Below are positions 1 through 44,451 of a stretch of 44,451 bases of DNA, one piece after another. Both the position numbers and the translations under genes were made by a program. Each line of letters opens with the position of its first letter. Positions within the stretch are counted from its first letter, which is position 1. The DNA is from a bacterium (GTDB taxonomy: Bacteria; Bacillota; Clostridia; Christensenellales; Aristaeellaceae): the NCBI GenBank assembly GCA_029009515.1, contig JAQXJZ010000070.1:1-44451 (forward strand), given 5' to 3'. Under the pieces are notes generated by a model that saw only the letters and a list, made by a program, of their open reading frames with translations, searched no databases and was not told the DNA's origin.

Positions 1-333
1 ATAACCGTCTTCATCCTGCGCTTTTTCAATCGTCGCAATGATTTCATCAGCAATCATTTCCAGATTTTCATCACGACGGTTGCCAAGCGCGCAGCCCACA
101 GCATCCAGCCATTTGGCCAGATCGGTGTCCTGATAAGGTACACCGGCAAATTCGCCCGCTTCTTCTCCGGCTGCAATACGGAAATTGCGCACAGTAGGAT
201 TGGCGTCGAGCTGTCCGCTGAGCACCTTCCACTGATAGGAAAGGGCTTTATCGCCCATGATGTCCATATAATGCTTCAGGAATCCTCCGGTGATCTTTAC
301 CTGTCCCGCTGCAGGAATCGACGCTTTCTTCAT
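1..333 (-). CDS. GH127-type (DUF1680) glycosidase, N-terminal part
   Basis: Only the first 111 codons are present; the gene continues beyond the left edge. The protein begins MKKASIPAAGQVKITGGF and shows NFRIAAGE near residue 50, a GVPYQDTDLAKWLDA block near residues 64-78 and EKAQDEDGY at the cut. These match the N-terminal part of the DUF1680/GH127 fold, whose characterised members are mostly beta-L-arabinofuranosidases. No signal peptide is visible, so it probably acts in the cytoplasm on imported oligosaccharides. Its start overlaps the end of the sensor kinase by four bases, which makes it the last visible gene of the binding protein, permease and two-component operon. The catalytic Cys/Glu residues lie outside the window, so activity and exact specificity are inferred from family only. 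Confidence 0.75.
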   Translation of the reverse strand, partial: MKKASIPAAGQVKITGGFLKHYMDIMGDKALSYQWKVLSGQLDANPTVRNFRIAAGEEAGEFAGVPYQDTDLAKWLDAVGCALGNRRDENLEMIADEIIATIEKAQDEDGY

Positions 334-2036
334 TGCACTTCCTCCTTTTGCTGCTGTGTTGCCAGAAACGGTATCGTGATGGTAATGGTAGTTCCCTCTT
401 CCCAATCGCTTTGAATGTCCAACCCCTTGCCATAGAAGAGGAGCAGGCGCTGATGAACATTGCGCACGCCCACGCCGCCTGCAAAGGGATTCTTCAGATC
501 GTCCTCACCCGTGCGTTCAATGCGGATTCTCAGATCGTTCAGCTGCTGCTCCGTCATGCCAATGCCGTTATCCTTCACACAGATTACCAGCTGATCCTGT
601 TCGCGACGTGCTGACACCCGGATACATCCATCTTCGTTGCCGCCTCTGAGTCCATGTGTCAGGCTGTTTTCCACCAACGGCTGGAGCAGGAACTTCATCA
701 CCCGGCATGGCAAAAGTTCGTCGGGCACATCAATCTGCCACCGGAATTCTTCCTGAAAACGAATGTGCTGAATCTGCAGATAATAGGTGATGTACTTCAA
801 TTCATCTTCCAGCGTTACAATATCGCGTCCGCCCGCCAGCGAAAGGCGGAACAGTGCCGACAGCGACAGCACCATCTGGCTGATCTCCCCATTGCCGCTC
901 CGCCGTGCCATCATATGGATGCTGTCAAGCGTGTTGTACAGAAAATGCGGATTGATCTGATACTGCAGTGTTTTCAGCTCCAGCTCCTTCTGGCGGCGCT
1001 GGTTTTCCTCGTGCTGCTGTATATAGCGCTTTGTATCTGCCAGCATCTCGTTATACGCACGGGCGAGCCGGGCAATCTCGTCCTCTCTGTGTACACCCAC
1101 ATTGGCATCCAGGTTTCCCTGACCTGCCCGTGCCATGGCATGCCGCAATTCGCGCAGCGGCTGGGTCAGTCTGCCGGAGATAAACACCGTCAGGCAAACG
1201 CCCATCAGCAATACGCCCACCAGGCAGTACACCAGCACGCTCAAAATGGCATTGGCTGGCGCATACACGTCATTTTCCGCAATCCACACAGACAGATTCC
1301 AGCCATTGGCGGAAGCGTGGCTGATCAGATACTTCTTCGTCTCTGTACCGGTCGGCAGATCATCGCCCAGGATCAGCTTCCCATCCGCACTTTCCACGCG
1401 GTAGTGCAGATGCTGATCCAGCAGCACCCGCTTGCAGTTCTCGTCAAAGCTTTGCCGATTGATGACCATATACAGTGCGCCTATGTCCTGATTGAGATCG
1501 TAGGTGGTGTCATGGATGACACGATACATGACCACATGTCCGCCGGGATAGTTTGTGGACCAGATGGCGCTGCCAGAGGATTCTTCCAGATCCTTCAGCG
1601 TCGAATGCACATAAGCCTGCGCAGATTGCGTGACATTGTTGCCATACATATTGCCCTCACCGTCCACCAGATACAGGAGGTGGATATCGGGGTCAAACTC
1701 CGTATAGCGCATCATCAGCAGGCGAAGGGTATTGGCAATATCGTCGGTTTCCGACAGTTCGCCCTTGAGAAATTTCTGAACAGTGGCATCAGAGAGAATG
1801 TTGATGGAATAAGTCTGCATGGTCTGCCGCTGGCTGCTCAGCTGACTGTTGAGCAAAGACACCGTGCGGTTGATCTGCTCCAGATGCGTATCGTATAGAT
1901 AGGGTTTGAGCGCAAGCACGGTAAACCCGGCCAAAATCGACAGCAGCAGCACAATGACGCCCACAAACCACAGAATGATCTGATTGCGCAGCAGTTTGAG
2001 GGACAGCCTCTTTTTCCACCTTCTCAGATCTTTCAT
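330..2036 (-). CDS. YesM-type sensor histidine kinase
   Basis: 568-residue membrane sensor kinase. It has a first membrane segment at about residues 19-44, an extracellular sensing region to about 260, a second membrane segment at about 260-285 and then a HAMP linker. The His_kinase domain carries LQYQINPHFLYNTLDS with the phosphoacceptor His, and the ATPase domain carries PLVENSLTHG, VKDNGIGM and GVGVRNVHQRL. This is the LytS/YesM architecture that usually senses sugars or binding-protein complexes and phosphorylates an AraC-type regulator. Its start overlaps the end of the response regulator gene by four bases (2033-2036), and its end overlaps the GH127 gene, so the genes are co-transcribed. 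It probably controls the adjacent ABC importer; the ligand is unknown. Confidence 0.92.
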   Translation of the reverse strand: MKDLRRWKKRLSLKLLRNQIILWFVGVIVLLLSILAGFTVLALKPYLYDTHLEQINRTVSLLNSQLSSQRQTMQTYSINILSDATVQKFLKGELSETDDIANTLRLLMMRYTEFDPDIHLLYLVDGEGNMYGNNVTQSAQAYVHSTLKDLEESSGSAIWSTNYPGGHVVMYRVIHDTTYDLNQDIGALYMVINRQSFDENCKRVLLDQHLHYRVESADGKLILGDDLPTGTETKKYLISHASANGWNLSVWIAENDVYAPANAILSVLVYCLVGVLLMGVCLTVFISGRLTQPLRELRHAMARAGQGNLDANVGVHREDEIARLARAYNEMLADTKRYIQQHEENQRRQKELELKTLQYQINPHFLYNTLDSIHMMARRSGNGEISQMVLSLSALFRLSLAGGRDIVTLEDELKYITYYLQIQHIRFQEEFRWQIDVPDELLPCRVMKFLLQPLVENSLTHGLRGGNEDGCIRVSARREQDQLVICVKDNGIGMTEQQLNDLRIRIERTGEDDLKNPFAGGVGVRNVHQRLLLFYGKGLDIQSDWEEGTTITITIPFLATQQQKEEVQ

Positions 2037-3556
2037 GCCTCGTTCTCCATTCGGAACTGTTTGGGGGTCATGCCGGTATGCTTTTTAAACAGCGCGCTGA
2101 AATAATTAGGATGATTGTAGCCCACCATCTCGGCAATCTCATAGCTTTTGATGCTGCTTCCACGAAGAAGCTCCTTGGCCGCTTTCAGCCGGACGGAGGT
2201 CAGATACTCCATGCAGGTCACGCCTGCGATAGAACGGAACAGGCGGGAGAGATACTGCGGAGAGATATACAGCTGCCGGGCAATTTGCGAAACACTGAGT
2301 TCCGGATTGCTGTACTCCTTCTTCATCATTTCCTTGGCCTTTTCCACCAGCAGCGCCATGGCCTTCTGCTGCATGCCAGCTTTGCGGCGGGCAATTTCTC
2401 CAAAGAGCTCGCCAAAGCGTTTCTGCGCATCTGCAAGGCTCTCGGCCTCCATGCTCTGGAACGGAGGCATATCCTGAATACCGCAGCTTTCTGCCAGGCT
2501 GTACAGCGCTACCTGAAAACGCAGAAGCATCAGTCTGCGATGCGCAGCATCCCGGTCGTAGACAGCGCTGATGAATTCCTCAAGCGCATCCGGATCCGGA
2601 TCGTCGCTGTAGCGCAGCGCTTCCAGCGCACGTTCCTCCAGCGCAGCTGGATAGGGAGCTTCCTCGCCGCGAACGCTCTTCAGGTCCAGATAGTACGACA
2701 CACGGTGTTCCATCAGACCAACCGCGCTTTTCAGCGCACTGACTGCCTCCTGTGCCGTTTGTCCCAGCATTCCCAGCCCGCATCTGGCCTCGCCCACGCC
2801 AATCCAGCAGGCAACGCCCAGCGCATTGTGCAGGATCTCAGGGAAGGTGCGCAGCTCGCCCGTGGAAAGATCTGCGCCTAGAATGGCCAGCAGGTAACCT
2901 CCTTTATCCAGCACACAAAGGAGGCGGCCATCGAGCAGATCCTCCAGTGCCTGCTGGAACTCTGCACGTTTGACAAAGGGCAGCGGATCCGCCGTGCCTA
3001 TGGCCAGACACTGCAATTCTCCTTCCGGCGGTTCAACGTCGTACAGAGCGGCCAGCTGCCGGGCTTCTGCTTCTGCCGGCGCGTTTTCGCTGGTGAGCAG
3101 CTGCCAGTATTGCTGGCACACCACAGAGTGATATTCCTTCAGCTTTTCCTGCGTACGGGTCATCGCCTGTTCCATACGGCGATTTTCCAGTATTTGCTCC
3201 CGCATCTCGCCAAGCAGTTTGCGCAAATCGTCCGGCTGAATGGGTTTGGTCAGAAAGCGTTTCACGCCCAGTTCCACTGCTTTTTGCGCATATTCAAACA
3301 CGCCATGTCCCGTCAGAATCACAAATTGAGTATCTATCTCCATGGTGCGCGCCATCTCAATCATCTCAAACCCGGAGATAGAGGGCATGAACAGATCTGT
3401 GATGACCAGATCCGCACCGTCGTGATCCAGCATTTCCAGCGCATCTACCGCATTTTCCAGCGCCACCACTTCGGAAAAGCCTTCCTCCGCCCAATTCACC
3501 ATATTCAGGATTCCTTCCCGGATCAGGGCTTCATCCTCTACGATCAATACGCGCAT
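2033..3556 (-). CDS. YesN-type response regulator (REC + AraC HTH)
   Basis: 507-residue regulator. The N-terminal receiver starts MRVLIVEDEALIREG, has its phosphoacceptor Asp in VITDLFMP and the conserved Lys in FLTKPIQ. A long variable linker follows. The C-terminal AraC-family double helix-turn-helix spans about the last 100 residues (LSVSQIARQLYISPQYLSRLF ... IAEMVGYNHPNYFSALFKK). I chose the ATG at 3556 over an in-frame upstream start because an AAAGGAGA ribosome site sits just before it, and because the protein then begins exactly at the first beta strand of the receiver. It is the partner of the overlapping sensor kinase and a likely activator of the binding-protein promoter at 6704-6709. 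This is standard family architecture with nothing missing. Confidence 0.92.
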   Translation of the reverse strand: MRVLIVEDEALIREGILNMVNWAEEGFSEVVALENAVDALEMLDHDGADLVITDLFMPSISGFEMIEMARTMEIDTQFVILTGHGVFEYAQKAVELGVKRFLTKPIQPDDLRKLLGEMREQILENRRMEQAMTRTQEKLKEYHSVVCQQYWQLLTSENAPAEAEARQLAALYDVEPPEGELQCLAIGTADPLPFVKRAEFQQALEDLLDGRLLCVLDKGGYLLAILGADLSTGELRTFPEILHNALGVACWIGVGEARCGLGMLGQTAQEAVSALKSAVGLMEHRVSYYLDLKSVRGEEAPYPAALEERALEALRYSDDPDPDALEEFISAVYDRDAAHRRLMLLRFQVALYSLAESCGIQDMPPFQSMEAESLADAQKRFGELFGEIARRKAGMQQKAMALLVEKAKEMMKKEYSNPELSVSQIARQLYISPQYLSRLFRSIAGVTCMEYLTSVRLKAAKELLRGSSIKSYEIAEMVGYNHPNYFSALFKKHTGMTPKQFRMENEA

Positions 3557-3575
3557 TGCAGTTCTCCTTTGTTCA

Positions 3576-4403
3576 TCAGCCCTTGACCGCACCAGCCGTC
3601 ATACCGCTGATGATCTGATTGGTCAAAAGCGCATACACCACAATGGTGGGCAGGATGGCCAGCACCATGGCTGCAAAGGCATAGGCATAATTGGCTTCAA
3701 ACGTTGTCAGGAACGAGCGGATGGCTACCTGCAGGGTGCGGGAGGAATCGCTCTGATTGAGGATGTTGGCAAAGAGCAGTTCATTCCAGCAATGGATGAA
3801 TACGAACACGCAGGCCGTCACCAGTCCCGGAACGCTGATAGGCAGCACGATGCGCACAAGCGTCTGCAGGCTGTTTGCACCATCGATCTGTGCGCTTTCC
3901 ACCACTTCCGTGGGCAGCGTTGCCATGTAGCCGCGCACAACCATTACAGTTATGGGCAGGTTGACGCCGGCATACACCAGTGCGATGCCCATCAGCTGGT
4001 CATACAATCCCATTTTGTTGATCATGATGTAATAGGGAACCAGGAAGGCATTGGTCGGAATAAACAGACCAATGGACAGCACAAATGCCACCATTCCCTT
4101 TCCGCGGAAGTGACGCATGAGGCCATAGGATGCGCCCACAGCGAAGGCAACGTCAACCACAATGGCGATGATGGTAACGAAAAAGGTATTAAACAGATAA
4201 AGGAACATGGGGTGACTTTCTAGCACCGCCACGTAATTGTTAAAATTGAGCGTATCCGGAATGCCGAAGGGCTCGCTGAACAGATCCATATTGGGTCTGA
4301 AGGAAGACAGAATGAGCCACAGGAACGGAAGCAGCATAACGATCAAAACCAGCCAAAGGAACACATTCATCATACCGCGTGCAAAGGTAAGCCTGTTTTT
4401 CAT
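3576..4403 (-). CDS. Sugar ABC transporter permease, MalG-type
   Basis: 275-residue inner-membrane permease of the CUT1 carbohydrate family. It starts MKNRLTFARGMMNVFLW and has about six membrane segments. The cytoplasmic EAA loop reads EVVESAQIDGANSLQTLVRIVLPI, where the A-x-x-D-G-A core contacts the ATPase. The C-terminus QIISGMTAGAVKG is typical of MalG-like subunits. It lies four bases after the other permease and twenty bases before the response regulator, in one operon. No ATPase gene is found in the window. CUT1 systems of Firmicutes commonly share one MsmK/MalK-type ATPase encoded elsewhere, and that is the likely case here. Confidence 0.92.
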   Translation of the reverse strand: MKNRLTFARGMMNVFLWLVLIVMLLPFLWLILSSFRPNMDLFSEPFGIPDTLNFNNYVAVLESHPMFLYLFNTFFVTIIAIVVDVAFAVGASYGLMRHFRGKGMVAFVLSIGLFIPTNAFLVPYYIMINKMGLYDQLMGIALVYAGVNLPITVMVVRGYMATLPTEVVESAQIDGANSLQTLVRIVLPISVPGLVTACVFVFIHCWNELLFANILNQSDSSRTLQVAIRSFLTTFEANYAYAFAAMVLAILPTIVVYALLTNQIISGMTAGAVKG

Positions 4404-4407
4404 CGTT

Positions 4408-5274
4408 TCAGCTCCTTTCCTTCTGCAGCAGCGTAACGCTGCTCATCAGAATCACGCCCAGCACAATCGTTACCAGACCCGCAGCCATGGATACACCGTA
4501 ACGGTTGGCGCTCATCATCTCACGATAAATGTACAACGCCAGATTGGTGGTGGAATTGCTCGGACCGCCGGAGGTCATCAGGAAAGGATACTCAAAGGCT
4601 CTCAGACAAAACGCGCCGTTGAGCATTACATTGGTGAGGATCGCCGGCTTCAGAAGCGGCAGCGTGATAAACCAATCTTTGCGCAGGCCATCCGCACCGT
4701 CCATTTCCGCCGCTTCATACAAATCCGGAGAAATGGTGGAAATCTGCGTCAAGAAGATGATACAGGTCAAACCTACATACAGGATAAACGGGACCTGGTT
4801 GCAAAACAGCGCCGTGCGCGTATTGCCAAGCCACGTGTTAGTCCACTGTTCCAGCCCCACAGCGCGAAGAAGCGCATTCAGCAAGCCCATATCTGCATGA
4901 TAAATAAAATACCACATAAACGCAACCGCAGTGGTAGAAATAACATTAGGAATGAAGTACATCACACGGAGGAATTTCCATCCGCGGGGCTGACGGCTCA
5001 GCATGAGAGAAAGCACCAGACCGAAAGGAATGTGAAGGACCATGGCTGACGTCAGCCATGTCATGGTTACGCGAAATGCTTTGTGAAAATTGCGGTGATT
5101 GAAGATATAATCGTAATTGCCGAACCCCACAAACTCCATGGGGCCAAGGCCGTTCCATTTGAACAGCGAAACGGTAATCAGATAAACCAGCGGAATCAGA
5201 AAAAACGCGATCGTCAGCACCAATGCTGGCAGCGTATAGAGAAAGGCATGATCCTGCTGTTTGCGTTTTTGCAT
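4408..5274 (-). CDS. Sugar ABC transporter permease, MalF/UgpA-type
   Basis: 288-residue permease of the CUT1 family with about six membrane segments. The EAA motif reads DLYEAAEMDGADGLRKDWFITLPLL. I placed the start at the ATG of MQKRKQQDHAF because an ACAAGGAGG ribosome site lies seven to eight bases upstream. The longer in-frame version adds residues from the hairpin region and has no ribosome site. It forms the membrane channel together with the next gene, and the binding protein upstream supplies substrate. Two inverted repeats separate it from the binding-protein gene and may lower its expression relative to that gene. Carbohydrate specificity is not readable; the GH127 gene in the operon suggests arabinose-containing oligosaccharides. 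Confidence 0.92.
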   Translation of the reverse strand: MQKRKQQDHAFLYTLPALVLTIAFFLIPLVYLITVSLFKWNGLGPMEFVGFGNYDYIFNHRNFHKAFRVTMTWLTSAMVLHIPFGLVLSLMLSRQPRGWKFLRVMYFIPNVISTTAVAFMWYFIYHADMGLLNALLRAVGLEQWTNTWLGNTRTALFCNQVPFILYVGLTCIIFLTQISTISPDLYEAAEMDGADGLRKDWFITLPLLKPAILTNVMLNGAFCLRAFEYPFLMTSGGPSNSTTNLALYIYREMMSANRYGVSMAAGLVTIVLGVILMSSVTLLQKERS

Positions 5275-5293
5275 GCGATATCCTCCTTGTAAA

Positions 5294-5377
5294 ACAGGGA
5301 AGGGCGAAGCCCTTCCCTGCCCGAAACAGAACCTGATTTTCATCGATCCGGCCAGACCGTCAAGAACGGATCGATGA
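5294..5377 (-). promoter_or_regulatory. Two hairpins between binding-protein and permease genes
   Basis: The first inverted repeat is GGGAAGGGC-GAA-GCCCTTCCC (about 5296-5316). The second pairs CATCGATCCG (5341-5350) with CGGATCGATG (5368-5377). Neither is followed by a long T tract in the direction of transcription. Such intergenic stem-loops usually protect the upstream binding-protein mRNA or partly stop transcription, so that binding protein exceeds permease. That role is inferred. Confidence 0.6.
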
Positions 5378-5398
5378 AAACCGTTGCCTATCCTATTA

Positions 5399-6646
5399 TT
5401 AATATGCGTTTTCCGCAGCCAGATCCGCTACGAAATCAGCAGCGGTGCACTCGCCCAGAACCAGCGCTTCCACCAGAGAGGGCAGAGCAGCATTGGCAGC
5501 GGTGGACAGGTTGCGCTGAATGTTGACAATGTTGGCCTCGCCGCCAGAGTACACATTGAAGTATTCACGCTGCACGCTGTTCATGCTGGCCATGTCCTCA
5601 TCGGTCAGAGTCAGACGGGCAGACTGGTATTCGCTGCCGTCCAGAGTGTAGCTCTTGGTAGACTCTTCGTTGGTCAGATACTTGAGCAGTGCCACAACCG
5701 CCTCAGCCTTGGCGGGATCTTCCTGCGCAGCAGCAGCCCAGGGAGACTGAGCATCCGTCACCTGATAGTTAGCCGCAATCTTGCCATCCGCAAAGGAAGG
5801 AGCCACAGCAACCTTCACCTTGTCGATCATTTCAGCGGGAATGCTGCCCATGAACCAGGGACCGTCGATGACGATGGCCGTCTTGCCGGTGAAGAAGTTG
5901 TTGGATGCCACGGAGTAGTTGCCGCCCACGGCATCGCTGGTGGTATAAGCGAAGGCCTTCTGCAGGTATTCCGCAGCCTTAACCATTTCTTCGCAGTCGA
6001 TCACACCGCTGTTGGCCAGCTCGTTGCCAGCAACGCTGGAGAACACATAGGTAAGGAAGCAGGTGGCGTACCACGCATCATCCGCGGTGTAGAGAGAAAT
6101 GGCAGACACGCCATTGGCCTTGAGCGCTTCGCAGCAGGCAAAGAAATCATCCCAGGTAGTGGGGAACTGATCATAGCCGGCAGCGGCCAGCAGCTCGGCA
6201 TTGTAGTAGAACACGGCAGACTGCTGAGCGCGGGGCAGAGAGTAGAGCTTGCCATCCAGCGTGAGCAGGTCCAGATCGCTCTGCTTGAAGCGGGCCTTCC
6301 ACTCTTCATCCATATAGGGAGCCAGATCCATCAGCTTGCCGCTGTTCTGGCGGGACAGATCATTGGGATTGAAGTTGTAGCAGAAGATATCGGGCGTCTC
6401 GTTGGCAGAGATCATCGCCTTCACCTTCTCCTGATAGGTGGGGAAATCCGGGTTGACACTGGAGACGGCCTTGTAAACGCCTTCGTATTCCTGGTTGAAT
6501 TTCTCCAGAATCTTTTCCGTCACAACGCCGCGAGCCGTATCAGAGCTCATGTGATGATAGATGTTGATTTCGATAGGGGCAGCCAACGCAGAAGCGCAGC
6601 CCAGCACGAGGCACAGCGCAAGGAGAAGAGCAACGAGTTTTTTCAT
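5399..6646 (-). CDS. Extracellular sugar-binding protein (family 1)
   Basis: 415-residue ABC solute-binding protein. Residues 1-23 form a signal peptide (MKKLVALLLALCLVLGC ... ALAA). The mature part begins PIEINIYHHMSS and carries family-1 features such as DIFCYNFNP, YYNAELLAAAGYDQFPTTWDDF and KTAIVIDGPWFMGS. The export signal is ambiguous. VLGC resembles a lipobox but has Leu at -2, while ALA|AP would suit signal peptidase I. It is the first gene of the operon, preceded by CGGAGG and a good extended -10 promoter. It delivers carbohydrate to the two permeases encoded downstream. The ligand cannot be named from sequence; the GH127 gene hints at arabino-oligosaccharides. Confidence 0.92.
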   Translation of the reverse strand: MKKLVALLLALCLVLGCASALAAPIEINIYHHMSSDTARGVVTEKILEKFNQEYEGVYKAVSSVNPDFPTYQEKVKAMISANETPDIFCYNFNPNDLSRQNSGKLMDLAPYMDEEWKARFKQSDLDLLTLDGKLYSLPRAQQSAVFYYNAELLAAAGYDQFPTTWDDFFACCEALKANGVSAISLYTADDAWYATCFLTYVFSSVAGNELANSGVIDCEEMVKAAEYLQKAFAYTTSDAVGGNYSVASNNFFTGKTAIVIDGPWFMGSIPAEMIDKVKVAVAPSFADGKIAANYQVTDAQSPWAAAAQEDPAKAEAVVALLKYLTNEESTKSYTLDGSEYQSARLTLTDEDMASMNSVQREYFNVYSGGEANIVNIQRNLSTAANAALPSLVEALVLGECTAADFVADLAAENAY

Positions 6647-6703
6647 AGTAGATCCTCCGTTTCTGTTTTTTTCTGAAGGCTATACCTTCTTTCTGTTACT
6701 AGC

Positions 6704-6712
6704 ATTATAGCA
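6704..6712 (-). promoter_or_regulatory. Extended -10 promoter of the left ABC operon
   Basis: On the minus strand the sequence reads TGCTATAAT, a perfect extended -10 element, about 60 bases upstream of the binding-protein start. No good -35 lies at 16-18 bases, so an activator such as the operon's own AraC-type regulator is plausible. Confidence 0.6.
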
Positions 6713-6841
6713 TGGCCTTTTTCAAAAGAAATTCAACAGATTTATCCTAAAAAAGCAAGTTTTGTGCACGAGGAGCGATGCGAGCATCAATAGAGAAGCT
6801 GTTTTTTGAGCGGCTATTTTTTCAATAGTATTATTCAAATA

Positions 6842-7111
6842 CTAAAAGAACACCCTCATATTGCGCAGATAGTTGTTGATGGTGATATTGCTGACCTTCT
6901 CGTTATAGTCGCTCCTGTTCTCGGGAAAGTTGATCTTCTTGCTGCGCTCATCTGAGCAAGCCGTATCCTTTCCGCGCGACTGAAGCTATTTGGCAAACAG
7001 GCGCAGCGTCTTCTTGTACGCGCGCATGGTCTTGGGACGCAATTGCTTGCTTAAGCAATACTCCATGAACAGCAGAATCATCCTTTGAAAATCCAAAGCA
7101 ACCAACTCCAC
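6842..7111 (-). pseudogene. Tyrosine integrase N-terminal fragment (decayed)
   Basis: Read on the minus strand from 7111, one frame encodes VELVALDFQRMILLFMEYC, then SKQLRPKTMRAYKKTLRLFAK, a stop codon, then LQSRGKDTACSDERSKK and, further on, NITINNYLRNMRVFF before another stop. This is the N-terminal SAM-like core-binding domain of a phage-type integrase. Compared with the related fragment at 36915-37238, about 25 residues are missing at the internal stop. No catalytic domain follows. The frame, the shared SKQLRPKTM block and the NYLRNMRVFF helix support the call; function is lost. It marks the left side of the 30-kb catabolic region. Confidence 0.62.
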
Positions 7112-7121
7112 ATTGTCTGCA

Positions 7122-7140
7122 AATAACAGGGGCTGTTATT
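7122..7140. promoter_or_regulatory. Palindrome upstream of the regulator promoter
   Basis: AATAACAG (7122-7129) and CTGTTATT (7133-7140) form a perfect 8-base inverted repeat around GGG. It abuts the -35 element of the promoter at 7142. Position and symmetry suggest an operator, but it could also be a leftover of the integrated element. Confidence 0.35.
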
Positions 7141-7141
7141 C

Positions 7142-7171
7142 TTGCGCAGAGGAATGATTTTTTGTTATAAT
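7142..7171 (+). promoter_or_regulatory. Promoter of the second response-regulator gene
   Basis: The -10 is TATAAT (7166-7171), and a weak -35, TTGCGC (7142-7147), lies 18 bases upstream. Transcription would start near 7178, giving a short leader of about 37 bases before the AAGGAGCGGAGGAG ribosome site and the ATG at 7215. Confidence 0.6.
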
Positions 7172-7214
7172 GCAATCAGCAAAGAAGAAAAATAACACAG
7201 AAGGAGCGGAGGAG

Positions 7215-8741
7215 ATGTCCATTAAAGTCGTTATTATCGAAGATCATCCGATAACGCTTCGTTCGCTGACCGAAACCATTGACTGGGCCTCGCTGGACTG
7301 CGAAATTGCCGGAACGGCTCCCAACGGCATGGATGGCTACAAACTCTGTCTGGATGTACAGCCGGATATCCTGCTGACGGATATTTCCATGCCGCACAAG
7401 GACGGACTGCAGATGGTGGAGGAATTGCGCGAGGAAATGCCGGATCTGAAGGTGATCATCATCACCGGATATGATCAGTTCCAGTACGCCAGCCGCGCAA
7501 TCAAGCTGGCTGTGTTTGACTACATCCTCAAGCCCATCCGCAACGAAGAGGTCATTCGGTCCGTTCAGCGCGCCGCCAGAGAGATCCAGCGCATGCAGGA
7601 GATCGGCTCCTCCCTGCGGCTGCGTCAGCAGACCCAGCTGCTCTCCCTTCTGACCAACATGTCGCGCGCAGGCCTGAATGTGTACCAGATGATGGAAGAC
7701 GTAGGCATGCGGGCAGGCGCCTATTATTTTATCATCGTTCAGCCCGAAGCGCTCCACTCGGTGCCCATGGCAATCATGTACGGCATCGACAGTCTGCTTT
7801 CCACAGTTTCTGCCCGGACGCTGTCCATCATGCTGTACGATTCGCTGGTGCTCTATGTGATGCGCGATGATCTGGACGAGGCCTGGCAGGATGAGGCCGC
7901 TCAGCTCGTCGAACTGATTGCAGACGCTGTGCCGGTACGCGTTCGCTTTGGCATCAGCGAGCTGGAAAAATCCTATCACAAGGTCCGGAAAACCTATCAG
8001 CAGGCCCGCCAGGCGCTATGGGAAACAGCTATGAGCCAGGAAGGCACCCTATGCTGCTTCTATTCGCAGGTGCGCACCTCCGCCGACGCAAGCATGGCAC
8101 AGATTCACCAGAAGCTGGGCGCGCTCATTGAACGCGCAGACCTGAGCGACGAATTTGCCCAGGAGGCTTCCCGCACTATCGTGGATCTCAGCGGTCAGCA
8201 GTACAGCCATCTGCGCGCACTGGTATCGCTGTATGTGCTGATGTTCTCCAAAAAATTTCCTTCTTCCAACAACTCGCAGGTGGAAAAGGCCCTCAACGAC
8301 GCCTGGTATGTAACCTGCGAGGCGGAGGTGAGCGGCTGCCTGGCCCATCTGAGCGCAGTGCTCAGGCAGGATGAGCAGCCGGACCAGAGCAAATATTCGC
8401 TTTTAACCAAGAACGTGCTGGAATATATTCGGCTGCACGGTGCAGAATCCCTCAAGCTCAATGACGTGGCTGAACATTTCCGCGTCAGCTCGAATTACCT
8501 TTCCGCGCTCATCAGCCGCGAAACGGGCACGCTGTTCCACGCACATGTGCTGCGCGTGAAAATGGAAATCGCCCATACGCTGCTGGCCGATCCCCGTGTT
8601 CGCGTGGAGGAAGTGGCCCATGCCGTGGGCTACAGCAATTATGTTTCCTTTTATAATGTGTTCAAACGCCTGGAACATATGACGCCCAGCCAATACCGCG
8701 AAATGCTGGCCAGCCAGCAGCCTGAATCCGGGAGCCAATAG
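7215..8741 (+). CDS. YesN-type response regulator (REC + AraC HTH)
   Basis: 508-residue regulator. The receiver begins MSIKVVIIEDHPITLRS, with the phosphoacceptor Asp in LLTDISMPHKDG and the Lys in YILKPIRNEE. The middle linker is variable. The C-terminal AraC-type domain reads LKLNDVAEHFRVSSNYLSAL ... VEEVAHAVGYSNYVSFYNVFK. The start at 7215 is preferred over an upstream in-frame ATG because of the GGAGGAG site directly before it and because the receiver then has its normal N-terminus. It is transcribed alone up to a strong terminator that overlaps its stop codon. Its kinase is probably the one at 12302, beyond the ABC genes. It may activate the binding-protein promoter just downstream. Confidence 0.92.
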   Translation: MSIKVVIIEDHPITLRSLTETIDWASLDCEIAGTAPNGMDGYKLCLDVQPDILLTDISMPHKDGLQMVEELREEMPDLKVIIITGYDQFQYASRAIKLAVFDYILKPIRNEEVIRSVQRAAREIQRMQEIGSSLRLRQQTQLLSLLTNMSRAGLNVYQMMEDVGMRAGAYYFIIVQPEALHSVPMAIMYGIDSLLSTVSARTLSIMLYDSLVLYVMRDDLDEAWQDEAAQLVELIADAVPVRVRFGISELEKSYHKVRKTYQQARQALWETAMSQEGTLCCFYSQVRTSADASMAQIHQKLGALIERADLSDEFAQEASRTIVDLSGQQYSHLRALVSLYVLMFSKKFPSSNNSQVEKALNDAWYVTCEAEVSGCLAHLSAVLRQDEQPDQSKYSLLTKNVLEYIRLHGAESLKLNDVAEHFRVSSNYLSALISRETGTLFHAHVLRVKMEIAHTLLADPRVRVEEVAHAVGYSNYVSFYNVFKRLEHMTPSQYREMLASQQPESGSQ

Positions 8742-8758
8742 CGCTCCCGGACTTTTTT
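8727..8758 (+). terminator. Rho-independent terminator
   Basis: TCCGGGAGC (8727-8735) pairs perfectly with GCTCCCGGA (8743-8751) around a 7-base loop that contains the stop codon, followed by CTTTTTT. It separates the regulator gene from the binding-protein gene. Confidence 0.88.
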
Positions 8759-8842
8759 GATGGTTTTTGTTCATAAGAAAACGAATCATGGATTTTATAT
8801 ACAAATTGATGAATTTAATGCATTTTAAATTGGTTCTTTTTT

Positions 8843-8851
8843 TGCCATAAT
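8843..8851 (+). promoter_or_regulatory. Probable promoter of the second ABC operon
   Basis: TGCCATAAT is an extended -10-like element about 107 bases before the start at 8959. No strong -35 is present. About 50 bases upstream, 8778-8802 resembles the region before the isomerase operon (AAAAC..AATC.TGGATT..TATA), a possible regulator site. Confidence 0.4.
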
Positions 8852-8958
8852 ATACATAACAAAGGACAGGCGGATGAATGTCCTGTCCATGTTGTCGTTC
8901 CATAGGCAGTGAGATCTGCCAACAAAAAAATTGGGCAAAGTCCCGAGGAGGAAAAACA

Positions 8959-10263
8959 ATGAAGAAATTGCTGTCCCTGCTTCTGGTGCTGGCTCTGTGC
9001 ATCGGCATGGTTCCCGCAGCTTTTGCTGACGAGGCCGCGAAGATCACCGTGTTCCACTACATGGTCGAAGGTCAGAAGGCTGACGGTCTGGTTCAGATCG
9101 AAGAAGCTTTCAAGGCCGCCCATCCCGAACTGAACGTTGAGTTCGAAAACCTGGCTTACTCTCAGGGCACCGACTTCTGGCCCCAGCTGTCCACCGCCAT
9201 CTCTGCCGGTGACAACCCCGAAATCATCATGGGCAACCCCGGCCTCTACACCGACCTGATCGAAGAAGGCTTCATCAAGGATCTGACCGGCAACGAGACC
9301 ATCAAGGCTCTGGGCCTGACCTCCGGCGACATGGGCGATGTGTCCTACAAGGGCAAGTGGTACGCTTATCCCGTTGACTTCAAGTCTTGGGGCGTGTTCT
9401 ACAACACCAAGATCTTCGAAGAGCAGGGCATCGCTGTTCCCACCACCGAGAGCGAACTGCTCGCCGCTTGCGAAAAGCTGCAGGCTGCTGGCATCTCTCC
9501 CTGGGCCAACTGGTTCGCTGACGGCGCTGCCGTGGATATCGAAATGCGCCCCATCGTTTGGACCAAGGCTCTGGCCAATGGCGACAACGACATGTTCGAG
9601 AAGCTGATGAGCGGCGAGAAGAAGATCGCTGATTATCCCTACTTCGCCGAGGGCCTCGAAGTTTGGGGCCGCCGCATGGGCAACTGGGCTCGTCCCGACG
9701 CCACCTCCAACAAGCAGACCGACGCCAACGAAGTGTTCGTTTCCGGCCAGGCTGCCATGCTGTACCAGGGCACCTGGAACATCGGCTCCATCGAAATGCT
9801 GATCAAAGACACTGACTTCGAATACGGCTTCTTCCTCTGCCCCACCGACGACTCCGGCGAAGCTCCTGTGCTGAACGTGCAGGTTGACCAGGCCTTCATG
9901 GTGAACCCCCAGGCCGACAACGCCGATCTGGCTTGCCAGTTCATGGAGTTCTGGCTGACCGACTGCATGGGCATGTGGTCTGACTTCACCTACCAGCCCT
10001 GCATCACCGGCGCTACCACCGAGAACACCCCCGCTCTGCTGCTGAGCCTGCTTGAGACCAAGGCTTCCGGCAACACCGCTTGCTACGGCGACTTCACCGC
10101 TCCCTTCTCCTCCGCCTTCACTGCTGCGTACCGCAAGGGCCTGGGTGCCTGGGCTGTCTACTGCTGCACCGGCGAAGAGACCAGCGGCGTGAACTCCATC
10201 GAAACCTGCATCGAGTACATGCAGGAGCTCTTCGACGAGGAGATCGCTCAGGCTGCTCTGTAA
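8959..10263 (+). CDS. Extracellular sugar-binding protein (family 1)
   Basis: 434-residue ABC solute-binding protein. It begins MKKLLSLLLVLALCIGMV with a probable signal peptidase I site after AFA (mature DEAAKITVFHYM). Family features include NPEIIMGNPGLYTDL, KWYAYPVDFKSWGVFYNTKIF, AMLYQGTWNIGS and FMVNPQADNADLACQFMEFW. No lipobox Cys is present: the only Cys in the leader follows LALC. The start is set by GAGGAGGAAAAACA before the ATG. Codon choice is strongly biased to C-ending codons with GCC/GCT and AAG, as expected for a highly expressed binding protein. It is first in the operon with the two permeases. The ligand is unknown; nearby nag genes make an amino-sugar glycan plausible. Confidence 0.92.
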   Translation: MKKLLSLLLVLALCIGMVPAAFADEAAKITVFHYMVEGQKADGLVQIEEAFKAAHPELNVEFENLAYSQGTDFWPQLSTAISAGDNPEIIMGNPGLYTDLIEEGFIKDLTGNETIKALGLTSGDMGDVSYKGKWYAYPVDFKSWGVFYNTKIFEEQGIAVPTTESELLAACEKLQAAGISPWANWFADGAAVDIEMRPIVWTKALANGDNDMFEKLMSGEKKIADYPYFAEGLEVWGRRMGNWARPDATSNKQTDANEVFVSGQAAMLYQGTWNIGSIEMLIKDTDFEYGFFLCPTDDSGEAPVLNVQVDQAFMVNPQADNADLACQFMEFWLTDCMGMWSDFTYQPCITGATTENTPALLLSLLETKASGNTACYGDFTAPFSSAFTAAYRKGLGAWAVYCCTGEETSGVNSIETCIEYMQELFDEEIAQAAL

Positions 10264-10322
10264 TCCAAGAATTTGGATAACAGGCATCAGCTTCAATGCC
10301 GAAACCTGACACCTGATTTTCC

Positions 10323-10358
10323 GTACGGCTGGCTGTCCTGGGCGGCAGCCAGCCGTAC
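10323..10358 (+). promoter_or_regulatory. Perfect 13-bp hairpin between binding protein and permease
   Basis: GTACGGCTGGCTG (10323-10335) and CAGCCAGCCGTAC (10346-10358) are exact inverted repeats with a 10-base loop. TTACTATCC follows, not a T tract, so an mRNA-stabilising or attenuating element is more likely than a full terminator. Confidence 0.65.
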
Positions 10359-10407
10359 TTACTATCCATCTGATTTCATTCCAAGCATGAATGGAGTGGC
10401 TGAAACA

Positions 10408-11292
10408 ATGGCAAAACCGGTTGTAAATACCAAAACGGAAATGGCCTTGAGCAAGAAGATCCATTTGGGCAATATGCTGTTTCTGCTGCCCACTGTGCTC
10501 CTGTTTACGTTTGTCGTACTGATCCCCTTCTTTCAGGGCATTCCCTATTCCTTCACCAGCTGGAAGAGCGTCGTCTCTACCAACCATCCTTTCAATGGCA
10601 TTGCCAACTACAAGTACCTGTTGGGCAACAAGTACTTTAAAATGTCTCTGGGCGTAACGTTCTCCTTTACGCTTCAGTATATGTTCTGGTCCATCCTTTT
10701 CGGTTTCGGACTGGCGCTGCTGATCCACCGCGAATCCCGTTTCAACAACTTCTCCCGTACGATCTTCTTCCTGCCGTTCACCACTTCCGTTACGGCCGGC
10801 GCGATCATCTGGTCCTACCTGTGGACGGATATGTACGGAACCCTCACCGGTCTGGTAAGCCCGCTGGGCATCCCCAGTCAGATCGTTCCCGCCATGGCAA
10901 TCATGGCGTCCTGGCGCGATATGGGCTATGCGATGCTCATCTTCATCGCGGCGCTGCAGACGGTTTCCAAAGACTATTATGAGGCTGCCACCGTTGAAGG
11001 TGCTAACAAGGTGCAGCAGTTCTTCTATATCACCATTCCCAACATCGTTCCCGCCTTTACCACCAATACCACGCTGCTGCTGGCATGGGGCCTGCGTACG
11101 TTCGACCTGCCCGCCGTGGTGTCGCAGAACATCGTGGAAGGCCAGACAACTGCCATGTACATCTATCAGTCCATTTTCGCCAACAACAAGGCCAGCCTTG
11201 GCCAGGCGGCCGCCATCATCCTGACGGTGATCCTGGTAGTGCTGACCCAGATTGTGACCCGCACTCTGCGCAGATTGGAGGTTGAGGCGTAA
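10408..11292 (+). CDS. Sugar ABC transporter permease, MalF/UgpA-type
   Basis: 294-residue CUT1 permease. It starts MAKPVVNTKTEMALSKKIH and has about six membrane segments beginning with MLFLLPTVLLFTFVVLIPFF. The EAA loop reads DYYEAATVEGANKVQQFFYITIP. I chose the ATG at 10408 because a GGAGTGG stretch precedes it; the alternative ATG at 10387 has no ribosome site, and the longer frame runs into the hairpin. Its stop codon shares a base with the next permease's ATG (TAATG), indicating translational coupling. It forms the channel with the following gene. As in the left operon, no ATPase is encoded nearby. Confidence 0.9.
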   Translation: MAKPVVNTKTEMALSKKIHLGNMLFLLPTVLLFTFVVLIPFFQGIPYSFTSWKSVVSTNHPFNGIANYKYLLGNKYFKMSLGVTFSFTLQYMFWSILFGFGLALLIHRESRFNNFSRTIFFLPFTTSVTAGAIIWSYLWTDMYGTLTGLVSPLGIPSQIVPAMAIMASWRDMGYAMLIFIAALQTVSKDYYEAATVEGANKVQQFFYITIPNIVPAFTTNTTLLLAWGLRTFDLPAVVSQNIVEGQTTAMYIYQSIFANNKASLGQAAAIILTVILVVLTQIVTRTLRRLEVEA

Positions 11293-12179
11293 TGATGACA
11301 GCCAAGACCACTATGCCTCCCATGAGCGAGGCATCCGCCCAAATGCACCGCAGAAAGAAGCGCAACAACATCCTGCGCACCCTGTTTGTGTGCCTGATCC
11401 TGCTCGTTGTGCTGGCGCCTTTCTACGTAGCGATCCTCTACGCTTTCAAGCCTGCTACGGAGATCACCGCCAACCGTCTGGCCTTCAGCCAGAATCCCAC
11501 CTTTGAAAACTTCCGCAAGGTTATTTTTGAAAACGAGCTGTTCGGCATCGGTTTCAAAAACAGCATCATCAATACCATTCCCACGGTGCTCATTCTAATG
11601 AGCTTTACCGCCATGTCCTCCTGGGTGCTTGCGCGCTACGATCATCTGCTGGCCTACAAGATCCTGTACGCCGTTCTGACGCTGGGTCTGCTGATTCCCT
11701 TCCAGTGCTTCGTGCTGCCGCTGTATCTCAACTGGCACAACCTGGGTCTGGTCAGCACCAATATCGGCTTTATCATTGCCCGTTCCGGTCTACAGGTGTC
11801 TATCAGCCTGACCGCTGTAACCGGCTTCGTCAAGACGGTTCCGCGCGAGCTGGAGCAGGCGGCCAGCATTGACGGCTGCAACCGTTTCCAGACCTTCTGG
11901 AAGGTTGTTTTCCCGCTGATGACGCCCATCAACACCACCCAGCTGGTGCTGAACACGCTGTTCATCTGGAATGACTATTCCACCTCCGTGATCCTGCTGC
12001 GTACCAAGGAATCCCGCAGCCTGACGCTGGCGCAGATCCAGTACTTCAACGGTAAAACCACGGAACTGAACGAGGCCTTCGCATTCTTCATTCTGGCCAT
12101 GATCCCGATCCTGACCCTGTATCTGACCTGCCAGAAGTGGATCGTCAGCGGCATTACCGCCGGCGCTGTAAAGGGCTGA
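11292..12179 (+). CDS. Sugar ABC transporter permease, MalG-type
   Basis: 295-residue CUT1 permease with a Lys/Arg-rich start (HRRKKRNNILR) and six predicted membrane segments. The EAA loop is ELEQAASIDGCNRFQTFWKVVFPL, with Cys where Ala or Gly is usual after DG. The C-terminus is QKWIVSGITAGAVKG, as in MalG relatives. A GGAGGTTGAGGCG ribosome site lies inside the end of the previous gene. It is followed by a terminator, so the operon is binding protein, permease, permease. It completes the second carbohydrate importer of the window; substrate unknown. Confidence 0.92.
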   Translation: MMTAKTTMPPMSEASAQMHRRKKRNNILRTLFVCLILLVVLAPFYVAILYAFKPATEITANRLAFSQNPTFENFRKVIFENELFGIGFKNSIINTIPTVLILMSFTAMSSWVLARYDHLLAYKILYAVLTLGLLIPFQCFVLPLYLNWHNLGLVSTNIGFIIARSGLQVSISLTAVTGFVKTVPRELEQAASIDGCNRFQTFWKVVFPLMTPINTTQLVLNTLFIWNDYSTSVILLRTKESRSLTLAQIQYFNGKTTELNEAFAFFILAMIPILTLYLTCQKWIVSGITAGAVKG

Positions 12180-12190
12180 TTCCAACTGCA

Positions 12191-12229
12191 AAAAAGTTTC
12201 TTGAGGCTTGCCCTGAGGAAACTTTTTTT
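12191..12229 (+). terminator. Rho-independent terminator
   Basis: AAAAAGTTTC (12191-12200) pairs with GAAACTTTTT (12218-12227), and the intervening bases can extend the stem (AGG/CCT). A run of seven T at 12223-12229 forms the end. It closes the second ABC operon. Confidence 0.8.
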
Positions 12230-12301
12230 ATAAAATAAAGATCAGATTTCATTTGATTCATCGTTGAAAAATCATACAGAATCATACAGGAGTGCTGCGG
12301 C

Positions 12302-14089
12302 GTGAGCAAGCGTTTCAAGGATCTCTCCTTTCAGAGCAAACTTTTTTTGACCAACCTGGCCATTGTGCTGCTGGTGGTAATCATCATCACCGTGGTGATG
12401 ACGCACAACGCATCCCAGATGATCAGCAGAAGCTACTATGCCAGCTTGCATCTGCTGACGGAACAGGCCAGCGTTACCTTCGGCGAAAATCTGAACAACC
12501 TGCAAAACGCGCTGTTTTCCAGCAGCCTTACGTCCCGGGTGGGAGACTGCATGCGCAGGCTGCAGGAGCTGCAGGGACAGGGCAGTGCATACAGGCAGGC
12601 CAGCAGCGATCTGCAGTTTGCCCTGAGCACCATGATGGGCAGCAGCTCCATGTATGACAGCGTTTCGGTGCGCCTTCCGGACGGCGAATGCTTCGGCAGC
12701 CAGTCCTCCTTTGCCCAGATTACGGCGGCTGCAGAGACCGGCAAGGAGCTGCTGTGTCTGCCGCAGTACAGCGAAAAAAGCTACGGCCACGCGGAACTGA
12801 TCCGGACGGATAAAGGCGAAATGTATCTGCTGCGCGATGTGTACACGACATCTCCCCTGAAATATGTGGGCCGCATGGCTGCGCACATCCGATCCAATGA
12901 GCTGTTTGATTTGCAGCAGTATGATCATCCCTTTGCCTTCAGCGTGATGTTCTACAGCGAGGAGGATGATTTTCTGGCTTCCGCTGGCATGACGGCCGGG
13001 GAAGAGGCCAGTCTCATCAGCCAGCCCGTCTCTGCGGACGGGCAGCATCTTTCCACGCCCGAGGAAACATATGTGACCTCCGTTCTGGTGCGCGGCGGCT
13101 GGAAGACGGTGGGCCTGATGCCGCTTTCCGCCGTACACAGCGTGCAGGATTCCAATCTGTTTACCTGCATTGCAGTCGCGCTGCTGGGCATCCTGATTGG
13201 TTTGATCAGCGCACAGGTCATCGGCCATGGTCTCACCCGCAGGGTACACAAGCTGGTGCAGTCCATGAACCGTTTTTCCGCCGGCGAACGCAATGTGCGC
13301 CTCCCCGTAGACAGTCAGGACGATATCGGCGTGCTCACCAGCCATTTTAACCAGATGACGCAGAGCGTGAGCGAGCTGATGGAGCGGCTGGTTGAGGAGG
13401 AGCATCACAAGCAGGAGGCGGAATATCAGAATCTGGAGTACCGCTATCGTTTCCTGCAATGGCAGATCAATCCGCACTTTATATACAACGCGCTGGAAAC
13501 AGTGAATGCGCTGGCCAAGCTGGATGGCAATCCCGAGCTGAGCGATATGATCACCATGCTTTCGGACTACTTCCGGCAGAATGCCGAGGCCATGCGCATG
13601 CGCTTCATGACGGTACGCGCGGAATTCAAAAGCCTGGAGCAGTACGTGGAAATCTATCGGCATATCTACGGAGAGGGGCTCACAGCCAGCTTCAGCATTG
13701 CCCAGGGGGCGGAAATGGCTCTGGTGCCTACCATGATCATCCAGCCCATTCTGGAAAATGCCCTGATTCACGGCAATGCCTACGGCGCGCATTGTCCCGT
13801 CATCCGTACGACGGCGGAAATCATCAGCGGACAGCTGGTGATCTGCATCCGCGACCAGGGCCAGGGCATGTCGCAGGACACCATTGACAAGCTGCTGGGC
13901 ACCCAGTCGCCCAGGGTTGCAGACGGCGAGCAGCGCACCTCGCTGGGCATTCGCAACGTGCTGGACCGCATGCATCTGCTGTATGGCGAATCCGCCAGCA
14001 TGGCCATCGAAAGCTGCATCGACGAGGGCACCTGTGTGCGCGTTACCCTGCCGCTGCTCTATTCCGAAGCAGATTTTGTGATACGTTAA
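12302..14089 (+). CDS. YesM-type sensor histidine kinase
   Basis: 595-residue sensor kinase beginning with GTG (MSKRFKDLSFQSKLFLT); a GGAG site lies ten bases upstream. A membrane segment at about residues 16-38 is followed by an extracellular sensing domain to about 285, a second membrane segment (FTCIAVALLGILIGLISAQV), a HAMP domain, and a His_kinase motif WQINPHFIYNALETVNAL. The ATPase motifs are PILENALIHGN, IRDQGQGM and SLGIRNVLDRMHLLYG. It is separated from its likely partner regulator (7215-8741) by the ABC genes, an arrangement that keeps kinase, transporter and regulator together. No terminator is seen before the nag promoter at 14120. Ligand not known. Confidence 0.9.
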   Translation: MSKRFKDLSFQSKLFLTNLAIVLLVVIIITVVMTHNASQMISRSYYASLHLLTEQASVTFGENLNNLQNALFSSSLTSRVGDCMRRLQELQGQGSAYRQASSDLQFALSTMMGSSSMYDSVSVRLPDGECFGSQSSFAQITAAAETGKELLCLPQYSEKSYGHAELIRTDKGEMYLLRDVYTTSPLKYVGRMAAHIRSNELFDLQQYDHPFAFSVMFYSEEDDFLASAGMTAGEEASLISQPVSADGQHLSTPEETYVTSVLVRGGWKTVGLMPLSAVHSVQDSNLFTCIAVALLGILIGLISAQVIGHGLTRRVHKLVQSMNRFSAGERNVRLPVDSQDDIGVLTSHFNQMTQSVSELMERLVEEEHHKQEAEYQNLEYRYRFLQWQINPHFIYNALETVNALAKLDGNPELSDMITMLSDYFRQNAEAMRMRFMTVRAEFKSLEQYVEIYRHIYGEGLTASFSIAQGAEMALVPTMIIQPILENALIHGNAYGAHCPVIRTTAEIISGQLVICIRDQGQGMSQDTIDKLLGTQSPRVADGEQRTSLGIRNVLDRMHLLYGESASMAIESCIDEGTCVRVTLPLLYSEADFVIR

Positions 14090-14119
14090 GAATCAATACA
14101 AATTGCGAAGGATGGTATA

Positions 14120-14148
14120 TTGACGTTCAAAAATGCTGCAGATACAAT
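14120..14148 (+). promoter_or_regulatory. Sigma-A promoter of the nag operon
   Basis: TTGACG (14120-14125), a 17-base spacer and TACAAT (14143-14148). The -35 lies in GGTATATTGAC, followed four bases later by AAAAAT. The same arrangement precedes the isomerase operon at 18148, which suggests co-regulation. Confidence 0.75.
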
Positions 14149-14213
14149 GAAAATATCATAGAAGAGATGCGTTCATCAACCCATATATGTCATCACATGA
14201 AGGAGGAACCTGT

Positions 14214-15068
14214 ATGTTGGATTACCGTACCATTCCCGCCAGTGAACTGGGCAAGGGCAGCAACATCAAAGTGGATCTGTGCGAAACTGAAGTGGACCTC
14301 TACTGGAAGATGGCCATTGAAGTGCTTGAACTGATTCAGGAAAACAACGCCAAGGGCGAGCCTACCGTCATGATCGTGCCTTATGGCCCGCTTGGCCCCT
14401 ATGCCCGTCTGGTGTATCTGGTGAACAAGCATCGCGTAAGCCTGAAGAACTGCTGGTTCATCAATATGGACGAATATCTGGATGACGAGCTCAAGTATCT
14501 GCCCAAGACGGATCCGCTGTCCTTCCGCGGCGGCATGGATCGTATTTTCTACGGTCTGGTCGACGAAGAACTCAATATTCCCGAAGAGCAGCGCATCTTT
14601 CCCGAACCCGGTGCAGAGCACAAGGTGTGGGATCTGATCCAGAAGTTCGGCAAGCTGGATATGTGCTGGGGCGGCGTCGGCATCACCGGCCATATCGCCT
14701 TCAACGAGCCGCCGGAGCCCGGCGAAGTGTGCACAGATGAGGAATTCCTCGCCCGTCCCACCCGCATCCTCAAGCTGGCCCGTGAGACCAAAACCATCAA
14801 TGCCTTCATGAATTCCGGCTCCGATCTGGACGGTATTCCGGATAACTGCATCACAGTGGGCATGAAGGAAATCAACTTCGCCCGCAAGATCCGTATGCTC
14901 ATGCCGCGCGACTGGAACGCCGCCATGCTGCGCAAGGCTCTGCATGGCCCCGTCAGCTGCCATGTGCCGGTTTCCCTGTTCCAGAATCATCCCGACGCCA
15001 AGATTTATGCCATCCAGCTGGCTGCCACCACGCCTGTTGTGCCCGAGATCCGCGTTTACAACAAGTAA
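14214..15068 (+). CDS. Glucosamine-6-phosphate deaminase-like protein (NagB family)
   Basis: 284-residue member of the NagB/6-phosphogluconolactonase superfamily. It starts at MLDYRTIPASELG after AAGGAGGAACC. It retains INMDEY with the general-base Asp (D86) and GHIAFNEPP with His160 and Glu165. The residue equivalent to E. coli NagB Asp141 is Thr158 (GVGITGH), and the phosphate-loop region reads VPYGPLGPY rather than LPTGxTP. A canonical enzyme converts glucosamine-6-phosphate to fructose-6-phosphate and ammonia. This divergent copy may use another amino-sugar phosphate or act as an isomerase. It is the first gene of a unit with nagA and a second NagB-like gene. Confidence 0.85.
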   Translation: MLDYRTIPASELGKGSNIKVDLCETEVDLYWKMAIEVLELIQENNAKGEPTVMIVPYGPLGPYARLVYLVNKHRVSLKNCWFINMDEYLDDELKYLPKTDPLSFRGGMDRIFYGLVDEELNIPEEQRIFPEPGAEHKVWDLIQKFGKLDMCWGGVGITGHIAFNEPPEPGEVCTDEEFLARPTRILKLARETKTINAFMNSGSDLDGIPDNCITVGMKEINFARKIRMLMPRDWNAAMLRKALHGPVSCHVPVSLFQNHPDAKIYAIQLAATTPVVPEIRVYNK

Positions 15069-15080
15069 GAGGTGTTTTTC

Positions 15081-16250
15081 ATGTGTACGCTTTGGATCGG
15101 GAACGGTCATGTGGTTCTGCCTGATCAGGTAGTGTACGGATCGGTATTGATCGAAAACGGAAAAATCGCCGCTCTCAACGCCCCCTGTCCTCAGGGGGCG
15201 GAGCGCGTGGATGCCGGCGGCGGTTACATCATGGCGGGCTTTATCGATATCCATGTGCATGGCGGCGGCGACGCCGACTTTATGGATGAAAGCGTCGAGG
15301 CCTTCCGCTGTGCTGCGCGCACGCACTGCCTGCACGGAACCACCGCAATCGTACCCACCACCATGACCTGTGAGGATTCGCTGCTGGAATCGGTCATCGC
15401 CTGCTTCCTGAAAGCAAGGGAGATGTCCTGCGGCGCAGAACTGCTGGGTCTGCATCTGGAAGGCCCGTTTTTCTCCGCGGCTTCCAAGGGCGCCCAGCCC
15501 ATTACAGAGCAGCGCATTCCCACGCGCGAGATGCTTGAGCACATTCTTCAGTGCGCCCAGGGAACCATCCTGCGCTGGGATATGGCTCCGGAGATCGGCG
15601 GGATGGAAGTGTTTTCCCAGGTGATGCGCGACCATGGTGTACTGGCTTCCATAGCGCATACCAACGCAACAGCCGAGGAGGCACTGGAGGCGTTTGATCA
15701 CGGTTTTTCCCATGTCACGCATTTCTACAACGCCACCTCCACCTTCCACAAGGTCAACGGCATCGTGCATTCCGGCGTGATCGAGGCCACCTATCTGCGC
15801 GACGACGTCACCATTGAGCTCATCGGCGACGGATGTCATATTCCCAAGCAGTCCATGCAGCTGGCCATGCGCATCAAAGGCCCGGACCGCATCTGCCTGA
15901 TTACCGACGCCATGCGCGCGGCGGGTACCAGTCATACCCAAAGCATCCTTGGTCCGCGCAAGGGCGGAGTACCTGTCGTGGTGAAGGATGATGTGGCGCA
16001 GCTGACGAATCTGCAGTCCTACGCAGGCAGCATCGCCACGATGGACCGTGCGCTGCGTGTAGCGCACATGCGCTACGGCCTGCCGCTGTGTGATGTATCC
16101 CGGATGCTTTCGCTCACGCCGGCAAGGCTATGCGGCGTGCAGGACCGCAAGGGAAGCCTGGAATGCGGCAAGGACGCGGATGTTGTGGTACTCACGCCGG
16201 ACTTCCAGGTAGAAAACGTGTTCGTCCGCGGCGAACGCTTCTGCAGTTGA
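15081..16250 (+). CDS. nagA: N-acetylglucosamine-6-phosphate deacetylase
   Basis: 389-residue amidohydrolase. It removes acetate from N-acetylhexosamine-6-phosphate in the cytoplasm. Visible residues are the HVH pair (H58, H60) in FIDIHVHGGG, Glu127 in HLEGPF, His193 in IAHTNAT, His214 in HVTHFYNA and the catalytic Asp276 in LITDAMRAAG. All metal and catalytic positions of the family are present. I chose the ATG at 15081, seven bases after AGAGGTG, over an earlier GTG that overlaps this ribosome site. It lies twelve bases after the first NagB-like gene and eighteen before the second, so deacetylation and deamination are coupled. Either GlcNAc-6P or GalNAc-6P (AgaA role) is possible. Confidence 0.9.
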   Translation: MCTLWIGNGHVVLPDQVVYGSVLIENGKIAALNAPCPQGAERVDAGGGYIMAGFIDIHVHGGGDADFMDESVEAFRCAARTHCLHGTTAIVPTTMTCEDSLLESVIACFLKAREMSCGAELLGLHLEGPFFSAASKGAQPITEQRIPTREMLEHILQCAQGTILRWDMAPEIGGMEVFSQVMRDHGVLASIAHTNATAEEALEAFDHGFSHVTHFYNATSTFHKVNGIVHSGVIEATYLRDDVTIELIGDGCHIPKQSMQLAMRIKGPDRICLITDAMRAAGTSHTQSILGPRKGGVPVVVKDDVAQLTNLQSYAGSIATMDRALRVAHMRYGLPLCDVSRMLSLTPARLCGVQDRKGSLECGKDADVVVLTPDFQVENVFVRGERFCS

Positions 16251-16268
16251 TTAAGGAGGCAAAATAGC

Positions 16269-17066
16269 ATGGAACGTACTCTGCCCTGTGGCATTTTGCT
16301 CAAACTGGTTCCCAGTGAATTCGATGTGTATCTGGATATGGCGCTGACCATGCTGGAAACCATCATTCGCTGCCGCAAGGAAAACCGTCCCTGCGTGATG
16401 ATCGTGCCGGTCGGTCCCACCAACCAGTATCCTATCCTGGCAGAAATGGTGAACCGCCTGAACATCCCTCTGGATCATGTGCATTTCTTCAACATGGATG
16501 AATATCTGATCACTCCGGACACTGCGATCGCGGAAGATCATTCCATGAGCTTCCATGCCCGCATGAATAGCGAGTTCTACAGCCGTGTCCGCGACGAACT
16601 GAACATTCCTGTCTCCCAGCGCCATTTCCCCGAACCCGGAAAGGAAGCGGAGTACGATGCGCTGATCGAGGAGCTGGGCGGCGTGGAGCTGTGCCTGGGC
16701 GGCCTGGGTATCAACGGCCATATTGCGTTCAACGAGCCTCCGGAGGCGGATGATCCCATCACGGCCGAAGCATTCGGTGCGCTGGGCACCCGCGTGCTGC
16801 CCATCAGCCGTGAAACGCGTACCATCAACGCCTACGGCTATCAGCGCGGCGACATCCGCGGCATGCCGGAGTATTGCATCACCATCGGCATGAAGCAGAT
16901 CCTGGCGTCCCGCGCCGTGTATATTGCGCTCAACCGCGACTGGCAGCACGGCATTGCCAGGCATGTTTTTGGCGATCCTGTACAGCCGCAGATTCCCGCC
17001 TCTCTCCTTCAAAATCATCCGAACGTGCGCTTCTGCACGTCCGAAAGCATTGGCAAAGGTTTATAA
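16269..17066 (+). CDS. Second NagB-family deaminase/isomerase
   Basis: 265-residue paralogue of the gene at 14214. A strong AAGGAGG site precedes the ATG. It keeps FNMDEY (D77) and GHIAFNEPP (His151, Glu156). The position equivalent to E. coli Asp141 is Asn149 (GLGINGH), and the substrate loop reads VPVGPTNQY. It is about twenty residues shorter than the first copy. The two could form a hetero-oligomer, or one may act on glucosamine-6-phosphate and the other on galactosamine-6-phosphate; sequence alone does not decide. It is last in the nag unit and is followed by a good terminator. Confidence 0.85.
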   Translation: MERTLPCGILLKLVPSEFDVYLDMALTMLETIIRCRKENRPCVMIVPVGPTNQYPILAEMVNRLNIPLDHVHFFNMDEYLITPDTAIAEDHSMSFHARMNSEFYSRVRDELNIPVSQRHFPEPGKEAEYDALIEELGGVELCLGGLGINGHIAFNEPPEADDPITAEAFGALGTRVLPISRETRTINAYGYQRGDIRGMPEYCITIGMKQILASRAVYIALNRDWQHGIARHVFGDPVQPQIPASLLQNHPNVRFCTSESIGKGL

Positions 17067-17076
17067 AGCCCGCAGC

Positions 17077-17105
17077 AAACGGACGTCTTTTTGGCGTCCG
17101 TTTTT
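17077..17105 (+). terminator. Rho-independent terminator after the nag genes
   Basis: AAACGGACG (17077-17085) pairs exactly with CGTCCGTTT (17095-17103) around a 9-base loop and ends in TTTTT. It lies between the second NagB-like gene and the dehydrogenase gene and may leave read-through. Confidence 0.82.
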
Positions 17106-17132
17106 CCGTTCCCTGAGAGGAGAGTGCAACCC

Positions 17133-18089
17133 ATGAAAGCAGTCATTCTGGGCGCAGGGTTCATTGCCGAGTTTCATGCCCGGGGATACGGCAGCCAGCT
17201 GTGCGCCGTGTGTGATACGGATGCATCCAAAGCGCAGGAGCTGGCACAGAAATACGACTGCCGCTGGTATACGGATGCGCAAAACATGCTGGATGCTGAA
17301 AAACCGGATGTGGTATCCATCTGTCTGCCGACATGGCTGCACAGGCCCTATGCGGTGATGGCGCTGGAAAGCGGCGCCCATGTGCTGTGTGAGAAGCCCC
17401 TGGCCCTCACTATGGACGATTGCCTGGCCATGCAGCAGGCTGCAAAGCGCTGCGCGCGGCAGCTGGTCACGGCGCAGGTGCTGCGCTGGTGGCCGGAATA
17501 CGCATGCATCGCCGAACAGGTGAAACGCCTGGGAACGCCTCAATACATCAGCACCAGGCGCCTGCAGCATCCGTCCCGGATCAGCTGGCATGTGGAGCCC
17601 AAACTGGGCGGCGGTGCGCTGTATGACCTGTTCATACACGACGTGGATTTTGTCTGCAGCCTCATGCGGGAGCCGCCCATTGTGCTGGCTGCCAGCGGAA
17701 ACCGTGGCCCGCAGGGATCGTTCCGCCGCATCGACGCGCTGCTCCAGTTCCCCGGCTGCTGCGCTCACGTGGAAGCCAGCAGCCAGATGCCGGAGGGCTA
17801 TCCATTCACAGCAGCTTTCCGCGCGGAATACCCCGATGCATGCATTGAGTACAGCTTCCGCACCGCTGTCAACATCAACCTGGAAAAGCCTGCTCAAACG
17901 GAGTTCCTGCTGTATGAAAATGGCGGCCCCCGGACGATGCCCGTCTGTGAAAGCGCACAGGAGACCGCTTTCCGCGACGAGATCGCCGCCTTCCTGCACG
18001 GCGTTGAAACAGGCTCGCCATCGCTGCCTCTGGAGGAAACCATCGCCGTCATGCAGACGGTGGACACCATTCACCGCCTGATCTGCTGA
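17133..18089 (+). CDS. Gfo/Idh/MocA family oxidoreductase
   Basis: 318-residue NAD(P)-dependent dehydrogenase. The Rossmann motif is LGAGFIAEFHA at the N-terminus, the catalytic Lys lies in CEKPLALT (K88), and the second-domain signature GGGALYDLFIHDVDF holds Asp165, His169 and Asp172. The family oxidises or reduces hydroxyls of sugars, inositols and sugar acids. The start at 17133 follows GAGAGGAGAG and begins right at the Rossmann fold. It sits alone between the nag terminator and the isomerase promoter. With the IolB-, PfkB- and class II aldolase-like genes downstream it could play an IolG-like role, but its substrate is not known. Confidence 0.88.
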   Translation: MKAVILGAGFIAEFHARGYGSQLCAVCDTDASKAQELAQKYDCRWYTDAQNMLDAEKPDVVSICLPTWLHRPYAVMALESGAHVLCEKPLALTMDDCLAMQQAAKRCARQLVTAQVLRWWPEYACIAEQVKRLGTPQYISTRRLQHPSRISWHVEPKLGGGALYDLFIHDVDFVCSLMREPPIVLAASGNRGPQGSFRRIDALLQFPGCCAHVEASSQMPEGYPFTAAFRAEYPDACIEYSFRTAVNINLEKPAQTEFLLYENGGPRTMPVCESAQETAFRDEIAAFLHGVETGSPSLPLEETIAVMQTVDTIHRLIC

Positions 18090-18152
18090 CGTCCGTTCGC
18101 AGGTTTTTTCAAAAGTAGTCGATTGTTAAAACATAATCGTGGATTCGGTATA

Positions 18153-18182
18153 TTGACAAGTAAAAATATCCTAAATTAAAAT
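18153..18182 (+). promoter_or_regulatory. Promoter of the isomerase-to-iolB operon
   Basis: TTGACA (18153-18158), an 18-base spacer and TAAAAT (18177-18182). The -35 is inside GGTATATTGAC-N4-AAAAAT, the same element as in front of the nag genes. It would drive the long operon starting at 18254. Confidence 0.68.
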
Positions 18183-18253
18183 GAATTTGATTGTGAAACG
18201 TATGTCTTTCCAACAAATTTCATATACCCGGACAGATTAAAGGAGGAACCTTC

Positions 18254-19648
18254 ATGCTGGATTATAAAGTCAAGATCGGTCTTGCTCCCATGCGCCGCGA
18301 TGTAACGCCCCGCCCCGGCATCTTCAACTGGGAAAAGGCAGAAGAGCGCGGCCACCGCACTGTTGCCTACATCAAGGAGCACTTTGCCTCCGAGAAGGTC
18401 TCCTTTGTGGACCTGGAAGGCATCAATGATGTAAACGTCATGTATAACGAAAAGGATGCCGAAAAAGTCATCGAGCGTTTCAACGCTGAAAAGGTCGACG
18501 CCGTTTTCGTCATCAACTGTAACTTCGGCAACGAGGAAATCTGTGCGCAGGTCGCCCGCGGCGTGGGCAAGCCCGTGTGCATCTGGGCGCCCATCGACGA
18601 CAGCTTCCTGCCGGACGGCACCCGCTATACCGACAGCCAGTGCGGCATCTTCGGCGTCAGCCGTCAGCTGCAGCGCTTCCACATTCCCTTCAGCTTCATT
18701 GAAACCTGCGCTGTGGACAGCGATCTCTTCGCCAAGGGTTTCCGCAGGTTTGTCTCTGTGAGCTGCATGGTCAAAAATTTCCACGGCATGCGCATCGCGC
18801 AGGTCGGCATGCGACCCAAGCCCTTCTGCTCCGTCATCTTCAATGAGGGCGAGCTGATGGAAAAGTTCGGTCTGCAGGTCATCCCTGTCAATTTGGCCGT
18901 GGTGATCGACAAGTACAACCAGATCCTGGCCGAGCGCGACGCCGAGCTGGAGGAGGGCGCTAAGCTGCTGGAGTCTCGCTATGAAATGGACGATATCACC
19001 CCGCCGCTGCTCAAGAAGGTTTACGCCTTTGTGCTGCTGTATCAGTGGGTGTTTGAAACCTACAATGTGCAGGCTGTTTCCGCCGAGTGCTGGACGGCCA
19101 TGCAGCTGGGCGTAGGCGCAATGCCCTGTACTGCCTACTCCATCCTGGCCGATATGGGCTATATCATCTCCTGCGAAAGCGACATGCACGGCGCCATCAA
19201 CATGGCCATGCTGTCCTGCGCCACGCTGGGCGAGAAGATCCCCTTCTTCGGCGAGTTCACCGTGCGTCATCCCGAAGATGCCAACGGCGAGCTGCTGTGG
19301 CACTGCGGCCCGTTTGCCTACAGCCTCAAGAAGGACGGCTGCCCCTGCAAGAACGTCAACATGCGCCAGTGGTTCCAGGTCAAGGACGGCCAGTACACCG
19401 TGGCCCGCATCGACCAGGACGGCGGCAGGTACAGCCTGCTTGCCGGCACCTGCGAAACCATGGACGGCCCCTACACCTTCGGCACCTACCTGTGGGCAAA
19501 GTTCAAGAATCTGCCCGCCTGGGAGCGCAAGCTGGTTGAAGGCCCCTACATCCACCACATGGCGGAAATCGAGGGCGATGTGACCGAAGAACTCCGGGAG
19601 TTCTGCAAGTTCATTCCTGCGCTGACGCTGGATACCGTAAACGAATAA
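18254..19648 (+). CDS. L-fucose/L-arabinose isomerase-like protein
   Basis: 464-residue member of the FucI/AraA superfamily (COG2407 type), cytoplasmic aldose-ketose isomerases that need Mn2+. It starts after AAAGGAGGAACC. The N-terminal substrate-recognition domain includes FVINCNFGNEE and GMRPKPFCSVIFNEGEL. The C-terminal catalytic part includes AECWTAMQ, CESDMHGAINM (carboxylate ligands) and WHCGPF, with a His pair in YIHHMAE near the end. This is longer than typical AraA C-terminal homologues but shorter than E. coli FucI (about 590), as usual for COG2407. It heads a long operon with aldolase and kinase genes, implying an isomerase, kinase, aldolase route. The sugar, possibly 6-deoxy or otherwise modified, is not determinable. 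Confidence 0.83.
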   Translation: MLDYKVKIGLAPMRRDVTPRPGIFNWEKAEERGHRTVAYIKEHFASEKVSFVDLEGINDVNVMYNEKDAEKVIERFNAEKVDAVFVINCNFGNEEICAQVARGVGKPVCIWAPIDDSFLPDGTRYTDSQCGIFGVSRQLQRFHIPFSFIETCAVDSDLFAKGFRRFVSVSCMVKNFHGMRIAQVGMRPKPFCSVIFNEGELMEKFGLQVIPVNLAVVIDKYNQILAERDAELEEGAKLLESRYEMDDITPPLLKKVYAFVLLYQWVFETYNVQAVSAECWTAMQLGVGAMPCTAYSILADMGYIISCESDMHGAINMAMLSCATLGEKIPFFGEFTVRHPEDANGELLWHCGPFAYSLKKDGCPCKNVNMRQWFQVKDGQYTVARIDQDGGRYSLLAGTCETMDGPYTFGTYLWAKFKNLPAWERKLVEGPYIHHMAEIEGDVTEELREFCKFIPALTLDTVNE

Positions 19649-19683
19649 CCGCATAGCTGTAAAACGAAAGGGGTTTTATCACC

Positions 19684-20514
19684 ATGCTTACCAATATGAG
19701 GGATTTGCTGGCCATCGCCGAGGAGCGCAACTGTGCCATTCCCGCTTTTAACGTCTATAACGGCGAAACCGCCATGGGCATCATCAAGGCTGCTGAAGAA
19801 GCCAACGCCTGCGTCATCCTGCAGATGTACAGCCGCCTGTTCACCAGCGAAGAGGCTGAGTTCATCTCCCCCTCCATCCTCGCTGCCGCCCAGCGCTCTC
19901 CTGTGAAGTTTTGCTTCCATCTGGATCACGGCGCTTCCGACGAGGCTGTCGCCCGCGCCATCCGCTACGGCTGCACCAGCGTCATGCGCGACGCCAGCTC
20001 TATGCCCTTTGAGGAGAACCTGGCTATCATCAAGAACGTGACCCGTTTTGCTCATGACCTGGGCATCGATGTGGAAGCCGAGCTGGGCCACATCGGCCTT
20101 GCCAAGGACGGCGTGAGCGCTGAGTACACCAAGGTGGACGAGGCTGTGCGCTTTGTGGAAGAAACCGGCGTGGAAGCGCTGGCTGTTGCCGTCGGCACCG
20201 CCCACGGTCACTACAAGCAGGCTCCCGTGATCGCCGTCGAACGCATCCGCGAGCTGCATGACGCCATTCCCGCCGCCCTGGTTCTGCACGGCGGCAGCGG
20301 CGTCCCGGACGATCAGATGGTCGCCGCCATCAAGGCCGGTATCCGCAAGGTCAACTTCGGCACTGATGTGTGCCTCGCTTTCCTGGACGCCGTGCACGAA
20401 GTGGATCGTTCCATCATCGGCGTGGACACTTACATGAAGGAGCCCGTGCAGGCCGTGAAGCGCTTTGCGCTGGAGAAGATCAGGCTGCTGGGCGCGGAGG
20501 GCACCAATGCGTAA
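19684..20514 (+). CDS. Class II ketose-bisphosphate aldolase
   Basis: 276-residue Zn-dependent aldolase of the FbaA/GatY/IolJ group. Seen are FHLDHGAS (catalytic Asp and Zn His, about residues 79-83), SVMRDASSMPFEENL (usually SVM.DGS), the Zn-site His in AVGTAHGHY and the phosphate/Zn loops LHGGSGVP and KVNFGTD. It cleaves a ketose phosphate to dihydroxyacetone phosphate and an aldehyde. The ribosome site is AAAGGGG, and it overlaps the PfkB gene by eight bases. Candidate substrates are tagatose-1,6-bisphosphate (fits NagA/NagB), fructose-1,6-bisphosphate, or 6-phospho-5-dehydro-2-deoxygluconate (fits the IolB-like gene). Sequence does not decide between them. Confidence 0.88.
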   Translation: MLTNMRDLLAIAEERNCAIPAFNVYNGETAMGIIKAAEEANACVILQMYSRLFTSEEAEFISPSILAAAQRSPVKFCFHLDHGASDEAVARAIRYGCTSVMRDASSMPFEENLAIIKNVTRFAHDLGIDVEAELGHIGLAKDGVSAEYTKVDEAVRFVEETGVEALAVAVGTAHGHYKQAPVIAVERIRELHDAIPAALVLHGGSGVPDDQMVAAIKAGIRKVNFGTDVCLAFLDAVHEVDRSIIGVDTYMKEPVQAVKRFALEKIRLLGAEGTNA

Positions 20515-21430
20515 CGAATGGCCTGAAGTGATCGGCATCGGTTCCACGGTGTATGACACACTGATGGTGGTGCCGGCCTATCCCACCGAGGATACCAAGA
20601 TGGAAGGGATTGAGACCAAGGTGCAGGGCGGCGGACCGTGCGCAACGGCACTGGTAGCCGCACGCAAGCTGGGCGTTTCTGCTGCTTATCTGGGCACCAT
20701 CGGCGATGATCCTTTCGGCAAATTCATGATGGATGATCTGGAGCACTGGGGCGTGGATACGCAGGATGTACGCCGCATTCCTGACAGCGTGAGCTTCCAT
20801 GCGGTGGTGCTGCTCAACCAGGAAACCAAGAGCCGCACCTGCGTGTGGAGCCGCGGCACCGTTCCGCAGCCCACCGTGGACGACATCAATGAGGAAGTCG
20901 TCAGGCATGCCAGAGTGCTGCATCTGGACGGCCATATGCTGGAGGCCGCCATTGCCACTGCCAAAAAGTGCAATGAACTGGGCGTGAAGGTGAGCCATGA
21001 TGCGGGCGGCACCTATCCCGGCGTTGAGAACCTCATGCCCTATGTGGACTGGCTGATTCCCTCGGAGGAGTTTGCCCTCAAGATGACGGGCGCCGCCACA
21101 GCAGAGGAAGCCGCACAGCAGCTGTATGACACCTATCATCCGGAGCTGGTCGTCCTCACGCAGGGCGTGCGCGGCGGCATCCTGCTGGATGAAAAGGGCA
21201 TGCGCCGCTATGAGAGCTACAAGGTTGAAGTCAAGGATTCCAACGGCTGCGGCGATACCTTCCACGGAGCGTTTGTAGCCGCCAAAATTCATGGCCTGGA
21301 TAACGATGCAGCCTGCAAGTACGCCAGCGCTGCTGCGGCTGTGAAATGCACCCGCCTCGGTGCGCGCTATGCCATGGCTACGGATGCAGAATGCCGCGTT
21401 TTCCTCAAGGAAAGGGGTGTTGAGCTGTGA
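20507..21430 (+). CDS. PfkB-family carbohydrate kinase
   Basis: 307-residue ribokinase-fold kinase. The start MRNEWPEVIGIGSTVYDTLM follows GGAGGG inside the end of the aldolase gene. Family features are the Gly-rich sugar-binding strand KVQGGGPCATALVAARKLG, IGDDPFGKFMMDDL and the C-terminal catalytic motif DSNGCGDTFHGAF, where Asp of GCGD is the base that activates the sugar hydroxyl. It uses ATP to phosphorylate a furanose-type sugar. Position between the aldolase and epimerase genes, with overlaps on both sides, indicates translational coupling and a shared pathway. Plausible roles are tagatose-6-phosphate kinase, an IolC-like kinase, or a kinase for the isomerase product. Confidence 0.9.
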   Translation: MRNEWPEVIGIGSTVYDTLMVVPAYPTEDTKMEGIETKVQGGGPCATALVAARKLGVSAAYLGTIGDDPFGKFMMDDLEHWGVDTQDVRRIPDSVSFHAVVLLNQETKSRTCVWSRGTVPQPTVDDINEEVVRHARVLHLDGHMLEAAIATAKKCNELGVKVSHDAGGTYPGVENLMPYVDWLIPSEEFALKMTGAATAEEAAQQLYDTYHPELVVLTQGVRGGILLDEKGMRRYESYKVEVKDSNGCGDTFHGAFVAAKIHGLDNDAACKYASAAAAVKCTRLGARYAMATDAECRVFLKERGVEL

Positions 21431-22275
21431 GCCTGGTGACCATCCGCAATGAATATCTGACGGTTGATATCTCCACCCTGGGCGCACAGATGCAGTCCAT
21501 CCGGGATGCAGACGGCATCGAGCGCCTCTGGCAGGGCGACCCGGCCTTCTGGGCCGGGCGCGCCCCCATCCTGTTCCCGATGGCCGGCGGACTCCGGGAG
21601 GACTGCTACTATCTGAACGGCGAGCGCTATGAGATGCCCAAGCACGGCTATGTCCGTCTGATCGAATGGGCACTGGAAAAGGCAACCGAAACCAGCGCTG
21701 TTTTCCTCACCACGGAAAAGCACCCCGGCTTCCCGTTCGATTATGAGCTGCGTGCCTGCTACACCCTGGAAGGCAACAGCCTCAGCGTCAGCTATCGCGT
21801 GTCCAACTGCGGCGAAAAGACCTTCTATTTCGGCATTGGCGCGCACGAAGGCTATGCCACACCCGGCGGGCTGGAAGCCTACACCATCGAATTTGAGCAG
21901 CCGGAATGCCTGGCCAATTTTGTGCTGGACGGCAACCTGATCAAAAAGGAACCCGTCATCATGGCGGAAAAGACGGACCGCATGCCGCTGAAGACGGACT
22001 ACTTCGCGGTGGATGCGCTGGTATTCCGCACGCTCAAAAGCCGTGCCGTCACCCTGACCACTCCGCTGCATAACCGCAGGCTGCGCGTTTCGTTTCCGGA
22101 TCATGACGTGCTCATGTTCTGGACCAAGCCCGGCGCGGAGTACATCTGCATCGAACCATGGGTCAATGCGCCCGACTTTGTGGACAGCGATATGCAGATT
22201 GAGCACAAGCCCGGCTGCCTGTGCCTTCAGGCCGGCGAGACCGTGGAACGCACCCATGTGATCACGGTGATGTGA
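21427..22275 (+). CDS. Aldose 1-epimerase (LacX-like mutarotase)
   Basis: 282-residue member of the galactose mutarotase-like superfamily, LacX subgroup. It starts with GTG at 21427, overlapping the kinase stop by four bases, after AAGGAAAGGGG. Visible features are RAPILFPMAGGLRED, KHGYVRLIEW (conserved His), FPFDYELRACYTL and the motif FGIGAHEGYATP, where relatives usually have GGHP. It interconverts anomers of a free or phosphorylated sugar. LacX-type genes are often found beside tagatose-pathway genes, which fits the neighbouring kinase and aldolase. Substrate uncertain; the GAHEGY variant may alter the binding site. Confidence 0.85.
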   Translation: MSLVTIRNEYLTVDISTLGAQMQSIRDADGIERLWQGDPAFWAGRAPILFPMAGGLREDCYYLNGERYEMPKHGYVRLIEWALEKATETSAVFLTTEKHPGFPFDYELRACYTLEGNSLSVSYRVSNCGEKTFYFGIGAHEGYATPGGLEAYTIEFEQPECLANFVLDGNLIKKEPVIMAEKTDRMPLKTDYFAVDALVFRTLKSRAVTLTTPLHNRRLRVSFPDHDVLMFWTKPGAEYICIEPWVNAPDFVDSDMQIEHKPGCLCLQAGETVERTHVITVM

Positions 22276-22287
22276 GGAGGAATCCCT

Positions 22288-22950
22288 ATGGAAAAACTGG
22301 AAGCCCTTCGCAAGCTCAATCCCGGTCTGCCGTTCTTCTCGATTGATGACAGCGAGTTCGCCCGCTTTGGCCGCGTGGTTGATTTTGACGCTTCCACGCT
22401 GATCGAAGCCTGCGAAAAGGCTGCTGAGATGCCTGAAAGCGGCAGCCGCTATGTGCCGGATATGCCGGAGCTGGAAGCCGCCGCCCTCGAAAAGGTGCAG
22501 CACGAGCTGCGCGGCGAGGGTTCCTGCCAGATCGGCTGCTGCTGGGGTCATTCCAGCAGACTCAACTGTCTGGAGTATCACCGCGCCAGCGAGCACAATG
22601 TGGCTGTAAGCGACATTGTGCTGCTCCTGGCCGCCCAGCAGGACATGGAAGCCAATGAATTGCCCGAAGGCAAAATCACGGCGTTCTTTGTACCCAGGGG
22701 CGCGACCATCGAGGTCTACGCCACCACGCTGCACTTCTGCCCCTGCGAAGTCAGCGCAGACGGTTTCCGCTGCATTGTGATCCTGCCGCGCGGCACCAAC
22801 CATCCGCTGGAAAAGCCCCGTCCTGAAACACAGGAAGGCCGTCTGCTCTGGGCCAAGGACAAGTGGCTCATCGCCCATGCCGAAGCGCCCGCCGTGGAAC
22901 GCGGCGCATTTGTAGGCATTCACGGCGAAAACTACGAGATTCATTATTGA
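22288..22950 (+). CDS. DUF4867-like cupin-type protein
   Basis: 220-residue protein with a GAGGAGG ribosome site. It resembles the uncharacterised DUF4867 family as I recall it: start LEALRKLNPGLPFFSIDD, middle LNCLEYHRASEHNVAVSD and later ATTLHFCPCEVS, then LPRGTNHPLEKP and KDKWLIAH. The His and Glu residues in EYHRASEHN and TLHFCPC look like metal ligands of a cupin-like barrel, which would suit a sugar (phosphate) isomerase or lyase. No signal peptide, so cytoplasmic. It sits inside the sugar-catabolic operon between the epimerase and the FAD oxidase, so a step on the same substrate is likely, but no reaction is known to me. Confidence 0.6.
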   Translation: MEKLEALRKLNPGLPFFSIDDSEFARFGRVVDFDASTLIEACEKAAEMPESGSRYVPDMPELEAAALEKVQHELRGEGSCQIGCCWGHSSRLNCLEYHRASEHNVAVSDIVLLLAAQQDMEANELPEGKITAFFVPRGATIEVYATTLHFCPCEVSADGFRCIVILPRGTNHPLEKPRPETQEGRLLWAKDKWLIAHAEAPAVERGAFVGIHGENYEIHY

Positions 22951-22961
22951 GGAGTATGGAT

Positions 22962-24398
22962 ATGGAACTGAAAGCATTTATGCCCGGTATGATCCTTGAC
23001 GAACTCGCGGACGCCGTGGGCGGCTACGAGAACGTATCCATGGAAATGAGCGATCGCGCCACCTATGGCGTGGACTACTTCTGGATTGGCCGTATGTGGC
23101 AGGATCGCGGCGAAGTGCCGCCCATGCCTGACTGGATCGTGCGTCCCGGCGCCACGGAAGAAGTTTCCAAGATCATGAAGATCGCCAACTACTACAAGAT
23201 TCCTGTGCACATCTGGGGCGGCGGCTCCGGCTCTCAGGGCGGCGCCCTGCCGATGAGCGGCGGCATCCTGATGGATATGAAGCGCATGAGCAGGCTCATC
23301 GAGCTGGATGAGGTGTCCCGCACCATTACCGCCGAAGCCGGCATGATCTTCCAGCAGCTGGAGTGGTATGCCAACGAGAAGGGCTATTCCTGCCAGCACA
23401 TCCCCAGCTGCCTCACCTGCGGCACCATTGGCGGCGCGCTGGGTCATCGCGGCATCGGCATCATGTCCACCAAGTACGGCAAGATCGATGACCAGTGCCT
23501 GTCTATGGAAGTCGTTCTGCCCAACGGCGACATCATCAACACCCTGCCCGTGCCCAAGCATGCGGCCGGCCCAGACCTCAACCAGATCTTCATCGGCTCC
23601 GAAGGCACCCTGGGCGTCATCACCAAGGCCACCTTCAAACTCTTTGAACAGCCTGAAGACCGTCAGTTCCGCGCCTTCCTCTTCCCCGACATGAACTCCG
23701 GCTACATGGCTGGCCGCGACATCATGCAGAAAGTGAAGCCCTCCATCCTCCGCTTCTTTGACGAAGCCGAGACCGCTTCCATCATCAAGAAGATCCTTGG
23801 CTTCGAAAAGCAGGGCTGCTTCATGAACCTCGCCGTTGAGGGCATCAAGCGCATCGTGGATATTGAGATGGAAATCATCCTCGAGATCGTCGAAAAGTGG
23901 GGCGGCCAGGATCTGGGCAGCGACTACGGCGAGAAGTGGTTCGAGAACCGCATCACCTTCTTCTATCCCGGCCACATCATGGATATTCCCCAGATGTTCG
24001 GCACCATGGATACCGTCGCCACTTACGCCAACATCGAAAAGATCTACTGGGCCATGAAGAAGGCTATCCATGACAAGTTCGGCGATAAGGTGCGTTACAT
24101 CTCCCATTCCAGCCACTGGTATGAGTGGGGCTGCATGAACTATACCCGCTTCATCGTGGATCCCGCCAACGTGCCTCAGGATCCTGAAGAAGCCCGCCGC
24201 CTCCACAACGAGATCTGGAATACCGGCGTGCGCGCAGCCATGGAAAACGGCGGCGTTATCAACGATCACCACGGCATCGGCCTGAAACTGTCCCGCCTGA
24301 TGAAGGAGCAGTACGGCCCCGCTATGCAGGTAATGGAAGCGCTGAAAAAGCAGCTGGATCCCAATGGCATCATGAATCCCTACAAGCTGGGTCTGTAA
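22962..24398 (+). CDS. FAD-binding oxidase (GlcD/AGPS-type)
   Basis: 478-residue flavoprotein of the FAD_binding_4 (PCMH-type) family. FAD-binding motifs are WGGGSGSQGGALP near residue 85, SCLTCGTIGGALGHRGIG, and GSEGTLGVITKATF. The C-terminal motif is NDHHGIGLKLSRLM, closer to alkyldihydroxyacetonephosphate synthase (HHGxG) than to the GEHGIG of lactate dehydrogenases. I chose ATG 22962, since GAGGAG lies seven bases upstream; the ATG at 22956 is too close to that site. It is followed by a two-cluster Fe-S protein, as in glycolate oxidase GlcD-GlcF pairs, so it probably oxidises a 2-hydroxy acid or polyol and passes electrons to that partner. Substrate unknown. Confidence 0.85.
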   Translation: MELKAFMPGMILDELADAVGGYENVSMEMSDRATYGVDYFWIGRMWQDRGEVPPMPDWIVRPGATEEVSKIMKIANYYKIPVHIWGGGSGSQGGALPMSGGILMDMKRMSRLIELDEVSRTITAEAGMIFQQLEWYANEKGYSCQHIPSCLTCGTIGGALGHRGIGIMSTKYGKIDDQCLSMEVVLPNGDIINTLPVPKHAAGPDLNQIFIGSEGTLGVITKATFKLFEQPEDRQFRAFLFPDMNSGYMAGRDIMQKVKPSILRFFDEAETASIIKKILGFEKQGCFMNLAVEGIKRIVDIEMEIILEIVEKWGGQDLGSDYGEKWFENRITFFYPGHIMDIPQMFGTMDTVATYANIEKIYWAMKKAIHDKFGDKVRYISHSSHWYEWGCMNYTRFIVDPANVPQDPEEARRLHNEIWNTGVRAAMENGGVINDHHGIGLKLSRLMKEQYGPAMQVMEALKKQLDPNGIMNPYKLGL

Positions 24399-24413
24399 GA
24401 GGAGGGTACAAAA

Positions 24414-25535
24414 ATGTTTAGTGAAAAAGCCAAAAAGCATGCGGATGCCTGCCGCTTCTGCTACATGTGCCGTCATCTCTGTCCCATCGAGCTTGTGACC
24501 GGCAAGGAAAACAACACGCCCCGCGCCAAGGGCCTGCAGGTCAGCATGATGGAGCGCGGCATGAAGATGGATAAGGGCTGTGCCGTAACCATGTATGAAT
24601 GCCTGCTCTGCGGCGCCTGCACCGCCGACTGCGTGACCGGCTTTGATCCGCTGATCTTCATCCGCGAAGCCCGTACCCAGGCCATGCTCGAGGAGCTGAC
24701 CCCCGACTTTGCCCAGAAGGTGATCGACAATCTGATGGAAACCGGCAACGCCTACGGCGCGAAGGAATCCAAAGTTCACTATGAAGGCGTCGCTGAGTCC
24801 GGCGAAATCCTCGTATGGCTGGGCAATGCCGCCCGCTATGCTGTACCCGATGTTGCGGAAGCCTTCTTCTCCATCCTGAAGAAGGCTGGCATCGCGTTTG
24901 CCGCCCTCAAGGACGAGCCTGCCTCCGGCTGCGAGCTGGGCGATATGATCGGCCATGTGGAAGATGTGCGCATGCAGGCCAAGGCCGCCGCTGCCGCCAT
25001 TGCCAAAGCCGGCGCAAAGAAGCTGATCGTGCTGGATGCGCACGATGCCGCTTTCTTCCTGCACGAGTGCAAGGACTGGGGCATCGAAGTGCCTCAGGTC
25101 GTCACCGCCACCGCGTTTGTGGAAGAGCTTATCAACGAAGGCAAGATTGCTCCCAAGCCCCTGGGCAAGGTGGTGAGCTATCACGACGCCGCCCGCCTCA
25201 GCCGCGATCTGAGCGAGCTGGAGCCTGCGCGCAATATCATCAAGTCCTTTGCCGAGCTGCATGAGATGTACCTCAACGAGAAGGACAACAAGAACCCCGA
25301 GAACAAGGCCTGCGGCTCCTTCGTTCGCGCCCGCGAATGCGGCTCCTCCATCATGGGCCAGATGAAGCCCGAGCTGTCTGTGCTGCTGTGCCAGAAGCGT
25401 TACGAGGATCTGCTGCGCACCGATTCCCGCATCCTCATCGCCGCCGATCCCCAGGCCACCGAGGCCCTGCGCCTTTCCATTCCCGAAGGTGTGGAATATC
25501 ACGATCTGTTCGTGCTGCTGAACAACCAGATTTAA
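24414..25535 (+). CDS. Two-[4Fe-4S] electron-transfer protein, GlcF/LutA-like
   Basis: 373-residue cytoplasmic Fe-S protein. Two ferredoxin-type clusters are clear: Cys13/16/19/23 (CRFCYMCRHLCP) and Cys63/66/69/73 (CLLCGACTADC). The remaining part resembles the CCG-domain half of GlcF-type proteins, but the family's Cys motifs are degenerate: YHDAARLSRD stands where YHDPCHLGR is usual, and no CCG is present. The non-cubane cluster of heterodisulfide-reductase-like subunits is therefore probably absent. It likely takes electrons from the FAD oxidase encoded fifteen bases upstream and hands them to an ETF. The ribosome site is GAGGAGGG. Confidence 0.8.
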   Translation: MFSEKAKKHADACRFCYMCRHLCPIELVTGKENNTPRAKGLQVSMMERGMKMDKGCAVTMYECLLCGACTADCVTGFDPLIFIREARTQAMLEELTPDFAQKVIDNLMETGNAYGAKESKVHYEGVAESGEILVWLGNAARYAVPDVAEAFFSILKKAGIAFAALKDEPASGCELGDMIGHVEDVRMQAKAAAAAIAKAGAKKLIVLDAHDAAFFLHECKDWGIEVPQVVTATAFVEELINEGKIAPKPLGKVVSYHDAARLSRDLSELEPARNIIKSFAELHEMYLNEKDNKNPENKACGSFVRARECGSSIMGQMKPELSVLLCQKRYEDLLRTDSRILIAADPQATEALRLSIPEGVEYHDLFVLLNNQI

Positions 25536-25550
25536 CAAAAGCCCATCCCA

Positions 25551-25580
25551 GCGGCGCGAGAAGTTTTTTCGCGCCGCCTT
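25551..25580 (+). terminator. Weak intrinsic terminator inside the operon
   Basis: GCGGCGCGA (25551-25559) pairs exactly with TCGCGCCGC (25569-25577) around GAAGTTTTT; only CTTTG follows. The short T tract suggests partial termination, giving less of the downstream flavin and ETF genes than of the sugar genes. Confidence 0.55.
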
Positions 25581-25604
25581 TGATATTTGCTGAGAGGGAT
25601 CGAT

Positions 25605-26786
25605 ATGCCAAGGATTGAAGAGGCAGCGCGTACGCTGGACGTTGCGCGCAGCGTGGATGTACTGGTTGCCGGCGGCGGCATCGCCGGTGTGGCAGCAGCG
25701 CTGGCCAGCGCCAGAAATGGCGCTCAAACTCTGCTTTTGGAAAAAGAATGCGCCCTGGGCGGTCTGGCTACGCTGGGCATGATCATCCGCTATCTGCCGC
25801 TGTGCGACGGCTACGGCCATCAGGTGATCGGCGGTATCGGCGAGGAACTGATGCGCGAAAGCCAGCGTTATGGCGTTTTGAAAATGCACGGCCCATGGTA
25901 TGGACTCCCTGAAGTCTGGACGGGCGAAGGCTCCGTAGAGGCACGCGCAAAGAAGCGTTTCGAGGCCGACTATGACGCCGGCCCCATGATCATGACGCTT
26001 GAAAAGCTGCTGCAGGAAGCTGGAGTGGAAATCTGGTACGATACGCGGCTTTGCAGCGCATCGTCCGGCGGGCTGACCCATGTGATCGTAGAAAACAAAA
26101 GCGGTCGGCTTGCGCTGGAGGCCAGGGCCTTTGTGGATGCAACCGGCGACGCCGACCTTTGCTTCCTTGCCGGAGAGGCTACCGAAAGCTCCGATCAGAA
26201 CCGGAGAAGCGGCTGGTATTTCTCCGTGCGCGATGATGAAAATCCCGTTCTGCACCCATTGACCGATCCGCTCTATCAACCCTGTCTGCCGGGCAGCCGC
26301 TTCTATGCGGGCGATCGCGGCAGCGATGTAAGCGCCTATGTGCAGGACATGCACGATATGATTCTGGAAAATGCACAGAAGCAAAACGCTGTGCCCTTCC
26401 TGATTCCCACCATTCCACTCTTGCGCATGACGCGCCGCCTCCTGGGGCGTGAAACGCTTACAGAAGCGAATCTTGGGCAGTGGCGCACAGACGCCGTGGC
26501 CCTCACGGGCGACTGGCGCAAACCGGCTCCTGTGTACGCCATCGGCCTGGCTCACCTGCAGGGTGTCAAATCCGCCAATCTGTTTGCCGCCGGCAGGTGC
26601 ATCAGCTCAGCAGGGGATGCGTGGGACGTAACCCGCGTGATTCCCACCTGCGCGGCAACCGGAGAGGCCGCCGGGCTGGCGGCTGCCATGTGGGCTCAGA
26701 CAGGCACAGTCGACGTACCTGCGCTGCAGAACAGTCTCAAAGCTGCCGGCGCAATTCTGGACCCAGATCTTCTTCAAAATCAATGA
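25605..26786 (+). CDS. FAD-dependent oxidoreductase (PF12831 type)
   Basis: 393-residue flavoprotein. The dinucleotide-binding motif VDVLVAGGGIAGVAAALASARNG lies near residues 17-39, followed by LLLEKECALGGLATLG. FVDATGDADLCFLAGE is mid-protein, and the C-terminal FAD motif is NLFAAGRCISSAGDAWDVTRVIPTCAATGEAAG. The family is cytoplasmic and often linked to carbohydrate loci, but few members have known substrates. The start at 25605 follows GAGAGGGA. It is preceded by a weak terminator and followed by etfB after twenty-two bases. It may act on a sugar or hydroxy-acid intermediate of this pathway. Confidence 0.82.
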   Translation: MPRIEEAARTLDVARSVDVLVAGGGIAGVAAALASARNGAQTLLLEKECALGGLATLGMIIRYLPLCDGYGHQVIGGIGEELMRESQRYGVLKMHGPWYGLPEVWTGEGSVEARAKKRFEADYDAGPMIMTLEKLLQEAGVEIWYDTRLCSASSGGLTHVIVENKSGRLALEARAFVDATGDADLCFLAGEATESSDQNRRSGWYFSVRDDENPVLHPLTDPLYQPCLPGSRFYAGDRGSDVSAYVQDMHDMILENAQKQNAVPFLIPTIPLLRMTRRLLGRETLTEANLGQWRTDAVALTGDWRKPAPVYAIGLAHLQGVKSANLFAAGRCISSAGDAWDVTRVIPTCAATGEAAGLAAAMWAQTGTVDVPALQNSLKAAGAILDPDLLQNQ

Positions 26787-26808
26787 TGCATGAAAGGTTG
26801 CTTTGCGT

Positions 26809-27588
26809 ATGAATATCTTCGTGTGTATCAAACAGGTGCCGAGCACGAATAAGGTGCAGGTAGACGAGAAAACCGGCGTCCTTAAGCGCGATGGCATCGC
26901 CAGCAAAATGAACCCGTATGATCTTTACGCTCTGGAGACCGCCCTCAGGCTCAAGGCTGAGCACGGCGGCACGGTAACCGTCGGCACCATGGGCCCGCCC
27001 CAGGCACAGGCCGTGGTGAAGGAAGCCTATATGATGGGCGCGGACGATGGCTATGTGTTCTCTGACCGCAGACTTGGCGGCGCGGATGTGCTGGCCACCA
27101 GCTACACCCTTTCCCAGGCCATCCGGAGCGTTGGCGATTTTGACCTCATTCTCTGCGGCAAGCAGACCACCGACGGCGATACTGCGCAGGTCGGCCCTGC
27201 CATCGCCGAGCATCTTGGCATTCCCCATGCAGCGTGGGTCAGTAAGCTCACCCTTAGCGGCGACGGCGTGGACGCCGAGCAGCAGCTGCAGGATGTGATC
27301 GAAACCGTGCACATGCCCTTCCCGTGCCTGGTCACCGTGGAGCAGGATATTCATGTGCCTCGCCTGCCCAGCCTGAAGGTAGCCCGTGAAATCGGCGACA
27401 AGCCGGTTCATATTCAGGGCCTGGACACCTTCCTGGACACCGATCCCAGCCACTACGGCCTCACCGGCAGCCCCACGCAGGTGGAGCGCATCTTCCCTCC
27501 GGCCAATGACACTGAGCATGAGATCTGGGAAGGCGAAGGTTCTGCCGATAAGCTGCACGACATTCTCAAGAAGTGGAAGTTCATGTAA
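26809..27588 (+). CDS. etfB: Electron transfer flavoprotein beta subunit (LctB-like)
   Basis: 259-residue EtfB/FixA protein. It starts MNIFVCIKQVPSTNKVQVD; AAAGG lies about twelve bases upstream. The nucleotide-binding region reads CGKQTTDGDTAQVGPAIAEHLGIP; the D-G-D-T-A-Q-V-G-P string is typical of anaerobic clostridial and bifurcating ETFs. Together with the next gene it forms a heterodimer carrying FAD and transfers electrons between dehydrogenase and NAD/ferredoxin. Gene order etfB, etfA with ferredoxin domain, lactate-dehydrogenase-like, racemase matches the A. woodii lct operon, so a bifurcating complex is likely. Biochemical bifurcation is inferred, not shown. Confidence 0.88.
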   Translation: MNIFVCIKQVPSTNKVQVDEKTGVLKRDGIASKMNPYDLYALETALRLKAEHGGTVTVGTMGPPQAQAVVKEAYMMGADDGYVFSDRRLGGADVLATSYTLSQAIRSVGDFDLILCGKQTTDGDTAQVGPAIAEHLGIPHAAWVSKLTLSGDGVDAEQQLQDVIETVHMPFPCLVTVEQDIHVPRLPSLKVAREIGDKPVHIQGLDTFLDTDPSHYGLTGSPTQVERIFPPANDTEHEIWEGEGSADKLHDILKKWKFM

Positions 27589-27603
27589 GGAGGAGGAAGC
27601 ACC

Positions 27604-28794
27604 ATGGCACAGATTGCTATCGTAGAACGTAAGTGCACAGGCTGCGGCCTCTGCCAGTCCAACTGCCCTTTCGGCGCTATTGACATGGTCAACGGCAAGC
27701 CCGAGCTCAACGCCGCCTGCAAGGTGTGCGGCATCTGCGTGAAAAACTGCCCCGAGAAGGCCATCGTCAAGCTGGAAACCAAGGTGGACTCCGTGGATAA
27801 GTCCAAGTGGAACGATATCCTGGTGTACGCTGAGGTCAGCGGCGGCCGCCTGCATCCCGTCAGCCTTGAGCTGATCGGCAAGGCGCATGAGCTGAAGGAA
27901 GCCGTTCCCGGCTTCAAGGTCAAGGCTGTGCTGGTTGGCGACGGCGTGAGCGCCTATGCTGAGGAGCTTCGCCACTATGGCGTGAGCGAAATTGCCGTCT
28001 ATGACGACAAGGAGCTGGGCTACTACCGCGCAGACGCGTACGCCTCCTGCGTGGAGGATTACATCAAGTACTGCAGGCCCAGCGTAGTGCTGGTGGGCGC
28101 CACCGCCCTTGGCCGCAGCCTTGCGCCGCGCCTGGCCACCCGTTTCCACACCGGCCTGACGGCTGACTGCACCACCCTCATCCTGCGCGACACCACCGAC
28201 CTTGTGCAGATCCGTCCTGCCTTTGGCGGCAACATCATGGCGCAGATCGTCACCCTCAACACCCGTCCCCAGTTCGCCACCGTCCGCTATAAGGTGATGA
28301 ATGCGCCTGTACGCAGTGACGAAGTGACCGGCGAGATCCTGACCCGCAAAATCCCCAAGGGCGTTGCGGAATCCAAGGCCAGCTGCGTGAGCGTTGTGCC
28401 CGTGCCTCCGAAGCAGAGCATCTCCGATGCGGAAATCCTGGTTGTCGGCGGCCGCGGCCTGCAGAAGGAAAGCGATCTTGAGATGATCAAAGAACTGGCC
28501 AAACTGCTGGGCGGCGACTGGGCCACCACCCGTCCGCTGGTGGAAAAGGGCTGGACCACCAACGACCGTCAGATCGGCCTTTCCGGCCGCACGGTTCGTC
28601 CGCGTCTGATCATCACCTGCGGCGTCAGCGGCGCGATCCAGTTTACCGCCTGCATGAACGGTTCCGACCACATCGTGTCCATCAATACCGACAGGGATGC
28701 GCCCATCTTTGAAGTGGCGCACATCGGCATCGTTGGCGACCTCTATGAGATCGTTCCCGCTCTGATCAACCAGCTGAAGGAGGCGCAGGCATAA
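27604..28794 (+). CDS. etfA: Electron transfer flavoprotein alpha with ferredoxin domain (LctC-like)
   Basis: 396-residue EtfA/FixB protein with an N-terminal double [4Fe-4S] ferredoxin module: Cys11/14/17/21 (CTGCGLCQSNCP) and Cys39/42/45/49 (CKVCGICVKNCP). The ETF part follows from about residue 68. The C-terminal FAD domain shows VVGGRGLQKESD, QIGLSGRTVRPRL, TCGVSGAIQF and VSINTDRDAPIFEVAHIGIVGDL. The extra ferredoxin module occurs in LctC of electron-bifurcating lactate dehydrogenase and in related clostridial complexes, where it connects to ferredoxin. A GGAGGAGG ribosome site precedes it, and its stop shares a base with the next gene (TAATG), suggesting fixed stoichiometry with the dehydrogenase. 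Confidence 0.9.
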   Translation: MAQIAIVERKCTGCGLCQSNCPFGAIDMVNGKPELNAACKVCGICVKNCPEKAIVKLETKVDSVDKSKWNDILVYAEVSGGRLHPVSLELIGKAHELKEAVPGFKVKAVLVGDGVSAYAEELRHYGVSEIAVYDDKELGYYRADAYASCVEDYIKYCRPSVVLVGATALGRSLAPRLATRFHTGLTADCTTLILRDTTDLVQIRPAFGGNIMAQIVTLNTRPQFATVRYKVMNAPVRSDEVTGEILTRKIPKGVAESKASCVSVVPVPPKQSISDAEILVVGGRGLQKESDLEMIKELAKLLGGDWATTRPLVEKGWTTNDRQIGLSGRTVRPRLIITCGVSGAIQFTACMNGSDHIVSINTDRDAPIFEVAHIGIVGDLYEIVPALINQLKEAQA

Positions 28795-30191
28795 TGAGCT
28801 TCAATCATGTAACCGAAGCGGATCTGAAATATTTTGAAGAATTGCTTCCCGGCCGCGTCTTCAGCGGCGAGGAAATCTCCACTGACTATGACCATGACGA
28901 AATGACCATCTATGGTCACTATATGCCCGAAGCCGTGCTGCAGGCCCTCACCACCGAGGATGTGAGCGCTGTGCTCAGGTACTGCAATGAGCACAACATC
29001 GCCGTCACGCCGCGCGGCGCGGGCACCGGCCTGTGCGGCGGTTGTGTGGCCATCCACGGCGGCGTGATGCTGTCCACCGAGAAGATGAAGAAGGTTCTGG
29101 AAGTGGACGTCAAGAACATGACCGCCACCGTCGAACCCGGCGTGCTGCTGATGGAGTTCCCCAAGGCTCTTGAAGGCACCGGCCTGTTCTATCCACCGGA
29201 TCCCGGTGAGAAGACCGCGACCATGGGCGGCAACGCCATGACCAATGCCGGCGGCATGCGTGCCGTGCGCTACGGCGTGACCCGCGACTATGTGCTGGGT
29301 ATGGAAGTGGTTCTTGCCAGCGGCGAGGTCATCAACCTCGGCGGCAAAAACGTGAAAACCTCCTCTGGCTACAGCCTGATCGACCTGATGGTTGGTTCGG
29401 AGGGCACGCTGGGCTTCCTGACCAAGCTCACCGTGAAGCTGATCCCCGAACCCAAGGTGAATCTCTCCCTGCTCATGCCCTTTGACGATCTGGACGCCTG
29501 CATCGGCGCGGTTCCTGCCGTGCTGGGCTGCGGCTGCGAGCCCACTGCTGTCGAGTTCATGGAGCGCGAGGTTATCGCCTGTGCCGAGACCTATCTTGGC
29601 AAGCAGTTCCCCGATACCTCTGCCGACGCTTACCTGCTGGTGCGTCTGGACGGCGCGAGCGTGGAAGCGCTTCAACCTGCGATGGATCAGCTGACCGACC
29701 TGGCGCTGTCCATCGGCGCTAAGGATGTGCTGCTGGCTGACACCGACGAGCGCAAGGAGAGCATCTGGAATGCGCGCGGCGCGTTCCTGGAGGCCATCAA
29801 GGGCTCCACGCCCGAAATGGACGAGTGCGACGTTGTTGTGCCGCGCGAGGATATCCCTGCATTTGTGCGCAAGAGCGTTGAAATCGGCAAGAAGCTGGGC
29901 GTGCGCATCTGCTCCTTCGGCCACGCCGGAGACGGAAACCTGCACATCTACGCCTGCAAGGACGACCTTGCTGACGAGGTATGGGAGAAGGCTGTGGAAC
30001 AGGTCATGGATGAACTGTACATCGCCGCGAAGGAAATGGGCGGCGAGGTCAGCGGCGAGCACGGCATCGGCCATGCCAAGAAGGGCTTCCTGGCTGAGAG
30101 CATGGGCGAAACCCAGATGAACCTGATGCGCGGCATCAAGGCTGCATTTGACCCCAAGGGCATCCTGAATCCCGGAAAGGTGGTCGGCTGA
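28794..30191 (+). CDS. FAD-linked 2-hydroxyacid dehydrogenase (LctD-like)
   Basis: 465-residue GlcD/LctD-type flavoprotein. FAD-binding motifs are TPRGAGTGLCGGC, PPDPGEKTATMGGNAMTNAGG, YGVTRDYVLGMEVVL and GSEGTLGFLTKLT. The catalytic region has CSFGHAGDGNLHIY and SGEHGIGHAKKGFL, complete for a D-lactate or 2-hydroxyglutarate dehydrogenase. It sits directly behind etfB-etfA with overlapping codons, as in lctBCD of A. woodii, where the complex drives lactate oxidation with NAD+ at the expense of reduced ferredoxin. The natural substrate here may be lactate or another D-2-hydroxy acid produced by the sugar pathway; the neighbouring racemase supports a chiral hydroxy acid. Confidence 0.87.
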   Translation: MSFNHVTEADLKYFEELLPGRVFSGEEISTDYDHDEMTIYGHYMPEAVLQALTTEDVSAVLRYCNEHNIAVTPRGAGTGLCGGCVAIHGGVMLSTEKMKKVLEVDVKNMTATVEPGVLLMEFPKALEGTGLFYPPDPGEKTATMGGNAMTNAGGMRAVRYGVTRDYVLGMEVVLASGEVINLGGKNVKTSSGYSLIDLMVGSEGTLGFLTKLTVKLIPEPKVNLSLLMPFDDLDACIGAVPAVLGCGCEPTAVEFMEREVIACAETYLGKQFPDTSADAYLLVRLDGASVEALQPAMDQLTDLALSIGAKDVLLADTDERKESIWNARGAFLEAIKGSTPEMDECDVVVPREDIPAFVRKSVEIGKKLGVRICSFGHAGDGNLHIYACKDDLADEVWEKAVEQVMDELYIAAKEMGGEVSGEHGIGHAKKGFLAESMGETQMNLMRGIKAAFDPKGILNPGKVVG

Positions 30192-31459
30192 TGAAGGCAA
30201 TTGAACTGCCGTTTGGTCACGGCAAACAGACATTGCATGTGGAGGAGAGCCGCCTGCAGGCCGTCCTTGCTCCCGCTCACGGTGAAAAGCAGAGCGAATC
30301 TCAGCAGGCCATCGTGCAGGCCGCGCTGGAAAACCCCGTCGGCACGCCCCGCCTGTGCGAGCTGGTACAAGGCAAGGCAAAGATCGTGGTCATCACCAGC
30401 GATCACACACGCCCCGTGCCCAGCGCCGTGACCATGCCACTGCTGCTGCGCGAAATCCGCAAAGGCAATCCTGATGCGCACATCACCCTGCTGGTGGCCA
30501 CCGGCATGCATCGCCCCACCACAGAAGCCGAGCTGCGCGCCAAATACGGCGATGAGATTGTGGACAACGAGACCTTCGTCATTCACAAGGCGCAGGAAAT
30601 GGAAAACATGACCTTCTTCGGCACCCTGCCCTCCGGCGGCGAATTGTGGCTGAACAGGCTGGTAGGGGAGGCCGATCTGGTCATCTCCGAGGGCTTCATC
30701 GAGCCGCATTTCTTTGCCGGCTTCTCCGGCGGGCGCAAGAGCATCCTGCCGGGCGTGGCTTCTGCCAAAACGGTTCTGTACAACCACAACGCCCGCTTCC
30801 TGCAGAGCCCCCACGCCCGTCAGGGCAGCCTGGATGAGAATCCCATCCACCGTGATATGCTCTTTGCCGCCCAGCAGGCCAAACTGGCGTTCATTCTCAA
30901 CGTGATCATTGATGCGGACAAGCGCGTGATTGCGGCGTTCAGCGGCCATCATGAGCAGGCGCACCGCGCCGGCTGCCGCCTGTGCGAAACGCTGACCCGC
31001 GTTGAGCCCGTGGTTTCCGATATCGCCGTCACATCCAACGGCGGCTATCCGCTGGATCAGAACGTGTACCAGTCCGTCAAGGGCATGACCGCTGCGGAAA
31101 GCTGCGTGCGCGAGGGCGGAGCCATCATCATCTGCGCGGCTTTGGGCGACGGCCACGGCGGCGAGGCCTTCTACCGCTGGTTTGCCGACCGTGCCAGCGC
31201 TGCCGAAGTGGCGCAGGCCATCGAAAGCGTGCCTCCTGAAAACACCTTCATGGACCAGTGGGAGGCGCAGATCCTGGCCCGTGTGATGCTCAAGGCCAAC
31301 TGCTGGTTCGTAACCGGCGAAGAAAACCGCGCCCTGATCGAAACCGTGCACATGCGCTGGGCGCCCGATGCCGATACCGCCCTGGCAGAGGCCACGGCGC
31401 TGCTTGGCGCAAACGCCACCGTTACCGTTATCCCCGACGGCGTGGGCGTGATTGTTTGA
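30191..31459 (+). CDS. LarA-type nickel-dependent racemase/epimerase
   Basis: 422-residue LarA superfamily protein that starts on the last base of the dehydrogenase gene (TGATG). Residues known from L. plantarum LarA are all present one position earlier: DHTRP (71-75), His107 in ATGMHRP, His173 in EPHFFAG, Lys183 in GGRKSILPG and His199 in YNHN. The enzyme should therefore bind the nickel-pincer cofactor and invert a 2-hydroxy acid carbon. LarA homologues act on lactate, malate and other hydroxy acids, so the substrate is open. Cofactor genes larB, larC and larE are not in the window. It probably feeds the correct isomer to the LctD-like enzyme. Confidence 0.85.
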   Translation: MKAIELPFGHGKQTLHVEESRLQAVLAPAHGEKQSESQQAIVQAALENPVGTPRLCELVQGKAKIVVITSDHTRPVPSAVTMPLLLREIRKGNPDAHITLLVATGMHRPTTEAELRAKYGDEIVDNETFVIHKAQEMENMTFFGTLPSGGELWLNRLVGEADLVISEGFIEPHFFAGFSGGRKSILPGVASAKTVLYNHNARFLQSPHARQGSLDENPIHRDMLFAAQQAKLAFILNVIIDADKRVIAAFSGHHEQAHRAGCRLCETLTRVEPVVSDIAVTSNGGYPLDQNVYQSVKGMTAAESCVREGGAIIICAALGDGHGGEAFYRWFADRASAAEVAQAIESVPPENTFMDQWEAQILARVMLKANCWFVTGEENRALIETVHMRWAPDADTALAEATALLGANATVTVIPDGVGVIV

Positions 31460-31473
31460 AAGGAGGGAATGCC

Positions 31474-32940
31474 ATGAAATATCTGCTTGGCGTTGACTTT
31501 GGCGGCAGCTCCTCCAAGGTGACTCTTCTGGGCGAGGACGGGCGCGTATATGCAACCGCCAGCCAGGAATATCCCACCTATTATCCGCACAACGGCTGGG
31601 CGGAGCAGGATGCAGCGGACAGCTACAATGCCATGTGCGCCAACGTGCGTCACATTTTAAAGGAATCCGGCGTGAACCCCGCTGATATTGCCGCGATGGC
31701 TCTGGATGCGGCCACGCACACCGCCGTGCTGCTGGGTGAGGATGATCAGCCCGTGCGCCGTGCCATCTACTGGACGGATACACGCGCCGCCAAACAGGCC
31801 GCGCAGCTGAAGCAGAAGATGGGTCCGCAGCTGATTGAGGAATGCTACAACGGCGTATCCAGCCTCTGGACGCTTCCTCAGCTGATATGGCTGAAGGAAA
31901 ACGAGCCGGAAGTGATCCGCAGCACCCACAAGGTGATGGCTGTCAAGGACTATGTCCGCTTCCGTCTTACCGGCGACTATGTAACCGACTCCATTGAGGC
32001 CATGGGTTTCCTGCTGCTGGACGCCCGCAGCAACTGCTGGTCTGAAAAGCTGTGCGGACTGGCAGGGATTGACCCTGCCATCATGCCCGAAATCGTGGAT
32101 CCCATGCAAAAGCTCTCTCCCCTGACCCCACAGGCACAGGAGGATACCGGGCTTTGCGCATCCACCATCGTCATTGCCGGCGCAACCGACACAGTGATGG
32201 AGGTCTATGCCTCCGGCGCCATTCAGCCCGGTCAGGCTACAGTGAAGCTGGCCACTGCGGGCCGCATCTGCTCCATCACGGATCATGCAGTGGTGGATCC
32301 CCGTCTGGTGACCTACCGCCATGTGGTAGAGGGTATGTGGTATCCCGGCACGGCCACCAAGAGCTGCGCCGCTTCCAACCGCTGGTACCGCGATACCTTT
32401 GGCGGCAGCTTTGACGAAATGAGCGCAGCTGCGGCAGAAGTGCCGCGAGGCTGCGAGGGGTTGTTCTTCCACCCCTATCTGCAGGGAGAAATCACGCCCT
32501 ATCTGGATGACAGGCTCCGCGCCAGCTTCGTAGGTGCGGCAGGCTTCCATACCAAGGCGTACTTCAACCGCGCAGTGCTGGAGGGCGTGGCCTATTCCAT
32601 GAAGGACTGTATCTCCACGCTGGAGGAACTGGGCATCGCGCCTAAAGAGGCGGTCGCCATCGGCGGCGGCGCAAAGAGCGCACTGTGGCGCCAGATCCTT
32701 TCGGACATGCTGAACATGCCCCTCACCACCGTGGAAAATGTGGACAGTTCTCTGGGCAGCGCCATGATGGCCGGCGTAGCAGCTGGCGTGTTTGCCAGCC
32801 ATGCACAGGCCGTGGAGCGCTGTGTGCGCATAACGGGCGTGACGAAACCCGATCCCGAGGGAGCAGCCTTCTATGAGGAGCAGTTCAGGCTCTACAAGCA
32901 GATTCAGCAGGCGCTTGCGCCCATCTATCATCAGCTGTAA
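31474..32940 (+). CDS. FGGY-family carbohydrate kinase
   Basis: 488-residue ATP-dependent sugar kinase of the xylulokinase/gluconokinase group. It starts MKYLLGVDFGGSSSKVTLL after AAAGGAGGG. The phosphate-binding Gly-rich loop is in DFGGSSSK, then YWTDTRAAKQA, the presumed catalytic Asp in IAGATDTVMEVYASGA, and the ATP-site motif GGGAKSALWRQILSDMLNMPL. It phosphorylates an open-chain or ketose sugar, or a sugar acid. It follows the LarA gene by fourteen bases and precedes the second ETF pair by twelve, so it belongs to the same operon. The window thus has two sugar kinases (PfkB and FGGY) that may act on different intermediates. Confidence 0.9.
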   Translation: MKYLLGVDFGGSSSKVTLLGEDGRVYATASQEYPTYYPHNGWAEQDAADSYNAMCANVRHILKESGVNPADIAAMALDAATHTAVLLGEDDQPVRRAIYWTDTRAAKQAAQLKQKMGPQLIEECYNGVSSLWTLPQLIWLKENEPEVIRSTHKVMAVKDYVRFRLTGDYVTDSIEAMGFLLLDARSNCWSEKLCGLAGIDPAIMPEIVDPMQKLSPLTPQAQEDTGLCASTIVIAGATDTVMEVYASGAIQPGQATVKLATAGRICSITDHAVVDPRLVTYRHVVEGMWYPGTATKSCAASNRWYRDTFGGSFDEMSAAAAEVPRGCEGLFFHPYLQGEITPYLDDRLRASFVGAAGFHTKAYFNRAVLEGVAYSMKDCISTLEELGIAPKEAVAIGGGAKSALWRQILSDMLNMPLTTVENVDSSLGSAMMAGVAAGVFASHAQAVERCVRITGVTKPDPEGAAFYEEQFRLYKQIQQALAPIYHQL

Positions 32941-32952
32941 ACCGGAGGTACC

Positions 32953-33714
32953 ATGCGGATCCTTGTATGTGTCAAACAGGTTCCCGATACAACTGAAGTC
33001 AAGCTTTCCAGCGAATATACCCTCCAGCGTGATTTTGTAGCCCAGGTGATGAACCCTGCCGATGAAAGCGCGCTGGAGAAGGCGCTGGCGCTGCGCGATC
33101 AGCACGGCGGCACCGTAACGGTGATGACCATGGGGCCTGCCCGTGCCGAAAGCATGCTGCGCGAGGCCATCACACGCGGTGCGGACGAGGCCATACACTT
33201 GACCGACAGCGCCTTTGCCGGTGCGGACACACTGGTGACGGCCAAATGCCTGCAGGCTGCATCAGAAATGGGCGAAGGCTTTGACCTCATCCTGTGCGGC
33301 CGCCGTGCTGTGGACGGTGAAACCGGTCAGGTGGGGCCGATGGTGGCAGCACTGCTGGATGTGCCCTGCGTGCCCAATGCCACCGATGTGCGTCTGGAAA
33401 ACAATGCGCTTGTGATCGACCAGCTGACGGAAGCCGGCGTGATCACCTGGCAGGCATGTTTTCCCGCTGTGATCACCTTCTGCGAGTGGAGCCACCATCT
33501 GCGTCTGCCGACCCTGATGGGCATGCGCAGAGCCAGGAACGCGCAAATCAGGCGTGTCACCGCGCAGGAACTGGGTATAAAGGAAACAGGGCTGAAAGCA
33601 TCGCCTACGCGCGTTGTGCGCATTCATTCCCGCCCTGTAGGGGTAAGGCCCTGCCAAAAGCTTCCGGTAGATGAAGTGCTTGCCGCGCTTGTGCATAAGG
33701 AGGTGCTTCCGTGA
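32953..33714 (+). CDS. etfB: Second electron transfer flavoprotein beta subunit
   Basis: 253-residue EtfB/FixA protein. The ribosome site is CGGAGG. It starts MRILVCVKQVPDTTEVKL and has CGRRAVDGETGQVGPMVAALLDVP, the same nucleotide-binding region as the first copy but clearly diverged in sequence. It forms a heterodimer with the following alpha subunit, whose GTG start overlaps its stop by four bases. This pair lacks the ferredoxin module and may serve the FAD oxidase and Fe-S protein upstream or another dehydrogenase. Two separate ETF pairs in one operon suggest two different electron donors or acceptors. Confidence 0.87.
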   Translation: MRILVCVKQVPDTTEVKLSSEYTLQRDFVAQVMNPADESALEKALALRDQHGGTVTVMTMGPARAESMLREAITRGADEAIHLTDSAFAGADTLVTAKCLQAASEMGEGFDLILCGRRAVDGETGQVGPMVAALLDVPCVPNATDVRLENNALVIDQLTEAGVITWQACFPAVITFCEWSHHLRLPTLMGMRRARNAQIRRVTAQELGIKETGLKASPTRVVRIHSRPVGVRPCQKLPVDEVLAALVHKEVLP

Positions 33715-34646
33715 CGATTGTCATCATTGCCGAACAGCAGGGAAATACGGCGCTGGAGCTGACCTTCAAGGCACGGACCATCGCTCCGGAAGCCCGGATC
33801 ATCGTCCTGTGCGAGGAGGGAAACGAGGCGGATTTCGGCTCAGCCGGCGCGGATGAACAGCTTCTGATTCCTGCGCTGGAGGACGACTGCGCGCAGGCAG
33901 AGCGGCTTGCAGACGCGCTGGCGCAGATCGGGCCGGATGCAGCGCTGTTCCCGGCCACGGTGCGCGGACGCTTCCTCTCTGCGTGGGCGGCAGCCCGTCT
34001 GGACACGGGCCTGACTGCTGACTGCACGGAGCTGTGCATCACGGATGATGGGCTGCTCAAACAGATCCGCCCTGCTTTCGGCGGCAACCTGACAGCCGAA
34101 ATTCTCTGCCGTACACACAGGCCGCAGCTGGCCAGCGTGCGTCCCGGAGTGTTTCCACTGCCTGCAAAGCAGCCGGAAAGAATCCTTGTGCAAAAGCACA
34201 TCTCATTGGCAGATGTAAAAACCTATCTCCGGAAAATCGCCTTCCGCCCGGTTCAAAGCGAGGTTTCCCTGCAGAATGCAGAGGTGATCGTCACCGGCGG
34301 CAAGGGTGTCGGCAGTGCCAAAGCTTTTGAAAAGTTGGAAAAGCTGGCTGGGCTGCTGGGCGGAGCCGTGGGCGCAACGCGCAGCGCCGTGGATGCAGGC
34401 TGGATTTCCTATGCCCATCAGATCGGGCAGACAGGCGTAAACGTGCAGCCCAGGCTGTACATCGCCTTTGGCGTGAGCGGCTTTGTGCAGCATACCGTGG
34501 GCATGAACAGCTCAGAAATCGTGGTCGCTGTGAATACCGACCGCAACGCCCCCATCTTTTCCTGCGCGGATTATGGAATCGTCGCCGATTGGGAAGAAAC
34601 CATCGACGCCATGATACAATTTTTACAAAATCAAAAGGAGGCATAA
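33711..34646 (+). CDS. etfA: Second electron transfer flavoprotein alpha subunit
   Basis: 311-residue EtfA/FixB protein without the ferredoxin domain found in the first copy. It starts with GTG at 33711, which overlaps the etfB stop by four bases, after AAGGAGGTG. The C-terminal FAD signature is complete: VTGGKGVGSAKAFEKLE, HQIGQTGVNVQP, YIAFGVSGFVQHTVGM and VNTDRNAPIFSCADYGIVAD. It would accept electrons from a flavin dehydrogenase and pass them on through its FAD. In the same operon are two possible donors, the AGPS-like FAD oxidase and the PF12831 flavoprotein. Partner choice is inferred from context only. Confidence 0.88.
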   Translation: MTIVIIAEQQGNTALELTFKARTIAPEARIIVLCEEGNEADFGSAGADEQLLIPALEDDCAQAERLADALAQIGPDAALFPATVRGRFLSAWAAARLDTGLTADCTELCITDDGLLKQIRPAFGGNLTAEILCRTHRPQLASVRPGVFPLPAKQPERILVQKHISLADVKTYLRKIAFRPVQSEVSLQNAEVIVTGGKGVGSAKAFEKLEKLAGLLGGAVGATRSAVDAGWISYAHQIGQTGVNVQPRLYIAFGVSGFVQHTVGMNSSEIVVAVNTDRNAPIFSCADYGIVADWEETIDAMIQFLQNQKEA

Positions 34647-34649
34647 ACC

Positions 34650-35465
34650 ATGAACTTCAAAAAGACCTATGTTCCGCAAAACGGCTATACTCCGCTGTGC
34701 AAGATCGGCGAGTGCTCCCTGAAGGATCTTGAGTTCGGCATCATCGAGCTCACCCCCGGCCAGGCGTATACCTTCAACACCGAAAACAAGGAAACGGCTT
34801 TCGTGATGCTCTGGGGCAGCGCCAATTTCAGCGCCAAGGGCGAAGACTACGGCAAGCTGGGTGTGCGCGCCACGGTGTTTGCCAACCCCAAGGCCGAGTG
34901 CTTCTATGCCGGCCGTGAAACCGAAGTGCAGATTGTGAGCATTCACAACTGCAAAATCGCCGTGTGTGCCACTCCTATCGATGTGGACACCGAGCCCCAG
35001 GCCATCCATCAGGCAGATGTGCGCGTGACCCGTCTGGGCGTGAAGCCCTGGGAACGCGACACCAGCTTCATCGTGGACGGAACCACCAACGCCAGGAAGC
35101 TCACCATTGGCGAAGCCTACTGCACCCCCGGCAACTGGGCCGGCTTCCCGCCCCACAAGCACGATGTGGACGATATGCCCCGCGAGTGCGTGGCCGAGGA
35201 AGTATACTACTTCCTGTTTGATCCTCAGCAGGGTTTCGGCGTACAGTGCCTCTATACTGCCGACGGCTCCATCGACGAGGCTTACCGCGTCAAGAACGAC
35301 GAGCTGGTAGAGTTCCCCTATGGCTATCACACCACCGTGAGCGCCCCCGGCTACAACACCTACTTCCTGTGGCTGATGGCCGGCAAGCATCAGGGTTTCT
35401 GCCGCGTGAACGATCCGGACCATGCCTGGGTCAGCGCTGTGGAGAACATGGTCAAGAAGATGTAA
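34650..35465 (+). CDS. 5-deoxy-glucuronate isomerase family protein (IolB-like)
   Basis: 271-residue bicupin of the IolB/KduI group with the ribosome site AAAAGGAGG. The metal-site region reads NWAGFPPHKHDVDDMP then EEVYYFLFDPQQGFGVQCLYT, and the family end motif is GYHTTVSAPGYNTYFLWLMAG. Length matches IolB (about 271). IolB isomerises 5-deoxyglucuronate to 5-dehydro-2-deoxygluconate in inositol catabolism, which an IolC-type PfkB kinase and IolJ-type class II aldolase then process. Such a kinase and aldolase lie at the start of this operon, but IolD and IolE are absent. It may therefore isomerise a different deoxy-uronate. It is the last gene before a bidirectional terminator. Confidence 0.85.
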   Translation: MNFKKTYVPQNGYTPLCKIGECSLKDLEFGIIELTPGQAYTFNTENKETAFVMLWGSANFSAKGEDYGKLGVRATVFANPKAECFYAGRETEVQIVSIHNCKIAVCATPIDVDTEPQAIHQADVRVTRLGVKPWERDTSFIVDGTTNARKLTIGEAYCTPGNWAGFPPHKHDVDDMPRECVAEEVYYFLFDPQQGFGVQCLYTADGSIDEAYRVKNDELVEFPYGYHTTVSAPGYNTYFLWLMAGKHQGFCRVNDPDHAWVSAVENMVKKM

Positions 35466-35487
35466 CAGCACCCAGAGAACACCTAAA

Positions 35488-35517
35488 AAGAGCGCCATAC
35501 GGCGCTCTTCTTTGTTT
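35488..35517 (+). terminator. Bidirectional terminator
   Basis: AAGAGCGCC (35488-35496) and GGCGCTCTT (35501-35509) flank a 4-base loop. CTTTGTTT follows on the plus strand and TTTAGG on the minus strand. It separates the converging iolB-like and URO-D-like genes. Confidence 0.82.
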
Positions 35518-35543
35518 CATATGTTTTTTCCGGCTGAGTATGG

Positions 35544-36500
35544 TCAAATGTTCCGCGCAGCCTCAACAACCCAGCGGATCCGTTCTTCATCCATCTCATC
35601 GTGGATGCTACAGTCCGCGCCGAGAATATAGCCGGTTTTGCCGCCCTGCGCAATCAGCTCCGCAACGGCCCGCTCCACCTCTTCGTGGCTGGCGGTGTAA
35701 AGCAGGGTGCCGGGACGGTTGTCAAAACCACCCCATACGGTACAGCCAAAGCGCTTTTTGGCTTCCTGGATATCCATGATATCGATATAGCGCGACCAGC
35801 TGATCACAGCCGCCTTGTAATCCTCCCAGACAGAAAGGCGATTGGGGATCTCCTCCCAGGCGCACAGGTGGATGGCATTCATCGAACTGAGGGTATTGGC
35901 ATAGTCCAGCACCTCTTTTTCGCTTGGGGTGATCCACTGGCGGTATTCCTCATAGGTAAAGCGGTTTTCCTCAGCATTCTGAACACTGAAGAAAATACCG
36001 TCCACGCCTGCCTCCCTGATGATGCCGTGCACGAGCAGCTTGACGTCCTGCGCAATCACGCCGCAGGCATGCTTCACAGCCGCAGGGTCTTCACGCATGA
36101 GCTCCATCATCTTCGGATAACCCACCTGCAGGCGCAGATAGCTCAGGGGTGCAAAGATCAAATACAGGGCAACACATTCGCCCTGAAGGCCCTGAATGAT
36201 CCTTTTGGTGCGTTCGATCTGTCCGCGGATATAGGGATGATCCGCGCCCAGCGGCTGAATATCATACAGCGCTTTGGCGCTGGCGATCTGTTCCAGTACA
36301 GGCGCAGGCCAGCCAAAATATTTATCCGCCGACAGTTTGACAAAGTCCACATCGGTGACCCTGTAGGAATTGAGCTGACACTGGATGAATTTGTCATCGT
36401 CGTCCCAAAGCTCTGCGGGCACATGCTTCCACATGCAAACAGGTACATGATCCGTTTCTTTTCCCTGGAAAGCCGCAATAACCCGTTCTCGTTTATTCAT
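35544..36500 (-). CDS. Uroporphyrinogen decarboxylase superfamily protein
   Basis: 318-residue protein of the URO-D fold, probably of the MtaA/CmuA-like methyltransferase branch rather than HemE. It starts MNKRERVIAAFQGKETDHVPV, typical of that branch, and has GVDGIFFSVQNAEENRFTYEEY and FGCTVWGGFDNRPGTL, with GKTGYILGADCSIHDEM near the end. A ribosome site (AAGGAG) and a sigma-A promoter lie upstream. Such proteins move methyl groups to or from corrinoids or act on small methylated compounds. No corrinoid protein is nearby. The gene is monocistronic and convergent with the catabolic operon, at the right side of the island. Confidence 0.8.
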   Translation of the reverse strand: MNKRERVIAAFQGKETDHVPVCMWKHVPAELWDDDDKFIQCQLNSYRVTDVDFVKLSADKYFGWPAPVLEQIASAKALYDIQPLGADHPYIRGQIERTKRIIQGLQGECVALYLIFAPLSYLRLQVGYPKMMELMREDPAAVKHACGVIAQDVKLLVHGIIREAGVDGIFFSVQNAEENRFTYEEYRQWITPSEKEVLDYANTLSSMNAIHLCAWEEIPNRLSVWEDYKAAVISWSRYIDIMDIQEAKKRFGCTVWGGFDNRPGTLLYTASHEEVERAVAELIAQGGKTGYILGADCSIHDEMDEERIRWVVEAARNI

Positions 36501-36914
36501 GGTTTTACTCCTTGTATGCGATTGTTCATCAGCCGGTCTCTTTGCTGCCGGTTTTGTCTTATGCTTCTATTATACTCCTCGACATCTTTACGTTCAAGGA
36601 AAAGGCAGAGAAAATTTGAATTTGATTTACCGAAAAACCATTTTTTCACTTGTTGAACAACGCATCACAATGCCCGGCTTCATCCCGACGCATATTATGC
36701 CGCCGGATCTCCGCCTGCCGACGGGCTGCGCACAGGGTTAGCTGCCCCACGCATCCCCGCCGCTGACCGCAACAGTTTAGGCCATACCGCGTCCGCAGGG
36801 CTGTGCTGATGATATGCGATGCAGAATCTGCAACCGGCGCAGACAGGCCCGAAGGCAAAGCCGCGGCGGTATACACACCCATCGATTCTGCATCTGCCAG
36901 ATTACGCAAACGCC
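36501..36914. other. Gene-poor stretch next to the integrase relic
   Basis: Apart from the promoter at 36569-36597, no convincing gene is seen. A minus-strand open frame (36646-36942) has no ribosome site, unusual composition and no recognisable domain. The stretch probably contains remains of the inserted element. Confidence 0.5.
36569..36597 (-). promoter_or_regulatory. Sigma-A promoter of the URO-D-like gene
   Basis: On the minus strand TTGAAC (36592-36597), a 17-base spacer and a perfect TATAAT (36569-36574). It lies about 70 bases before the start at 36500. Confidence 0.78.
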
Positions 36915-37238
36915 TTATGCCAGGATCCCGGCCTTTGGGCAACGTCCGAAACGCAAAAGCTTCTCTCTGACAATATGGTTAGGATGATTCTGATTCGTCG
37001 AACGCTCGTCAGCACAGAAAGTATATTTCCCGCGCGTTTGCAGACCAACGATGTAGGCTCTGGTGTGCGGTTCCTTCACCTGTTCAGCGTTTTCAATCTC
37101 CATGTTCTCCTTGAGCCATCTGACAAAGAGCTTCAAGGTCTGTTCATACGATCCCATCGTCTTTGGCCTTAACTGCTTGCTACGGCAGTAGTCCATAAAC
37201 AGCGCAATCATTCTCTGTAAATTCAAAACGACCAACAC
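36915..37238 (-). pseudogene. Tyrosine integrase N-terminal fragment
   Basis: The open frame starts with GTG and reads VLVVLNLQRMIALFMDYC, then RSKQLRPKTMGSYEQTLKLF, WLKENMEIENAEQVKEPHTR and AYIVGLQTRGKYTFCADER. This is a SAM-like core-binding domain of a tyrosine recombinase. After about residue 85 it diverges from what the relic at 6842-7111 shows (NITINNYLRNMRVFF is missing), and the catalytic domain with the R-H-R-Y residues is absent. It is truncated and presumably non-functional. It lies on the same strand as the left relic, with an identical SKQLRPKTM block. Confidence 0.65.
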
Positions 37239-37412
37239 CTTTCCATTTACACATTTTCACCCGTATTTTTTTGACACTGTGAAAGCGCAATAAATGCTCG
37301 GCATTGGTCGCTATTGGTGTTTTTCCTTTATCGCTCTCTTGCCTACCAAGAGGACATTGATTGCTATTTTGCTATAAGCAAAAATCGCTCAAACCGTTGA
37401 TTTATAAGGGTT
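37239..37412. other. AT-rich spacer downstream of spo0A
   Basis: No gene is seen. It contains a short inverted repeat TTTTGC-TATAA-GCAAAA (near 37365-37385) but no strong terminator for spo0A. It could hold remains of an attachment site; no matching copy was found near the left integrase relic. Confidence 0.4.
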
Positions 37413-38192
37413 TTAGGCACTCCGTTCAAGGCTGAGTTTGTCTGCTAACATCGCGATAAACTCCCCATTCGTCGGCTTATCCTCCGGCGTACACACCCGG
37501 CAGCCGAACGCCTTGTTCAGCGTATCCACCCGTCCGCGGTTCCATGCCACCTCAATCGCATGGCGGATCGCCCGTTCCACCTTGCTGGCGCTGGTGCCAA
37601 AGTGCTTGGCGATGGTCGGGTACAGCTCCTTGGTGATGCGGTTGATCATATCCGGCTGGTCGATCACCAGTTTGATGCCGTGGCGCAGGTACTGGTAGCC
37701 CTTGATGTGCGCCGGAATGCCGATGGTTAAAAACAGGCTGCCCAAACGCTCGTCCAGGCTTTGGGCCTGCACGGGTGCGGATGTGCGGGCCAGCGGCAGC
37801 TGGGCGGCGGATCCTTCGGCGATGTCGCGGATGTGGCTGAGCAGGTGCTCGGGCTCGAAGGGCTTGACCATGTAGAACAGCGCGCCCACCTCGATGGCGC
37901 GGGTGATGAAGTCGTCGCGCCCCAGGGCAGAGGCCACAATGATCTTGGGCGCGGGCACAATCTGCTGGCGACGGATTTCCTCCAGCAGCATGTAGCCGTC
38001 CATCATGGGCATCACAATGTCGGTCACCAGGATATCAAACCGGCCTTCGCGCAGGCATTTGAGCGCCTCCACGCCGTTGGCCGCCTCGCGTACATCGTCA
38101 ATGCCGTCCTGCTTGCGCAGGAAATCGGCCATGCTTTTGCGCAAAGAACCATGATCATCTACGATCAGGATGCGGGTGCTGATCACAGTCAT
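37413..38192 (-). CDS. spo0A: Sporulation master regulator Spo0A
   Basis: 259-residue response regulator. The receiver begins MTVISTRILIVDDHG, with the phosphoacceptor Asp in LVTDIVMPMMDGY and the Lys in FYMVKPFEPEHL. The C-terminal sigA-type DNA-binding domain has the Spo0A-specific helix SKVERAIRHAIEVAWNRG and the end motif KPTNGEFIAMLADKL. The start at 38192 follows GGGGAGGGA; an upstream in-frame extension lacks family similarity. It indicates an endospore-forming lineage. Spo0A activates sporulation after phosphorylation and binds 0A boxes. In many Clostridia it follows spoIVB; here the upstream gene is an acyltransferase, so that linkage is broken. A possible 0A box (ATCGACA, 38307-38313) and an extended -10 lie upstream. 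Confidence 0.95.
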   Translation of the reverse strand: MTVISTRILIVDDHGSLRKSMADFLRKQDGIDDVREAANGVEALKCLREGRFDILVTDIVMPMMDGYMLLEEIRRQQIVPAPKIIVASALGRDDFITRAIEVGALFYMVKPFEPEHLLSHIRDIAEGSAAQLPLARTSAPVQAQSLDERLGSLFLTIGIPAHIKGYQYLRHGIKLVIDQPDMINRITKELYPTIAKHFGTSASKVERAIRHAIEVAWNRGRVDTLNKAFGCRVCTPEDKPTNGEFIAMLADKLSLERSA

Positions 38193-38253
38193 TCCCTCCC
38201 CAAAAAGTCCGCGCCCGTTCCGCACAAGATGCGGTGGAGCGTCTGTTTTCTGC

Positions 38254-38262
38254 ATCATAGCA
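38254..38262 (-). promoter_or_regulatory. Possible extended -10 promoter of spo0A
   Basis: On the minus strand TGCTATGAT, about 60 bases before the ATG. No good -35 is evident. About 45 bases further upstream lies TGTCGAT, close to the 0A box TGTCGAA, compatible with autoregulation. Confidence 0.4.
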
Positions 38263-38376
38263 CACAATGCGCGCGCCCGTCTGATATTCGATGGAATTAG
38301 TTCTGAATCGACATTATTTTCTATATTTGTCATTTTATAGTAAATACTGGAGATCCCAAACCGTGAGCGCGCAACG

Positions 38377-38415
38377 AAAAAAGGCTTGCTGCCCGCACTG
38401 TGCAGGCAGCAAACC
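38377..38415 (-). terminator. Terminator after the acyltransferase gene
   Basis: On the minus strand GGTTTGCTGCC (38405-38415) pairs with GGCAGCAAGCC (38383-38393), with one G-T pair, and is followed by TTTTTT (38377-38382). Confidence 0.85.
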
Positions 38416-38427
38416 CTCTTTTGTTTT

Positions 38428-39141
38428 TCACCCCTGCGCCATCGCGCTCAGCCGCTCATGCAGCATTTGCGCAATGCGCAGTTTCTCCTCATTCATGCCA
38501 TTCTCCGGGTCAAACACAATCCCATCGCCAATGGTCACCAGGCGTTTGCGCTTGTTGGCGTACACCGGCACAAACACCGCGCGGCGCTTGTTGCGGGCCC
38601 AGTGCATCGCGCCAAGCATGGCAAAGCCGGTGTAGAAATCGCCCACGCCCTCTTTGATGAACCCGCTCTTGCCCTCATCGTGCTCGTCCGCGTTTTCCGG
38701 AAAGATGAGAATGTTGTGCCCGTCGCGCATGGCGTCCAGCGTGAGACGGAAGGTTTTGAGCAGTTCTTTGGGATGCCCCCGATACACCGGGATGGCGTGC
38801 ACGCCCTCAAACAGATAAACCAGAAACGGCGTGATCAGCCGCAAAAGCGGCCTCTTCCATTTTTCGGGCAGCCACTTCTGCCGCTCCATGGTGCCGTAGT
38901 ACATGTGCTCCACAATCTCGTCCAGCACCATCATGCGGCTCAGCACCCACGGGCGGAACACCGTGGGCAGATACAGCATCGCCGCCACCGGCCCGTAGAT
39001 TTCGCCGTGGTTGCAGATGAACAGCACATCGCCCTGCTCATACGCCTGCAGCTTTTCCGCGCCTTCCACCCTGTGCGGATACACCGCCCGCAGCGTTTTC
39101 ACAATGGCGCGCACGCCCCGCGGTCTTTGCAGCTCCTTCAT
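38428..39141 (-). CDS. Lysophospholipid acyltransferase-like protein (PlsC family)
   Basis: 237-residue acyltransferase-domain protein, probably membrane-associated. The N-terminal active-site block is FICNHGEIYGPVAAM: His45 is present, but the Asp of the canonical HX4D motif is replaced by Gly50. The third block reads LIFPENADEHDEG in place of FPEGTRS. VHAIPVYRG carries the usual Arg region. A typical enzyme transfers fatty acyl groups to lysophosphatidic acid. This variant may use a different residue or substrate. It lies 44 bases after the long repeat-protein gene without a terminator between and may be co-transcribed. The start follows AGGGA. Confidence 0.75.
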   Translation of the reverse strand: MKELQRPRGVRAIVKTLRAVYPHRVEGAEKLQAYEQGDVLFICNHGEIYGPVAAMLYLPTVFRPWVLSRMMVLDEIVEHMYYGTMERQKWLPEKWKRPLLRLITPFLVYLFEGVHAIPVYRGHPKELLKTFRLTLDAMRDGHNILIFPENADEHDEGKSGFIKEGVGDFYTGFAMLGAMHWARNKRRAVFVPVYANKRKRLVTIGDGIVFDPENGMNEEKLRIAQMLHERLSAMAQG

Positions 39142-39185
39142 CTTTTGTGTCCCTGCCTGTTTTCAATTCCTCATGTTGATGATGC

Positions 39186-42100
39186 TCAGCGACCGAAGAG
39201 GCTTTCCATGAGCGTCAGTTTTTTCACGCTGCGCTCCTGAATGCCGCCGCAGCGGTAACAGGTCTGCGCCTCAACGCCTTCTTCGGAACGGGTGGGCGCT
39301 TTGGTTTCAATCCACTCGCCATACTGATGTCCCAGTGCGGCAATCGCTTCCTGCGCCAGCAGCTCGTCGCACAGCGTGCAATGCTGCTCTTTCCGGCCTT
39401 CCTCAGTGCAGGTGGCTTCAAGCGCCGTCTGCATTTCGCCGGGCGTATGGCCCAGTGCGGGGATCGTCTCCTGCGTCTGCTTCTTCCTGCACACGGTGCA
39501 GTGCTGTTCCTTCAGGCCTTCCTGCGTGCAGGTGGCTTCGAGCGTCGTCTGCATTTCGCTGAGCGTATGACCCAGCGCCGGGATCGCCTCCTGCGTGAGC
39601 AGTTCCCTGCACACGGAGCAGTGCTGCTCCTTCAGGCCTTCCTGCGTGCAGGTGGCTTCACGCGCCGTCTGCATCTCGCCGGGCGTATGGCCCACCGCGG
39701 GAATCGCCTCCTGCGTGAGCACTTCGCCGCACTGCGTGCAGCGCTGCTCCTTCAGGCCGTCCTGCGTGCAGGTGGCTTCCGACAGCACAAACCACTCCGG
39801 CTCCTGCGCATGCTCCTCAGGGGTGCAGAAGCTGAGCGCAAGCGAACCAATCCGGCTGCTGCGCACGCGCAGGAACGCATGCTGGCTGTCCGCCGCATAC
39901 ACATAGCTACCGGCACGGAGGTATTTTTCATCGCCAAGCGGATACCCATCGGCATCCGTCAGCACAGCACTCACCGGCGTATCCTGCGCAACCGTCAGGC
40001 CGATCTTCATGTCAGCGGCGGCAAATGCGATGTAGTCGACGTCGTTCTCCATCTCAAAGCGCAGCACCATCTTGCCCACGGCAGACTGGACGGCGCTTGC
40101 AGCGGTGTTTCCGCCCAGATCGGCTTCGTCCTGACGCTTGAGCGTGTAGCCGCACGCCTTCTCTGCGCTGATGCGCAGATAGCAGGGGGTTACACTGTCC
40201 ACCGCGAAAACAGCCGTTTTCTCCTGACCGGCATTCAGCCACCAGGACTGCATTTCCTTGCCAGCATGATTATACACTTGCGCCCTCAGGTTTCCCTGTT
40301 CACCGGCGCGTACCGTCAGCTGCACAAAGGAGGATTCGCTGTCGATGCGGAACCAGTCGATATCGGCCTTGCTGCCGACTGTGCCTTCCAGAGTGCCTGC
40401 TTCCAGCGGGCTGGCTTCTTCCTGCGTGTCGCCCTCAGGGTCGCCCTGCTCCAGCAGAGTCAGGCTGTAGCTGCCGGTCTGCGTCCGGTTGCCAGCCTCC
40501 ACCTGCAGGTAATAAACCGCACCGGCTTCGGGCTGCCAGTTGAGCGCGTTGGAGCTGTCCTTTCCGGCGTCCTTCCTGTCCAGCTCGCGGCCGGAGTGAT
40601 CCAGCAGCCGTACAAGCACACGGCCGCCACCCATCTCGTTGGCAAACTCCGCCTGATAATACGCCGCGTCCTCGGAGGCCGTCAGCTTGTAAACGTCCAC
40701 GTCGCCCGCGCCATCCAGAGAGGCCTGCACCAGCTGGTCAACGGGAATCCCGGCAGCCAGTTCAGGCGTATCCGCCTCGTTGTCCGCCTGACGGCTGAGG
40801 GTGAGCGCGTAGCGGCCGGTGCGGTCGGACGTTCCGGCATAGGCGCACAGATAGTACGCGCTGCCCGGAGTCACCCGCCAGTTGAGGAAGCTCTCGTCGC
40901 CCTTGTAGGCGCTGATGCGTTCCATCTTCAGCCCGTTTTCATCATACAGCTGCACATAAACCGTGCTGGCAATGTCCTCATTCTTGAAATCCACCCGGTA
41001 GAAGGCGTCGCCCTCCTCCGCCGTGAAGGTCAGCCAGTCCTGATCGCCCGTGCCGTCCAGCGACAAATCCAGCGCAGCGCCGGTTTCCACAGGCAGCGCA
41101 TTTTCAAGGACGTTGGGCTCGCCGTCCGCCTGACGGCTGAGCGTGAGCATGTAACGGCCGGTGCGGTCGGATGTTCCGGCATAGGCGCGCAGATAGTACG
41201 CGCTGCCCGGGGTGACCGCCCAGCTGAGGAAGCTCTCGTCGCCCTTATATGCGCTGATGCGCTCCATCTTCAGCCCGTTTTCATCATACAGCTGCACATA
41301 AACCGTACTGGCAATGTCCTCATTCTTGAAATCCACCCGGTAGAAGGCGTCGCCCTCCGCTGCCGTGAAGGTCAGCCAGTCCTCATCACCCGTGCCGTCC
41401 AGCGAAAGATCCAGCGCAGCGCCGGTCTCCACAGGCAGTGCGTTTTCGATGGCGTTGGGTTCGCCGTCCGCCTGACGGCTGAGCGTGAGCATGTAGCGGC
41501 CGGTGCGGTCGGATGTTCCGGCATAGGCGCGCAGATAGTACGCGCTGCCCGGGGTAACCGCCCAGCTGAGGAAACCTTCATCGCCCTTGTAGGCGCTGAT
41601 GCGCTCCATCTTCAGCCCGTTTTCATCATACAACTGCACGTAAACCGTGCTCGCAATGTCCTCATTCTTGAAATCCACCCGGTAGAAGGCGTCGCCCTCC
41701 GCTGCCGTGAAGGTCAGCCAATCCTCATCGCCGGTGCCGTCCAGCGTGGTCAGCACGGGTTCGCCAGTGCTGATGACGGAGGCATTCTCCAGCTGGTTGG
41801 CGTACACGTCGGGCGATTTGCTGAGCTGCAGCGACACGCGCCCTTCCGCCTTGTCGGAAGAGCTCTTCCAAAGCAGCCAGTACTGCTCGCCGGGCTCTGC
41901 CTTCCAGCTGATGAAATCGCTCTTCTGCGTGTACACGCTCACCTGCTCCATCTTCAGGGAATGGCGGTCATACAGTTCCAGCTTCACATTTGCGCCTACG
42001 TCCTCATTTTTGAAATCGATGCGGTAGTAGGCAGGGTCCTCATCCGCCGTCATGACCAGCAGGGCTTCCTCCCGCCCGGACAGGGAGAGGATGTACTGCT

Positions 42101-42203
42101 GATCAATGCCAATTTCGCTGTCGCTGCTGATCTCCTGCGCCGACGCGCAGCAGACTGCCACCAGCAGCAGGCAGAAGAGAAACAGACTCATTGCTTTTTT
42201 CAT
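39186..42203 (-). CDS. Large secreted repeat protein
   Basis: 1005-residue exported protein. A signal peptide (MKKAMSLFLFCLLLVAVCC ... ASA) is cleaved before QEISS. Residues 24 to about 800 form about seven PPC-like beta-sandwich repeats of about 110 residues. Repeats 2-4 (155-268, 269-382, 383-496) are exactly 114 residues each and nearly identical (DGTGDEDWLTFTAAEGDAFY ... RVDFKNEDIA). Residues 809-968 hold four 40-residue Cys repeats (EATCTQEGLKEQHC..C ... ALGH), with a degenerate fifth at the C-terminus (TCYRCGG). There is no LPxTG motif or membrane anchor, so it is released or held non-covalently. The start at 42203 follows AGGAGG; a longer version lacks a ribosome site. Function unknown; probably adhesion or surface structure. 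Confidence 0.85.
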   Translation of the reverse strand: MKKAMSLFLFCLLLVAVCCASAQEISSDSEIGIDQQYILSLSGREEALLVMTADEDPAYYRIDFKNEDVGANVKLELYDRHSLKMEQVSVYTQKSDFISWKAEPGEQYWLLWKSSSDKAEGRVSLQLSKSPDVYANQLENASVISTGEPVLTTLDGTGDEDWLTFTAAEGDAFYRVDFKNEDIASTVYVQLYDENGLKMERISAYKGDEGFLSWAVTPGSAYYLRAYAGTSDRTGRYMLTLSRQADGEPNAIENALPVETGAALDLSLDGTGDEDWLTFTAAEGDAFYRVDFKNEDIASTVYVQLYDENGLKMERISAYKGDESFLSWAVTPGSAYYLRAYAGTSDRTGRYMLTLSRQADGEPNVLENALPVETGAALDLSLDGTGDQDWLTFTAEEGDAFYRVDFKNEDIASTVYVQLYDENGLKMERISAYKGDESFLNWRVTPGSAYYLCAYAGTSDRTGRYALTLSRQADNEADTPELAAGIPVDQLVQASLDGAGDVDVYKLTASEDAAYYQAEFANEMGGGRVLVRLLDHSGRELDRKDAGKDSSNALNWQPEAGAVYYLQVEAGNRTQTGSYSLTLLEQGDPEGDTQEEASPLEAGTLEGTVGSKADIDWFRIDSESSFVQLTVRAGEQGNLRAQVYNHAGKEMQSWWLNAGQEKTAVFAVDSVTPCYLRISAEKACGYTLKRQDEADLGGNTAASAVQSAVGKMVLRFEMENDVDYIAFAAADMKIGLTVAQDTPVSAVLTDADGYPLGDEKYLRAGSYVYAADSQHAFLRVRSSRIGSLALSFCTPEEHAQEPEWFVLSEATCTQDGLKEQRCTQCGEVLTQEAIPAVGHTPGEMQTAREATCTQEGLKEQHCSVCRELLTQEAIPALGHTLSEMQTTLEATCTQEGLKEQHCTVCRKKQTQETIPALGHTPGEMQTALEATCTEEGRKEQHCTLCDELLAQEAIAALGHQYGEWIETKAPTRSEEGVEAQTCYRCGGIQERSVKKLTLMESLFGR
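39300..39779 (-). repeat. Four 120-bp tandem repeats
   Basis: Four consecutive 120-base units encode 40-residue Cys repeats (two Cys pairs around EATC and HC..C, ending in ALGH). The spacing is exact (GGTGGCTTC recurs about every 120 bases). Such arrays change copy number by recombination. Confidence 0.88.
40716..41741 (-). repeat. Three 342-bp near-identical tandem repeats
   Basis: Units at 41400-41741, 41058-41399 and 40716-41057 each encode 114 residues. The first two differ at only a few residues; the third diverges at its end. The DNA is also highly similar, pointing to recent duplication. Confidence 0.9.
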
Positions 42204-42237
42204 AACGGTTGGCCTCCTGTAAGGATGCGTTTTGACC

Positions 42238-42266
42238 AGTATACCATAAAATGCGGTCATAGACAA
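42238..42266 (-). promoter_or_regulatory. Promoter of the repeat-protein gene
   Basis: On the minus strand TTGTCT (42261-42266), a 17-base spacer and TATACT (42238-42243). The -35 overlaps the T tract of the uvrC terminator. Confidence 0.62.
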
Positions 42267-42291
42267 AGGGGCATAGCGCCAGCCATGCCCC
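42261..42291 (-). terminator. uvrC terminator
   Basis: On the minus strand GGGGCATGGC (42282-42291) pairs with GCTATGCCCC (42268-42277), with one G-T pair and a 4-base loop, followed by TTTGTCT. Confidence 0.72.
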
Positions 42292-42295
42292 CGGT

Positions 42296-44146
42296 TCATC
42301 CTTTGTGGTTCAAGATCCGCTCCGCCAGCACCTCGCTGATGCCCTCCACCTCACACAACTCTTCCTTCGTGGCCTCGAAGATGGCCTTCACGCTGCGGAA
42401 GTGGCGGATGAGCGCCTGCTGCTTCTTGGGGCCCACGCCCTCGATGTCGCTCAGCTTGCTCTTGAGCTGATTTTTGCCGCGCAGCGCGCGGTGATGGGTG
42501 ATGCCAAAGCGGTGCGCCTCGTCGCGCACGAACTGCACCAGATGCAGGGCGTTGCTCCTGCGGTCCAGCACGATGGGGTCATCCGGCCGGTCGGGCAGAT
42601 AGATTTCCTCAAACCTCTCGGCAAGGCCGAACATGGGGATGCTCACGCCCGCGTCGTGCATGGCTTTTTGGGCGAAGGCCACCTGCTGCGGGCCGCCGTC
42701 GATGAGGATGACGTCCGGCATGCGCGAGAAACTGCCGCCGTCCACATCCAGCCCGGCTTCCTGCCGCTCATGGCGCTCCTTCAGGCCGTGCGTGAAGCGG
42801 CGGCTGATGGCCTCCGCCATGGAGGCAAAGTCGTTGGCGCCTTCTACCGTTTTGATGCGGAAGATGCGGTAGTCCTTCTTGCTGGGCAGGCCGTTTTCAA
42901 ACACGACCATCGCGGCCACGCTCTGCTGACCCATGGTGTTGGAAATATCATAGCCCTCGATGCGGATGGGCAGCGTGGGCAGATGCAGCGCCTCCTGCAA
43001 AGCAAGCATCGCCTGACGTGTGCGCAGATCCTTCACCGCCGCGGACTGCCTGTGTTTCTCCAGCGCGTCCTCGGCGTTTTTCAGCGCGATCCTCACCAGA
43101 TCCACCTTGTCGCCGCGCTGCGGCACCGCCAGCGTCACGGCGGAACCCTTGCGCTCCCTCAGCCAGCTCTCCAGCTCGTCCATGCCATCCGGCAGCACCT
43201 GCGCCAGCACATGGCGGGGGATGAGATGCTCGTCGTCATAATACTGGGTGATGAAATTGGCCAAAATCTCGCCCGGTTCTTCGTCGCCGCTGTTTTCCAG
43301 CAGGAAGGATCGTCCGCCCTCCATGCGTCCGGCGCGGATGTGGGTGAGATGCACCATCGCGTCGCGCTCGTCGCAGGCCACGGCCAGCACGTCCTGCTCC
43401 ACGTCCTTGGTCTGGATGGCGTGCTGCTCCTCCATCAGCTGCTCCACATCGGCGATCTTGTCGCGCAGCACCGCCGCGTTTTCGTACTCCAGCCGCATGG
43501 CGGCGGCCATCATCTCCTCCTTCAGCCAGCGGATCAGCTCCCGGCTGTCGCCTTCGAGGAAGGAAATGACCTTGTCGAGGATCGCGCGGTATTCCTCTTC
43601 CGAAATCAGGTTGGCGCACGGCGCTTTGCACCGGCCAATCTGATGGTTCATGCACGGGCGTCTTGGACTCTTGAGCGGCAGCTTCAGGTTGCACGTGCGT
43701 AGCGGAAAGAACCGGCGCACCTCGTCCACCACCTGCCGCACCGCCGTTGCGCCGATGTAGGGGCCAAAGTACTTGGCTCCGTCGCGCTGATCCATCCTGC
43801 GCGCCAGCGTGAGGCGCGGATAGCGCTCGCTCAGGTCAATCCTCAGATACGGATAATGCTTGTCATCCTTCAGGAGGATGTTGTAAAACGGCTTGTGCTT
43901 CTTGATGAGGTTGCACTCCAGCGTGAGCGCCTCAAAATTGGTCTGGCACAGCATGAGGTCGAAGTCGTCCACCCGGCTGACCATGGCCGCCACCTTGGGC
44001 GTATGCGCGCCATGAAAATAAGACCGCACCCTGTTTTTCAGGTTCACGGCCTTGCCGACGTAGATAATCTCGCCCCGGCTTTTCATGATATAGCATCCCG
44101 GGCTTTCCGGGAGCATCTTGATCTTATACTCGAGATTTGCGTTCAT
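42296..44146 (-). CDS. uvrC: Excinuclease ABC subunit C
   Basis: 616-residue UvrC, the nuclease of nucleotide excision repair that cuts on both sides of UvrB-bound damage. The GIY-YIG domain is at the N-terminus (SPGCYIMKSRGEIIYVGKA ... RVRSYF). The Cys cluster CNLKLP ... RPCMNHQIGRCKAPC is intact, and the UVR motif near residues 200-235 binds UvrB. The RNase H-like endonuclease domain shows IEGYDISNTMGQQSVAAMVVF, LIDGGPQQV and HRFGITHHRALR. Helix-hairpin-helix motifs end the protein (IEGVGPKKQQALIRHF, VEGISEVLAERI). GGAGG precedes the ATG. Housekeeping gene, full length, followed by its own terminator. Confidence 0.97.
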   Translation of the reverse strand: MNANLEYKIKMLPESPGCYIMKSRGEIIYVGKAVNLKNRVRSYFHGAHTPKVAAMVSRVDDFDLMLCQTNFEALTLECNLIKKHKPFYNILLKDDKHYPYLRIDLSERYPRLTLARRMDQRDGAKYFGPYIGATAVRQVVDEVRRFFPLRTCNLKLPLKSPRRPCMNHQIGRCKAPCANLISEEEYRAILDKVISFLEGDSRELIRWLKEEMMAAAMRLEYENAAVLRDKIADVEQLMEEQHAIQTKDVEQDVLAVACDERDAMVHLTHIRAGRMEGGRSFLLENSGDEEPGEILANFITQYYDDEHLIPRHVLAQVLPDGMDELESWLRERKGSAVTLAVPQRGDKVDLVRIALKNAEDALEKHRQSAAVKDLRTRQAMLALQEALHLPTLPIRIEGYDISNTMGQQSVAAMVVFENGLPSKKDYRIFRIKTVEGANDFASMAEAISRRFTHGLKERHERQEAGLDVDGGSFSRMPDVILIDGGPQQVAFAQKAMHDAGVSIPMFGLAERFEEIYLPDRPDDPIVLDRRSNALHLVQFVRDEAHRFGITHHRALRGKNQLKSKLSDIEGVGPKKQQALIRHFRSVKAIFEATKEELCEVEGISEVLAERILNHKG

Positions 44147-44163
44147 GGGTTACGGCCTCCGGG

Positions 44164-44212
44164 CAGGGGCAGTGCCCCTGCACCCCGCACCGAGGCCATG
44201 AAATGGCCTCGG
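44164..44212. repeat. Two GC-rich palindromes upstream of uvrC
   Basis: CAGGGGCA-G-TGCCCCTG (44164-44180) and CCGAGGCCAT-GAA-ATGGCCTCGG (44190-44212) are perfect inverted repeats without T tracts. They look like dispersed intergenic palindromic elements rather than terminators. Confidence 0.6.
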
Positions 44213-44310
44213 AGGGGGAATGGTTTGTTTGGGGTTGCGCATAAGACCGCCGCTCCCCGGAAGGGGTCGCGGCTCGATTGTGCACAGGGGGGGACGCGCC
44301 TTTGGCGAAA

Positions 44311-44395
44311 CTGCCTGACCGCTTTGCTGGCAGGCAGCCCTTGTACACCTCATCAGTCCCTTCGGGACAGCTTCCCCTCAAGAGGAAGCTCGAGG
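44311..44395. repeat. REP-like palindromic element
   Basis: CTGCCTG/CAGGCAG (44311-44337) is followed by CCTCATCAGTCCCTTCGGGAC and a CTTCCCCTCAAGAGGAAG hairpin (to about 44390). This composition resembles repeated intergenic elements that I associate with many gut clostridial genomes. No gene is visible from 44147 to the right edge. Confidence 0.5.
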
Positions 44396-44451
44396 AAGCT
44401 CTGCATGACTTTCTTTCGTGTTCTAACAACTTAATATTGCTGGGAGATGTG

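What the first reader, a model, noticed from the sequence alone, without database searches (positions are those of the whole stretch)
18254..35465. Fifteen-gene operon joining a sugar route with flavin electron transfer: candidate undescribed pathway
One promoter is followed by an isomerase, class II aldolase, PfkB kinase, mutarotase, DUF4867-like protein, FAD oxidase, Fe-S protein, FAD oxidoreductase, ETF with ferredoxin domain, LctD-like dehydrogenase, LarA racemase, FGGY kinase, second ETF and IolB-like isomerase. Gaps are short or overlapping, and only one weak internal terminator is seen. I know of no described pathway with this combination. It implies that oxidation of a hydroxy acid or sugar derivative is tied to energy conservation during carbohydrate fermentation.
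Basis: partly seen in the sequence, partly recalled or inferred. Interest (0 to 1): 0.72.

Follow-up and report, generated by a model that had tools for sequence, protein, structure and literature searches.

The report
Conserved sugar-splitting and flavin-oxidation operon
Gut bacteria carry a tightly conserved set of genes that probably splits an unphosphorylated sugar into two smaller pieces and oxidises part of it with a flavin enzyme; the gene families are known, the pathway was not found in the papers searched, and its substrate is still unknown.

Summary
There are 16 genes, not 15, on one strand, with a promoter-like site before the first and a hairpin after the last.
The operon is not an accident of one genome. 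In 200 genomes of its family, the 9 with a close isomerase (79% identity or more) are the same 9 that have the GlcD/AGPS-like flavoprotein. The core (isomerase, class II aldolase, PfkB, flavoprotein, Fe-S protein, FGGY kinase, ETF, IolB) recurs, in one of two gene orders, in other clostridial families.
It is modular. LctBCD and LarA are known, optional insertions, and the sugar-splitting and flavin modules each also occur alone.
Residues point to unphosphorylated sugars: the aldolase has the Cys of YdjI, not the Lys of a bisphosphate aldolase, and linked NagB-like proteins have lost the phosphate-binding elements. Best reading: aldose, or N-acetyl-amino sugar, to ketose, to ketose-1-phosphate, to DHAP plus an aldehyde, joined to a flavin dehydrogenase with a bifurcation-type ETF.
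Sulfo-EMP2, inositol, GalNAc-6-P and fucose pathways each fail a defining feature. The substrate and the roles of FGGY and IolB are unknown. E. coli K-12 has a distant, uncharacterised counterpart (ygcU/ygcRQ, with a different FGGY kinase, ygcE).

The parts
18153..18182 (+). promoter-like site, TTGACA-18-TAAAAT
   Evidence: 11 of 12 positions
18254..19648 (+). ISO, aldose-ketose isomerase of the AraA/FucI fold, distant relative of sulfoquinovose isomerase SftI
   Evidence: (SftI model 124.9 bits, cut-off 700)
19684..20514 (+). ALD2, class II aldolase, YdjI-like
   Evidence: 40% to YdjI, 36% to KbaY
20507..21430 (+). PfkB-family sugar kinase
21427..22275 (+). aldose 1-epimerase (mutarotase)
22288..22950 (+). 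DUF4867 protein (SftX/SqvB family, function unknown)
   Evidence: family context
22962..24398 (+). GlcDa, GlcD/AGPS-like FAD dehydrogenase
24414..25535 (+). Fe-S protein, partner of GlcDa (weak GlpC/LdhH-like matches)
   Evidence: beside GlcDa in 28 of 28 informative loci
25551..25577 (+). internal terminator-like hairpin
25605..26786 (+). FAD_oxidored (PF12831) flavoprotein, optional
26809..27588 (+). ETF beta 1 (LctB-like), optional
27604..28794 (+). ETF alpha 1 with ferredoxin domain (LctC-like), optional
28794..30191 (+). LctD, lactate dehydrogenase subunit, optional
   Evidence: 554.6 bits to 7qh2_C
30191..31459 (+). LarA, nickel-dependent lactate racemase, optional
   Evidence: (595.2 bits, cut-off 460)
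31474..32940 (+). FGGY kinase of a branch that lies beside GlcDa relatives
32953..33714 (+). ETF beta 2, bifurcation-type
33711..34646 (+). ETF alpha 2
34650..35465 (+). IolB/KduI-family isomerase
   Evidence: (210.9 bits, cut-off 205)
35488..35509 (+). terminator-like hairpin after the last gene
14187..15068 (+). NagB-like protein 1 without the NagB phosphate site; likely linked
15072..16250 (+). NagA-like deacetylase; likely linked
   Evidence: (266.5 bits, cut-off 225.65)
16269..17066 (+). NagB-like protein 2 without the NagB phosphate site; likely linked
7170..14089 (+). response regulator, sugar ABC transporter (binding protein and two permeases) and sensor kinase; likely linked
   Evidence: recur wholly or partly in at least 9 distinct related loci

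Best explanation
A conserved catabolic operon for an imported, unphosphorylated aldose and probably its N-acetyl-amino counterpart. Inferred route: ISO turns the aldose into a ketose, with mutarotase and DUF4867 helping to supply the right ring or open form. Where present, NagA-like and NagB-like enzymes turn the 2-acetamido sugar into a ketose. PfkB phosphorylates C1, and the YdjI-like aldolase splits the ketose-1-phosphate into DHAP and an aldehyde, most simply glyceraldehyde. The second core module (GlcDa, Fe-S protein, ETF2, FGGY, IolB) oxidises a further hydroxy compound and passes the electrons through Fe-S clusters to a bifurcation-type ETF, while IolB isomerises and FGGY phosphorylates an intermediate. 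Where present, LctBCD and LarA oxidise and racemise lactate. Shown: gene content, conservation, family of each enzyme, predicted fold of ISO, residue changes. Inferred: reaction order, substrate class, electron path. Unknown: the sugar, the substrate of GlcDa, and what FGGY and IolB act on.
For: Same 9 of 200 family genomes have ISO at 79% or more and GlcDa. In 28 informative distinct GlcDa loci: Fe-S 28, FGGY 25, ETF2 25, IolB 23, PfkB 22, ALD2 21, ISO 16. ISO has the AraA/FucI fold. ALD2 is nearest to YdjI and has its Cys where KbaY has Lys; of six cluster aldolases aligned, five have Cys and one Tyr. All 12 NagB-like rows (10 distinct) lack two residues of the phosphate loop and have no Arg172 or Lys208. 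L040, a related cluster without GlcDa, has aldehyde dehydrogenase, enolase and glycerate-kinase relatives, as glyceraldehyde would need (all below cut-offs). ETF2 beta scores 134-168 bits with Car, Lct and similar ETFs, 56-81 with others (which of these bifurcate is recalled).
Against: No enzyme was assayed. The role of the aldolase Lys/Cys position and of the NagB residues is recalled, and the control AgaI also lacks Arg172. NagA Arg227 is not Arg in the window and four distinct relatives but is Arg in L132. IolB passes the cut-off of true 5-deoxyglucuronate isomerase, which this route does not explain. The window operon has no aldehyde dehydrogenase, though the genome has at least one. Six of 28 informative loci have the flavin module without ISO, ALD2 or PfkB, so the two modules may serve different substrates. 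In G058 ISO and GlcDa are on different contigs, so linkage is not seen there.
Confidence: 0.48

Rival explanations
1. Sulfosugar catabolism of the sulfo-EMP2 kind: sulfoquinovose isomerase, kinase, class II aldolase and DUF4867, giving DHAP and sulfolactaldehyde, with the hydroxy-acid enzymes acting on sulfolactate.
For: ISO's only NCBIfam match is SftI; DUF4867 and a PF01116 aldolase are sulfo-EMP2 components.
Against: SftI model 124.9 bits against a cut-off of 700; kinase is PfkB (PF00294), not PF00365 SqiK; no sulfoquinovosidase or sulfolactaldehyde reductase among the window genes scanned; glycerate-type genes in the related L040.
Confidence: 0.1
2. An inositol-type branch: IolB, an IolC-like PfkB and an IolJ-like aldolase take a deoxy-keto acid to DHAP and malonate semialdehyde, fed by GlcDa oxidation of a cyclitol or sugar acid.
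For: IolB above cut-off; PfkB matches IolC at 105 bits; PF01116 aldolase.
Against: IolC match far below its cut-off of 300; no IolD in the 86% complete genome; ISO, FGGY and NagA/NagB-like genes unexplained.
Confidence: 0.12
3. A 6-deoxy sugar route giving DHAP and lactaldehyde, with lactate then oxidised by LctBCD and LarA.
For: LctBCD and LarA sit in the operon and in part of its relatives; ISO has the fucose isomerase fold.
Against: LctBCD is optional (4 of 11 comparable loci) and a second set stands alone elsewhere in the genome; no lactaldehyde dehydrogenase in the operon; L040 points to glyceraldehyde.
Confidence: 0.12
4. Two or three independent modules that merely share an operon, such as a sugar-splitting route and a separate polyol or hydroxy-acid oxidation route.
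For: Optional LctBCD, LarA, mutarotase, DUF4867 and FAD_oxidored genes; both main modules also occur apart.
Against: Same 9-genome distribution of ISO and GlcDa and interleaved gene order in distant families, where ALD2 and PfkB lie between Fe-S and IolB.
Confidence: 0.18

Closest known systems
Sulfo-EMP2 sulfoglycolysis (SqvD, SqvB, SqiK, SqiA)
   Same: Logic of isomerase, kinase, class II aldolase, with DUF4867
   Different: Isomerase far below the SftI cut-off, kinase of another family, no sulfoquinovosidase or SLA reductase seen; flavin module added
E. coli ydjH/ydjI kinase-aldolase pair
   Same: PfkB-family kinase next to a class II aldolase; ALD2 40% identical to YdjI with the same Cys
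   Different: No isomerase, FAD dehydrogenase, FGGY or ETF in the ydj stretch read; PfkB only 25% identical to YdjH
Acetobacterium woodii LctBCD with lactate racemase
   Same: Genes 26809-31459 are the same enzymes by sequence
   Different: Here an optional insertion in a sugar operon; LarC and LarE not found
E. coli ygc cluster (ygcN-ygcE)
   Same: AGPS-like FAD dehydrogenase YgcU (32% to GlcDa), an ETF pair (YgcR/Q), an FGGY kinase
   Different: YgcE is another FGGY branch (23%); no IolB, isomerase or aldolase among the genes listed there
FGGY-FAD pairs of Roseibium, Paracoccus and Mesorhizobium plasmids
   Same: FGGY (39%) beside a GlcDa relative (30-45%), FGGYs in the same tree branch
   Different: No ETF or sugar-splitting genes in the stretches read; Roseibium and Paracoccus add a glycerol dehydrogenase and an SDR

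Membership tests
Sulfo-EMP2 pathway | sulfoquinovose isomerase of the SftI/SqvD family | tested here: not met
   124.9 bits vs cut-off 700
Sulfo-EMP2 pathway | PF00365 kinase SqiK | tested here: not met
   kinase is PF00294 (SqiK family from passages of PMC9594981)
Sulfo-EMP2 pathway | PF01116 aldolase and DUF4867 | tested here: met
Sulfo-EMP2 pathway | sulfoquinovosidase and SLA reductase/dehydrogenase in the cluster | tested here: not met
   none in the window genes scanned with Pfam; the rest of the genome was not searched
Myo-inositol (Iol) pathway | IolB | tested here: met
   210.9 bits, cut-off 205
Myo-inositol (Iol) pathway | IolD | tested here: not met
   no match in the 86% complete genome
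Myo-inositol (Iol) pathway | IolC kinase | tested here: not met
   105.1 bits vs cut-off 300
GalNAc/GlcNAc 6-phosphate (Aga/Nag) route | NagB with its phosphate-binding residues | tested here: not met
   loop shortened, Arg172 and Lys208 replaced in all 12 NagB-like rows, 10 distinct; residue roles recalled
GalNAc/GlcNAc 6-phosphate (Aga/Nag) route | bisphosphate aldolase with Lys/Arg at the distal phosphate | tested here: not met
   Cys in the window; residue role recalled
L-fucose pathway | FucI over the Pfam cut-off and a FucA-type aldolase | tested here: not met
   Fucose_iso_C 20.2 vs 29.3; aldolase is PF01116
Confurcating lactate dehydrogenase LctBCD | LctD next to ETF beta and an ETF alpha with ferredoxin domain | tested here: met
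Confurcating lactate dehydrogenase LctBCD | ferredoxin- and NAD-dependent lactate oxidation | not testable with these tools
   needs enzyme assay
Nickel-dependent lactate racemase | LarA sequence | tested here: met
   595.2 bits, cut-off 460
Nickel-dependent lactate racemase | NPN cofactor genes LarC, LarE in the genome | tested here: inconclusive
   LarC not found, LarE none over cut-off; genome 86% complete
Bifurcating ETF (for ETF2) | sequence nearest to bifurcating ETFs | tested here: met
   134-168 vs 56-81 bits; which ETFs bifurcate is recalled
Alkyl-DHAP synthase | overall sequence similarity | tested here: inconclusive
   best PDB match, 158 bits over residues 50-476; the AlphaFold model was unusable (pLDDT 40.5)
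Alkyl-DHAP synthase | alkyl-for-acyl exchange on DHAP | not testable with these tools
   needs enzyme assay

The most novel reading that the evidence does not exclude
The GlcDa + Fe-S + ETF2 + FGGY + IolB set is an undescribed flavin-confurcating sugar or polyol oxidation route, found in Clostridia and, wholly or in part, in Spirochaete, Synergistaceae, Chloroflexota and Acidobacteria MAGs, with divergent relatives on alphaproteobacterial plasmids and in the orphan ygc cluster of E. coli. In Clostridia it is joined to a new phosphate-free entry for amino sugars and aldoses that splits ketose-1-phosphates, so that sugar fermentation exchanges electrons with the ferredoxin pool.
Probability: 0.33. 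Interest if true: 0.78.

Novelty: new variant of a known kind. Interest (0 to 1): 0.58.

Why it matters
A core of eight enzyme functions kept together in several clostridial families is good evidence of a real pathway. Family models label its parts fucose isomerase, glycolate oxidase, xylulokinase and inositol isomerase, which are probably wrong in detail. Knowing it would correct predictions of what gut and rumen Clostridia eat and how they balance electrons, give DUF4867 a further context, and offer a handle on the uncharacterised E. coli ygcU/ygcE/ygcRQ locus, which can be tested in a laboratory strain. The NagB-like enzymes without a phosphate site are a second testable prediction: deamination of an amino sugar before phosphorylation.

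Tried and rejected

Literature: searches brought no description of this gene set in the listings shown; the library lacks most subscription journals. PMC11968277, PMC9594981 and PMC13219744 were read as search passages only; all other papers were seen as listings.

Limits of the counts: 7 recognised duplicate loci were dropped; only 28 of 61 distinct GlcDa loci had at least 4.5 kb upstream and 7 kb downstream. The window itself is not among them. Only neighbours within 9.5 kb on the same strand, with a best BLAST match to a window protein, were counted, so some are missed (IolB of L032, L052 and L058 is seen). One search took 20 of the 27 places other than the window, mostly on larger contigs. 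One search took 12 loci of ISO at 59% or more and 8 of those at about 37-39%. GlcDa relatives on plasmids are a large family (749 records); seven of the 25 listed were opened (two had no annotation) and one more through the E. coli collection. Many neighbour genes were named by eye; only those were checked with HMMs. Branch supports of the FGGY tree were not examined.
Full report
What is there. The stretch 18254-35465 holds 16 co-directional genes with gaps of -8 to +51 bp between the frames used. Families come from Pfam and NCBIfam and from PDB sequence matches. The best promoter-like site lies just upstream (18153-18182, 11 of 12). A 12-pair hairpin separates the Fe-S gene from the next gene, and a 9-pair hairpin follows the last gene. 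The scan finds about as many such sites in shuffles, so these are suggestive only.

Who has it. The window lies in an incomplete genome (86% complete, 3.7% contamination). Its relative G152 is on a contig of the same length and gene content as a record titled Christensenellaceae (L037, L053). In 200 genomes of the family, 164 have some isomerase match at E 0.001 or less, but only 9, the window's included, at 79% identity or more. GlcDa occurs in 9 at E 1e-60 or less. They are the same 9; in G058 the two genes are on different contigs. Three further genomes have the isomerase at 59-64% and no GlcDa. In the class, 27 of 391 genomes, the window's included, have GlcDa at E 1e-100 or less. A scan of GTDB genomes gave 41 GlcDa loci, among them Hungatella hathewayi, a Lachnospiraceae, a Synergistaceae, two Spirochaete, an Acidobacteria, a Caldilineae and an Anaerolinea record.

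What is conserved. After removing 7 recognised duplicates there are 61 distinct GlcDa loci, 28 with enough flanking DNA; the window is not counted. In the 28: Fe-S protein 28, FGGY 25, ETF2 25, IolB 23, PfkB 22, aldolase 21, isomerase 16, DUF4867 10, LarA 6, mutarotase 5, NagB-like 5, NagA-like 4, FAD_oxidored 4, LctD 3. The whole core is counted in 11 of 28, and in 14 if IolB genes beyond 9.5 kb in L032, L052 and L058 are added. Six of the 28 lack isomerase, aldolase and PfkB. In other clostridial families the usual order is isomerase, GlcDa, Fe-S, aldolase, PfkB, IolB, FGGY and a single ETF gene of about 450 residues with beta and alpha parts (one checked). So the operon is modular, but its core travels together. 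Nine loci with isomerases of only 36-39% identity (L043-L051) and the three at 59-64% (L040-L042) have no GlcDa in the stretch read.

Entry of amino sugars. Two NagB-like genes and a NagA-like gene lie upstream of the window operon, and such genes lie inside the cluster in L124, L126 and L132. All 12 NagB-like rows aligned (10 distinct) lack two residues of the phosphate loop and have neither Arg172 nor Lys208. The control E. coli AgaI keeps the loop length and the lysine but also lacks the arginine. At NagA Arg227 the window and four distinct relatives have another residue, while L132 has Arg. The roles of these residues are recalled. They suggest deacetylation and deamination of a sugar that carries no 6-phosphate. 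A transporter and two-component pair like the window's flank the operon, wholly or partly, in at least 9 distinct relatives (L032, L037, L054, L058, L066, L068, L069, L070, L086).

Module B, flavin oxidation. GlcDa is nearest in the PDB to alkyl-DHAP synthase over residues 50-476, whereas LctD aligns over 48-308. ETF2 beta scores 134-168 bits with ETFs of caffeyl-CoA reductase, LctB and others that I recall as bifurcating, and 56-81 with the rest. FGGYs of these loci group in a FastTree tree with FGGYs that lie beside GlcDa relatives in Roseibium, Paracoccus and Mesorhizobium, with XylB outside (supports not examined). Of the 15 best FGGY hits shown among plasmids, 14 lie next to a listed GlcDa hit. 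E. coli K-12 has a distant set: YgcU (32% identical to GlcDa), the ETF pair YgcR/Q, and YgcE, which is another FGGY branch.

Optional module C. Genes 26809-31459 are LctB, LctC, LctD and LarA by sequence. A second set, 85-87% identical, stands alone elsewhere in the genome without LarA. In 11 loci with isomerase at 79% or more where both Fe-S and FGGY genes are visible (L032, L035-L039, L052, L054, L057, L058, L070), LctD is in the cluster in 4 and LarA in 6. LarC was not found in the window's genome or in the three other LarA-bearing genomes searched, and no LarE passed its cut-off. All four are incomplete, so this is an oddity rather than a result.

Interpretation. I prefer an operon for unphosphorylated aldoses and N-acetyl-amino sugars that runs through a ketose-1-phosphate to DHAP and an aldehyde, joined with a flavin dehydrogenase coupled to a bifurcation-type ETF. 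Lactate genes are added in some species. An RnfC_N match in the genome would let reduced ferredoxin conserve energy, but nothing here shows that. The weakest parts are the substrate of GlcDa, the role of FGGY, and IolB, which scores as a true 5-deoxyglucuronate isomerase.

Known or new. No paper describing this gene set was found with searches in an open-licence library that lacks most subscription journals. Sulfo-EMP2, inositol, Aga/Nag and fucose pathways each fail a defining feature tested here. The enzymes are of known families; the combination is what appears undescribed.

Noticed in passing
NC_000913 2892657-2903374 (L155, L157): The uncharacterised E. coli K-12 ygc cluster has an AGPS-like FAD dehydrogenase (YgcU, 32% to GlcDa), an ETF pair and an FGGY kinase, all annotated 'putative'.
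   Followed up: partly
window 30191-31459; genomes G000, G071, G141, G152: LarA is present, but no LarC and no LarE over cut-off were found in these incomplete genomes.
   Followed up: partly
G000 contig C80 5184-8572 (L169): A second, stand-alone LctBCD set, 85-87% identical to the one in the operon.
   Followed up: partly
window 14187-15068 and 16269-17066: Two divergent NagB-like proteins with the phosphate loop shortened and the phosphate residues replaced.
   Followed up: partly
L124 2134-3831 and L064 7424-9184: A long MurQ-like SIS protein beside NagB-like genes in two related clusters.
   Followed up: partly
L076 6387-8845: In a Synergistaceae cluster with GlcDa, a glycine reductase component B protein (PF09338) and, by eye, a second subunit lie with FGGY and a transporter gene.
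   Followed up: no
L040 5550-12029: Isomerase-aldolase cluster without GlcDa but with aldehyde dehydrogenase, enolase and glycerate-kinase relatives.
   Followed up: partly
window 35544-36500, minus strand: A URO-D/MtaA-like methyltransferase gene ends against the operon; by eye a URO-D-like gene also lies near the FGGY-GlcDa pair in L087, and a 35% relative in L072.
   Followed up: no
L126 16445-17809 and similar genes in L123-L137: ETF beta and alpha parts in one gene of about 450 residues in the second type of cluster.
   Followed up: no
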